Positions 1-64,000 of a stretch of 64,000 nucleotides of DNA are shown in pieces. The DNA comes from Glycine soja (taxonomy: Eukaryota; Streptophyta; Magnoliopsida; Fabales; Fabaceae), in the NCBI RefSeq assembly GCF_004193775.1, contig NC_041003.1, forward strand, positions 39,003,611-39,067,610. Reading direction: 5' to 3'. The position numbers and the translations under genes are program-made. The notes below the pieces were generated by a model that ran no database searches, had not been told where the DNA came from, and saw nothing but the letters and a program-made list of their open reading frames with translations. Position 1 is the stretch's first letter. Every line of letters begins with the position of its first letter.

Positions 1-3000
1 GCTCAATTTTGGAGACAAAACATGAATTGGAGACAATCTCAATCTCCCTTGATCTTGTAGTGACTCCTTTGTTTGGATCTCCTATAATCAGCTCCTTGGG
101 GTGCATCTTCTGGATTCTAATGGAGGGTTTCTTGTCAGGTTGAGTGATGTTTGGTTCATCTGTAGCAGAATCAGAGTTTTCTGCATTTTCTGCACTTTTA
201 GCTGTATCTGCTACATTGTCTCCCGATGTTCTGACATCTTCTTCGACATCCTTCTTTCTTGCTGGAGTTAGATCATCAACAACCACATTGATGGATTCCA
301 TCACAGTTCTGGTTCTGGAATTGAATACTCTATATGCTCTGCTGTTTGTAGAGTATCCCAGGAATATTCCTGCATCACTCTTGGGATCCATCTTTCTCCT
401 TTGCTCTCTATCTGCCAAAATGTAACATGGACTTCCAAAGATGTGGAAGTGCTTGACAGTTGGCTTCCTCCCTTTCCAGATTTCATACAGTGTGGTTGGA
501 GTCCCTCTTCTCAGTGTGACTCTGTTGTGGATGTAGCATGCTGTGTTCATGGCTTCAGCCCAGAGATTATAGGGAAGTTCTTTGGCATGAAGCATGACCC
601 TAGCAGCCTCTTGCAAAGTCCTGTTTTTCCTTTCAACTATGCCATTCTGTTGTGGTGTAATGGCTGCAGAGAACTCATGAGTGATGCCTTCAGATGTGCA
701 GAATTCAGTAAACTTGTTGTTTTCAAACTCTCTGCCATGGTCACTCCTGATTCTCTTGATGACACAGTCTTTTTCTCTTTGAAGTCTTAGACTCAACTCC
801 TTGAATACTTCAAAGGTGTCTGATTTTTCTCTGATAAAGTTGACCCAGGTAAATCTGGAGAAATCATCCACAACAACATAGGCATACCTCTTTCCTCCAA
901 GGCTTTCAACTTGCATAGGCCCCATCAAGTCCATGTGAAGTAGTTCCAGCACCCTGGAAGTGGTCTGATGTTGAAGCTTCTGGTGGGACATCTTGACTTG
1001 CTTTCCAATCTGACATTCACCACAAATTCTGCCTTCTTCTATTTTCAGATTGGGAATGCCTCTAACAGCACCTTTGTCAATGATTTTCTTCATGCCTCTT
1101 AAGTGCAGATGTCCAAATCTTTGATGCCATATTCTGACTTCATCTTCTTTGGAGGATAGACATGTGGAGGAGTAACTGGTTTCTTGAGGTGTCCATAGGT
1201 AACAGTTGTCCTTTGATCTGCTGCCCTTCATTAGAACTTCACTCTTCTCATTTGTCACCAAGCATTCTGACTTTGTGAAGTTTACAATGAATCCTTCATC
1301 ACACAACTGACTGATGCTGATCAAGTTTGCAGTCAGTCCCTTCACCAGCAGTACTTTGTCCAGACCAGGAAGTCCATCATGGGCTAGCTTTCCCATTCCA
1401 GTGATCTTTCCTTTAGAGCCATCTCCAAATGTCACATAGCTAGTGGGGCAAGGTTCAATGTTCACCAGGAATTCTTTAACTCCTGTCATGTGTCTGGAAC
1501 AGCCGCTATCTAGGTACCAATCTTCCTTAGCTGATGCTCTAAGTGAAGTATGAACAACAAGACTAACAGTCTTGTGTTTTGGAACCCACACCATCTTCCT
1601 TCCACTGCTGCTACTTTGAGTTCCATGATGTGGATGGCCATGTAAATGATAGCAAAAGGGCTTTATGTGACCATACTTGCCACAGTAGTGACACCTCCAC
1701 TTCTTTCTTTTGCTCCTTTTCTGCTGCGTTCCATGATGTCGAGACCGATGTTGTGACATCGTGGCTCCAGTGCTGTTTTTGGCAGGAACAAATTCTGTCA
1801 TGGTTATTCTGCCAGCAGATTTATGATTAAACCCAAGTCCTCTCTGGTTTCCAACATTCTTCCCAAGCTGTAGCACCTCATCAAGCATATCTGAGCCTTT
1901 ATTCAGCATCTTTATTGATTTTGTCATGTTTTCCAATTTAGAGTTCAGAAAACCAACTTCTCCTTTAAGCTCAGAGATCTCCTCTTCATGTGCCTCCTTC
2001 TCGGCCTCCAGATTTGCAATGACCTTCTTCAGTTGTGCTTCTTGCTGAAGAATCTTCTCACTTTTGATGCATAGTTCTCTATAGGATATAGCAAGCTCAT
2101 CAAAAGTGATTTCACTATCTGTATCACTTGAATCTTCAGCAGATTCAAATCTCCCAGTGAGTGCATTCACATCTCTGTCAGAATCACTTTCTTGTTCACT
2201 CTCTGTATCATCAGACCGACATACAGAAAGTCCTTTCCTCTGCTTCTTGAGATGAGTGGGACATTCAGCTTTGATGTGTCCATAGCCTTCACACCCACGG
2301 CATTGAATTCCTTTGCTGTGACTGGGCTTTTCTTCTGACTTTCTCTGGTATTCACTACCTTTCCTGATGTCGAGAGAGATGTTCCGGACATGTGGTTTCT
2401 GCCTCCTGTCCATTCTGTTCAGCACTTTGTTGAACTGTTTTCCAAGGAACACAACTGCATTAGTCAGACCTTCATCAGTGTCCAGGTCATACTCATCTTC
2501 TTCTCCTTCATCATTGGACACGAACGCCAGGTTCTTGCTCTTCTTTTCAGTCCTATCCGAGAGTCCTAGCTCAAAGGTTTGAAGGGAACCAATGAGTTCA
2601 TCTACTCTCATGTTGCAAATGTCTTGGGCCTCCTCTATTGCAGTGACCTTCATGTCAAATCTCTTAGGCAACGATCTGAGGATCTTTCTCACCAGCTTTT
2701 CATCTGTCATCCTTTCTCCCAAGGCAGTGCAAGCATTGGCAATTTCAAGAATGTTCATGTGGAAGTCATGAATACACTCTTCCTCCTTCATCTTCAGATT
2801 TTCGAATTTTGTAGCCAATAGTTGCAATCTGGACATCTTCACTTTGGAGGTTCCTTCATGAGTGGTTTTCAGGATCTCCCATGCATCCTTGGCCACTGTG
2901 CATGTGTTGATCAGTCTGAAGATATTCTTGTCAACTCCATTGAATAGAGCATTCAAAGCTTTGGAGTTTCCAAGTGCCAATTCGTCTTCTTCTTTTGTCC

Positions 3001-3205
3001 AGTCTTCTTCTGGCTTTAATTCATCAGTGGGCTTTCCTTCTGTGTCCAGCATCTTGGGATGTTCCCAGCCTTTGATGACAGCTTTCCAGGTTCTGCTATC
3101 CAGCGATTTGAGGAAGGCCACCATCCTTGCTTTCCAGTATTCATAGTTGGTTCCATCCAGAATTGGTGGTCTGTTCACTGGTCCTCCTTCTTTCTCCATG
3201 TTCAT
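1..3205 (-). CDS. SIRE1-type gag-pol, partial second copy (cut by window edge)
   Basis: Gag, protease and integrase part of a Ty1/copia (Sirevirus) polyprotein. It starts at the ATG at 3203-3205 and is open to the left edge, covering about residues 1-1068 of the 1577-residue protein encoded at 6996-11729. Every reading frame I compared between the two copies is identical at an offset of 8524 bp. Both CCHC knuckles, the DSG protease motif and the integrase D,D,E residues lie in the part present; RT and RNase H would lie outside the window. It follows the LTR at 3264-4395, which is also the 3' LTR of the neighbouring element, so the two elements are in tandem. No stop codon or frameshift was seen. 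Confidence 0.93.
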   Translation of the reverse strand, partial: MNMEKEGGPVNRPPILDGTNYEYWKARMVAFLKSLDSRTWKAVIKGWEHPKMLDTEGKPTDELKPEEDWTKEEDELALGNSKALNALFNGVDKNIFRLINTCTVAKDAWEILKTTHEGTSKVKMSRLQLLATKFENLKMKEEECIHDFHMNILEIANACTALGERMTDEKLVRKILRSLPKRFDMKVTAIEEAQDICNMRVDELIGSLQTFELGLSDRTEKKSKNLAFVSNDEGEEDEYDLDTDEGLTNAVVFLGKQFNKVLNRMDRRQKPHVRNISLDIRKGSEYQRKSEEKPSHSKGIQCRGCEGYGHIKAECPTHLKKQRKGLSVCRSDDTESEQESDSDRDVNALTGRFESAEDSSDTDSEITFDELAISYRELCIKSEKILQQEAQLKKVIANLEAEKEAHEEEISELKGEVGFLNSKLENMTKSIKMLNKGSDMLDEVLQLGKNVGNQRGLGFNHKSAGRITMTEFVPAKNSTGATMSQHRSRHHGTQQKRSKRKKWRCHYCGKYGHIKPFCYHLHGHPHHGTQSSSSGRKMVWVPKHKTVSLVVHTSLRASAKEDWYLDSGCSRHMTGVKEFLVNIEPCPTSYVTFGDGSKGKITGMGKLAHDGLPGLDKVLLVKGLTANLISISQLCDEGFIVNFTKSECLVTNEKSEVLMKGSRSKDNCYLWTPQETSYSSTCLSSKEDEVRIWHQRFGHLHLRGMKKIIDKGAVRGIPNLKIEEGRICGECQIGKQVKMSHQKLQHQTTSRVLELLHMDLMGPMQVESLGGKRYAYVVVDDFSRFTWVNFIREKSDTFEVFKELSLRLQREKDCVIKRIRSDHGREFENNKFTEFCTSEGITHEFSAAITPQQNGIVERKNRTLQEAARVMLHAKELPYNLWAEAMNTACYIHNRVTLRRGTPTTLYEIWKGRKPTVKHFHIFGSPCYILADREQRRKMDPKSDAGIFLGYSTNSRAYRVFNSRTRTVMESINVVVDDLTPARKKDVEEDVRTSGDNVADTAKSAENAENSDSATDEPNITQPDKKPSIRIQKMHPKELIIGDPNKGVTTRSREIEIVSNSCFVSKIE

Positions 3206-3249
3206 CAGAATTTATCTCCCTAGATCTCACTCAGTGATTTCGAGTGCCT

Positions 3250-3261
3250 GCTCTGATACCA
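3250..3261 (-). other. Primer binding site of left SIRE1 copy
   Basis: Read on the minus strand this is TGGTATCAGAGC, the usual plant copia primer site complementary to the 3' end of initiator tRNA-Met. It lies two bases after the proposed LTR end. A weaker second TGGTATCAG stands about 20 bp away inside the LTR end. Confidence 0.88.
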
Positions 3262-3263
3262 AT

Positions 3264-4395
3264 TGAAATTCTGATACCAATGACAGATGTCGTACCGGAT
3301 GTCACGACATCACGCTTCAGAACATGCAGATTATATTTGACTGTGTGAACAGATTAAACAAGTAAATAACACAAGGGAATTGTTAACCCAGTTTGGTGCA
3401 ACCTCACCTACATCTGGGGGCTACCAAGCCAGGGAGGAAATCCACTAAAATAGTGTTAGTTCGAAGATCTAACAGCCACTGTTTACAACCTTCTCACCTA
3501 ACCACTACCCGTGCAACCTCTACCTAAGAGCCACTCTTAGATATGAGAACCCCTCTCACTCCCTCTCAATCACACTCCCGTGTTTACAAATAAATCAAAG
3601 ACACACCAGAGATTGCTCTCTGAACAATAGAGATCAACTCTACACAAACTATAGAGATCAACTCTACACACTCAGGTCCAACACTTGATGTTAGAGTAAC
3701 ATCAAGGTGGCTCACAAAACACTCAAGTCCCAAAACTCACAAAATAACTCTTCAATCCCGGACTTGGTAGAAAACTCGTGCAGCCTTCATGTTTATATAG
3801 CTGTGTGCGTATCTGGGCTGCAACAACTTGTGCTGGATGAGATCTATCATTCTCCTGAAAAATCTGCACTTAAAGATCTAAAAGATACAGTTTGATCTTT
3901 TAGTTTTTATCTTTAATCTTTAATCCCTGAACGAACTCTTCTAGTTTGTAATTCGAACTTTAATTATCTTTTAATTCGTTCCTAAAGATAGATCGTCTAA
4001 TCTGTTGCTAACTGCACAATAATCTGTTAAAGATATAACAGATTTATGTGTCCAGTATTTTCGGGCAAGATGTCCTGGACATCGTATCCGACATCGTGGA
4101 TCCTGCAGCTTCAATTCTTCATTTGACTTTTATCTTGCCTTGTGCATTGTGCAGCAACTCCAGTATTTTCGGGCAGGATGTCCTGGACATTGTATCCGAC
4201 ATCGTGGATCCTGCAGCTTCAATTCTTCATTTGACATTTTATCTTGCCTTGTGCATTGTGCAGCCCGATCTTATTCCTTTACATAACGTTGGACATCATG
4301 TGCAGCAACTCCAGCTTTCCTTCATTGTCTAAGTGCTTATGTTTTAACAAAATCTTAGCCAATCTTTTAAAACTCAGTAGAGCTAAGCACTAACA
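3264..4395 (-). mobile_element. SIRE1-type LTR shared by two tandem elements
   Basis: LTR of about 1132 bp that on the minus strand begins TGTTAGTGC and ends in CA two bases before the primer site. On its right side lies a polypurine tract and the envelope-like ORF, making it the 3' LTR of the complete element. On its left side lie a primer site and gag, making it also the 5' LTR of the next element. A minus-strand TATA box (CTATATAAAC, 3791-3800) marks the promoter. Three copies of a GATGTC/GACATC composite motif lie at 3286-3311, 4069-4095 and 4177-4203. The gag-side end is inferred from the primer site and the terminal CA; a second candidate end lies 8 bp inward. Confidence 0.88.
4052..4263 (-). 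repeat. Two-copy tandem repeat (108 bp) in SIRE1 U3
   Basis: A unit of about 108 bp starting CCAGTATTTT occurs at 4052 and again at 4160 with a few substitutions. Each copy contains one GATGTC composite motif. The same pair is present in the right LTR at 12576 and 12684. Position upstream of the TATA box suggests duplicated enhancer-like sequence; function is inferred. Confidence 0.85.
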
Positions 4396-4967
4396 ATCTC
4401 CCCCTTTGGCAAATTTTGTCTAAAACATACTTAGACACTTCCTGAGCAGGTACGAGCAGTTATGCAAGTGGGATCAGCAACTTTCATTATCAGAGTAATC
4501 AAGCACAGCGGTATCTGTAGTGGTAACAGCAAAATTCTGCAAGTTGCAAGTCGTTTCCAGGATGTCAAAACATCTCACGTGACATCAGCTTTCTGCTCCC
4601 CCTGTCTCCATGCTCTTACTGCAGCATCTTCTATCAGCTACTAGTAGTTACAGTAGCTTACATCAGTCATCATTAGCAGCAGCAGTCTCCCCCTCAAAAT
4701 CATGAATCATGCATACATCGTATCATACAACTCCCCCTCAAAATCATGAATCATGCATACACCGTATCATACATCATGACTACTATTGCATACATAGAGT
4801 CCTACTAAACATGCATAACCATTACTCCCCCTTTTTAGACAGAATTTGACAAAAGTAGAATGCATGAACTTAAAGTGCAAATATTACAGACCAATAGTAA
4901 TCAATTGTTCAAAGGGACATGCCCCTATAGCTAGTAAGAGTAAAAGGCAAAAATAAAGGTCTGATGA
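4396..4967 (-). other. SIRE1 3' untranslated region with repeated polypurine tracts
   Basis: Non-coding stretch between the envelope-like ORF and the 3' LTR. Read on the minus strand, the tract next to the LTR is AAAGGGGGAGATTG (plus-strand CTCCCCC at 4398). Further GGGGGAG tracts lie at 4596, 4687, 4731 and 4826. The tracts at 4687 and 4731 belong to a 44-bp tandem duplication. Multiple PPTs before the 3' LTR are a known Sirevirus trait. A GATGTC composite motif lies at 4561-4586. Confidence 0.85.
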
Positions 4968-6995
4968 TCATGGGGTGGCTTCAGAGTCATCATCTTCTGA
5001 TTCTGTATCCTCTGCTGCATCTTCCTCTTCCTCAGTTGCTTCTTCTTCTTCCTCAGCTGCTTCTTCTTCTTCCTCACCATCATCAATGCCACTGTCTGAG
5101 AGTCTTTTGATCAGGCGTTCCAGCTCCATTTTCTTCTCTGTGGTGGATTTGATGGTTGCTTCCAGCACCTTGCATGTGTCCTTGAGTTCAGCAATCAAAG
5201 CATCCTTGGACACAGCACCTGAAGCAGCAGCTTTCCCTGATGTCGAGACAATGTCTGGGACATGTGTCCCCTCAAACAGTTTGTAATGCAGGGATAGAGG
5301 AGATTCTCTCTTCATCACAGAGTCAGTGTAGTTTAAAATATTGGGATGTTGACTCAACATAATGCCACACAATACAGTTGGGAAGGCAATGGGTAATTTG
5401 ACAGCAAACGATTCTGAATGCTTAACAGTTTGATCAAAAATGTAGTTTCCAAAATTAAATTTGGACCTGGTTCCAACAGCATACAGAAATTTACCCAAAC
5501 CTGTGGCAACAGTGGAAGTATGATTGGTGGGTACCCAGTTTGCAGCCCCAATCCTGTGCAGAATTGCATACTTCACACTTAGCTTCCCTGCAGAAAGCTT
5601 CCCTTTCTTTGGCCAATGCTGGACTTGTTTGGCAGTGATTTCCTTGGCAATTTGATGCTCAGAAACATCAATATCCACCACTCCTTCAGTTGGTCTGCCC
5701 AGGTATTTGTTGATTACAGCAGGGGAGAATCTAACACATTTTCCTCTGACAAACACTTTCTGATACTCATCACTCTTTCTGTTTGTTATGTCAGAGGGAA
5801 TGTTGACAATGAATTCCCTGACTAGACTTTCATAGCAATCTCCCAACTTGGTGACAGTTTTCAGCAGTCCAGCAGCCTTGATGAGGTCTATGATCTCCTT
5901 GCAATCCAAGGCATCTCTTCCCAGTTCTCTTTCCAAGGCAAGTCTGCGTTGATACACAAATTTCCACCTTTCAACATTGCCAATGGAGTGGAATGAGATG
6001 TTGTCCAATGGTGCATCAGGGACATTTCCAGGCACCTTTTTCCCTGATGTCTTGGCCCTCTTGATGTCGGGAACATCTAGTTCGACATCATCATCAGAGT
6101 CAGATGAGGAAATTTCTTTCCTCTTCTTGGAAGGGATTGCAACTTTGCTCCTTCTGGATGTGGTAGGAGTGATTGGAGTGCTCTTCTTCTGTGCCATAGT
6201 TTTGATTCGTCCAGACCTAGTAATGGGGGTTTTTCCTTTTCTGCTTTGAAGTCTTTCTGCAATGCCAGGTGCTAACTTGTTGGCAATGGGTTCCTCATCA
6301 GATTCGACTTCTTCTAGGTCAATGAGGTCACCTGGAGCAGGTTCTGGTGCCCTTGGTGCAGGGGTCTCTTCTGTGGCTTGATCTTCTTCTTCTGTTGATT
6401 CCTCTTCACTGGGTGAAGGGAGGGCTTCAGCATTTGGAGTGGAAGATGTTGGAACATCTTTATCAGCATCAGGCACAGAAACATTTGGGGTGGAAGATGT
6501 TGGGACATCTTCATCAGCTTCAGGGACAGAAGCATTTTTCAAAATGCTACTCACAATACTGCGGATCTTCTTGTCCATCTCCGTGTCTACTTCCCTAGGA
6601 CTTGTTGCAAGGCTAGGGTTTTCAGAAATCTTCACTCCCTGTTGTCGTTTGGGAACCAGTTTCTCAGGAACAGGAGCTTGACCAGGAATCATTTGTATGG
6701 GTTGGATATGGAATTCAGGTTGTTCCTGGTTTGATGGTGCTTTGGTGGATGGTGGTACAGAGGGTGAACCAGGAGATGAAGTTTCTTTGGGTGAGGTAGC
6801 CATGGAGAAGCAGAGCTTTTGGAATGGTTTCGTGAATTTCTGAGAGCTGTTGGGAAATGCTGAAGACGGGATTACCACGACAATATAAGTTTGAATGAGG
6901 AATGTAAAGGGACGTGTGAAGCAACGGTCGAATTTGTCTTGGCCCAGTAAAGAACGCGCTATTAACGTTTGAGCACGTTCAGATAACAGTAATTG
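4968..6995 (-). CDS. Envelope-like readthrough ORF of SIRE1-type element
   Basis: An open frame of 675 codons directly after the amber stop of gag-pol and in the same frame, as in soybean SIRE1, where the third ORF is known to be made by stop-codon suppression. No ATG starts it, so expression as a pol-env readthrough fusion is the natural reading. Visible parts: a hydrophobic stretch at about residues 29-45 after the stop; a Pro/Ser/Thr-rich and acidic first third with repeated DVPTSSTPN segments; basic SKKRK and DIKRAK clusters resembling nuclear signals; a globular middle; a heptad-like segment; and a Glu/Asp-rich tail. No strong second membrane segment was seen. The name envelope-like is historical; membrane function is not shown by the sequence. 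Confidence 0.88.
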   Translation of the reverse strand, partial: QLLLSERAQTLIARSLLGQDKFDRCFTRPFTFLIQTYIVVVIPSSAFPNSSQKFTKPFQKLCFSMATSPKETSSPGSPSVPPSTKAPSNQEQPEFHIQPIQMIPGQAPVPEKLVPKRQQGVKISENPSLATSPREVDTEMDKKIRSIVSSILKNASVPEADEDVPTSSTPNVSVPDADKDVPTSSTPNAEALPSPSEEESTEEEDQATEETPAPRAPEPAPGDLIDLEEVESDEEPIANKLAPGIAERLQSRKGKTPITRSGRIKTMAQKKSTPITPTTSRRSKVAIPSKKRKEISSSDSDDDVELDVPDIKRAKTSGKKVPGNVPDAPLDNISFHSIGNVERWKFVYQRRLALERELGRDALDCKEIIDLIKAAGLLKTVTKLGDCYESLVREFIVNIPSDITNRKSDEYQKVFVRGKCVRFSPAVINKYLGRPTEGVVDIDVSEHQIAKEITAKQVQHWPKKGKLSAGKLSVKYAILHRIGAANWVPTNHTSTVATGLGKFLYAVGTRSKFNFGNYIFDQTVKHSESFAVKLPIAFPTVLCGIMLSQHPNILNYTDSVMKRESPLSLHYKLFEGTHVPDIVSTSGKAAASGAVSKDALIAELKDTCKVLEATIKSTTEKKMELERLIKRLSDSGIDDGEEEEEAAEEEEEATEEEEDAAEDTESEDDDSEATP

Positions 6996-6998
6996 CTA
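6990..6998 (-). promoter_or_regulatory. Leaky amber stop context between pol and envelope-like ORF
   Basis: On the minus strand the gag-pol stop is TAG followed by CAA TTA, matching the tobacco-mosaic-type readthrough consensus UAG CAR YYA. The frame continues open for 675 codons. Stop suppression at this place is established for SIRE1; that it works in this copy is inferred from the intact context. Confidence 0.85.
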
Positions 6999-9900
6999 TA
7001 AATCCTCTAGCAGACAAATGCCCAGCTTGCCCCTCAGTTTTTCAAACTGATTTGCATCCAATGCCTTTGTGAAAATATCTGCTATTTGTTCCTCAGTGTC
7101 AACATGCTTCAGTGTGATCACTTTATCATCAACAAGATCTCTAATATAGTGATGTCTAATGTCAATGTGCTTGGTTCTGCTGTGTTGAACAGGATTTTTT
7201 GAAATATTAATAGCACTCATGTTGTCACAGTACAATGTCATGACATCTTGTTCGACATTGTACTCCTTGAGCATCTGCTTCATCCAAACTAGTTGTGAAC
7301 AGCTACTTCCTGCTGCAATATACTCTGCTTCTGCAGTAGATAGGGACACACAGTTCTGCTTCTTGCTGAACCATGAAATAAGATTGTTGCCCAGATAGAA
7401 GCATCCACCAGAAGTGCTTTTTCTGTCATCTGCACTTCCAGCCCAATCAGCATCACAATACCCAACCAACATTGAATCTGAACAATGACAGTACATAATC
7501 CCATAATCACTGGTGCCATTTACATATTTCAGAATTCTCTTTACTTGATTCAAGTGGCTTATCTTGGGATTGGCTTGATATCTTGCACAAACACCTACTG
7601 CATAGGTGATGTCAGGTCTGCTAGCTGTTAAATATAGTAAGCTCCCAATCATGCTTCCGTACAGACTTTGATCAACACTGGTGCCAGCTTCATCTTTTGT
7701 CAGCTTCAAGTGAGTAGGTGCAGGTGTTCTTTTATGGCTGGCATTTCCCATCCCAAACTTCTTGACAATGTTCTTTGCATACTTGCTTTGTGAGAGGAAT
7801 ATGGAGTCTTCCATCTGCTTCACTTGGAGTCCCAGAAAATAAGTCAGCTCTCCAACAAGACTCATCTCAAATTCAGATTGCATCTGTTGGACAAAATGTC
7901 GAAGCATCTCATTCGACATCCCTCCAAACACAATGTCATCAACATATATTTGTGCTATCATCAAGTTTTCAGCATCTTGTTTGACAAAGAGAGTCTTGTC
8001 AATTCCTCCCTTCCTATACCCTTGCTGAGTAAGGAACTCTGTTAGCCTTTCATACCAAGCTCTTGGAGCTTGCTTCAATCCATAGAGAGCCTTCTTGAGC
8101 CTGTATACATGATCTGGATGAGTTGGATCTACAAATCCCTTTGGCTGCTCCACATAGACTTCTTCATTCAGGTATCCATTCAGAAACGCGCTCTTCACAT
8201 CCATCTGGTACAGCTTGAATTTGAGGATGCAAGCTACACCAAGTAACAATCTGATGGACTCAAGTCTAGCAACAGGGGCGAAAGTTTCATCAAAGTCTAC
8301 ACCTTCAATCTGAGTGTAGCCTTGAGCAACAAGTCTGGCCTTGTTTCTGGTTATAACACCTTCTTCATTGGTTTTGTTCTTGAAGATCCACTTGGTGCCA
8401 ATTACATTAGTTCCCTCGGGTCTAGGAACTAGCTCCCAAACTTCATTCCTTTTGAATTGCCCCAATTCTTCTTGCATAGCATTGATCCAGAACTCATCAG
8501 TCAGTGCCTCTTTCACATTCTTAGGCTCAATTTTGGAGACAAAACATGAATTGGAGACAATCTCAATCTCCCTTGATCTTGTAGTGACTCCTTTGTTTGG
8601 ATCTCCTATAATCAGCTCCTTGGGGTGCATCTTCTGGATTCTAATGGAGGGTTTCTTGTCAGGTTGAGTGATGTTTGGTTCATCTGTAGCAGAATCAGAG
8701 TTTTCTGCATTTTCTGCACTTTTAGCTGTATCTGCTACATTGTCTCCCGATGTTCTGACATCTTCTTCGACATCCTTCTTTCTTGCTGGAGTTAGATCAT
8801 CAACAACCACATTGATGGATTCCATCACAGTTCTGGTTCTGGAATTGAATACTCTATATGCTCTGCTGTTTGTAGAGTATCCCAGGAATATTCCTGCATC
8901 ACTCTTGGGATCCATCTTTCTCCTTTGCTCTCTATCTGCCAAAATGTAACATGGACTTCCAAAGATGTGGAAGTGCTTGACAGTTGGCTTCCTCCCTTTC
9001 CAGATTTCATACAGTGTGGTTGGAGTCCCTCTTCTCAGTGTGACTCTGTTGTGGATGTAGCATGCTGTGTTCATGGCTTCAGCCCAGAGATTATAGGGAA
9101 GTTCTTTGGCATGAAGCATGACCCTAGCAGCCTCTTGCAAAGTCCTGTTTTTCCTTTCAACTATGCCATTCTGTTGTGGTGTAATGGCTGCAGAGAACTC
9201 ATGAGTGATGCCTTCAGATGTGCAGAATTCAGTAAACTTGTTGTTTTCAAACTCTCTGCCATGGTCACTCCTGATTCTCTTGATGACACAGTCTTTTTCT
9301 CTTTGAAGTCTTAGACTCAACTCCTTGAATACTTCAAAGGTGTCTGATTTTTCTCTGATAAAGTTGACCCAGGTAAATCTGGAGAAATCATCCACAACAA
9401 CATAGGCATACCTCTTTCCTCCAAGGCTTTCAACTTGCATAGGCCCCATCAAGTCCATGTGAAGTAGTTCCAGCACCCTGGAAGTGGTCTGATGTTGAAG
9501 CTTCTGGTGGGACATCTTGACTTGCTTTCCAATCTGACATTCACCACAAATTCTGCCTTCTTCTATTTTCAGATTGGGAATGCCTCTAACAGCACCTTTG
9601 TCAATGATTTTCTTCATGCCTCTTAAGTGCAGATGTCCAAATCTTTGATGCCATATTCTGACTTCATCTTCTTTGGAGGATAGACATGTGGAGGAGTAAC
9701 TGGTTTCTTGAGGTGTCCATAGGTAACAGTTGTCCTTTGATCTGCTGCCCTTCATTAGAACTTCACTCTTCTCATTTGTCACCAAGCATTCTGACTTTGT
9801 GAAGTTTACAATGAATCCTTCATCACACAACTGACTGATGCTGATCAAGTTTGCAGTCAGTCCCTTCACCAGCAGTACTTTGTCCAGACCAGGAAGTCCA

Positions 9901-11729
9901 TCATGGGCTAGCTTTCCCATTCCAGTGATCTTTCCTTTAGAGCCATCTCCAAATGTCACATAGCTAGTGGGGCAAGGTTCAATGTTCACCAGGAATTCTT
10001 TAACTCCTGTCATGTGTCTGGAACAGCCGCTATCTAGGTACCAATCTTCCTTAGCTGATGCTCTAAGTGAAGTATGAACAACAAGACTAACAGTCTTGTG
10101 TTTTGGAACCCACACCATCTTCCTTCCACTGCTGCTACTTTGAGTTCCATGATGTGGATGGCCATGTAAATGATAGCAAAAGGGCTTTATGTGACCATAC
10201 TTGCCACAGTAGTGACACCTCCACTTCTTTCTTTTGCTCCTTTTCTGCTGCGTTCCATGATGTCGAGACCGATGTTGTGACATCGTGGCTCCAGTGCTGT
10301 TTTTGGCAGGAACAAATTCTGTCATGGTTATTCTGCCAGCAGATTTATGATTAAACCCAAGTCCTCTCTGGTTTCCAACATTCTTCCCAAGCTGTAGCAC
10401 CTCATCAAGCATATCTGAGCCTTTATTCAGCATCTTTATTGATTTTGTCATGTTTTCCAATTTAGAGTTCAGAAAACCAACTTCTCCTTTAAGCTCAGAG
10501 ATCTCCTCTTCATGTGCCTCCTTCTCGGCCTCCAGATTTGCAATGACCTTCTTCAGTTGTGCTTCTTGCTGAAGAATCTTCTCACTTTTGATGCATAGTT
10601 CTCTATAGGATATAGCAAGCTCATCAAAAGTGATTTCACTATCTGTATCACTTGAATCTTCAGCAGATTCAAATCTCCCAGTGAGTGCATTCACATCTCT
10701 GTCAGAATCACTTTCTTGTTCACTCTCTGTATCATCAGACCGACATACAGAAAGTCCTTTCCTCTGCTTCTTGAGATGAGTGGGACATTCAGCTTTGATG
10801 TGTCCATAGCCTTCACACCCACGGCATTGAATTCCTTTGCTGTGACTGGGCTTTTCTTCTGACTTTCTCTGGTATTCACTACCTTTCCTGATGTCGAGAG
10901 AGATGTTCCGGACATGTGGTTTCTGCCTCCTGTCCATTCTGTTCAGCACTTTGTTGAACTGTTTTCCAAGGAACACAACTGCATTAGTCAGACCTTCATC
11001 AGTGTCCAGGTCATACTCATCTTCTTCTCCTTCATCATTGGACACGAACGCCAGGTTCTTGCTCTTCTTTTCAGTCCTATCCGAGAGTCCTAGCTCAAAG
11101 GTTTGAAGGGAACCAATGAGTTCATCTACTCTCATGTTGCAAATGTCTTGGGCCTCCTCTATTGCAGTGACCTTCATGTCAAATCTCTTAGGCAACGATC
11201 TGAGGATCTTTCTCACCAGCTTTTCATCTGTCATCCTTTCTCCCAAGGCAGTGCAAGCATTGGCAATTTCAAGAATGTTCATGTGGAAGTCATGAATACA
11301 CTCTTCCTCCTTCATCTTCAGATTTTCGAATTTTGTAGCCAATAGTTGCAATCTGGACATCTTCACTTTGGAGGTTCCTTCATGAGTGGTTTTCAGGATC
11401 TCCCATGCATCCTTGGCCACTGTGCATGTGTTGATCAGTCTGAAGATATTCTTGTCAACTCCATTGAATAGAGCATTCAAAGCTTTGGAGTTTCCAAGTG
11501 CCAATTCGTCTTCTTCTTTTGTCCAGTCTTCTTCTGGCTTTAATTCATCAGTGGGCTTTCCTTCTGTGTCCAGCATCTTGGGATGTTCCCAGCCTTTGAT
11601 GACAGCTTTCCAGGTTCTGCTATCCAGCGATTTGAGGAAGGCCACCATCCTTGCTTTCCAGTATTCATAGTTGGTTCCATCCAGAATTGGTGGTCTGTTC
11701 ACTGGTCCTCCTTCTTTCTCCATGTTCAT
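6996..11729 (-). CDS. Intact SIRE1-type (Ty1/copia, Sirevirus) gag-pol polyprotein
   Basis: Single frame of 1577 codons with no stop or frameshift. Domains in order: gag; CCHC knuckle at 302-315; coiled-coil-like segment at about 375-440; second CCHC knuckle at 505-518; aspartic protease with WYLDSG at 563-568; GAG-pre-integrase HHCC segment (HQRFGH, GECQIGK); integrase with D759, D822 and E858 (35 residues between the last two, the DD35E pattern); reverse transcriptase with YVDD at 1262-1265; RNase H with the YCDADWAG segment around D1426 and AEAEY. Gag, protease, integrase, RT, RNase H order is that of Ty1/copia. The start is the ATG just after the PBS leader. All catalytic residues seem present, so this copy may be competent. 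Confidence 0.96.
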
Positions 11730-11773
11730 CAGAATTTATCTCCCTAGATCTCACTCAGTGATTTCGAGTGCCT

Positions 11774-11785
11774 GCTCTGATACCA
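11774..11785 (-). other. Primer binding site of the complete SIRE1 element
   Basis: Minus-strand TGGTATCAGAGC, complementary to initiator tRNA-Met, two bases inside the 5' LTR and 44 bp upstream of the gag start codon. Confidence 0.9.
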
Positions 11786-11787
11786 AT

Positions 11788-12919
11788 TGAAATTCTGATA
11801 CCAATGACAGATGTCGTACCGGATGTCACGACATCACGCTTCAGAACATGCAGATTATATTTGACTGTGTGAACAGATTAAACAAGTAAATAACACAAGG
11901 GAATTGTTAACCCAGTTTGGTGCAACCTCACCTACATCTGGGGGCTACCAAGCCAGGGAGGAAATCCACTAAAATAGTGTTAGTTCGAAGATCTAACAGC
12001 CACTGTTTACAACCTTCTCACCTAACCACTACCCGTGCAACCTCTACCTAAGAGCCACTCTTAGATATGAGAACCCCTCTCACTCCCTCTCAATCACACT
12101 CCCGTGTTTACAAATAAATCAAAGACACACCAGAGATTGCTCTCTGAACAATAGAGATCAACTCTACACAAACTATAGAGATCAACTCTACACACTCAGG
12201 TCCAACACTTGATGTTAGAGTAACATCAAGGTGGCTCACAAAACACTCAAGTCCCAAAACTCACAAAATAACTCTTCAATCCCGGACTTGGTAGAAAACT
12301 CGTGCAGCCTTCATGTTTATATAGCTGTGTGCGTATCTGGGCTGCAACAACTTGTGCTGGATGAGATCTATCATTCTCCTGAAAAATCTGCACTTAAAGA
12401 TCTAAAAGATACAGTTTGATCTTTTAGTTTTTATCTTTAATCTTTAATCCCTGAACGAACTCTTCTAGTTTGTAATTCGAACTTTAATTATCTTTTAATT
12501 CGTTCCTAAAGATAGATCGTCTAATCTGTTGCTAACTGCACAATAATCTGTTAAAGATATAACAGATTTATGTGTCCAGTATTTTCGGGCAAGATGTCCT
12601 GGACATCGTATCCGACATCGTGGATCCTGCAGCTTCAATTCTTCATTTGACTTTTATCTTGCCTTGTGCATTGTGCAGCAACTCCAGTATTTTCGGGCAG
12701 GATGTCCTGGACATTGTATCCGACATCGTGGATCCTGCAGCTTCAATTCTTCATTTGACATTTTATCTTGCCTTGTGCATTGTGCAGCCCGATCTTATTC
12801 CTTTACATAACGTTGGACATCATGTGCAGCAACTCCAGCTTTCCTTCATTGTCTAAGTGCTTATGTTTTAACAAAATCTTAGCCAATCTTTTAAAACTCA
12901 GTAGAGCTAAGCACTAACA
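11788..12919 (-). mobile_element. 5' LTR of the complete SIRE1 element
   Basis: Copy of the LTR at 3264-4395, offset 8524 bp. TATA box at 12315-12324 on the minus strand; composite GATGTC motifs at 11810-11835, 12593-12619 and 12701-12727. The outer end (TGTTAG on the minus strand) is followed by unrelated copia sequence, which fixes the boundary at 12919. Confidence 0.92.
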
Positions 12920-13929
12920 ATCTTAAATCTGAAGTTAAAAAATTAAAATTAGTAGATAAAAACCAATCTTCTACAAAATGCTTAATACAAGAAAGCAGTA
13001 AAGCATCTCATTCATGTGAATGTTGTGATAAATTTAAAGAAGAAATTGTAGATTTAAAATTGCTCTTGCCAAATTTATTCTTGGTAAAAATAATTTAGAT
13101 ATTATATTAGGCAAACAAATATGTGCTTTTGATAAGGTTGGATTAGGACATAATCCTAAAAATCAACAAAAGATGTATAAAAATTTCTTTGCCTTCACTC
13201 AAAAGACTAGTTCTCCCTTGTTAACATGTTTTTACTGTGGTAAGAAAGGTCATAGTGCATCAACATGTTATATTAGTAGCATTGGAAAAATGGTATGGGT
13301 TTCAAAAGGATCCTTAGTCAAAACTAACATTCAAGGACCCAAGAAAATTTGGGTACCAAAATCAAAATATGATTATATGAATGAAGGACTCCTTGAAGCA
13401 AAGTTGGTACATTGATAGCGATTGCTCCAAACACATGACGGGAGATGCATCAAATTTTATTCATATTTCTCCCAAAAATAGTGGGCATGTGACCTATGGA
13501 GACAACAACAAAGGTAAAATTCTTGCAGTTGGAAAAATAGGTACGAATCTCTCTACCTCCAGAGAAAATGTTTTACTTATTGATGGTCTTAAGCATAGTT
13601 TATTAAGTATTCATCAATTATGTGATAAAGGCTTTTTGGTATCATTTGATTCTTATAATTGCTTTTGATGAAACTAACTCTATTAGGCCAAGAAATGGTA
13701 CTTTGAATGGCATGGCATGCTCTGCTCTATTAATTCATTATAAATTGCTGAATATTTTTCTTCTCTCTGCTCATGATTTAAAAGTATTTACTTGATGAAA
13801 GCACAGAGATAGATAAGATAATGGTTGTCATCATCAAAAAGTGGGAAAATGTGAATGTATGTATATAGGTTTTGGTGATGCCAAAATAATTTACTTGATA
13901 ATAGTTGTCATCATCAAAAAGGGAGAGGA
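12920..13929 (+). pseudogene. Copia gag/protease remnant interrupted by the SIRE1 insertion
   Basis: Plus-strand remains of a second Ty1/copia element. A gag coiled-coil-like part is followed after a frameshift by a CCHC knuckle (CFYCGKKGHSASTC, about 13224-13265). After another shift comes the protease start, in which the expected DSG reads DSD, then a GAG-pre-integrase segment ending near 13668. Integrase, RT and RNase H are missing. At 13824 and 13904 a segment holding the PPT and the first bases of the LTR is duplicated with an 80-bp period. The element is dead and its 5' part is lost at the SIRE1 boundary. Confidence 0.8.
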
Positions 13930-15066
13930 TGTGAATGTATGTATACATAATACAAGTTTTTGATTATATCAAAGTATAAGCAAACAAGATTGCTTCAAGA
14001 AACATTCAAGGTTAAGAAAATAGAGATTGCTTCAAGATTAATTCAAGGTCAAGCATACAAAATCAAGAAAAAGATAAGGCCTTAGTTTATTTGTTAAAAG
14101 AATCTCACACTGTTTAATAAGTTTTGGCCTCAACATCTTTAATATCAAACACTATGTTATCAAAGGCTATATCAATTCAAAAAGATATTTTTGAACTGTG
14201 TAATCAATTACCAGACTATGTAATTGATTACCAAAGAGTTTTTGAAGATATTTGTTACTAATGATACAAAATTATTTGAATTTTGATCTGTGTAATCGAT
14301 TACTAGAATCCTGTAATCGATTACCAGTGAAGAGATTTCAAAAAAACCTTTGAAAAGTCATGACTTTTCAGAAATATAACTGTGTAATCGATTACCAGAA
14401 TCTTGTAATCGATTACTAGTGAGAAAACTTCAGAAAAGCTTTTTGAAAAGACATATCTTTTCAAACCATTTTGAAAAGGCACAATGGGCCTATATATATG
14501 TGTGTCTGACTTCAAAAAGTAAGAGAGAGAGTTTCAAAGAGAACTTAATTGCCAAATCCTCTCTAAACAACTCTTGGTCAAACACTTACAAATCTATTGA
14601 GAATTCATCTAGGAACTTCAATTTGTATCATCTACTTTAAAGGAGAGAAATCTTTCTGTTCATCTCATAAACTCAGTTGTAATCAAGAGACTGTTTGTCT
14701 CTTGACTTGTAAGAATCTTGAACACAAGGGTGAGGGATCTCAATGTGTGTTCAAAGATTGTAAAGGATTTACAGAGATAGTGGAAAATCTCAAGTGGGTT
14801 GCTTGAGGACTAGACGTAAGCACGAGAAGTGGTCAAACCAGTATAAATTGAGTTTGCATTTCTCTCTTCCCTTATCTTAGTTATTTTATTCCAATTTACT
14901 TTGTCTTGCACAGTTAAAAGAACATTATTAAATTGATTGCTTCTTCTTCTTCTACATTATGAACCTATCATATATCATTTAAAAAGGGGGTTAAAATTTG
15001 TTAGTGAGAAAATTTTGAAACTTAATTCACCCTCTCTCTTAAGTTATTGAGGTCACTTGTTCAACA
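13930..15066 (+). mobile_element. 3' LTR of the plus-strand copia remnant
   Basis: About 1137 bp from TGTGAATG, right after a purine tract (AAAAAGGGAGAGGA), to TTCAACA. A TATA box lies at about 14491-14500. Upstream of it are three pairs of TAATCGATTA-type palindromes (14201/14221, 14293/14314, 14385/14406) with a 92-bp period between pairs. No coding sequence. Ends are inferred from PPT and TG/CA rules; no partner LTR is in the window. Confidence 0.72.
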
Positions 15067-15175
15067 GTTGTCACCTGCATCATCATCTTCGTTGTCGTCA
15101 TCGTTATTACTAGTACCACTATTATCGCTGACATCGTCATTAGCATTCCTGTCATGATCTTTACCACCACACAAT
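15067..15175. other. Short spacer between two LTRs
   Basis: Imperfect trinucleotide-rich sequence (ATC/GTC runs) ending in the ACAAT target duplication of the next element. Nothing else recognised. Confidence 0.5.
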
Positions 15176-16829
15176 TGTTGGATCAAGTGGCCTCAGAATA
15201 ATTAAGAAGGGGGGTTGAATTAATTATTCCTAAACTTTTACTAATTAAAAAATTACTCTTCTAAGGCTTTTACTAAATTGTTAAGAGAATGAGGAGTAGA
15301 AGAGAAACTTAACGAAAAGTAAAAGCAGAAATTAAATGGACAGCGGAAAGTAAAAGAGTAAGGAAGAAGGAAACAAACACACAAGAGTTTTTATATTGGT
15401 TCGGCAATAACCCGTGCCTACATCCAGTCCCCAAGCGACCTGCGGTCCTTGAGATTTCTTTCAACCTTGTAAAAATCCATTTACAAGCAAAGATCCACAA
15501 GGGATGTACCCTCCCTTGTTCTCTTTGAACCTAGTGGATGTACCCTCCACTAGAACTGATCCACAAGAGATGTACCCTCTCTTGTTCTCAGTCAAACCCA
15601 AGTAGATGTACCCTCTACTTGTACCACAAAGGATGTACCCTCCAATGTGTTAAGACAAAGATCTCAGGCTGTTAAACCTTTGATACTTTGTGAATGGGAA
15701 TACAAAAGAATTCTCAGGCGGTTAGTCCTTTGAACACTTTTGTATAAGGGAATGGGAAGAATCAAAAGAATTCTCAGACTGTGTCGTTTTGAATTCTTTG
15801 ACAAGGGAGAAGGGAGACACAAAAGAATTCAGGCGGTTAGTCCTTCGTTCTTTTGGAAAAGGGAGAAAAGAGACACAAAAAGAATTCAGGCGGTTAGTCC
15901 TTGGCGAATTCTTTTTGGCAAAGGGAGAAGGGAATGAAAAGATGAATAGCACAAGTTTTCAAGGTTTGGAAAACCAGAAAACTTCCGAAAGCTTTTGGTA
16001 CAAAGAAGAAGAAGAAGTTCAAAGAGATTCAAGGCTTGTAAAGGATTGTATGAATATTTGTTCAAGATTGAATTGATTTAAAATGCAAAACAAAGCTTTG
16101 CTTTTATAGACTCTTCATGTCTGGTCAAGAAGACCATTTAGAAGGATTATAACTTTTAGAAAAACTTAAAACCATTTTGAAAAAGTCAAAAACCTTTTGA
16201 AGAGTTACATCTTTTGATTTATTCAGAAACAATCACTAGTAATCGATTACCAAATTAGTGTAATCGATTACACAAAGCTTTTGTGTGAAAGGATGTGACT
16301 CTTCACATTTGAATTTGAATTTCAATGTTCAAAGGCACTGGTAATCGATTACCAAAACACTGTAATCGATTACATCTTTTTGAAAATAATTGGAACGTTG
16401 TAAATTCAATTTGAAAACTTTTTCAAAACAATTTTGCTACTAGTAATCGATTACAACAATCTGATAATCGATTACCAGAGAGTAAAAACTCTTTGGTAAA
16501 GGGTTTTGTCAAAAACTCATGTGCTATTCAAAGTTTTGAAAGACTTTTTAATACTTATCTTGATTGAGTCTTTTCTTCATTCTTGAATCTTGAGTCTTGA
16601 ATCTTGATCTTGATTCTTGAAATCTTGAACCTTGAATCTTGATTCTTGACTCTAGACTTTCTTCTTGAGTCTTGAATTCTTCTTGATTGATCTTTGATTT
16701 ACTTGAGTTGATCTTTGATTGATCTGATCTTTTTGTCATCACCTTTGTCATTATTTTTTGTTATCATCATTGTTATCATCAAAACATCTTTGAATCACCT
16801 TTGATTCACCATGAAGCTTTGCTTCTACA
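15176..16829 (-). mobile_element. Solo LTR with perfect 5-bp target duplication
   Basis: 1654-bp sequence with TGT...ACA ends flanked by ACAAT on both sides (15171-15175 and 16830-16834). There is no internal retroelement coding sequence, so it is a solo LTR left by LTR-LTR recombination. A TATA box on the minus strand (TCTATAAAAG, 16101-16110) gives the orientation. Upstream of it are three TAATCGATTA pairs (16240/16261, 16342/16363, 16444/16465) with a 102-bp period. Downstream are short imperfect repeats: GGATGTACCCTC-type units at about 15500-15640 and GGCGGTTAGTCC-type units at about 15715-15905. A CTTGAATCTTGA-rich low-complexity stretch fills 16555-16690. Confidence 0.85.
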
Positions 16830-16834
16830 ACAAT

Positions 16835-17248
16835 AATATCCTTAAACTAATTTTAGTATCATAGGAAACTTTCAAGATAAGTTTTTTTTTAAAACTAAAA
16901 ATTAGAGAAAAATTAAAACTAAAAATTAATTGTTTTTAAACTACAGTCCCCCACCCCCACCCACCTTTTTTTCTCTTCCTACCGTCCGCCAATTTTTTAA
17001 TTAATTTTTACAAAAAATGCATTTCATGGAAACTAGTTTGGCAATGTAAATTGCAAGATCTTTTAAGTTGCCACGTTGCGTCTTGGCCCATATGTGTGTG
17101 GATAATGAGCCTTGCTGTGAAATCCAATAATTTTTCGTGGGAATTTAAGACCTCTGTCCCAAATTCAAATGATTTTATGTTATTTGTATGTTATATGGTA
17201 TTGAATATTAAAGAACTGCAGATGGACCGGCAGCCTTGGTCTCTATGA
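16835..17248. other. AT-rich spacer
   Basis: Between the solo LTR and the TIR element. Homopolymer-rich; a short C-rich patch lies near 16946. No gene recognised. Confidence 0.5.
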
Positions 17249-17256
17249 TAATTTTC

Positions 17257-18311
17257 GGCAATTGCTATTTCCATTTCCTTTCTTTACTCTTTTTTTTTTT
17301 TTTTGACAATCTTCCATTCTTTACTTGTACACTTCCTTTCTCTTTTTTAAACCCTAAATTATCCTTGTAAGCACACACTCCCCCATACCCCGATTATTCT
17401 TTCAGTCCCTCACTTTCCCTTGCTATTACTGCATCCAATACAACATTGAGAAACCAATTCAACTTATTCAACCCGGAAAACAAGAATTTTGGTATCGAAA
17501 AATTGTTATAACATCATTGACAATAGCATAATTTAAGTGAGAAGGTATTCGTTGGATTTGAGAACCCTCGTGTGGAGTGCAATCAAGGGGGTCGATGTTG
17601 AAGGTTAAACATGGCATGTGATCGTGCGTCTAACCGATTGATGTATGTTTTTTATTGGTTTATGGACACTGGATACAAGCCTGCTGGCACATGCATATCT
17701 GTATTAGATGCTAAGATGCTTCCTCTTCTTCAGATCTTATTAAATAAAATTGAGAATAGGGCGCTGGATTTCATTCTTTACTATAAGGAAGAATTAAAAT
17801 TTATGGTTTGTGTCTTTTTTTAATTCATCTTTATCAAATTTTCTAATAACAATGCTCATTCTGGCAAATCCGTTTTTTCCTTTTTGTTCTTCATCTTATT
17901 GTTTTATATTAACTATATATGCATGTACAATCTCCCGATGGTATAAATTGCTAAACAAGAGTATTAATTGTATATAGTTTTACCATTAGCCACTCGTTCT
18001 AACAATATGCAGAGAGGGGTTAGATCTAGAAGAACAATTTATTCTCCAAAGTTGAATCCAATTCAACTTATTGACAAAAGTTGATATACATCCTGAGTTG
18101 TGTTTTTCAGTACCAACATTGTTTTCCGAATTGAATAAGTTGAATTGGATTCTCCGATACCGCAATACTGTACATGTATTGGATACAGTAATAGCAGGGG
18201 GAGTGGAGGTGTAATTGGGGTTTGGGAGTGTGGGCTTACAAGGATAATTTAGGGTTTAAAAAAAAAGAAGGAAAGTATATATGTAAAAAGGGAGTGAAAA
18301 TAACAATTTCC
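17257..18311. mobile_element. Non-autonomous element with long terminal inverted repeats (MULE-like)
   Basis: The segments at about 17257-17480 and 18090-18311 are imperfect inverted repeats. They share the start GG(C/A)AATTG, an AAACCCTAAATTATCCTTGTAAG block and a CTATTACTG block. The element is flanked by TAATTTTC on both sides (17249-17256 and 18312-18319), an 8-bp target duplication. Long TIRs and an 8-bp duplication fit Mutator-like elements; hAT also makes 8-bp duplications but has short TIRs. The middle holds a 70-codon frame (17611-17823) of unknown origin that could be a captured gene fragment; I do not recognise it. No transposase. Confidence 0.75.
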
Positions 18312-18319
18312 TAATTTTC

Positions 18320-18831
18320 TTAAGACAATGGTTATAAGGAACTGGATTTGAGTGTAGTCGACAAAAAATAACTGCTAATGGCTTTCATCGGTTTGATGAC
18401 AAGGTTAATTTGCAAAATATTTCATTATAATATTATACCCTTATTATACTAACAGTTAAACTACTTAAAAATAGATGTAATGTAGCAAACGGTATACAGT
18501 GTTTTCATGCACCCTTAGAACATACATCAATTCGCTTGTGTACCATTATCTATTATGATTCCTAGTTCTTGAATTTCACTCCTCTAAAGTGAGGGAAGTT
18601 TAGTATATATTTTAAAGAATAAATTTATAATAATAATAATCATTAATTAGAAAATTAATAGTTGACATTGCAATCACTATTGATTTTTAATCAATATTAT
18701 AAGTAGACTTTGCTATTTGAAGTGTAAGTCCTCACTTTCAAGAAGCAAAACCTGAAAATTTACACACTTCAAAAAGTGTATCTAGCTATCAATGACGATG
18801 GTGTTAGTTCTGGCAATGTGATGGAGCAAAA
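18320..18831. other. AT-rich spacer
   Basis: No reading frame, repeat or RNA gene recognised. Confidence 0.5.
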
Positions 18832-18858
18832 ATGTCCTTATGTCAATCGATTCATCTA

Positions 18859-18921
18859 GAAGAAGGTTCTTCTGGAATAACTACCGGTACTTCTGGTAGT
18901 TATTCCAGAAGAACCTTCTTC
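18859..18921. repeat. Perfect 27-bp hairpin of the CTTCCGG family
   Basis: Arms 18859-18885 and 18895-18921 are perfectly complementary with a 9-base loop. More GAAGAA/TTCTTCC units follow to about 19015. The same word family fills the two subterminal arrays of the neighbouring MULE, so this may be the detached end of a related element. Confidence 0.8.
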
Positions 18922-19015
18922 CAGAATAAGAACTTCTTATACCGGAATAAAAAGTTCTTCTTCCGGAAGAAGAACCTTCGAAAGAAGAAACTTCTTCCGA
19001 AAGAAGGTTTTTATT

Positions 19016-19394
19016 GGAAAATATTTTTAAAAAAATTAATGGGCCAAGACTCAAACCCAAGATTCTGGAGTTATTATGACAATGCTCTAACCAATTAAGT
19101 TAATGAATCAATTCCATTATAAAATAAATAATACTAGTATACATAAATTATTACTATACATAGTTATCACTAACATTTCTAATGCATATTTAATGCGCAT
19201 GTAAATTTGAATAATAAATATTTACTTATGTAATTTGTATATTTTTTTAAAAATAAAAAATATTTTTTATGACAACATTTTATTTGTATTACAAAATTTA
19301 ATATATATTAAATAAATATTATTTATTTTATAACAACGTGAATTAAATATGCATTAAATTTTATAATAATAATCCGAATTAAAAAAAATATTTA
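19016..19394. other. AT-rich spacer left of the MULE
   Basis: Very AT-rich with TAATAAATA-like runs. No gene seen. Confidence 0.45.
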
Positions 19395-19729
19395 ATGCAA
19401 CCTTTGGTTTTCTTAAACTTTTAATGACAATTTTGCCCCTATTTTGTTTTTCTTTAAATTTACTACGCCTGCTTCCAGTTTTACGCTTCCTTTGTGTTTC
19501 ACTTTCACTCTCATCCTGTGTGCTGGGTGGTTTTTGCAAGCTTTGGTGGTTTTTGCAAGTTTGTTGGAAGTAGTTGTTCAGTGAAGGTTAAAATTGGTGA
19601 TTTCTATCGTAGTTGCTCTTCTTATTCCCTTGGAGGTACGTATTTTATAGTTTTTTTTTGGTTTTTTTTTTTTTGTGTTCATATGTTACAAAAGAAGCAG
19701 TAAAATGCCGAGGAAGGTTATTCAGTAAA

Positions 19730-19870
19730 AAATTCTTCCTGAAGTTGATGCTACTTATTCCGAAAGAAGCTTTTCTGTAATAAGGTGTGTCAGCTTCCGA
19801 AAAAAGTTTCCGGAAGAACTTCTTCCGGTAGTGCACACTGCTTCTTTTGGAAGAAGTTCTTCCAGAAACT
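19730..19870. repeat. Left subterminal CTTCCGG palindrome array of the MULE
   Basis: Several short inverted units built from TTCCGGAAGAA and GAAGTTCTTCC words, about 340 bp inside the left MULE end. It mirrors the array at 27428-27635. Likely transposase or host-factor contact sites, or hairpin-forming sequence; function inferred. Confidence 0.65.
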
Positions 19871-20171
19871 GTATTTTTTTAATTTTTTTGGAATTGTGTT
19901 TTTAAATTTGTAAAAAAATTAATATATATGAATATTATAATTTATAATATTTGTATTTGATATTTTTTTAATTGTGGATAATTGGTTTAATTAGGTATAA
20001 TAATTTAGGTATATTATTAAATGATTTAGATAAAATAATTGTATTTTGTTGTAGTAGTAAAATGTTTTATTAGTTGTTAGTTATAGTGTTAACTTTAGTT
20101 TAAGTAAATAATTTAGTTTTAACTTATGTATTACTTGTGTATGATGCATAATTTAATAATATGTCGTTAAG

Positions 20172-23133
20172 ATGAACGAAGATCAATGGACGTATAACTA
20201 TACGATGTCACAAGAAGTTCATATGAATTATGATAATGAAGAAGAATGTGGTGTGAATGAACCACATGTTGATTGTTCGAATGTTTTTAATACCTGTCAG
20301 GTAATCATGTTCATTAGTTTGAGTCATTTGGTTGAACGTATGTTTCATATAAAAATTAATATGTCGGAGTTGCGTTGTAGGTCTTTGGTACTCGCGATGA
20401 TGTTTTGCAATGGGCTTGAACAGTTGCCCATGAAAACGGATTTGTTACAGTGATTATGAGGTCAAACACAGATACTGGTAGCAGAGGAAGAAGTTCACTT
20501 GTGTTAATTGGGTCTGAAAGGAGTGGTCTCTACAAGTGTAGGAATAAAGAATTCGTTAGAAGAGACATTGAGAGTAGGAAATATAGTTGTCCCTTCAGGC
20601 TTCGTGGGAAACCAGTGCATGGAGGGGAAGGTTGGATGGTGAAGTTGATCTGTGGGATTCACAATCATGAATTGGCCAAGTCCTTAGTTGGACATCCATA
20701 CGCTGGACGATTGACTAAGGATGAAAAGAAAATTATTGCTGATATGACAAAGTCGATGGTGAAACCAAAAAACATCTTGCTAACGTTGAAGGAGCACAAT
20801 GCAAACAGTTGCACCACGATCAAGCAAGTTTACAATGCAAGAAGTGCATATCGTTCTTCAATAAGAGGAGCTGATACCGAAATGCAACATCTGATGAAAT
20901 TTCTCGAACGTGATCAATACATTCATTGGCATAGATTGAAGGATGAAGTTGTGGTGCGTGATCTGTTTTGGTGTCACCTAGATGCAGTAAAGTTATGCAA
21001 TACATGTCATCTGGTGTTTTTTTATAGATAGTACCTACAAAACAAACAGGTACAAACTCTCACTACTTGACTTTGTTGGGGTGACACCAACGGCGATGAC
21101 ATTCTTTGTTGGGTTTGCATATCTGGAGGGTGAGCATGTTAATAATATTGTATGGGCTTTGGAATGGTTTCGAGATCTATTTTTAAGAAACGATTGTCTC
21201 CCTGTTGTTATTGTCACTGACAGAGACCTAGCACTGATGAATGCAGTGAAAACTATGTTCCCGGAGTGTACAAACTTGTTGTGCAGGTTTCACATCGATA
21301 AGAATGTCAAGGCGAAGTGTAAATCTTTAATCGGTCAAAAAAATGCCTGGGACTATGTGATGAATAACTGGGGTACTTTGGTTGATTGTCCGTCCGAACA
21401 AGAATTCGCTGAGTCCCTTCAAAAGTTTTAAATTGCTTGTTCACCTTGGCCAATGTTTGTTGATTATGTTAACGACACACGGATTATCCCCCACAAGGAA
21501 AAATTTATTACAACCTGGATGAATAAGGTCATGCACCTAGGCAACACAACAACAAACAGGTATTAAAATCTTGTTTTTTTTTAGTAAGGATTATTAATAA
21601 ATGGTATTCAATTGTTGTATATTTTTCATGTTTGTTGTGTATTTTAAATGTAGGGTTGAATCAGCTCATTGGGCTCTAAAAAGAGTATTACAAAATAGCC
21701 TTGGAGACCTGTGTAGTGTTTGGGATGCCATGAACAACATGATCATGTTGCAACACGTTGAAATTAAAGCATCATTTGAAACCAGTATGCATGTGACTGG
21801 ACATGTATTTAAAAAAACCTTATACATGAGGCTTGTTGGAATGGTTTCAAGGAATGCTTTAAATGAGATTGTTGGCGAGGTTGAGCATCTACGTTATCTC
21901 GGCAATGATCCCTCTTCTTGTGGTTGTGTGATGAGAAGCACACTTGGTCTTCCTTGTGCATGTAAGCTTTCTAGGTATACTGTTGGCAGCATCCCAGTGG
22001 ATTCAGTCCATATGTTATGGAGGAAACTTTGCTTTTCAGACCAAGGGTTATGTGAGGTCGAAGTCAGCATCAAGGAAGAGATTGAGACCATATCTAAAAG
22101 ATTTGAGGAACTTGATGTGTGTGGCAAACTAACTCTCAAGAGTAAACTTCGAGATATTGCATATCCTGATCATAACTCTATGTGCCCTCCTCCGTCAAAG
22201 GTCAACACTAAAGGTGCACCGAAGAAACCGATGAAAAGAAGTCAAATATCCACAAAGCGTGATCCTTCTTACTGGGAGTATGTTGATGCTTTTCATTCTG
22301 TTCAAAGCAGCAACTCTTCAGTGAAACGTAGTGCATCATCTTCTGAACCGCAGAAGCCAACAAGGATCATCCCGATGTTGGATCAATTTGCGCCATTTAT
22401 ACAGGATTTCATTCACAACGTTGTGGATGTGAAAGCGGACGGTAACCGTGGATATCGGTCCATTGCCGATTTATTAGGTATGGGGGAAGATTCTTGGCCG
22501 TTGGTGCGCGATGAATTGATTAAAGAACTTGGCAGATGGTCGCATGACTACACCAACCTCTTCGGTGGCACAAAGAGATTTGAACAATTAAGGTTGTCCC
22601 TACTTGTTGATGGGTTTTCCAAGGTATGTTTTTAGGTTTTTTTTTAAGAACAAACTTTAAATAACTTAGATGTGTATGTTTGCTTGATTCAGGTTAGTGT
22701 GGACAAGTGGATGGATATAACGAAGATGGAATATGTCATTGCATCACGGTATAACGTAATCCTTGTTTCGTTGTCCCGAAAACAAAGCATGACATTTTTT
22801 CCTCTTAGAAATCAACCACCACCCGATTCTTCTGTGCATCGCATGATATGTGTCAGTCACGTGTTTGGAAATCATTTTGTTCAGGTACATTGAAGGTAGT
22901 TAGTCTAAGAATTATGCAATCACTTCCCTGGTTCATTTGAGTTAATAATGTTTGTTCACGCACAACAGGTTTATTTGAAAGACCGATGTCCTTTACCGCC
23001 TCTAGCATTGTTGTGGTCAACCAATTGTTATTCTCAGGCAAAGCAGTGGCCAACTTCATATATTAGTAGAATGCAGCAGTACACAAGCTTGATGTCATTC
23101 AAAAGAGACTATGTCGACCTAAATGAAGACTGA
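20172..23133 (+). pseudogene. MULE transposase with C-terminal OTU-like domain, inactivated
   Basis: Spliced gene with exons about 20172-20300, 20381-21559, 21654-22623, 22693-22884 and 22969-23133, all with GT/AG borders. Order: FAR1-type N-terminal zinc-binding segment (KYSCPFRL...CGIHNHEL); MULE DDE core with D near 21025 (DSTYKTNRY), D in VTDRDLALMNAV near 21220 and E in RVESAHWALK near 21660; SWIM-type segment (CGCVMRSTLGLPCAC); then an OTU-like domain. Breaks: TGA at 20417-20419, an extra base in a T-run near 21016-21022 that shifts the frame, and TAA at 21429-21431. The OTU catalytic segment reads DGNRGYRS, with Arg (CGT 22447-22449) where active OTU proteases have Cys. Family assignment is firm; the OTU call rests on the motif and its position. 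Confidence 0.85.
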
Positions 23134-23467
23134 ACATGCATTGTTTATCTAATTGTATTCATTATGCGATATAATTTGTTGTAAGTCATTAAAGGATAAT
23201 TATTAAGTACTCGTTGCGTTAAAAAAAAATTAGTTGGTGCAACCAAAATCAATTACGCATGTACGATACATCGTTGTCATAATTGACAACACATAATGAT
23301 ATGCATGCGTATTAAAGTTTGAGCGTGACACGACATTAACTTAGTAGGAAACATAAACACGAAACATGTTCACACGTGTTCTTTTGTAAAAAAAAGTGAA
23401 GCAATCTGTCGGTGAGAACCATGCATATGTATGAGACACGGAAAATGCTAATAAATCACACATTATC

Positions 23468-24334
23468 TTGCTTTCACATACTCTCCCAATTGATACACAA
23501 AGTATGGCATTTTTAGGAGAAACTAGCAGTCAGATGATTGTCAACTCAAGGTTGGGTTTCATTTTTCCTAATGGATCGATTATTCACAATGATAGTGGGG
23601 TTTACTTCCACACTTCCACTCCGGTGCCCATTCGAGTACCAAACAACTGTGATTTTGCAAGCCTAAAAACCAGAATACACAATACCCTTCAGCTAACCGG
23701 CAGACAATTTTTGGATGAAATTCACTACCGCCAGTCATTCACCCATACAGGTAACCAAATTCGCTTTCAATGTATGCAATGGATAAATGATGATGATGTC
23801 AACACAATGTTAATGTATAATTATCAATTTTCGTGTGTTAGTCCGATTGAGTTATTATGCACCGTTGGAAGAATACCAGATGAAGTAATAAACTTACTTG
23901 AACGCACTACGACCCCTACTCATGACGCGCTCTTGTATTACAACGGGAGATAGAACATGCCACCCCAGAACAAATTTGTAGAATGCGCATTCACAGGAAA
24001 AAATCCAAAGAAATTTGAAATTCCTTCAGGATGTACCCTCAATGAACTGAAGGATTTGATAAAGCAAGTTGCACCTAAAGGGATTCCCCCTCATAGAATT
24101 CACGAATCACAAGCGGTAAGATGATTGTTTTTTCGACAATCAGGACGTTTTGAGTATTCAGATAAAGTTATAAAATATGAAATTAATGAGCTGAAAACCC
24201 ACAATGAAGTGTTGAAGGTATTAGTACAGTCTAACTACTGGAAAAAATATGGGCAAATAGAAATTTTAGCTGTTTTTACTAAACATGGTATGGAATTCGA
24301 AGAGGATGTGGATGCCACATCGCTAAACGACTGA
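23468..24334 (+). pseudogene. MULE-associated ORF pair of unknown function, interrupted
   Basis: First frame 23468-23953 (161 codons), then in the same frame after a TAG a second frame starting at ATG 23957 and running to 24334 with an internal TGA at 24122-24124. The first contains a fold-like segment of about 90 residues that loosely resembles PB1/ubiquitin-like domains (conserved Pro-Asn-Gly start, basic middle); this is only an impression. Similar ORFs accompany legume MULE transposases. It could be two small genes or one broken gene. Confidence 0.5.
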
Positions 24335-24412
24335 ATGCAACATTGCTTTTTTTGTTTTTAATGTAACTTTTATCTGTTTGTTTACAACGTGTATGAATTC
24401 CATAATAAAATT

Positions 24413-24990
24413 GAAGGGTGGAAATCCTATTTTTTTAATTTCGTGCTTTTTTTTAGGTGTTATTCGGTGGAATCGGCTGACGATATTATTTTTTTTGGCT
24501 TCTTTGACATCCAAACAAGAAAAATAGCGCCCCTCGAATATCTTAGGCGACTCGCACATAATTTTAAAAAAACCTCGAACATGGGTACTTGAACATGTGT
24601 GAAGGGTGGAAATCCTATTTTTTTTAATTTCGTGCTTGTTTTTTTAGGTGTTATTTGGCGGAACCGGCTGACGATATTATTTTTTTTGGCTTCTTTGACG
24701 TCCAAACATGAGAAATAGCACCCCTCGAATATCTTAGGCGACTCGCGCATAATTTTAAAAAAACTTCGAACATGGATACTTGAACATGTGTGAAGGGTGG
24801 AAATCCTATTCTTTTTTTAATTTCGTGCTTGTTTTTTGAGGTGTTATTCGGTGGAACCGGCTTATGATATTATTTTTTTTGGCTTCTTTGACGTCCAAAA
24901 ATGAGAAATAGTGCCCCTCAAATGTCTTAGGCTACTCGCACATAATTTTAAAAAAAACCCCAAACATGGGTACTTGAACATGTGTGAAGG
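24413..24990. repeat. Three-copy tandem repeat of about 190 bp
   Basis: Units start at 24413, 24601 and 24792 with a partial fourth at 24986 (periods 188, 191 and 194 bp). Each begins GAAGGGTGGAAATCC and ends near TTGAACATGTGT. Copies differ by point changes and homopolymer length. Lies between the plus- and minus-strand genes of the MULE; frames within it are not real genes. Confidence 0.92.
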
Positions 24991-25301
24991 CTCCAAATCC
25001 TATTTTTTTAAAAATTTAGCTATCTTACTTTAAAACATAAACATTTAGCTATCTTATTTTTAAAAATTTATAATTTTAATCTCATTCTTATGAAGGAAAG
25101 TCATCATTTTCGGAATCGGAATCGGAATCAGTGTGCCATATAGAGTGCAAAAAAAGTAAAGTAAACTATATTAAACAAAAAAGTGTAACAAATACAAAAA
25201 ATGATGTCAACTACAAAACATAAAAAACATCATCAATGCTCTGTGCGCCGTCTTTGTCGAGCCCTAACACTTCCATCTGCGCTGGCAATCCTCATGCAAT
25301 C

Positions 25302-27287
25302 TTACATGATATCATGTAACTCTGTCCCTGTAGTGACCATCCTAAGGTTGAGCACACGCTCCAACCTTTCTGCAATCGTCTCATAGCCTTCGTAATCATC
25401 CTGTGGCAGTCATAAAAAACATTTATTACAAAATTTAAAATAAATAACAATTCATCAAACATTAAACGCGCAAACAATCTTACCACTGCATGTCGAAGGG
25501 GGTCAAATGCCACTGGAACCTGTGGGATGTCCGGCTGCATGTAGTCCTCATGGTCTGGGCCAGGTGCATGTCTGGGCTGGTCACCTGCCTGGGTAAGTAT
25601 CATGAATGGGTGAGATATCTGAAAAACCACTCCATGTAATCCGCAGATACCTGCCCAGGCACTACACAAAGGTCACCCACAACTACTACGTGGTCCGAGG
25701 AATGCATCCATCTGTCATCTATATCATCATATGACAACGAAGCACTAACAGGCGGCGGAGGGATCCTCTAAATGTACCCACACTAGCATAGCACCCTCTC
25801 CGGTCGAACTGTGACCACCGTAGGACCCCATCTCAGCTGACCATGGAACGATGAAATTAGCTCAAACCCCCTAACCCCTCGATGGTCACTGTAAGGCAAC
25901 CAACACACGTCTGTGACAGTCAAAGCATAACAACATGCCCGGTACGGTGCTCCTGTAATTCCCTTCATATGAGCCTTCATCGTCAGCCACCGGGAGGCAC
26001 GAGGGGACATCTCCTCATAGGCATCATCGGTGACACATTGATGCACACTCGGAAAATGCTCATAGATCCAGCACTACAAAAAAAAAATAGGTTAACATAA
26101 CATAAAAACATGTTTACATCATAATCTAATGTAACATATTAACAACACAAAATTTACCTGTAATAAAGTAAGGTACCCCTCAATTTTCCGTGTTGTGGTC
26201 CTAGAAGCTTTATTTAACTGGTCATACATATGAACCAGGGCCGCAGCTCCCCAGGCATAGCCCCCACTCTGACCCAAGTCGCAAAAAGCCTCTAGATGCA
26301 CCACGTGAACATTTGTTGCACTCTTGTTAGAAAAAAGAGTGCAACCGACCAGGTGCGGGAGATAAGCATGAGCTGCTACAATCCATCGTCGTGCCTGGCA
26401 TCTCATCTCATAGATCTCCCGAACCCATGAGAGGCGTATATATGCCCCGCGCGCTCATACTGTCTCGGCTCTAGCCTCCTCACCAGACACCTGAGCAACT
26501 CCATCAACAAAAATATCGCCCCGTCCACGAAAAGAGTCTCGAAGCTATGGAAGACGCCACTGATAGGGAGATGGAGGAGTGACGACACATCATCTAGTGT
26601 GATCGTCAACTCTCCTACTGGAAGGTAGAAGGTGCTGGTCTCCCTGTGCCACCTCTCCACAAATGCGGATATAAGTCCAGGATCGCCGGTTACAACTGAA
26701 CACTCGATCAATGGACTTAATCCTGTGGCGACAACCAACCCTTCAATCACAGGCACTGGCCTCCCAATTAACGTCACCTTCCTCCCGTGCGACACCAACT
26801 TCAGCTCAGGATGCTCCTGAATTGAAGTACAAATCATTCAAAATACACAAATATCAACAAATTTTAATGACAAACAAATCAAGAAGAAAAAGGTAAGAAA
26901 TTATAATACCTGTCCAGTCCAAATGGCATGTGCGACATGCTTCGCAAATGAAGTCAGAACTGATGGGTCACGGGGCCCACCAGGGAATCCCTCATCAGCA
27001 TGTGACCCCTCAGCACCATCACGTCCTAAGTCCTCTGCAACAGTCGAATCTACGTTCGCGGTCATCTGAGGCACATCTTCACTCCTCTGAGCAACATCGT
27101 CAACCATATGAGGGACATCCTCAGTCACCTGAGGAACACCCTCATCAACCGTAATATGTACTCGTTGCCTACGGGCTGATGCAGTAGGCCTATGCCTCTG
27201 GGGAACATTGACTGCATCATGCTCATCATGTCTACCTCTACCTGTAACCCTAGCTAAAGCATGACCTAAACCTCGTGTTCTAACCAT
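25302..27287 (-). pseudogene. Plant mobile domain (PMD) gene inside the MULE, frameshifted
   Basis: Resembles the plant proteins often annotated as serine/threonine phosphatase 7 long form homologues, which carry the transposon-derived plant mobile domain. Exon 1 is 27287-26910 (126 codons, MVRTRG start, Arg- and acid-rich). After an intron, exon 2 starts at 26816 with ISAFVERWHRETSTF and ITLDDVSSLLHLPI. A frameshift near 26490 moves it to a second frame (YAWGAAALVHMYD) ending at a splice donor near 26158. Exon 3 starts near 26070 (MSPRASRW, RWGPTVVTVRPERV) and shifts frame again near 25790. A last exon from about 25399 ends at the stop at 25302. Two or more frameshifts make it a pseudogene. 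Confidence 0.75.
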
Positions 27288-27427
27288 GATCTGCAAATCA
27301 TGAAGAACACATATTTTTTTTGGGTCAAATAAACTATTCATATAATTAAAAACCTACATATATTTACATAAATCTTCAGCCTTACGTTATAAACCATAAT
27401 CACACTACCCTAAGCGTTGTTGACTAC

Positions 27428-27635
27428 CTGAAGAAGGTTTTTCCGGAGAAGCTACCGGAACAAGTTCTTCCGGTAACTTTACCGGAAAAACCTTCTTCCG
27501 GTATAACAAAACGTTCTACCGGAAGAAGGTTCTTCCGGTAGCTTCTCCGGAAGAACTTTTCTTCTACCGGGAGAACCTTCTTCCGAAGAAGCTACCGGAA
27601 GAACTTCTTCCGGTATAACAAAACGGTTGATTTTC
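27428..27635. repeat. Right subterminal CTTCCGG palindrome array of the MULE
   Basis: Five or more inverted units built from GAAGAAGGTTCTTCCGG and GCTACCGGAAGAA words. Mirrors the array at 19730-19870 at a similar distance from the opposite end. Confidence 0.75.
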
Positions 27636-27921
27636 AGGCGATTTTCAGGTCTTCTACCCTAAAGCCATGATCTCCTAAACTAACTAAACAGTTAACCTAT
27701 GAGAGGAGGGGAGATAGGGGTTACTAACCTCGACGGCAGAAACGTAGCAACGGCACCAGGGAAGCTTCGCAGCAACGCAACAATGGCAGATGGCAGGCAC
27801 GGAGGAAGAAGAAACGAAGACAAGAAGAAAGAAGGCAGAAAGGAGTGAAAGAAAAAACAAGGGACATCGCGTTTTCTTTTTAAATTTTAACTTAAGGGCA
27901 ATTTTGTCATTTCATAAAATT

Positions 27922-27953
27922 GCTAGGTGCACCAGCAACTGGGTGCACCTAGC
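27922..27953. repeat. Terminal hairpin at the right MULE end
   Basis: Inverted GCTAGGTGCACC / GGTGCACCTAGC with a short loop, next to the proposed element end. Fits the last bases of a MULE terminal repeat. Confidence 0.6.
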
Positions 27954-27959
27954 ATGTCC

Positions 27960-30120
27960 CGTGTTGCTTCTACTTTTCTACGGATCCTTGGCAAAATCCT
28001 TCAAAATGTTACTTTGTGCACCCTCGTATAGAAGTCCTTCAACCTTGATGGTGACACTAACTCACCGAAACCAATGGGCAAAATCAATGTAGAGACCTTT
28101 AATTTGTTTTTTAGAGAACAAATTCAAATATCTAGATAAAGCTCTTCTGATACCAATGGAGCAAGACCCAAACTATAAATCATGGAAAAAGGTTTAATAA
28201 CATTAACTATCTCATTCATGGATTATGAACTCAATATCACCTTCAGTCCTTCACTAATCACTAGTCACTAACACGTACAGAGCGTGGTATATGTGGAGAA
28301 ACGTGTGTGAATAGTCACACATGATTATGTGATTAGTCATGTGGGTTTTTTCAATAGAAAATAAATTATGCACAAATACTTGGTTAGTTTTGGTAGTTGG
28401 GACTTAATTGGACTTTAAGAATGTGGTCAGAAAAATCATTATTGGAAGAAGACAATCCACCTATGAGTGTCAACAGATTCTTTGAAAGAAGTTTAGAAAT
28501 TCCAATGATCAAATATTCCTTTATAATTATATATGTAAAAATAAAAAATAAAAAAATTATATACTAATAATGTAAAAAAAATTATACCATTAATCAATAA
28601 AAAATCTTTGTTGACATAACTTTTAATATAACTATATATTATAAAATTAATAAATTTATCATAATAATTTATAATTAAATAATAATATAAAACTAATCTT
28701 ATAACTCTTTAAGTTATCATATAACTTTAGATCTTAACTATTCACTATTCAGGTATGGTTACGTTAATTGTATCATATTACAATATTACACACTATAAAA
28801 TGAGTCACTTGTTGATTTCGCTGAAAGTATTTTAATAATTTTTCTCTAAAAATGAAATCTACTGATTTAGATGTCATCATATAGCTTGCCTAACCCACTT
28901 ATATAAATTAATACTAATTAATCATTCGTTCTGTCCTATAATATCATTTATTATATGGAGTTGACGAACACAATGACGTATCTCCCCACTTATGTATTTT
29001 TATTGGAGGCCATCACGATAAAATGAGGAGGTCATGGAGTTAATTATAAGAGGAGAAGATTCTAAGCCAGAATTTTCACATTTTAAAAACTCTAACAAGA
29101 TTCTAAAGGAGAATTCTTTAAACATAAAACCAAATTACATAAATTATCCCGGGAGATGGAAATAAACAAGATTAAGAACACTAATCCGCAAAAATATTAT
29201 ATTTTAAATGTTTGAGATTTACTTTAAAATATGCTATATAAAAAATAAATACACAGGTTATAGTTTTCTACAATGATTCTTTCCTACTATAAAAAGAAAT
29301 AATGATTCTTTACTTGCTTTTAGGTCTTAAATTTATTTATAGGGATATGAGTAGATTATAAGAACTTAGAAAAACCTATTTTTAGTTATTTTTGGTAACT
29401 AAATTAATTTATAATAAAGATTAATCAATGCAGATAAATGACTATCTGTTAAATTTTCTATTTACACACATTTCAAATTTCATTTAACTATTATGCGTAG
29501 TTCACTTGTTAAATTTTTATGGGCTTAAATATATTATTTTTTTCCTTGTAATATTTTTATTTCAGTATTTATTAAATTATACTTTTTTTAAAAAAATCTA
29601 TAAAACTCAATTTTTAAATATTGATTCTTGTTGTTTCTTGGTCGCCATAAAGTGAGGTGACTAAATAGTCTAGGAATAAAATAAAAAAAGACGTTATAAC
29701 AGATAGAGGAACTAAAATAAAAATGAGATATATTTATAGAGACTAGACTTAAAATTATTTAAAATGGTGTGCCATTACATGACTGGATGAAGTAGCTAAT
29801 AACAACTAAGCAATGATAGGGATTAATAATGCCAAAATAAATATTACAGGGAGTATTTTAAAAAAAAATATTACAAGAGCTAAAATTATATGTAAGCCAT
29901 TTCTATTCGAATGTATTCTTTTATTAGTTTTTATTCTAATGTATAATATGCTTAATGAGAATGATATTTTTTTAAAAAAAATTGGAGTTTAAAATATGCT
30001 TTTGATTCATGTAAATTTAATTAAATATAGTTTTACTTTCTTTCATTAATTAATTTTCTTAAAAATATTATATCACCACTAAAATATGTTATAAGATATT
30101 TATCACATTATCACACAATA

Positions 30121-30123
<3 letters not shown>
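27960..30123. other. AT-rich intergenic spacer
   Basis: Only short frames. A retroelement-leader-like GATACCAATGG lies at 28150. Nothing else could be assigned. Confidence 0.5.
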
Positions 30124-30166
<43 letters not shown>

Positions 30167-30167
30167 G
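30124..30167. repeat. (TTA)n microsatellite
   Basis: About 14 uninterrupted TTA/ATT units. Likely length-polymorphic. Confidence 0.95.
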
Positions 30168-30636
30168 CAATAAGCAACAAGCAATTAATACTATTTTGAA
30201 TTCTTAACTTCCAGACACAAAGCCTAAGCCACTACCTGCGACTCAGGCTTTGATACCAGAGCAAGAATTGAAGCAAGAGATAAACTAATGCAAAATTGAA
30301 TGAGATACTTACAAGAAGGAAGCTAGCATAAGAAATCTTGAACAACAAAAGGTTTGATTGAAACAACAAAAGACTTGATGGAAACTTCGATGGAATACCA
30401 TTTTATTATAGCAACAAGGTTTATACAAGAGGAAAGAAAATAACTCAACTTACACTCCCAAGAAAGCACACTTTTAAGAGAAAAGTAGAACTAAGATCTA
30501 ATGTGCTAGTCTATACATGAGACCCCTTATTTATAATACTCTTTTACAAATAAAATAAACCCTCGTGTTGCACACTATCTAATATTTTATTTGAATAGTA
30601 ACATTCTAAAATGTTTCTTGAAACTTGTGAAAAAGA
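30168..30636. other. Spacer with possible retroelement leader remnant
   Basis: A GCTTTGATACCAGAGC segment at about 30248 resembles a decayed tRNA-Met primer site. No coding sequence recognised. Confidence 0.4.
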
Positions 30637-31993
30637 TGATGGAGCTCCCAAATCAAGAGGGGGTGAATTGGTTTCTAAATAAAACCAGACTTTTTAAAAT
30701 CAGAGTAAAAAAACTTCTTTTCCCCAGATCGTATCACAAACTTTTGATGAACCAATATTTAATCAATCACTATTTACACAAAATCATTTGTTAAAGTCCT
30801 TTCTTTGAAAAGATATTTTCTTTAACCTTCAGTAAATTGATCAAGACCGGAATGAGAAAGAAAGATAAGATCAAGAGAAGAAGTACACCAATTTTTATAC
30901 TGGTTCACTCTCTATCTCTAGAGAAGCTAATCCGGTTATCTAATCTAACCCGAATTAGATTCTCACTATGCATATAGAATTCTTACAAGCAATCTCAGTT
31001 CCTACCTCAGAAAAAGAGACTAAGGTGTCTAACCCTATGGTCCTTTGTGAATAAGAGCCTAAGATAAACCTACCCTTAGTCCAAACTAGAAAAACCTATT
31101 CTAGCAAGCCCTCAAATATTCATGCACATACTAACAATGTGTAAATCACACGAAAAGTAGAGTCAAAGAAAGACATAACCTGATCAATCATATGCAAGAT
31201 CCATCCTTGAATTAATGAGTGCCTTCTTGAACTCAAGAGAAATTCATAACTCACTTTTCATAATATGATCTTCATAATCAAATATTAGAAGTTGTCAGTC
31301 ACATTGTATTTAAGCACTTTTTTTCTTCTCTTTATCACTTACTTCAGCTCATACAAATTTCGCACTTAATTTTTCCACACTGAAGTGAGAACACAAGGTG
31401 GCTATGTATAGAAAAAATAGTTATAATCGCCTGTAATCGATTAAATATATAATGTAATTGATTATTTAAAAGAAGTAATCGAATATATTATCTTTTCAAT
31501 CGATTAAAGTGTTCTTCTAAAAAATTGAAAAACTTTCAAGAACAATGTAATCGATTAGATTCTTGATGTAATCAATTAAAGTGTTATTCATCACTTCAGA
31601 AATATTTTTCAGAGAGAAGTAATCGATTATGATCACTTGGTAATCAATTAAAGCAGAGACTTCTAAAAAACCAATCATTGTCTCAAAAAGAATTGTGTAA
31701 TCGATTACGATTACCTTGTAATGGATTAAACCGATACGAAAACTTCTCTGCAAGCTACAAACACTTGTATAATCGATTATGATCAACCTGTAATCAATTA
31801 AAACATAGAGTTTTAAACATAACAGAAAATTTCTAACTTTAGAACCTTTCTTCTTACTCCTACATGATGATGCATATATGAAAAATTAGAGACTAAGATG
31901 CAACACACAATACAACAATCAATACAAATGTCACTCAAGAGAGTTGGGCATGTAAAAGAAAAAACTTCTTCAAGCTTCAAGGCTAAGTCTTCA
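30637..31993 (-). mobile_element. LTR with six palindrome pairs (minus strand)
   Basis: About 1357 bp. On the minus strand it begins TGAAGAC just after a purine tract (plus-strand CTCCCCCTATCTCTAACA at about 31999) and ends CTCCATCA at 30637. TATA-like GCTTAAATAC lies at 31306-31315. Upstream of it, six pairs of TAATCGATTA or close variants start at 31434/31455, 31476/31497, 31548/31569, 31620/31641, 31698/31719 and 31770/31791, each pair 21 bp apart. No partner LTR or primer site is adjacent, so it is a solo or truncated copy. Left end inferred. Confidence 0.65.
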
Positions 31994-32639
31994 TGTTGCT
32001 CCCCCTATCTCTAACAACTTGAAGGTAGTAGTTGCTTCCATGATGACATCTTTTGAAAAAAAGAGTCTTGGCAGATTTGGGACTTGAAATGTTGTCATTA
32101 AGATTGCATGTTCATGATGAAGTTCTAAAGAATCTTGGTTGTATGTTGACAGCAAAATTTGTGCATGAAAAATAAGCTTTTGGCCTTATGTAAGGTTGAA
32201 TGCTCTTGGTATTTAGATTTTAAAATCTGAAAATGTGTAGCCTTACATGGTACCATTTTGTGTCTTGTGGTGCCACACAATTTTTGCTTAGGTGTACATT
32301 CCTTAACAGTCTTCTTCATTGTCTAGTGAAACATTTTTTAGGCTTGATGAGGCCTCGTCCTCGAGGTCCACTAATGGTGTTGAACTAACCTCTTTTAATC
32401 TTGTCATTCTTCTTCAGAGGTTGTGGAGACCAAGGCCACCATTATTTTATTTTTTTGCTAAAAATGATGATTCTTTATTTGTTTGGACTTTTATCTCAAA
32501 CCTTTGTTGGGACATTTTTACCCATTCATCAATTTTTTCTTTTCTTACCAACGAGATACCAAATTTGTTCCACCATTTAACTCTATTGATCTAGCTAGAT
32601 ATTGAGTGTCTGTCTCATGAAAGAGTTTTATTGAGTCTT
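31994..32639 (-). other. Retroelement-derived spacer beside the LTR
   Basis: Begins with the polypurine tract of the LTR at 30637-31993. The remainder is unassigned; the short frames at 32125-32319 (-) and 32319-32594 (+) match nothing I recognise. Confidence 0.35.
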
Positions 32640-34580
32640 GAATCATATCATAATCCCATGACATAATTCATGCTAGGCCTTGGCTAGCTACAAATGATAT
32701 AAACCTATAGCCTTGAACAAAGGTGGTTATTTCATTAACATACTCACAATTGTCTTTAACTTGTTGTGGCAATAAATTAACTGTGGGTCCAATATTGTTG
32801 AACCACATGAGGAACCATTTTGTAAACTTTAGTGAAATTCCCTTTTTGAACCAGAAAAACCACAAATGTTGAAAATGCCAAAGGTAAAAAGTATTGTACC
32901 AAGCATCAATATAATCATAATAATTATATGGTTGCGGAGAAAATTGTCTTGAGAAGGCCTTGGATTTATAGAGTTCTTGATTCATGTCTTTAACTGAGAG
33001 TACTTTAAGGATCTTTGCTTTTGAAAACATGATACCCTGACCCATTGGATCGTCATGATGATGTATTTCTATTGAATCTGTATCAATTAGGATAAACTCA
33101 TAAAATTTTCTTGTTTTCGCTCGTTCATGAGGGATGTAATGGTATTGAGGGGGAAGTGCCCTCTAAGCTACTTCTCTAGGGTGAAACCTAGGCCATTCTT
33201 TTTCAATTATTATTATTTGCCTAAGCTCTAATTTTTCTTGGTAGTTTTGATCCGAATAAGATGAAGAAGGTTGACTTCTAGTGAGGTTAGAAGGCTAAAC
33301 TAAAGAGTTATGGTATTTAAGAGAGATAAATTTATTCTAATGTGGGATTAAGGGATTTTGCAAGGTTGTTGGTTTTCAATCTATTTTAACAAGAGGTTTT
33401 TGAACAACTTGAGCCATAGCGAGTGGCTTTTGGGAAACAAGTGTTGAGCTTAGAAAAGGAATCGATGTTGAAGGTCTTACTGGTCGTAATGATATTAAGA
33501 GGCTATCACTTAGTGGAAGGCCATATTGATCCATTGACATTGCTTTACTACTCATTTTGATCCTTGCAAAAACTCTCTTGTTAGAAAATCTGGCACAGAA
33601 TTTTTATCCCCTTTGATATGAATAATATCAAAATCAAAACATAAGTAAAGATTTCCATCTGGAAAAAATATGTTTAGAAACCAATTTTTTTACATCATTC
33701 TTTAAAACACTTAGTGTTGCTTTACAATCAATCCTTACTAGAAAATGCTTGCTAAATAGATCATCTTGAAATTTGGTAATGCATAAAACAATAGATAAAA
33801 CTTCTTTTTTAATCATAAAGTACTTTTGTTGAGATGAATGTCAAATGCCCGAATAATATCTAACTATTTGTTCTTTAGAAGAATTTTTTGAAACTTGCCT
33901 TAGGATTCCTCCATACCCTATGTCTGAGGCATCAATTTCTACAATCAAGGAGGCTTATGGATCCAGAATTCCTAAAGAGGGAAAATGCTTTGTAATTTGC
34001 TTAATTTCAATAATCACTTGGGACATGTCAGCATTCCATGGGGGTGGATTTTTCCTTAATCTCTTATATAATAGGGCACAAATGGTTCTAATATTTGGAA
34101 TAAAATCTGCTACATAATTTAAGCATCCTAAAAATCTTTGTAATTGATTTTTATCTTTAATTTCATTTGGAATTTTTTTTTGCAAACTCTAGAGATCTTT
34201 GGATTGGGATAATTGTTCCTTGGTATTTTCCATATCCTAGAAACATATTCTTTGTTTGGAATATTTTTGTCTTTTTTCTGAGACCACCAACCCATTTTCT
34301 TTGATTATTTCTATAAATTTATTTAAATGAAAGATATGTTAATTTATTCCTTTTGAAAAAATTAGTTCATTGTCCTAATATACTACCAAAAATTCCATAT
34401 ATTGGTAGAAAATATCATTCATAATATTTTGAAATTCACTTGCCGCATTCTTCAAGCCTTGGGGCATTACATTCCATTCAATATGTCCAAAAGGGACTAC
34501 AAAAGCAGTTTTGTATCTATCACCCTCAACCACTGAATTACAAATTGCTAAAATTGAAAATGCTCTCCACAATTGGTCAA
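32640..34580 (-). pseudogene. Endogenous pararetrovirus-like RT / RNase H remnant
   Basis: Decayed minus-strand pieces in the order expected of a caulimovirid-type polyprotein. An RT segment (34375-34572: DRYKTAFVVPFG and MPQGLKNAASEFQ) is followed by the RT connection region (33955-34185: LQRFLGCLNYVADF, NPPPW). An RNase H segment with an EIDASDIGYGG-like stretch lies near 33900-33950, its helix region at 33634-33816, and a C-terminal YYDYIDAWYN / FKKGI segment at 32668-33045. Stops and frameshifts separate all pieces, and no coat or movement protein was seen. Ty3/gypsy RT is the alternative, but the motif wording is nearer caulimovirids. Long dead. Confidence 0.62.
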
Positions 34581-34842
34581 TACCCGTTATTAAAAAATCT
34601 GATGTTTACAAACAACAATCTTTATGGTCATCATCCCCTGATGAAGAAATTCATATGCTTGAGTATAGTTACCCTGGAACAAAAAATAATGAGGTTATCA
34701 ATATCAAGAACAAGAAATACTAGACAAACATATTTCAAAAGGCTTTAATTTCATACATTTAGGCGTAATACAAGTGGCGACCAAACCAAACTATAGGCTA
34801 GGAACCAATACACCAATAATCATGTTATTCAGAGATATAAGA

Positions 34843-36900
34843 TTAAAAATATTTACTAACTATATTATAGCTATCATGGCTAGATGACTCATCCTCCATA
34901 CCCAAAATGTAAAAATCTACAAGGAAAACCAAATCATTAACTTTGACAAGTACATCCTCCATAACTCCAAGTGGTTGTGCAGTGCTTCGATTTACTAACA
35001 GAATGAACACTTTAGTTGGCCTCAAATCACCAAGCTGGAAGGATCTGTAAACTGATGTAGGCATGACATTAAGGGGAGCACCTAAATCTAGCATGACATC
35101 TACAAATGTACTCTCACATATGGTGCATGGGATAATGAAAGTGCCAGGATCTTTGCACTTTTGTGGCATGGTGGGCTAAGTAATGGCTGAAACATTGGTA
35201 CTCTGAATCAATCCAGAACCATTTCTTCCTATCTTCTTCACTTGTTTATCGTCTGGAAGATTTCTCTTACATGTGCACAACTCCTTGAGGAATTTTGCAT
35301 ACTTAGGAATTTGTTTGATGGCATCAAGGAAAGGAATGTTGATCTCAACTTTCTTGAAAATCTCCATCATCCCACTATCTAGCTCTAGTCTATTTGGAGG
35401 AGCAACTTTGGATGGAAAAGGGAGGGGAGGTTTGGAATTGTTGCATTTACACTTGTTTGCTGAAATTTAGAACTTATTGCAGCACTACTTTTCTTCAATT
35501 TAGAATCTGGTACATTATTTTTTTGTTGTAGCTCCTTTCCACCCCTTAAAGTCATGGCACTGTCATTCCCTTTTGGATTAACAACTTTTTAGGAGGGAAG
35601 TTGGCTAGACCCTTGCTAATGCAACTTGTTCATAGTGGTAGCTAATTAGGCAATCCAAGTTTGCAAATCATAAATCATGGCAGACACTTTTTGTTGGAAC
35701 TAAATGTTGATTGTGGCCATTTGCTTCACCAATTCCTATAAAAAAAAAATTCATGCATTGTTTTGGACAGGTTGGGTAAGTTGTTGGACAAGTACAATAA
35801 CTTGTTGGAAAGGTAAAGGTGCTTCCTCTTGTTGTTGTTGTTGTCTAAATGGAGTTGGTTGGTACTTGTTACTTGTTACTTGAATCAACTTGTTGTTGCA
35901 ACCTCTGTTGTTGTTGCCCTACAAATTGTTGTTGTCTTACATATCGCTACTACATAGAACCATATCTCAGGTTAGGATGATCTCTTCAACCAATATTATA
36001 CTTATCAGAATAAGGATCATATTTCTATTGTTGTTGTGGAGGTCTATATTGCTAGCCAATCAAGATTCCAGCAACATTTGCAATTAAGTCAATCTCTTGG
36101 AGGGTAGGACAAGTATCTGTAGGATGTTCTACAAAATTGTATATGACACATCCTCTGTGATTTTCTGCATGAACTTGTTGGTGTTGTCCTATGGCTAGCT
36201 GTCTAACGTAGAAAGTTAGCTTTGTAACCTTGTTTTTCAACCTATGATTGCCAACAATAGTGGTAACTTCGTGAGCTCATTTGGAAGACAAAGTTCTAGA
36301 ACTAAACTGTTTGGAGTTTTCTGCCATGTTGGAAATTCATTGCCTAATAGCAACTGATGTTTTTTCCATAAACCTCTTATAAAATACCAACCTGTAATCC
36401 AGTGGGCGGATAAACAACATTAAATAGTCGTTTTAGGAAAGCTCCACCACTAGCTGCACCAATCATGCTTTTGTCCATTGGCAACAACCATTCATAAAAA
36501 TACCAGATGAGGAGTTACTCATTGATGTTATGATTTGGACAACTTGCATACAACTTGTCGAACCTCTCCTGGTACTTATACAAAGTCTCTTAAGATAGTT
36601 ACCTTGTACCTTTTATATCTTTTCTAATGGCTACAGTTCTAGAGGCAAGAAATAATTTCTCTGGGAACTTCTTTTCATATCATTCCAGCTATTGATGCGA
36701 ATTGGGATAAAATATAGATAGTCCTTTGTCGTGTTAACCAAGGAGAAGGAAATGCCTTCATTTTGAAGTAATCTTTAGGAACAATGTGAGGTCACAAGGT
36801 GGAGCGGACCACATGAAACTCCTTAAGGTGCCTATGAGGATCTTCACCTACAAGACCATGAAACTTAGGCAACAAATGGTTTAGTCTAGACTTAAACTCT
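34843..36900 (-). pseudogene. Ty3/gypsy gag and protease remnant
   Basis: Minus-strand pieces of a gypsy (Athila-like) polyprotein. A gag core lies around 36250-36900 (including an ERFDKLYASCPNH-like stretch near 36540-36600). A CCHC-like segment ending in VEHPTDTCPTLQ lies at 36052-36240, a linker at 35176-35370, and a retropepsin segment at 34843-35169 (KCKDPGTFIIPC, MLDLGAPLNVMP; the usual catalytic Asp-Leu-Gly is kept). Frames are broken throughout. Its RT is not next to it; the RT remains to the left look caulimovirid, so this is a separate nested fragment. Confidence 0.68.
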
Positions 36901-36924
36901 TACCAAGAAGTTTTCTTTACTTGG

Positions 36925-37165
36925 GCAAGTTTCTCAAAGACTTATGTAATCGATTACGCATGAGTGGTAATCGATTAAAGTAGTGAGAAATATAGCACTA
37001 AAGACATTTCTTGTCTCAGAAACTATCTTTCTAATTCTATATGATGATGCATGATGTACATACAAATAAACTAAGAATGATAAACAACAAGCAATACAAA
37101 TTCCACTCAATAAGGAGTTTGTCATGTAAAAGTCAAAACTCTTATAAGTCTTCATGTTCATGTTG
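36925..37165 (-). mobile_element. LTR end fragment of the 30,637-31,993 family
   Basis: Ends with the same minus-strand start (ATGAAGAC after a GGGG-purine tract and GTTAGAGATAG) and holds one TAATCGATTA pair at 36947/36968, 21 bp apart. The rest of the LTR is missing. Confidence 0.6.
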
Positions 37166-37184
37166 TTCCCCTATCTCTAACACA

Positions 37185-40100
37185 ATCTTCTAGATCTGAA
37201 GCCCAATCAACATCACAAAGACCTCTAATAAGTAGAATAAATTGAAAGTGTTGACCTTGAGTGTAATCTATGATGAAGAGTACATTTTAGTTTTCTTAAT
37301 ATTCTCTTGGCAGTTGTCTAATGAGCTTCAAGAAGGTGTGACATGAATTGACACACTTTATTAACTACATAGCTCAATTCAGGGCGAGTGATTGTAGAGT
37401 ACTAGAAGGCTCTCACAACTAATATGCACAAAGTAAGATCAAAAAAGCAATATGACCTTGTATTGGTCAGCTTGCAACTTGTTTCTATAAGAGAAGATAT
37501 AGTTTAAGCTTCAATCATTTTTTTCTTTTGCAAGAGGTCTCTAATGTACTTACTTTAGAGAGAATAAGAGAGACATCAGAAAGATGGTTAACCTCAATTC
37601 CCAAAAAATTATCTAATTTTTCAAGCTGTTTGAGGGAGAATTTAGCATTAAGTTTGGAAGTCAGTTGTTAAACCAGTTGAACTGAACTGCCAGTGATGAT
37701 AATGTCATCAACATAGACAAAGGGATAAATTGTGTGAGAGGTTGTTTTGTAAACAAACAGAGAGGAATCACACTTAGTGGAAATGAAACCAAACTGAAGT
37801 AGAGTAGACTTCAATATGTCAAATCACTTCCTTGGTGCTTATTTAAGGCCATGAACGGCCTTGTTGAGTTTACAAACCAATGTTTTATCCAGATGCTCAA
37901 AATCAAGAGGTTGTTGCATATAAACATCCTCTTCAAATAACTCATTGAGAAAGACATTATTAACATTTAATTGAAATATTTCTTAGTGATGAGTGATGGC
38001 CAAAGTAAGTACAATTCAAATACTTATAGGCTTTACAATAGGAGAAAATGTTTCATTAAAATCAAACCCAAACACCTGATGAAAACCCTTAGTCATTAAA
38101 CAAGCTTTATACCTATGAACTGAACCATTTAGATTTTCCTTGACTTTAAAAAACCCATTTTCAACCCACAACTTTCCTATTGGTGGTAGGGAAACTAGGC
38201 CCCAATTGTGGTTATTTTTTAAAGCTTTATACTTTTCTTGCATGGCCAAAAATCATTTAGGATCAATTAGAACATGTTTGATAGATTTGGGTTCATGGTG
38301 AGTTAGAAGAAGGGAAGGATGAATTTTATATTGGTGAATACCAAATTTTGATCTAGATTGCATAGGATGATTGTTTATAGGTTTGGGTGGGGAAAGTGAA
38401 AAGGAATTAGAAGATGAATTGACAGATTATGAACTTGAGATAGAACCAAAATATGAAGGAAGAGTAAGTTCAGAATCTGTAGGAAATGGAGGAGTAAGTT
38501 TAGAATTTATAAGAGGGGTGGTAGGATTAGAAGGAGGTGAAATAGGTTCAAAATGTGTGTGTATAGACTGAGAGATAGGTTCAAATGGGGAAGTAACTTG
38601 TTTAGTAGTGGTAGCTTGAGTAGGAAAGGTCATTGATATAGATGAAGAAGTAACTTGAGTAAGTGAAGAATGACTTGAAAAAAGCTTAGAATAGGGAATC
38701 TTGAGCTCATTAAAAACAACATCCTTGGATATATAAATCTTTCATGTAGGTGAAAGACATTTATAACCTTTGTGAGAAAAGGAATATCCAAGAAAGACAC
38801 TTATAGGATTGAAATTCAAGTTTGTGATTGTTGTAGGATCTTAAAAAGGGATAGCATAAACATCCAAATGATTTTAAGAAGTTATAATCAGGTGGATGCT
38901 TATACAAAGTAGTAAATGGAACCTCAAAATTTAGGGATGCAGTGGGCAACCTATCCATGAGAAAAACAACAGTAGTAAAGGCAAATTCCCAAAATTTAAG
39001 TGAAAGAGAGGCATGTTTAAGAAGAGTAAGACCTAAATTAGTAATGTGTCTATGTTTGTGTTCTACCACACCATTTTGATGGTGGGTATGGGAACAATTA
39101 ACTCTATAGAGAATTTTGAGTGTTCAAAAAGGAATTCATAGACTTGAACTCTCCTCCCCAATCAGTTTGGATGCTTTTAACTTTGGTATCAAACTGATTT
39201 TTCGCCATGGCTTTAAATTGTTGAAACACATGGAATGCATCATATTTATTTTTAAGTAGATATATCCAGGTATATCTTAAAAAAGCATCCACAAAAGTAA
39301 TGTAATAATGGAATTCATTATAAGAAGGGATGTGAGATGGTCCTTAAAGATCATTATAGATTAACTTAAGTGGAAAATTATAAGAAGTAGTAGAAAGAGA
39401 TGAAGGCAATTTATGTGATTTGCCAATACAACAAGCTGAATAGAAATCAAACACAATTTTATTTGATAAGGGGACATTACATTGTTTGATTACAAGTTTC
39501 AAGACATTAGAATTAGGATGACCTAATCTAATGTGCCACATTGATTGAGAAATACACAAAGACTTAGAACTAGGCTTAGCACATTTAAAATTAATGGAGT
39601 TTTTACAATGAGTATTATTAGATGAGTTTGTACAAGGAGCATAATTTGAACTGGTATGAACAATGGATTTCACAACTATAATAGAAGGCAAAAGGTGACA
39701 TGAAGTTGAAGAAGGAGATGCATGCTTCTATAAGTGGAAATTGGGAAAAACATAGAGACCATAAAAACCAAGAGAGCCTTGGAGCAAGACTTCATTGGTG
39801 ACTTGTGATTTCACAACACAATAATTAGAGTGAAACTCAAAAAACACATTATTATCCCGTGCAAATTTGCTCATACTGATCAGGTTTTTAGATATAGTAG
39901 GCAAATGCAATAGTTTGCTAAGAGTTAAAGCTATTTTGGAATTAAGGGGAAAGCCAAGGGAAGAGGATCCAACATAAAATATGTTGAGACCCTATCCATT
40001 ACCAATGAAAATCTGGTTTGGCCTTCAAAGGACTTAAGTTGATGAATATTCTATGACTCTTATGTCACATGAAAGGAAGCCCCTGAGTCTGGGATCCAAG

Positions 40101-41281
40101 TGGAAGAGTTACCTTGAGTAGAATCTAAATTGGCTATCATTGAAGAAGGTTTATTTTAATTTGACTGTCCTTTAGACTGATTATTATGAGCTTGATTGTT
40201 GTTTCCAGAATTAGCCCCATTGTACATAATTATTCTGAAAATATTGAATATGTTGAAGATAGCCCTAACTTGTAGGATCTTGAAGAGAAAGGGATGAATT
40301 AGGTTGATTTCCTTGATCATACATGAAACGACACACCGAAGTAGTATGCCCAAATTTATAGCATACTTGACATTGAAAGTTAAAGTAGCGTCCTTTGCGG
40401 CCACAATCGCCACCGCATCAGCCACCTCCATGACCAAAACCTCTATCGCGATTTGGATTACTATTGCGAGACTGATCATAATAAAATCCATGGGACTTGT
40501 TTGGCACAAAATACAAAGAAAAATTATTGTTCTAATAAGAGTTGTGATTCATAGATGAAACTTGAGTGTAATTGATTAAAGGAGAAGATTCAATCATTCT
40601 CTTTCGTGATGTCAGAATGCATGATTCATGTTCCAGTGAGTGCTTCAACTTCAGCAATTGGTGGAGATTCAAACATTCTTTTGATCACTACAATTACAGG
40701 ATCCTACTTCGTTGGAAGACTTTCAAGGATAATGTTGGCATGCTCATGATGCAACACTGGATCTCTGACAATATTAAGCAAATCGCAAATTGCTTTGATT
40801 CTCATAAGAAAATCTCTCATTGTCTTGTCATCAAGCGTTGTTCAGCGCAACTCCATGCACAATTGATGAGCTCGAGCTCTGTCTACAAATGGAAGTATTC
40901 ATGAATCTTCTCCTAAACTTGATGGGAATGGATGCATCCAAGCACTAACCAAGGATTGTCTTTGATAATGTCAATTGAAGCCAGGTTAACATAACCTTAT
41001 CTTGTTGTTCCCAAACTTATATGCAGGATTTTCAATTCTTGCATCACAATTGTTTTTCGTGAGAAACTTCATCAGAATTGAAGGATTCACCGCAATTGAT
41101 GAAGCTTGTGAGATTTTATCACCGATTCTACTTGTTGAAGCTAGAATAGATAGTGAGAATCATCAAGCTTTTTTGAGATCGGAGGAAAAGATTGAAGACG
41201 TAGAAGCGTACACATGAGAAGTGTTTTCCACCATTAATGAATCTTTCTAAGCTTTGGATCGAAACTAAGCTCTAGATACCA
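37185..41281 (-). pseudogene. Decayed Ty1/copia internal region
   Basis: Minus-strand copia polyprotein broken by many stops and shifts. A CCHC-like gag part is at about 40330-40420, a GAG-pre-integrase segment (MWHIRLGHPN) at 39344-39691 and integrase pieces (DWGGEF and FGCLCYP-type segments) at 38761-39292. RT starts at 38016-38249 (GSVHRYKACLMTKGFHQ, FDFNETFSP), and RT/RNase H remains run to about 37190. A degenerate primer site (TGGTATCTAGAGC on the minus strand) lies at 41269-41281. The 3' end abuts the LTR fragment at 37165 without its own LTR. Confidence 0.75.
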
Positions 41282-41520
41282 TCTTAAACTTTGAGATAAA
41301 TTTGAGGAAAAAAAGAAAATAATAGATTGGGTTTAATTTGATTATGATAGCTTGGGAAACAAGTTAGTACACATGTCTATATATAGACAGTTACATAGAG
41401 AAGCTTAGTTGTTAACAACTATCAATAGCTCAACTAATTCTAACTAACTACTAGAAAAGAACTACTAACCGCTAAAATAATTGCAATTGAACTAACTACA
41501 TAGTTATCTCTAATAGTTAT
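41282..41520 (-). mobile_element. Probable 5' LTR of the decayed copia element
   Basis: Follows the primer site, contains a TATA-like CTATATATAG at about 41376 and has the short-LTR look of the copia element at 58580. No second copy is present to fix the outer end. Confidence 0.45.
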
Positions 41521-42732
41521 GCTTATAACCAATGTCAAAAGGCAACACACACAGGTTCAGATATCCGAACCTTACTTTGATCCTAAAAATGATACATTTA
41601 AATTTTACGAGGACGAAAAATGTATTAAAATTTTTACAGGGATGAATTCTAAATATTTTCATATTTATGATGACAAAAAATATATTTTAGCCTTTATTTA
41701 AAAAAAATGAGGACTTTCTATAGAGTCTAGTGCTCTTTAATGCACTCTAATGACTGATTGTTTCATCTAAGAGTCAGTATGTGTATGCATTTATGTGAAT
41801 GAGATCATTGATTTAAAAATGTCTTTAAAAGGTGCACAATTTATGAACAATTAGTATTTTTTTTTTGTTCTAAAGTCTTATAAAGATCCAATTAATTCCT
41901 ACAAAGTGTTCTAAGGAATATTGTTTCCACAAATAGCAAAATAAATATGATTTATGCACTAAAAGGAGAAAATCTAGAGATTTTCTTACCCTTTTATTTA
42001 TTTAAATTTCCCAAGGAAAGTAAAAGATAAAGATACATTTTCAACACATAGTGGTATTTTATGTGTTTGAATTAATTTATATTTGTATCCATAGGGTGTC
42101 AATCACTAAGGGCATGACCAAACACACCCCCAGCCATAACCAGATACCTTCATAATTGACACGTACCCTTTAGCCTAAATCAAACACCTCCTCGACCTTG
42201 AAAAAATACCCCATCAACCAAGGCCGAGTACCCCTCAATTATGGCAATACAAAAATTACTTAAAGATAATATAATCACTGTCAAGACCTCATTAGTAGGT
42301 AATCACAAATTATCATCCTCACTAATATTGAAGGTAAGGACCATAGATTCAAGGTCCATTAATATTTGTATATAAACGATGAGATTCTCATGTAACACTA
42401 TTTATTATCATTTTTTAAGAAAATTATTTACTATTATTTACTACTCTCATTCACTATATTTAGGAAAATTGCTAACTTGAGCATCAAAATACCGTTGTAG
42501 ATAGTCATTCATACCGTATTGAAGAAGGAGCTCACAAAGTAGGAGGAAGGAGCGGCACCGCACTAAGAAAGATAAAATTGCCATAATACCCCGCAAAGGT
42601 AGGATATTAAAAATTCATTTTGTGACATTTTTGGTAGAGTTTTTTCTTGTTATAGTTTTATACTTACAATATTAGAACTATATAGAGTATTCGTCTTTCT
42701 GTTTTTTTTTTTTTTGTTTTTGGTAGAGTTTT
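41521..42732. other. Intergenic spacer
   Basis: A 60-codon frame at 41519-41701 is not recognised. A more C-rich block at about 42100-42240 could be an old repeat fragment. Confidence 0.4.
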
Positions 42733-43039
42733 CACTACTAAGAAAACTGCGTTTTACGTCGGTGAAATAAGCATTTCAAAGATGGTGGACGCCCATCTTT
42801 GAAACTGACAACGTTGTATAGCACGGATCCTTCAACGGCGGTCGTTACAGGACCGTTTTAGAAAGACGCCCCTAAACAAGTCGTTGCAAAGAACAGGAAC
42901 GTAGTAGAAGAACTACTTTCTACATCGGTCGTTTAATAACCGATCTAGAATGTAATATTTTCGATCTAGAATGTAATATTTTCTACATCGAAAATATTAC
43001 ATTCTAGATCGGTTATTAAACGACCAATGTAGAAAGTAG
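42733..43039. mobile_element. One end of a CACTA-like transposon with a large subterminal palindrome
   Basis: Starts CACTACTAAGAAAAC, the typical start of plant CACTA terminal repeats, and is followed by CTACATCGGT-type subterminal units. Positions 42913-43039 form an imperfect palindrome with arms of about 50 bp. No matching opposite end (TAGTAGTG) was seen to the right, so it is a truncated end or a deletion derivative. Confidence 0.65.
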
Positions 43040-46000
43040 TTATTTCTAAAATAATTTTTATATATAAATTTAATATTATAAATTGATAATAAAAATAATT
43101 ATTTATATTTATTAAGATTATATAAAATGCTGCTTAATTAGATTAATAATATAATATTAAATTAACTAAAACCTATGTATAAGTTGAAAATTTAAAATTT
43201 ATTATTGTCAAGTAATTATGATAAGGTCAAAATTTTAAAATTATATAATAATATTAAATTATATATAAGCTGAAAATTATGTATATAATATTAAAAATAT
43301 AAAATTATGCATAAGCTGAAAGTTATGTATATAATACTAAATTATATAATATAAGAATTATATAATATTAAATATTATAAATATATTTATTGTTATAGAT
43401 ATTAGTATAACAATAAGTTTTAATTAGTATAATATATTGTACGTACTATTATATAGACTTACAATAATTACAATAATACTTCAACTTTTAAGAGAGAAAA
43501 ATTATACCAATAAAGATTATTCTGATTTTTAATGTTTTTAGCCTGTTAATGAATGTAATTTAATTTTATTTAGTGGTGGGACATTTGCTATGTGGGGTGA
43601 ATGATATGGACCTTCTATGACATTTTTGTAGAATTTGGAGATGACTAGGTTTTATATTCAATTGAGTCGTCTAGGATTCTTCTCTTTTACAATAATTTTA
43701 GATGAAAAGAAAATAACCTTTCGTCGTATGAAATAAACACGTGGGAGAGTATAAAACAATTCTATGTGTAGAGTTAAATACAATTTCGACTCTATTAGCT
43801 TGATCAACATATCATATCATATCATATTATAAACAACTCTAATATTTTTGGTGATCAATATATAGATAGCATCGATACTAGTAAAATTTACCTTATTAGT
43901 TATGTTAGGGAGGACACAGCATGAAGATACAGTAGGAGATGTAAGATTTGTTTACTTTAATATTTTTTTTTTAACTTTATTAGCAGTTCCAAGTTCATAC
44001 TTATCTTAGAAGGAAAAAAAAAATAGTGAGCAGAGAAGATACACATACTTATCTGTTTGACTCACGAGTAATCCCACAAGATAACTATAATAATTAATGA
44101 CACCACATAATATCCCACAAAAGAAGAACACGATCATCATAGAAGAAAGATCCATCCTTATCTGTTTGACTCATAACGAGTTATCCCACAAAACAATTAT
44201 AATGATCATTAATAACAACACGCAGTAACAAGGGAAACGAGAAAAATAAATGCCAGATTATGTCTGCATCTTAGGAATAAAAAACTACGACAGCCCCGAC
44301 TCATTCTTTCCCTCCCTCTACGAGAAATTATTTGGTATTTTTGAACCACCTTAACGTTTGTTTATTTTTATAGGACACGTAATCAAATGTTATTTATTCT
44401 CTTATAAATTATGAAATTTGAATATATATATATATATTTTGTTAAAATTATGAACAAGTGGTGGTGGATGATCACTTAATAATATCTCTCCCCTCTACCT
44501 TTTTTCTCTTCCTCTTTTTTACTTCCCTTTTCATGTTTTGTCTTTCTTTCTATTTTTAGTTAGGGGTAAATTAAATATTCTTTTTGTACCAAAAAATATA
44601 TTCTTTTTTTATAGTTAGTGGCAATAAATTGAAAGTTCTTATATCAGAAGAAAAGGGGGCAAAAAAGTAACAACTTGTCACGAAAAGGAGGCATAAGATG
44701 CTACAAAGAGTTGCCATAAGTGAAATTGACTTTTTAATCGGCTTACGATAATGAATCTAAAAGAAGAATCTAACTGAATTCCAATTTCAGCTGATAATGA
44801 ATCTAAGAGCCAAGTCTTATATATAAACCTTTTCTTCTGTTAATTAATTTGTTATTATATTTTAAAAAAATGCTCATGGACGGCCGGAAAAACAGCCCAA
44901 TCTTAAAGCTTGAAGGCATTTAGACTTTCGCATAGTGTAGTTATTCTATAGCAAAGGGCTAAAATTGACTTGTGATCAAATTTGGTTTATAAGATTCTTA
45001 ATTTGTTCAATTGAACTACTGTACCAACTACTAGCTAGAATGATTCTATATGAATGTGACATAACTAGTTAACTAGTATGCACTGGCTTCAAGGATTAAT
45101 GTTCGTACCATAAAATGACCTTAACTTTCCAATTTGCCTTTTGGTAATTAATATAGGTAGCATTCTCCGTATGTAGTGCAATTATGTCGGGGTTCATGTG
45201 CTAGTTGTGAAACATGCGTGAGTTAATTAATTGATCAGCTGAAAAGGGTACAAAGTTATGGTATACTTTGTTGCTTGTTTGTTGTTTTGTACAGCTGACT
45301 CTATTTCGCGGTCAAACTTAAAATTGCTTTAACCATGTTAATTAAAAGTATGATAGAATTAGCTCTTTTATTCTACATACTTTGTCTCTAAAAGTTTGGT
45401 CATTCAACGAGATTTTAGTTCATCAGGGCTTACTTGTGAAACTTTAGTGATTGACATATATTACAATAACAACAATAAAGTTTAATTCCATTAGATAAGG
45501 TGAATTATATAAATTTTCCGATATCATTCGTCTTGGTTTAAAACTAAAGTTTTAAGAACATTTGCAGTGAGTAATCCTTGTTTGATATATTGACAAGTTT
45601 TATGTTAGTTGTCTAAGACTTAACACAACCTTCTTATTTAACCTAGACTTAAAACTGACTATGAAAATATAAACAGAGTTATTGACATAGATTGACTGTG
45701 AAATTTTTATAAAAGCATGAAGGAAAACTATGATTGACGACAAAGTTACTAAACAGGCTTATTTTTCCTAGAATCTAGTTAATTACTGCTTTTAAAAATA
45801 GGCAACCGTCTCTCAAATTCCAGCTAAGCTAATTATGACACTTAATACACGGAGAAATATCACAAATTCTTTTTCTATTCATTCTTTCGGATTGGGTCAA
45901 AAATATTTCTTTATTATTATTTTTAATAATAATAATAATAATAATTAAAAAGTTATAAAAATAGGTGCAAAAATATTCTAATTATGTGTGTAGATGACCT

Positions 46001-46608
46001 TATAATAAAGATAGACATAAAATTGATCTACTGGTGAAAGAAAAAGGAAAGGGACAGATAAAAAATAAAAATAAAACTTATATCAAAAGTAAATTTTAAC
46101 TCTTTCAACGTTTATACATGGGACTAGAAAATAATCCCTAATCAACGTATATAAAGACACATCTATTTGTCATTTGTACTGAATTTTTGTTAGATGTCAT
46201 GTATAAGGTTTAAAACCAAGTAAAACAATCAAATTAAAAGATGAGTTTAATGGTGATGTATTAATCGATGGTGTAAAATAAATTTTATATTATTATTTAA
46301 TTATAAATTATCGTTGAGGTGTCTTTAAAGATAATTTTGTAAAGTGTACAAGTTTATTGTAAACAAAATTTTAAATTGAATGATAATGTAAAATTATTTC
46401 ATACCGACAATGTAAAAGATATTAAAAAAATGCCTAATAACCATGCACAATTAGTATAAAAACTTTTACACTGACAATAATAAAAAGTCATCACATCTTT
46501 TAAAATAATTATTTTAAAAATCAACAAACTAATTATATATTTGTCTTTAGAAGATAAATGATAATATAAAATTACTTAACACTATTAGTGCATAGATTAT
46601 TAAAAAAA
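43040..46608. other. AT-rich intergenic region upstream of NF-YA
   Basis: 43040-43480 is almost pure A/T with imperfect TATAATATTAAAT repeats. At 44048 and 44157 a segment starting CTTATCTGTTTGACTCA is duplicated with a 109-bp period. No coding sequence recognised. Confidence 0.5.
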
Positions 46609-47010
46609 GATTTAATATGTTTTTGTTTACTATAAATTAATATTTTTTTTACTTTTGCTCCTTGTAAGTTCATTTTTAAAAAAAATTTAGTCCTTATAAG
46701 TTTACACTTTTTTCAATTTTGGTCCTTGAAAAATATTTTCCTTATTTTTAATTTTGTAATTATGTTTGTGTTTTTTCAATTTTGATTCCCGTAGCACAAA
46801 CCTATGGAGATTATAAATGAAAAAAAATAAAATTTTATTGTGATAAAAATTAGATAAATACAAACTTACCGGGATTAAAAATAAACAAAATATTTTATAG
46901 AGATCAAAATTAAAAAAAACACCAATTTATAGAAAATAAAATTAGAAAAATGAACTTACAAATATTAAAATAAAAAATATTAACTTATGAGGACAAAAAC
47001 ATTTAAATCC
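46609..47010. mobile_element. AT-rich foldback (MITE-like) element
   Basis: Left arm from GATTTAATATGTTTTTG and right arm ending CATTTAAATCC are imperfect inverted repeats of about 65-70 bp with a TAAGTTCATTTTT block in both. Size about 400 bp; no coding capacity. Resembles the element at 55579-55908. Confidence 0.7.
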
Positions 47011-49080
47011 TTAGAAAAACAAAGGTTTTAATTTACTGAAACAACCTTAAATTACATAAGCTAAAACAAATTAATTGTTTTACGTCAAATTTAATTGTCA
47101 AGGTAGGGGAATGAACGGTTTGAAGGTGATGAAAGCTATATATTCGATTACGACATTAGAAATCGCATGGAAAGAAACACGAGATTCTTGAATAACCAAA
47201 ATCTTGAATAGAAAAATCAGCCTAATGCTGCCCACCTCTCCCACGAGTTGATGGGCCAGAGCCAACTCATGAACCCTAGGACTATGTAAGTATGAAAATC
47301 TTGGGACCACTTTTTCAAATATCAAACGCACAGTGAACAACACACCTCAACTTGCACTACTCACAATATATAATATATAATAAGAAAAACAGTTAATAAG
47401 CATTATCACTAATAGCTTCATGGCTATTTAAATATTTCCATTTGTGTTTGGCCACCTTCTCCCAAGATTTTCTTGCACCATCCTAATTCCTATCCTTGGT
47501 TTGAGAAACTTCAGATAAGCAAAAAGGGAGGGAGAGTTATAGAAAGAGGACGACGGACATAAAATTTCTAGAGAAATAGTTACAACACATTCTCTAATAC
47601 AATAAATTGTTCCATGATTTGGATCTACTCTTTATCACACACTCATTTAAATACATATTTTATTATTAACTGAAATTGGGAAATTTCAAAATTGTGGAGG
47701 TTTTCACTTTTTATTTAATGAGTTTTACTTGTAATTTTGTAGTTTTTTAATAATATTTAAATAATAGTAAAAATTGATTAAAAGAAATGTGATGTCAATT
47801 AAAGAAAAGATATTATCCAGATCAAATTTAATAATAATTTATTTTTACTATAATCAAATTGAAATTCTATTGGTTTTATTTGTTTTTCTTAAAATCACTA
47901 ACTATATAAAATAATAAAATAAAAGTGCATCTATCATCAATTTAAATTAAAATAGTTAATAAAGTTATTAATTTGAAATCAATAATAAATATACTTTTAT
48001 TTTTATCAATTTACTCATTTATTTTAGATGAGGTAAATCTTAATTCTATACCATCATATGTTATGCTTTGTTTTTAGGGGAGTGGTGTATTAGAGGCAAA
48101 TACATAAGAATTAATCTTACTAAAGATATGTAAATTATTATTTAACATATGTAAAAATAAGTGAAATTCATTAAAATACACTTAATTAAAAACGTAAATT
48201 GTTATAAAATACTCCAAAAAAATGAGTGGCAAATTTATAAATAATAAAAAATAGAAGCACATAGTACTAAAGGGAGGCTTCCTTTCGATCCATCAATGCC
48301 AAAAAGACCATTGGTGGTTTGGTTTCTAGTTCTACAACACATGTACGAATACTCTTTGCCTCCCCTTCTCACTTCGCTTATTCTTCTCTCGTGTTGTATG
48401 TGTAAGTGTGTACTATGTTTGTGCATGTTTTGCTTCATTTAATACCGACAGGACTCCAACCTAATGGGGTGTTCATTCATTCATCTACTTAGAAACCGAT
48501 GCTGCCACACTCATTCTTCTTCTTCTTCAGCTTTTACCACTCTCTATGAGAAGTGAGCGCTCTCCCTTCTTGTCGCAACTAATTGTTCTTCTCTTTCGCC
48601 GAAAAAAAAAAAAAAAATAATGGGTCTTCACAACTCAATCTATTGAACTTGACTTGAACTCAAGTACCCTTTTGCATATCTTTTGTTTTTTTCATCTTAC
48701 CTCGTGTCTCCTTATCTTCACTTTCATGTTCCACTTGGGAGCAATACAGTTTTGTTTTGAGTCCATATAGCTTAGGCTCTTTGGAACAATCTTAAACTTC
48801 TTTTTATAGAATTTTATTGATATGATATCCAAATTAAAGTTTTGTTTTTCATATCTATTTTTTATTTCAGCTCTTCTTTCTTGATGCTATGTTGATGACT
48901 GGATAAAATCTGAGACAGAAGGGTAGTTTCTAGAAACTTGACAGAGCTAATTAAGAGAATCTTGGTATTTATAGGTAGACAAAGACATGCCTCCTTGTTA
49001 TTTCTCTTTGTTAAAACTTTGTACTTTTGACTGAGTCTTAATACTTGTCTTGGTAGCTGTTTTTCAATCTTTGCTTACAG
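47011..49080 (+). promoter_or_regulatory. Probable promoter, 5' UTR exon and leader intron of NF-YA
   Basis: No convincing coding frame. The leader exon probably lies within about 48450-48630, a CT-rich stretch (TTCTTCTTCTTC) typical of plant 5' UTRs. An acceptor TTTGCTTACAG at 49070-49080 precedes the ATG exon, so an intron lies in the 5' UTR. Its donor and the start of transcription could not be fixed. Confidence 0.45.
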
Positions 49081-49132
49081 GAAGTAGATTACTTTATTAA
49101 CTGGGTAATAAGTCGTTGTTTGGAGGCTATAG

Positions 49133-52100
49133 ATGGCGATGCAAACCGTTTATCTGAAAGAACATGAAGGACTTGTCCACAGTTCTGTTGGGCAGTTGTC
49201 ATCTGTAACTTCAGCTCCCTGGTGGAGTGCCTTAGGATCTCAACCAGTTTACGGGGAGTATTGTGGTCAAATGAAGTCCTTTTCATTGGAGATTTCCAAC
49301 TATGTGGACCAATTTGGTGCTGGTAAGCAAGCGGCACGAGGAGTTGAGCAATTGTCGGATAAAGGACATACAACTCAGTTTACCATCTTTCCAGGTATTG
49401 AATTTAGTTTTGGATGTAAGTCTGTGTTAGAGTTGCATAGTTTGCTTCTCCTGTTTATACCAAATTGCAATTTATATGAATTGGTGTGATAGTTGTAACT
49501 AAATATAACAAGTTATTAAAGTTAGAGAAACATGTAACAGGTATTAGTCTCACACACTTGTGTTACAAAAACATCTAAATACTACAATTTGCCTGCCTGT
49601 TTTGGAGAAATCTAAATCTAGGGAAGCTGCAGATTTGGGCGGCCTACACTTTTTTGAAAATTAAAATATACTTTTGTGTAGCTAATTTCCGTTTTGCATG
49701 TGTGTGTGTGTGTAATGGAGAGAGAGATAGAGAGAAAGAGTTAGTTTGGTTCCTAGTGGCACTGAAATTACTACCAAATCTCCAAAAGTAGCTATGGAGT
49801 TATTTAGGATGTCTAATGAGTTGAGTTTATGGTCTTATTTATATGTGGAAATAATGATTTATTAATCCAGAGCAGATGAGTTAAAAGTTTCTCTAGAGAA
49901 TGGTAGTTTCTAAATGAATAAATAGGATAGAATCTCTAGCACTCAAAGAATGAAAGAATGTTTGCATTTTATTATCACCTGAGCCAATTTCAGATATCTC
50001 GATTATTTCCTCTTAATATCCCATGGCAACATTCATTGCGTTAAGCCAACATTTTAAATGAAAGTATCTGTGATCTCCAAGTCTTTGATATTCATTTGTC
50101 TATTCCAAATTTTGGTTCCAACTGGCTTCGAAAGCTTTGATCCTCCTCCCTGCTTTCAGCATGATTTCCTCACTCTTCTTGAACTTTCCATACTGAGGAA
50201 GTCTGAGACACAATGGTAAAACTATCATGGTTATGGAATCCATGAAACAAACATCATTATTTTCTATTAAGCTCTGAATTGTAGAAATACACTGCAGCAA
50301 ATCTTTCTCTGGTCAGTTTTTTTATTTGTTTTCCTCGAATAAGACATGGGTATATTCAAGGGCCTTTATTTTGAAAAGCACATCCTTGGTTGAGAGACGA
50401 TATGCAAGTTAGCATGCTGTTCAGAATGAGGGGTTACCATGACTAATGGATGGAGGGTGGTACTTTTTCTTGTTAACACATTAATAGTATTTTTAAACTA
50501 CTTACTAATATCTTGCACTTCTTATTACAAGTTCATCGTTCAATTTCAAAAATATCCTCTGCCCTCAAGAAACAGAGAGGGAAGAAAATTGCACTTGTGT
50601 CTTCAGAGTCCAATCATTTTATTTTAAATTAGCCAATGCCTTCATGAAGAATGATTCCTTGGCCCCACCCTCCTCTTTTCTGATTTTCTCCCAATGTTCC
50701 ATATACACTATGGTCTTAAAAGGTACCGATAAACAAATTATCAGAGAAAAAATAAGTTCCATCACTCTTATTTAGCCAAATGAAATTATGCATTCTACCC
50801 AAAAAAACAAAGAGAGAGAGATTATGCTGACATAAGCTCTTTATACCTTCAATGAAACTAGCATTTAATGTTCCATACTGAATCATTGCATGAGGTCTGA
50901 ATCTAAATTTTTTCTCCAGCGTGAACATTTTTGGTTGCTTTAAACTATCAGTTTTTTTTTTCCATTTAATTATTTGTAAGTGAGAAATTTTGCTGCATTC
51001 AGCACTTGAACTTTCCTATGGCTGATCAGGTATCTCTTCTTCAGATGATTGTAAGATGTCAGGTGATGCACAAAATCCTCAGGCAACATTATCACTGCAA
51101 TCATCACTGGCTGAGCCCCACAATCGTTTTGAGATAGGGGTTAATCAGCCTATGGTAAAACTTCTCACAAAACTACCCCTTTGTCGTTTTAGTATTTTAT
51201 TTCTGTTGGATTTGGGCATAATTTAAAATGTTTGTCCTGCTTTCCTTCCTAGATCTGTGCAAAATATCCTTATATGGATCAATTTTATGGACTCTTCTCA
51301 GCATATGGACCTCAAATTTCGGTTTGTCTTTACCTCAACTAGTTTCTAAATCTACATAAATCATGCAATGCTTTCAGTATGCTTAAATGTGAATTCGTTT
51401 TATCTATCTAAATTTGTTTTATCTATCTACAGTGTATGCGCACATTTTTTTTTATAGCTGGTGTTTGCAAACATGAGAAAGCCAGAAATCGATACTTACT
51501 ACTATCTATCAATGTATATGTGTATCTTACTGAGCCTTTTAAAACATATTCAAGTGGATTGTGGAATATGTTATTACTGCGTTTATTTGACTGTGTGCCA
51601 AAGATGTACGTGTCCATAGAGGTTATCGAGTTTTTGCCATTAGGTTTGAAACAAATGGCAAGTTGAATAAGCTACTTTTAAGCAAAGAAAGAGACAAAGA
51701 AAGAGAGAACTCAATAAATTAAAACTGATGATAGTATTTTTTAACCTTGAGTAAATTTCTTAACAAACGACCTGCATATATCCTGTTCTCATCTAGTTGT
51801 AAATTTTGCTGTACTAGGCTAATAATTTTAATCAGATACTTGACATTAGGTTAGGCATTGTAGTAAGGAAAAGGAAGTATGATATTCTCTGATACCAAAG
51901 CATAGGAGAGCAATATACGTTTTATGTAACTTCTAGACATGTTAAGAGAGGCTTTATAATACAATGATATTGTGGTTATAGATGTGGAAGGTCATTATAG
52001 CAAGTTATATTATTTAAAACATAAATTAGAAAAAATTTAAATGCAACGAACTTATAGCCTTGACATTAAATTATACATTGCTTTCTGTGTTGCAATTTAT

Positions 52101-53303
52101 GTATGTATTCATCTTCTGCTTCAATTTATCATTTGTTTGCCTGCTGTGAATCTTTCACTATTTATTAATTCATATGTGAATCATATTTAATAAATTAGGG
52201 ACGGATAATGCTTCCAATTAACTTGACATCCGATGAAGGACCAACTTACGTAAATGCTAAGCAGTACCATGGAATTATCAGACGTAGGCAATCACGTGCA
52301 AAAGCCGTACTTGAGAACAAAATGATAAAACGTCGCAAGGTATGATCCCTTGTATGGGTACCTCCAAACATTTTGTCATGCTAAAACTATTGAATTAATG
52401 TGGTCTAACTTTGAAACAATCAACAATGTAGTTGTGATAGGGTGCTTTGACCAAATTTATGTGGAAGGTGTTGCATTTTAATTTTCTGGTGCAAAGCCTT
52501 GTGCACTTGTAATAATAAAAAAAAAAAGGCTAGAAACACTAGGGGAAGAGCACTCGGTTCGCTAAATGGCATAGGAATGCACTTTTATTCTTTTTGTGTC
52601 AAGAAGAAATAAATATGACTATGAATTATATGGAAAGTACCACTACCACAAGTTGGAATTATTAAATAATAATTCTATGAAGAAGGCAATTTATGTTCAA
52701 GTATCCTAGCTCAAGTATAATGTTATTATAACCAAAGTATAGTGTTGATAAACATCAACCTGTTTTTCCTCCATTCAGTCGGAAGACAAATCACTAACAT
52801 TCTTTCCTCATGACAATTTTTTACTACTCGTAAAACAACTTTCTTTTCCTTTTACCCTTTTCATAGGTGTATGAGTTGTGTTTGTCTTGCAGCCTTATAT
52901 GCATGAATCACGCCATCTACATGCGACGCGGCGACCAAGAGGATGCGGTGGTCGCTTCTTGAACACAAAAAGCTCTACTGATGGAAATGGTAAAAATGAA
53001 AGTGAAGTGATTAAAACCAGCGGCCGACAATTCCAGTCCAGTGCCTCTCAGAGTTCTGAAGTCCTGCAGTCTGAGGTTGGAATGTTAAATTCATCAAAGC
53101 AGACAAATCGAAGCAGTCCAAACATCTCTGGTTCAGAGGTGACTAGCATGTATTCAAGGGAAGGTTTTGATGGCTTTTCTGTCAATCCTCTTGGATCTTC
53201 CGTCCACTCTCTAGCAGACATGATAGGTAGTGAGCATGGTATCATTAGGCCCACTAAATGGGTTGCAGCAGTACCAGGTAACTGCTACAACCTTAAAATT
53301 TGA
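49133..53303 (+). CDS. NF-YA: Nuclear transcription factor Y subunit A (CCAAT-binding)
   Basis: Coding exons 49133-49394, 51030-51154, 51253-51321, 52199-52339 and 52893-53303 join in frame to 335 residues, all introns GT/AG. NF-YA joins the NF-YB/NF-YC dimer in the nucleus and gives the trimer its CCAAT specificity. The N-terminal part holds the plant PWW motif (residues 29-31). The core begins with the NF-YB/C-interaction helix ([19 protein letters not shown], from about residue 169), then a short linker, then the DNA-binding part (HESRHLH...[10 protein letters not shown], about 203-223), split by the last intron. The Ser/Asn-rich C-terminus is typical. Residue 211 is Thr (ACG) where the family has Met or Leu. 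Two miR169-type sites follow in the 3' UTR. The start is the first ATG after the acceptor; a second Met follows at residue 3. Confidence 0.95.
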
Positions 53304-53448
53304 TTTGTAAGGAGACTAGTGGGCTTGGTGCTGCGATGTTGCACCACCACCCTATCCTTGCAAGGGACCAGGTGAAGAAGTTCTTTTTCCGTTTCCTGTG
53401 TTCATTGTGACGAATTTTGTTTTGGAGGCGTGCCTCTACATCTGGTTT

Positions 53449-53470
53449 TAGGCAATCCATTCTTGGCTAC
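53449..53470 (+). promoter_or_regulatory. miR169-type target site 1 (weaker)
   Basis: Pairs with the miR169 family with about three mismatches, one of them a G:U wobble. It lies 146 bp after the NF-YA stop and 5 bp before the stronger site. Confidence 0.65.
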
Positions 53471-53474
53471 TGCT

Positions 53475-53495
53475 TAGGCAACTCATCCTTGGCTC
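53475..53495 (+). promoter_or_regulatory. miR169-type target site 2 (strong)
   Basis: Complementary to the miR169 family with about two mismatches, with the GGCAACTCATCCTTGGCT core unchanged at the cleavage-site side. miR169 cleavage of NF-YA 3' UTRs is an established plant pathway. The complement was judged from the known miR169 consensus, not from a search. Confidence 0.85.
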
Positions 53496-53730
53496 ATTAT
53501 ATTAATAGTACTTTCCTTTTCTTTCTGCACAGGCTTGTCATAACATGGTTATACATGCTAATGGCTTCATATCCTGATGCAGTAGACTATGATGTGTCTG
53601 TTTGTGTTAAAATAACAAGAATTCTGGTTTCGTGTGTTTTTTAGTTATGTCTAGATGTGGTGTTTTGTTCTGGTTTTCTGACTTCGTGTTGAGCTATGTA
53701 ACATAGAACTCTGGATTGTGATCTTAGAAA

Positions 53731-53736
53731 AATAAA
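53731..53736 (+). terminator. NF-YA polyadenylation signal
   Basis: AATAAA 428 bp after the stop codon; the transcript probably ends shortly after, near 53760. Confidence 0.65.
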
Positions 53737-53764
53737 ACATTGATCTGACTTACCCTCCTATGAA

Positions 53765-55578
53765 ATGTCAAAATTTTATTATCTTTTGCGTTCGGAAAAT
53801 ATGGACACCATACAAGAAGTCACAAGCAGGTGTGATGTGTTAGACCCTAAGAAGCACGGATTCAGACCTAGGGACACGCCTATAGTAAAGAACATGAGAC
53901 ACGGGAATCGATGGACACCTATATATATATATATAATCAATATGAACATGACTAAAATTTAAATATGATCAAACACGATAATAAAATTTATAACAAATCC
54001 ATAATTTTATATTATGAAACAGGATAAAACATAGAAAAGAGAAAGAAATCTATAATTTTATATATTTTATAGATTTAATATATTCATAATTTATATTTCT
54101 TGGCAATGCCCAAAGATTGAAAACGGCACTATATTCTGATCCTATTATTTAGTTTTGAATTCCAAACAAAATATTGGGATCTTATTAAAAATTTATATCA
54201 AAAGATAAAACAAACAAAAAGCAATGCCAACAATATACTCTTGTTTAACAGTTTTGAATTCATTATAAAATTCAATATAAAAAACAATATACAATGTGCA
54301 ATGTGAGTTACACTGAATTAATTTGGGTGAACACACACTCCTGTGCAGTCCAAGAAAAGGGTGCCCTTAAGCTATTACACATGTGCAACGTAACTCACAC
54401 ACTCTCCACTTTTGTATCTCCACAAAAGAAAAAAAGAGAAACAGGGAGCAGATTAGAAGAGAGAAACAGGGGAGCTACCTGCGCGACGGCGTGCGCGGTG
54501 ACGGCACAGCAACGACGGATGCATCCGACATTGGGTCACGTCCGTGCTTCTTAGGTTAGACCCCTCCCCCACTTTTTTCTCTTTCTCCAAGCTGGTTATG
54601 GTTTTGTACAAGGAACATGAGGTACACAAATTTAAACACAACAAAGAAATATCATGAAATATGTTTTGGTTACATCATGAGAGTTCTTCGTTTATTGATT
54701 GGAAAAGTAGAGGTTTGGTTAAAAACCCTTGTGACCATTTCTTTTGTATAAAAGAAAGGAAAGCAAAAAATTGGTTTGATCTATGGCATTTTGAAGTAGC
54801 TTATTCAGCGCGATGGTATTGCGAAGAATTTCGGCAGTTGCTTCCTCTATCCCATGAATTGCTTCCTGCACTGCACCAATTCGGAACCTTTATGGAATGT
54901 AACCTTTTATATTCCATAATGTAATTTTTTTACATTTTGGATTAGCCTTTCTATAAGGTAAAAAAGATGCAAGAAGCAACTACAAAGAATTTGCATATGG
55001 GTTCTGGTTTAGTTTAAGTCTAGGAAATGGGTATTTTAGTAATATGCAACATGGTATAACAAACTCTTTTTTGGCTTCAAATGCAAGGCTTGCATACTTA
55101 AATAGTTTAAAAATTTCTAATTCCTTTTATGGATTGTTGATTGTGATTTCGAAGTTGTTTAGATCGAATTAAATTTGTGGAAACCCATGTATATTCATAA
55201 AATTTTGAAACTATGTAGCAAGTTTTAAACGAGTTAAATGACTCAAACTCAAATTTTATATTTTTTTTAATCAAGATAAGGTCAAACTTTAAAATTGCTT
55301 TGTTTAAATAAACTAACCATGCCACCCAAAGAAAATTCATTTGAAAATATTTTTAGTCGAGTTAGGTATAGAAAATAACACAAATTTGTTCATGTACCCC
55401 GTCTCTGAATGAATTGTCCTAAATAATTAATCTCTCTTTTACTTGAGTAGAAATGAATAATTGCCAAATGGATATAAATTTTTTTTTGGCTAAAATATAT
55501 TTTTTAGCTATGATAAATTAGAAAATTGAGTCCCTAATAAAATAACAATTTATATCTTAAACTTCATATTAAAAATTA
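53765..55578. other. Intergenic spacer downstream of NF-YA
   Basis: Includes an (AT)n run near 53922 and a GC-rich patch at about 54475-54550 that is unlike its surroundings. A frame of 87 codons at 54661-54924 is not recognised and has no supporting features. Confidence 0.45.
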
Positions 55579-55908
55579 GATTTAAATATGTTTTTAATCC
55601 CTAGTAATTTGTCTTTGCTTCTTAATAAATTTTTATTTTGCATTGAATTTTTAATAAAACAATTTTATTTTTGATCCTTCATATTTTATTTTAGTAGTTG
55701 ATAAATTAGTAAATTTTGTTTTTGTTTTTTGATAAATTAGTAAATTTTGTTTCGGAAACAAACATAACTTTTTTTAATTTATCATGGACCAAAAAGTGTG
55801 AAGGATAAAAATAAAATTGTTATTTTATTAGGAATTCAATGTAAAACAAAATTTTGTCAGGAAATAAAAAGAAATTAAATATTTATTAAAGATAAAAAAT
55901 ATTTAAGC
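55579..55908. mobile_element. AT-rich foldback (MITE-like) element
   Basis: The arms GATTTAAATATGTTTTTAATCC... and ...AAAAAATATTTAAGCC are imperfect inverted repeats of about 110 bp, sharing internal GCATTGAAT / ATTCAATG blocks. No coding capacity. End words resemble the element at 46609-47010. Confidence 0.68.
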
Positions 55909-57784
55909 CAATATCAATCAAAATGTATTGCTGAGGGACTAAAGAAAAGACAAACTGCTCATATAAGTTGCATTCATGTTTGGGACTACCGAGAGCTCTG
56001 AGAGGTTAAGGTTTGAGTCATCATTGAATCTTCGAAAGGTTTCAACAGCTTTGATGAGACAAAATTGGCAGAATTCTTACACTACACTGAGTTGTTAGTT
56101 TAAGATACATGCTCTGTACTTATGCTCTCTACTCACCCTTCATATACATCAGTTGTAGTATCTTAATAGATAAGACATTGATGACAGATTGCGTTCTACT
56201 ATGCATATGTCGTAATCTTATGATATCATAATTTATTGCATTGGTTTAGTTTAGTACCCAATCACCCAACCTATTGTTTGTCCTTTATGGAAGTGTGTTC
56301 TCGCTGTCTATTTGTTTTTTCTTTTCTCTTTTTACAAAGCAATCATTTGCTTAAGCTGCTAACTGTGATTGATAATTATAGTCTGATTCCTTGAGTCTTG
56401 CGACCATTTGTTGAATTTTGTGACCTGAATTTTGTTGGATTTTGTTGAAGAAATAATTAGAGAAAACATCTTAGTGGGCGTGTGATTGATATCCCAGATA
56501 TTTTCTCTAATTAGCAGATTGATATTAGAGATATTTTTTCTAATTTGTGTACCAATACCAGATACTTTATCTAATTTGTATATCAAATATCTCATCTGAT
56601 TGATATACTAATTATTTAATCTGGTTCTATTACCATATATATATATATATATTTATAACTCTAATTTGGAGTCTGGATACACAATACAATATGAAACAGT
56701 AAACACTGGTTCAGAGGAATGTACAAAAAGATTCCAATGCTCAACTATTTGCATTGAAACCAAATTAAATATCTAAAACCAAACTTGACTAGACAATATA
56801 AACCAGTAAGCATAAAGACAATTAAAATTAGTTACCGTGTTCTCATATATCCATGTTGAAACCGCTGAACTTGAATCCTCTTTCACGTTATTATCCAATT
56901 ATTGATTGCTGGAGCAGCAAGAAATGAAAAACATTAGCGCCAAGTTCCACATGCGTGACAAAACACCCATTTGTTGTTGCTGCTGCACAAAATGTCTCTC
57001 TGCAACTTCAATATTCATTAATCTTTGCTTTTTCTGCAACGGTTAGTTTTGTGATATCACCAATGGACACCCTCTTCAAATGCAAGCTAAAATACAAAAA
57101 GAAGATCATTTAGAGACAACAGATACCTAGTGAAGATGACTATAAATATGAGAAGCTTTGAAGAGTTGAAATAAGTCGAATTTCAAATTTCATACTCCTC
57201 TTCTTTAGGCTCACTTTCTATCTCTTAAGTTATAAAACTCTCGTGTGAATCCTGAGAGAAAGAGACTTAGTGCTTAACATGTAAATTCATCTATAAAATA
57301 ATAGACTAGTTTATGTGCAAACAAACACCAATAAATCTTTTTATTTGTTTAGAGTCAAAAGCGACTTAGTAGAACAAAGAATACTTGAAGTTTAGGGATA
57401 AGCTTTATTGTAAAAGTTAGAAGTGACAATGAAAAAATATTTGTAACTTTGTGAAAATTAGTGAAAACTTGATAGATTCTCGAGAACTAAACGTAATCTT
57501 AGTGGTAGAGATAAATCAGTATAAAATTCTTTATGTTTGAATTATTTCTCTTTTCCGCTTGAACTGGCCTAAGGTTTGAATTTGATTATGTTTATAAAAA
57601 TATTTGCAAAATTTGTTAAGTATCTTCTAACTTTGTTTTGTTTGTGAAAACCTTGTTTTCTTGCTTTAAGTTTTTTCAGACGAAGGTTTTCTTTGTTAAA
57701 AAGGCTTGCAAAAAATTTTGAATTATAATTCAATCTTTCTTTTTTGGATATTTGCTTTTACAAAAACTTCTCTTCCACTTTATT
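55909..57784. other. Intergenic spacer
   Basis: AT-rich. Repeated GATATT(T)TCTCTAATT-type phrases at 56445-56620 look like a decayed LTR or short tandem duplication. (AT)n at 56635-56652. No gene recognised. Confidence 0.4.
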
Positions 57785-58009
57785 TCAATTTGTGAGACCG
57801 TAATCAAGACGAGATTGGAGTGAAGTCCTAGCCCTCCCTATTAATGAAAAAGGAAATAACCCCAAGTGTATAACTTCTTTAGTTTGCTGCATTAATCTTT
57901 TCACTGTATCACACAATTGAAAAAATGTAGCAAGATGCTCATATGGATCTTCATGACTAAGATCTGCAAAAGCAATGTGTTGAATTAAAATTAGTGAAAC
58001 AGGTTTCAT
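57785..58009 (-). pseudogene. Isolated Ty3/gypsy gag fragment
   Basis: 75-codon frame with the gypsy gag pattern SHEDPYEHLATFFQLCDTVK followed by a LFPFSLIGRART segment, as in Athila-type gag. No other element parts adjoin it. Confidence 0.65.
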
Positions 58010-58371
58010 TTCGAAATTATTAGCCTAAATTGTGACACCCGAAATTGGATGTACATGAATACCCATAATTGACTTATTAAGATTAAGTATATCTCCTTGT
58101 TATAAAATTAATAAAAGATCATATAGAAATTCTGCAAGAAATTTAAAACTTTTTAATCACGGTGCAAAAACCCAAAACCACATAAGAAGGTTTGTCAAGT
58201 GTCAACTAAAAACCACCCCCCTCACACATATGGGCTTAGAGGAAATATGACCAAAGACCCATTAAAGGGTCACCATATCTAAGGTTGCCTTTCAAAATTT
58301 TGAATTTTCTTTTCTTTTCTTCTGGGCACGTGAATGATTTAGTAATGGTATGATGACATGGTGGAACTAGA

Positions 58372-58579
58372 ATGGCTCTCAAAGTTTGTGGAAGAGGAGC
58401 TAAAAACGCCGCAGTTACCATGGTGTTGCTACAACTTCCTCCACCAATAATGGAGTCAACAGCAGACGCGAGAGTCCTTCTCTTTCACTACACAATTCGT
58501 CGTTCGCTTCCAACGACCCCGGTCGAAATGCATCATTTCTCTACTCGAAAACGTCGTCCAGGGGAAAGCACGGAACAAA
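58372..58579 (+). pseudogene. Short reading frame interrupted by the copia insertion
   Basis: Frame from ATG 58372, Ala/Pro/Arg-rich, into which the copia element at 58580 is inserted. On removal of the element and one ACAAA the frame would continue for about 16 codons from 62510 to a stop. Its GC content exceeds that of the surroundings. I do not recognise the product; it may be a chance frame. Confidence 0.3.
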
Positions 58580-58781
58580 TATTAAATGGATCAACAGCCA
58601 TAAAGGAGAGAGAAACGACGCAAGTGTACGTGAGATGACCAAATAATTGCATGTCTTTATTACTGAATTCGTAAGATATTTATACACATATGAAGGAAAG
58701 AGAAAAAGGGTGGTTAGTTAGTTACACCAGAAAGAAAACTAACTCTAACAGCTTTTTCTAACTAACAAGCTATTGTTGAGA
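58580..58781 (-). repeat. 3' LTR of the copia element
   Basis: 202 bp; contains the minus-strand sequence between the PPT and the ACAAA target duplication. Confidence 0.9.
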
Positions 58782-58793
58782 GCCCCCCGCAAG

Positions 58794-61700
58794 CTAGGAA
58801 TGGATGTTCATCATTCCCAGCTTGGAACAGAGACCTTGAAAGAGAGCTGGAGATAGAGGCTTCGTGAAAATATCAGCGAGCTGCATGGAAGACGAAACAG
58901 GAAGAAGCTTGAGGATACCGCTATTGACTTTGTCTCGAACGATATGGCAATCAATTTCAATGTGTTTAGTGCGTTCGTGGAAGACAGGGTTAGAAGCTAT
59001 CTGGATGGCAGACTGGTTGTCGCAATAGAGGGTCACAGGTTGAATGAAGGAGACGTGAAAATCATGAAGGAGATATGTGAGCCAATGAAGTTCACACATG
59101 GTAGATGCCAAGGCTCGATATTCTACCTCAGAAGAGCTTTGAGAAACTGTGGATTGTTTCTTTGATCGCCAGGAAATCAGAGAGTTACCTAGATAAATCG
59201 AGAAGTCGGTGATGGAACGTCTGGTATCACGACAGCCTGCCCAATCTGAGTCGCTAAAGGCTTTGAGTTGGGGACTGCCTTGAGCTGCGAGGAAGATACC
59301 AGAGCCAGGGGTGCCTTTGAGGTAACGAAAAACATGAAAGGCAGCTTGCGAATAGGCAGTGGTTGGATTTGCCATATATTGACTAAGTTGTTGAACAACA
59401 TGAGTGATGTCGGGGCGTGTGTTTGTTAGATAAATGAGACGCCCAATCAAACGGCAATATGAAGAAGCAGAAGTGTTTGATAATGGGGTGCCCATTAAAG
59501 CATTCAAGCGTGTAGAATAGTCCATAGGGGTTGAAGTAGGACGAGAACCAAGCATGCCGGAGTCAGATAGAATATCCAGAACATATTTGCGTTGGCATAA
59601 ATGAATACCGTGACTAGAACGGGCAACCTCAAGTCCAAGAAAAAACTTTAGAGTGCCAAGATCTTTTATACTGAAAGCTTGATCAAGTAGCATAGTGATA
59701 TGTTGTATAGTAGCTAGATTATTACTTGTCAAAATGCTATCGTCAACATAAACAAGAATAGTTGTGATATTGTTATTAGTAGAGTACAAGAAAAGATAAT
59801 GATCAGCTGAAGATTGTCAGAATCCATGGGAGGGGAGAAAGGAAGAAAGTCGAGTGAACCACTAGTGACTGGCTTGTTTGAGCCCATATAATGAACGTTG
59901 AAGACGACAAACAAGATTAGGATTATCCACGGCAAGACCTTTAGGAAGATGCATGTAGACCTCTTCGTTAAGATCTCCATGAAGGAAAGCGTTGTTCACA
60001 TCTAGTTGCCGTAAATGCCAGTTATTAAGGGCAGCTAGAGCAAGAAGTAAACGCACAGTAGTGAGTTTTGCTACGGGGGAGAAGGGGTCTAGAAAGTCCA
60101 AACCTTCCATTTGAGTATACCCTTTCGCGACTAAGCGTGCCTTGTATCGTTCAACGGAGCCGTCAGCATTATACTTGATCTTGTAAACCCAGCGACAACC
60201 AATGGTTGTTTTATGTTGTGGAAGAGTGGTAAGAGTCCAAGTTTGATTCTGTTGAAGAGCCTGTAACTCAGCCTGCATCGCTTTAATCCAGCAGTCAAAT
60301 CGAGAAGCTTCAGCATAAGACTTAGGTTCAGTAGATACCGAAATGGACATGACGAAGTGACGAAGCGAAGGAGAGAGACGAGAGTAAGACAAGACGGAGT
60401 TAAGAGGATACCGAACATTGGGCGAGGTGGTAACAGTGAGAGAAGTGAGATCACGATGGTAGTCTTGGAGGTAGGTGGGTGCATGCTTCGGTCTCGTAGA
60501 TCGTCGTAGGTGAGGGTCGTGAGCATGTGAAGAAGACGGGTTGACAATGGGTGTGATAGGAGAGTCAAAATTTTCGGGGTTGCTCGAAAATGGAGTTGGG
60601 GAAAGAGAGGTATGTGTGGTGTTTGAGGCTTGGTTTTCATGAAATAACGAAAAATGGTCTTCATAAAAGACGATGTTGCGAGATGCTATAATATTGTGGG
60701 AGTGAAGGTCATAGACAAGATATCCTTTGGTATGTGGTTTCAAGCCAATAAAGATGCATGGATGGGCTCGAGGGTCAAGCTTTTGTCTATGGGTTTTAAG
60801 GGTACTGATGTAACACAAACAACCGAATACCCGAAGGTTAGAGATATCACATGGATGCTCATACAACTTTTCATAAGGAGATTTATTATGCAAAAAAGGA
60901 GTAGGAATGCAATTGATTAAATATGCCGCATGAGGTAGTGCAAAGCACCAAAAATTGAGTGGAAGATTTGCCTGAAATAAAAGGGCTCGTGTAGCATTCA
61001 AGAGATGTTGATGCTTGCGTTCAGCAATGCCATTTTGTTCGGGTGTTTCAACACAAGTGGTTTGGTGAATGATTCCCTTTAGAGCATAAAAATCATGCAT
61101 AAGAAATTCAGCTCCATTATCGCTCCTTATAATTTTTACTTTACCATCAAATTGTGTTTCAATATATGCAACGAAATCAATGATGATTTTGCGAGTCTCA
61201 GCTTTTGTGTGCATTAGATGAATCCATGTAAAACGAGAGTAGTCATCAACAATGGTTAAAAAATAACAATGCCCATGCATGGATATCTTTGAACATGGCC
61301 CCCATATGTCGATATGTAGAAGATCAAATTTATTAGATGCATGTGAAATGCTGGAAGAGAATGATAATCGTTTATGCTTTGCGTAATGACATGTGTTACA
61401 CATGAAGTTCTTATTATTATGCAAAAAAGGGTAATAAGATTGCATGACTTGTAGTCTTTCAAAAGAAGGATGGCCCATACGAAAATGCCACAGTCCATGG
61501 GTTACACATAGAAGAACTTTCCTTAGGTTCAAGGTTGAAGCTTGCCAAAGAATTGTAACCTAATAACGGACGCTCTTGTTGGGCTACATACGAGAAAATC
61601 TTTGGTATTGTAGGCATTGGATCCATGAGTAATACATGGGATCAAACGTTGCCATATTGTTCATTTAATCCACGCAAGAATTGCATGGCTCGATCTTCCT

Positions 61701-62221
61701 GCTTTCGTTGAGCAATAGTGGTGAGGACTGAACAAGTGCACTTAATAGTGCAAGAACAAATGGGATCAGGTTTGAAATTCTCGATTTCGTCCCATATGAT
61801 GCGTAGCTTCATGAAATATTCCGTAACAGAGAGAGTACCTTGCTTCATCGATGATGCTTCTTGTTGAAGATCAGAGATCCCCTTGCGCGTATCGAGACTT
61901 CAAATCACTCTAGATTTCTTCTACTTTGTCCATTCATATAATACTTTGTCTAATTGAAATGGATACCGAATGAACGATCCAAGACACCACCATGTTATTG
62001 CAGCGGCTCCATGCTCCATACGTTCTATCAGTCTTCAATGGTTCTGGTGCATTTCCGTTTACAAATTCCACTTTATTTTTAGCGCTCAATGCTGTTATCA
62101 TGGACCTGCTCCACGAATGGTAGTTGCTGGAATCCAAAGCTGGAGAGACGAGTGCCACAGCTGGGTTTTCACTTGGATGAAGATACATATAACTTTCCAT
62201 GTTTGGCTTTATCTCGTTCAT
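58794..62221 (-). pseudogene. Copia gag-pol with protease deletion and nonsense codons
   Basis: Gag start (MNEIKPN) at 62221, broken by a TGA near 61934 and a frameshift. A gag piece lies at 61642-61848. The sequence then jumps to the GAG-pre-integrase segment (HFRMGHPS) at about 61480, so the CCHC knuckle and protease are absent. Integrase (IRSDNGAEF, QNGIAERKH) and the RT start (VERYKARLVAKGYTQ) run to 59862. There an amber codon (59862-59864) and a TGA (59817-59819) interrupt the frame before YVDD (near 59740), RT end and RNase H (SDSDWAG), which finish at 58794. Pol after the stops stays in the same frame. Confidence 0.88.
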
Positions 62222-62290
62222 GATGAATAATATCAAGAAGAAGGATGAAGAAGTAGAGTTGAGTGTGTAGCAGAACTCTTCATAAGAAGA

Positions 62291-62302
62291 GCTCTGATAC
62301 CA
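62291..62302 (-). other. Primer binding site of the copia element
   Basis: Minus-strand TGGTATCAGAGC directly next to the 5' LTR with no spacer base. Confidence 0.88.
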
Positions 62303-62504
62303 TATTAAATGGATCAACAGCCATAAAGGAGAGAGAAACGACGTAAGTGTACGTGAGATGACCAAATAAATGCATGTCTTTATTACTGGATTCGTAAGAT
62401 ATTTATACACATATGAAGGAAAGAGAAAAAGGGTGGTTAGTTAGTTACACCAGAAAGAAAACTAACTCTAACAGCTTTTTCTAACTAACAAGCTACTGTT
62501 GAGA
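62303..62504 (-). repeat. 5' LTR of the copia element
   Basis: 202 bp, four substitutions from the other LTR, bordered by the ACAAA target duplication at 62505-62509. Confidence 0.9.
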
Positions 62505-62817
62505 ACAAACGTTCACACGCCATGCTGGGGGCTATATGTTTTGTGGTAGCTAAAACCTGCTAGAGAATGTTATAAGTTTAAACACATTATGGGTGTATTT
62601 TTGTTGCAGTTTATAGTTGTCGAACAATGTATGTATTTCAAATTGCTATAATGTAAACTTCATTGACAATTGCAACACTAACATTGTTAAAGTGAGGGAA
62701 CTAAATCTACATGCATATTTCAAAAGTTTAAGAAACAAATTGAAAATATAGCAACTAAGACTAAGTTTGACCGAAATCTAGGGATAAAAATATAAATTAT
62801 TTCCTAATAATAATAAG

Positions 62818-63440
62818 ATTAAAATACAATTTAGTCATTTGTGTTTTTAATTATATTTAGTTTGCTTGTTTATCTTTTAAAAAGTTTAATTTAATTTTTT
62901 ATGTTTTTAGAATGAGTCAAAATGATCCTTCCAAAATAATGATCTTTTTTATTTTTGGATATAATTTTGAATCTTATTTGACTAATTTGAGACGTAAAAC
63001 TTGTTTCACTAAAATTTATCTCTTCAAGTACATGAAAATTATAGAATTTAAATGATGTTCAAATCAAAAGAGGTCTCAAACATGATGAAAAATACATTAA
63101 AAGTGATCCAATAAATAATTAAAAAATTTAATATCAAATTCATTTGTGGTTGATTGTGAGAGTCATTTTTCTTATGATTTTTAACATGACCTTTTTATTT
63201 GAATATCAAATAAGTTATATTATTTTCATGTAAGTGAATTTAATGAAATAAGTTTGGCATCTTGAATTAGTTAAAATAAGATTCAAAATATTATTTTAAA
63301 ATAATAAAAAATTATCATTATTTTGGAATGATCATTTTAAAAACATAAAAAAGTTAAACTAAACTTCTAAAAAGATAAAAAAATTAAATTGATTATAATC
63401 ATAAAAAAAAATTAAAAAAAAAACTAAAAGTATATCTTAC
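62818..63440. mobile_element. Foldback element (MITE-like), approximate borders
   Basis: Arms at about 62830-63000 and 63225-63420 are imperfect inverted repeats sharing TTCCAAAATAATGAT and TTTTGAATCTTATTT blocks. AT-rich, no coding capacity. Different from the two foldbacks around NF-YA. Confidence 0.6.
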
Positions 63441-64000
63441 ACAAATAATAATGTGAAAGCAATGTTATCAATATGCTAGTGAAAAAGGTGCAATTCTTTT
63501 GTACATGCAATGGCATAAACACGCAAAGCAATTGAAGTAACTCCTGCAATGCCTATAGTAGTTCACCCATATAGAACTGCTTAAAATTAAATACATATTT
63601 GCAAAAGAATGTACCACCATGAACATCACCCTGGCTTAGCGTTTCTCTCCCTAGCTAGCTAGAATAAAACCGCTTCAATGAGTTCTCTTCCCGGTAGTAA
63701 AGTAATAATTCTAAACGGTACATGCAAGCACCGTGTCCATACATAGGCTTCTAGAAACCAAACCAAACCAAAATGTCTCAATCTTCAAACATGTACAAAT
63801 GGGTACGTGGAAAATGTAAACTAATCAACACATGATGCGACCAAAAAGAAGAAAACAAAACTGATTACAAAAGCCAAGGTATATATTTTTCTAATGCAAT
63901 GGTCTAGGCAGCATGAATTGACCTGACTAATAATCTTTGAAGTTTGAACTAGTCCAATTTCTTGGCAGCCACCACCTTGAACCAATTAGAATATGTGATC
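63441..64000. other. Intergenic spacer to window end
   Basis: No reading frame, repeat or RNA gene recognised. Confidence 0.45.

Follow-up and report, generated by a model that had tools for sequence, protein, structure and literature searches.

Known repeated motifs in plant LTRs

The U3 regions of tobacco Tnt1 and Tto1 and of tomato TLC1 carry repeated cis elements that are thought to recruit host factors. Host factors are also described as binding the LTRs of ONSEN and EVADE in the portions of the literature available. The closest known parallel to the palindromes reported here is the set of 'repeated motif' (RM) boxes of Sirevirus LTRs (Bousios et al. 2010, PMC2829016). As far as the available text of that paper goes, an RM is a palindrome present in at least 8 copies per element, the boxes form CpG islands, and their cluster starts 200–400 bp past the PPT/LTR junction, upstream of the TATA. 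Twelve of the 13 Sirevirus RMs have a CGG-CCG core; tobacco Tnd-1, whose RM is ACAATCGATTGT in 8 LTR copies, is without it. The same text describes Tnt1 box I as a symmetric regulatory sequence. A further point of reference is the HD-Zip III site, for which the available part of PMC6478692 gives GTAATGATTAC as the core of an HB-9 probe that REV recognises in EMSA.

Paired palindromes at 21-bp spacing

The window analysed here is a 64,000-nucleotide stretch of Glycine soja DNA (NC_041003.1, positions 39,003,611 to 39,067,610). It contains 13 modules of two boxes each, a box being TAATCGATTA or a sequence with one mismatch to it, and the two boxes start 21 bp apart in 12 of the 13 modules and 20 bp apart in one (14201). 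The first-pass annotation had listed 13 pairs, 12 of them at 21 bp and the pair 14201/14221 at 20 bp, and every coordinate it named is confirmed. The modules and the LTRs that carry them are listed below.

13930..15066, plus strand: LTR-A, 1137 bp, after a purine tract (AGGGAGAG GA/TG) and ending ...TTCAACA
14201..14415, plus strand: three box pairs A1–A3 (box starts 14201/14221, 14293/14314, 14385/14406), 92-bp step, spacing 20, 21 and 21
14491..14504, plus strand: TATA-like sequence of LTR-A, 76 bp past the last box (weak evidence)
15176..16829, minus strand: LTR-B, 1654 bp (TG...CA), a solo LTR flanked at both ends by a 5-bp target duplication, ACAAT
16240..16474, minus strand: three box pairs B3–B1 (box starts 16240/16261, 16342/16363, 16444/16465), modules repeating every 102 bp, the boxes of each 21 bp apart, 60 of 60 box bases perfect
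30650..31998, minus strand: LTR-C, ends approximate (by eye), adjoined by the octamer AGGGGGAG (31999-32006, minus strand)
31434..31800, minus strand: six box pairs C6–C1 (box starts 31434/31455, 31476/31497, 31548/31569, 31620/31641, 31698/31719, 31770/31791), 72-bp steps and one of 78; 31434-31506 holds four boxes at 21-bp steps
36930..37170, minus strand: LTR fragment D, of the C family (72% over 130 columns, boxes masked)
36947..36977, minus strand: box pair D1 (box starts 36947/36968), both boxes perfect, spacing 21
37185..39922, minus strand: decayed remnants of copia integrase/RT that lie upstream of D and share its orientation (tblastn)

There are 29 sites in the window with at most one mismatch to the box, and 26 of them lie inside modules; the three single sites are at 40569, 47141 and 61365. 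The 20 box-pair distances of up to 60 bp are 20 bp (once), 21 bp (13 times), 42 bp (twice), 51 bp (three times) and 57 bp (once), with the thirteenth 21-bp distance arising because 31434/31455/31476/31497 form a four-box row in 21-bp register. TAATCGATTA is a perfect 10-bp palindrome and the commonest in the window (17 copies, followed by ATATATATAT with 12), and the full form GTAATCGATTAC, found in 11 of the 26 module boxes, is the commonest 12-bp palindrome (11 copies). Earlier proposals that each box is dyad-symmetric, that the spacing corresponds to two helical turns and that the pair is a real module of near-fixed spacing are all borne out, and the modules lie within U3 of the LTRs.

The LTRs and their relationships

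The box cluster starts 272 bp into LTR-A, 356 bp into LTR-B and about 199 bp into LTR-C, and a TATA-like match follows the last box by 76, 132 and 121 bp, respectively, although a match of this kind is nothing unusual, being present in 82 of 224 window tiles of 285 bp. The copia element to which LTR-A belongs is decayed and retains a gag-pol remnant at 13227-13665. A tblastn search with the window's copia pol places copia-type pol beside A (13227-13665) and D (37185-39922) and gave no match adjoining LTR-C, while LTR-B is a solo LTR; A and D are therefore classed as copia-type by their pol remnants, and B and C by homology to A and D. Because the pol-bearing copies in the window are decayed, present function of A and D cannot be assumed. 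LTR-A has one copy of the ethylene-type octamer ATTTCAAA, and the whole window has 14 when both strands are counted.

LTR-A and LTR-B have homologous R/U5 ends of about 310 bp (350 alignment columns), with a local score of 56 against a mean of 24.0 and a maximum of 33 in 200 shuffles. The score of A against C (32) equals its shuffle maximum (32), and that of B against C (34) falls just under the maximum of 35 (200 shuffles each). Fragment D and the LTR at 31.4-32.0 kb are one family. By these alignments there are two clear lineages, A with B and C with D, which are perhaps a single one. The modules had been described as occurring in unrelated LTRs, and this part of the first-pass interpretation shrinks to two lineages, possibly one, since A and B share R/U5 and fragment D belongs with C; its real module, dyad and two-turn spacing stand. 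Module steps (72, 92 and 102 bp) and LTR lengths vary between families, and 21 bp is constant. Modules 2 and 3 of LTR-A arose by a fairly recent duplication: their 92-bp units match at 83%, and the linkers that follow them give z 5.9.

Comparison with known systems

The box clusters of the window sit where Sirevirus RM clusters are described, both in distance into the LTR and in having a TATA-like match downstream in 3 of 3 cases. Boxes number 6 in A, 6 in B and 12 in C, where B is solo and A and C are decayed. Observed/expected CpG in the clusters is 0.84 (A), 1.22 (B) and 1.55 (C) at a GC content of 0.27–0.30, against an observed/expected CpG of 0.45 for the window; over whole LTRs it is 0.23 (A), 0.41 (B) and 0.54 (C), and just 6 CpG are left in LTR-A, 4 of them within boxes. 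The window boxes and Tnd-1 have a AATCGATT core in common, but the CGG-CCG core is absent and TAATCGATTA resembles the Tnd-1 motif alone. A fixed pair spacing is absent from the RM description in the available text of PMC2829016, whereas the window boxes keep a 21-bp step in DNA of low GC.

The Sirevirus PPT is AGGGGGAG followed by AT/TG, in several copies. An element of the window at 4398-4825 has this arrangement, with 5 octamers, and this clear Sirevirus is without the box. LTR-A, with two purine-tract copies, and LTR-C, with a single AGGGGGAG followed by CAACATG, depart from it, for which decay may account. Repeated U3 elements are common to Tnt1, Tto1, TLC1 and the window, but the sequences differ, and for those three elements we know of no paired palindromes set two turns of the helix apart.

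The HD-Zip III site, as given in the available part of PMC6478692, shares inverted GTAAT/ATTAC arms with the box. However, it is 11 bp long with one central base, while the full box is 12 bp with a central CG, which changes the half-site spacing; with this extra base at the dyad, assignment of the box to the GTAATGATTAC type was rejected. The first-pass statement that no function had been described meets nothing contrary among the literature matches listed, although in the Sirevirus RM a close relative is in print (PMC2829016). The enod40 paper, in its available part, has no bearing on the box motif. Among the matches listed, PMC3050819 (chickpea markers) has the letters aatcgatt once.

Proposed role of the boxes

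We consider it fairly probable, from their position and pattern, that the boxes are transcription-factor docking sites making up an enhancer-like U3 array for a dimeric plant factor on one helix face. Each TAATCGATTA box would be a two-fold symmetric candidate site for such a dimer. Two, sometimes three or four, boxes would be kept 21 bp apart, and since this step is two turns of B-DNA, neighbouring dimers would share a face of the helix and be able to bind together. Protein binding, its cooperativity and a resulting boost of transcription are what we infer from this arrangement. Tandem duplication of the pair would then have given the 72-, 92- and 102-bp repeats, much as enhancer repeats multiply in other plant LTRs. 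As to the putative binder, a homeodomain family protein is a guess, the alternative being GARP/MYB-like factors, which recognise a GATT core. Against the docking-site reading stand the between-module steps of 72, 92 and 102 bp, which are off whole turns, and the occurrence of a 20-bp step in module A1 and in 7 of 74 related ORF products (see below). Helical phasing between modules was dropped because these steps are not whole helical turns.

A bolder version, which we offer tentatively, is a spacing code in plant copia LTRs: GTAATCGATTAC dyads in 21-bp helical register, from pairs to rows of four, may recruit an oligomer of one host factor that binds cooperatively and is possibly sensitive to CpG methylation, with several families keeping the code as a master transcription switch. 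If confirmed, the 21-bp dyad array would offer a simple way into the activation of one group of plant retrotransposons and would name a ready-made bait for the host factor. Solo LTRs such as LTR-B could then seed response elements near host genes, and the palindromic motifs of Sirevirus LTRs, so far unexplained, would gain a testable spacing rule.

Descent and other explanations of the spacing

Alternatively, one ancestral LTR may have duplicated the palindrome in tandem 21 bp apart, all families inheriting a spacing without a role, and rare indels leaving its length untouched. The homology of the A and B ends, the single family of C and D and the borderline scores of C against A and B are consistent with this. 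Linker length is also mostly kept within families (102 and 102 in B; 72 in three of four steps in C) while linker sequence is largely lost, so that indels are infrequent and the constancy seen inside a family could be inherited. Spacers retain some likeness (48% identity within B and 40% within C, against 26% expected) and are not fully randomised. However, the 21 bp is constant across families that differ in module step and LTR length. In LTR-B, moreover, the boxes are perfect while the two linkers have drifted to chance, matching at 19 of 63 positions in register; three LTR-C linkers match at 9, 12 and 18 of 33. Among the nine variant boxes, seven differ in the central CG and two in an arm, an excess at the centre with P = 0.0003 if changes were uniform, without correction for shared descent or CpG decay.

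The spacing was also examined in 74 ORF products from LTR relatives outside the window. The searches were seeded with two window ORFs already holding 21-bp pairs and 70 of the 74 products came from C-family queries, so the cases are not independent. Box gaps of up to 30 nt were exactly 21 nt in 127 of 137 cases (20 nt in 7, 18 in 2, 22 in 1), compared with 0.01 in residue shuffles, and 58 spacers were distinct at the amino-acid level. Of the 137 pair gaps 8 have a frame-changing length, and of the 55 linker gaps 31 do (P = 7.5e-14 by Fisher's test, cases not independent), a contrast that also argues against descent alone. The first-pass annotation had named a merely inherited spacing as the finding that would overturn it; shared ancestry is there, in two lineages or perhaps one, but the perfect B boxes and the 21-nt ORF gaps disfavour inheritance as the explanation. 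We therefore regard it as unlikely, if by no means negligible, and as a weaker account than the docking-site array.

Prokaryote contigs served as a control, and among the matches listed (at least 117 stretches and at least 126 pairs) 21 bp is not a preferred step, being found in 5 pairs against a peak of 27 at 31 bp. In viral contigs the pair pattern occurs in five stretches, with spacings of 21, 22, 23, 23 and 38 bp; the ORFs of the stretch with 21 bp (L005) are phage- or bacterium-like, as judged by eye. A 242-aa RT piece had 15 pattern matches there, none of them a relative, and the 111 viral stretches with the 14-mer TGTAATCGATTACC contained 0 box pairs within 60 bp and gave 0 tblastn matches to the RT piece. 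The pair-pattern, RT and 14-mer searches therefore yielded no plant relative from viral contigs.

It is very unlikely that the two boxes of a module act by pairing with each other in transcript or DNA (10-12-bp stem, 9-11-nt loop), with effects on RNA stability, packaging or small-RNA production. Such a hairpin is possible on paper, as all ten stem pairs can form in 10 of 13 modules (sense strand, G-U counted) and in module A1 the changes on one side are matched on the other, but C2, C5 and C6 have one unpaired position each. A hairpin requires the second box to be complementary to the first but leaves the dyad within each box unexplained, and it has no need of an exact spacer length or of the rows of boxes, three or four at 21-bp steps, seen in 16 of the 74 ORF products. 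An artefact of chance or low complexity, for which AT-rich composition is the sole support, is refuted for practical purposes by the 20 pairs within 60 bp, as 200 first-order-Markov sequences gave means of 3.15 sites and 0.010 such pairs, none at 21 bp.

Paired palindromes in the U3 of copia LTRs

A two-box module with near-fixed spacing is a real feature of plant copia LTRs. Its unit, the 10-bp palindrome TAATCGATTA, ranks first by copy number among perfect 10-bp palindromes in the window. Allowing up to one mismatch, there are 29 such boxes in the 64-kb window, and 26 of these fall in 13 two-box modules. A pattern scan of the window recovered every box reported in the first-pass annotation, together with its 13 modules, of which 12 have a step of 21 bp and one of 20 bp. 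Box pairs within 60 bp number 20, compared to a mean of 0.010 in 200 first-order-Markov sequences (mean 3.15 sites each). There are 11 copies of the full 12-bp palindrome GTAATCGATTAC, mainly in LTR-A and LTR-B as judged by the flanks. The boxes are located in the U3 regions of the following LTRs.

LTRs and LTR fragment carrying modules
13930-15066, + strand: LTR-A, preceded by a purine tract; three modules at a 92-bp step
15176-16829, - strand: LTR-B, a solo LTR flanked by the target duplication ACAAT; three modules at a 102-bp step
~30650-31998, - strand: LTR-C, ends set by eye; six modules
36930-37170, - strand: D, a C-family fragment adjoining decayed copia pol; one module

The first five modules of LTR-C follow one another at steps of 72, 78, 72 and 72 bp; together, its final two make a four-box row. 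TATA-like sequences lie 76 (A), 132 (B) and 121 bp (C) downstream of the last box, although these are weak evidence, as 82 of 224 window tiles of 285 bp contain one. The CpG observed/expected ratio is 0.84–1.55 in the box clusters versus 0.45 for the window, and seven of nine variant boxes differ in the central CG, three of which may represent a single inherited change.

Relationships among the LTRs and the origin of the spacing

The LTRs had been described as looking unrelated outside the motif. This holds for the U3 of LTR-C, which with boxes masked does not significantly resemble A or B, but not for C and D, which sequence comparison places in a single family, nor for A and B, which are homologous outside the boxes. 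The masked A/B alignment persists (best piece E = 2.8e-4), and ∼310 bp of R/U5 align up to the LTR end with a score of 56, against a mean of 24.0 (sd 2.6) and a maximum of 33 over 200 shuffles. R/U5 scores for A and B against C are borderline, at 32 (shuffle max 32) and 34 (shuffle max 35), respectively; two short look-alike stretches common to A and C, AACCAGTATAAA and ATTCACCC, were noted by eye.

That the 21-bp spacing is merely inherited, without selection, we consider the less likely account. Linkers between modules are also mostly constant in length within a family, which indicates that indels are rare; constant spacing inside a family therefore proves little. Within B, spacers between paired boxes match at 48%, and within C at 40%, compared to 26% expected, and are thus partly, not fully, randomised; A2 and A3 of LTR-A are a fairly recent duplication (unit 83% alike; linkers z 5.9). 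However, the LTR-B boxes are perfect (60/60) even though the linkers match in register at only 19/63. In LTR-C, the three linkers of equal length match in register at 9/33, 12/33 and 18/33; the fourth is 39 nt long.

A wider test of spacing used ORF products read through LTRs of these families in public contigs. One reading frame renders a box as [LVI]I[DN]Y and another as N[RQ]L, which allows distances in nucleotides to be recovered, including non-multiples of three. From 77 proteins we removed the window's own P0007, P0012 and P0014, leaving 74 (70 from C-family queries, four from the A query); the queries themselves contained 21-bp pairs, and the third search scored the 7985 candidates with most shared words. 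The product list extends to E = 1. Gaps of ≤30 nt are exactly 21 in 127/137 cases, with seven of 20, two of 18 and one of 22, and with a single representative per cluster (59 clusters) the figure is 92/102. The spacers include 58 distinct at the amino-acid level, all four A-query products contain a 21-nt pair gap, and in 16/74 products a run of three or four boxes keeps the 21-bp register. The frame changes across 31/55 linkers of 45–60 nt but across 8/137 pairs (Fisher P = 7.5e-14, a value that is too small because copies are not independent). A 20-bp step is tolerated in places, being seen at 14201/14221 in decayed LTR-A and in one FNRLPCDIIDY-like recurrent module in each of P0004, P0013, P0023, P0024, P0031, P0062 and P0070.

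In three metagenome products (P0066-P0068) the module is in frame with a preceding stretch rich in lysine and glutamate that by eye resembles a coiled coil, an arrangement that would fit incorporation of an LTR piece into a gene.

Among the matches listed from prokaryote contigs, 5/126 TAATCGATTA pairs are at 21 bp and 27/126 at 31 bp, so 21 bp is no general property of the palindrome. The peak among these GTDB matches (L006-L122), many from Enterobacterales, is 30–32 bp (50/126), which suggests an unrelated bacterial operator.

Predicted function and known motifs

The paired-box module is most likely regulatory, as predicted from sequence. Each box, a dyad of its own, would be a putative site for a dimeric DNA-binding factor, and 21 bp would set neighbouring dimers on the same helix face; we infer factor binding, cooperativity between boxes and activation. 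The box dyads, changes mostly in the central CG, retained CpG and U3 position all fit a dimeric factor. The GTAAT/ATTAC arms suggest a homeodomain candidate, but the HD-Zip III probe core GTAATGATTAC, from an EMSA in PMC6478692, is one base shorter than the box. A hairpin between the two boxes of a module is a formal, low-probability alternative, with full sense-strand pairing available in 10/13 modules.

The closest known counterpart of the module is the palindromic motif of Sirevirus LTRs. In Bousios et al. 2010 (PMC2829016), palindromic repeated motifs are reported in Sirevirus LTRs, among them ACAATCGATTGT with eight copies in tobacco Tnd-1, and promoter tests are called for. The box is predicted to function alike, although it lacks the CGG-CCG core, as does Tnd-1. 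With regard to the CpG-island feature of the Sirevirus motifs, its clusters combine a high CpG ratio with low GC. In the clear Sirevirus that the window contains, with five AGGGGGAG octamers and an AT/TG junction, the box is absent. Among the matches listed in searches of open-licence full text, by sequence letters and by words, no title or abstract concerned this motif in LTRs of legumes.

Other elements in the window

Positions 1-4399 and 8525-12923 are 100% identical 4399-bp stretches comprising an LTR and the 5' part of a Sirevirus-like gag-pol, reflecting either a tandem arrangement with a common middle LTR or an assembly artefact. This element has an unbroken 1579-aa pol frame and a second frame of 675 aa (Transposase_32). 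A copia element at 58579-62504 (- strand) has 203-bp LTRs that are 98% identical, pol in two frames, and a single near-box at 61365 with no box pair. Approximately three 191-bp repeats (91% matches) occupy 24412-25009, and remnants of a plant mobile domain lie ∼1 kb away, at 26119-26837.
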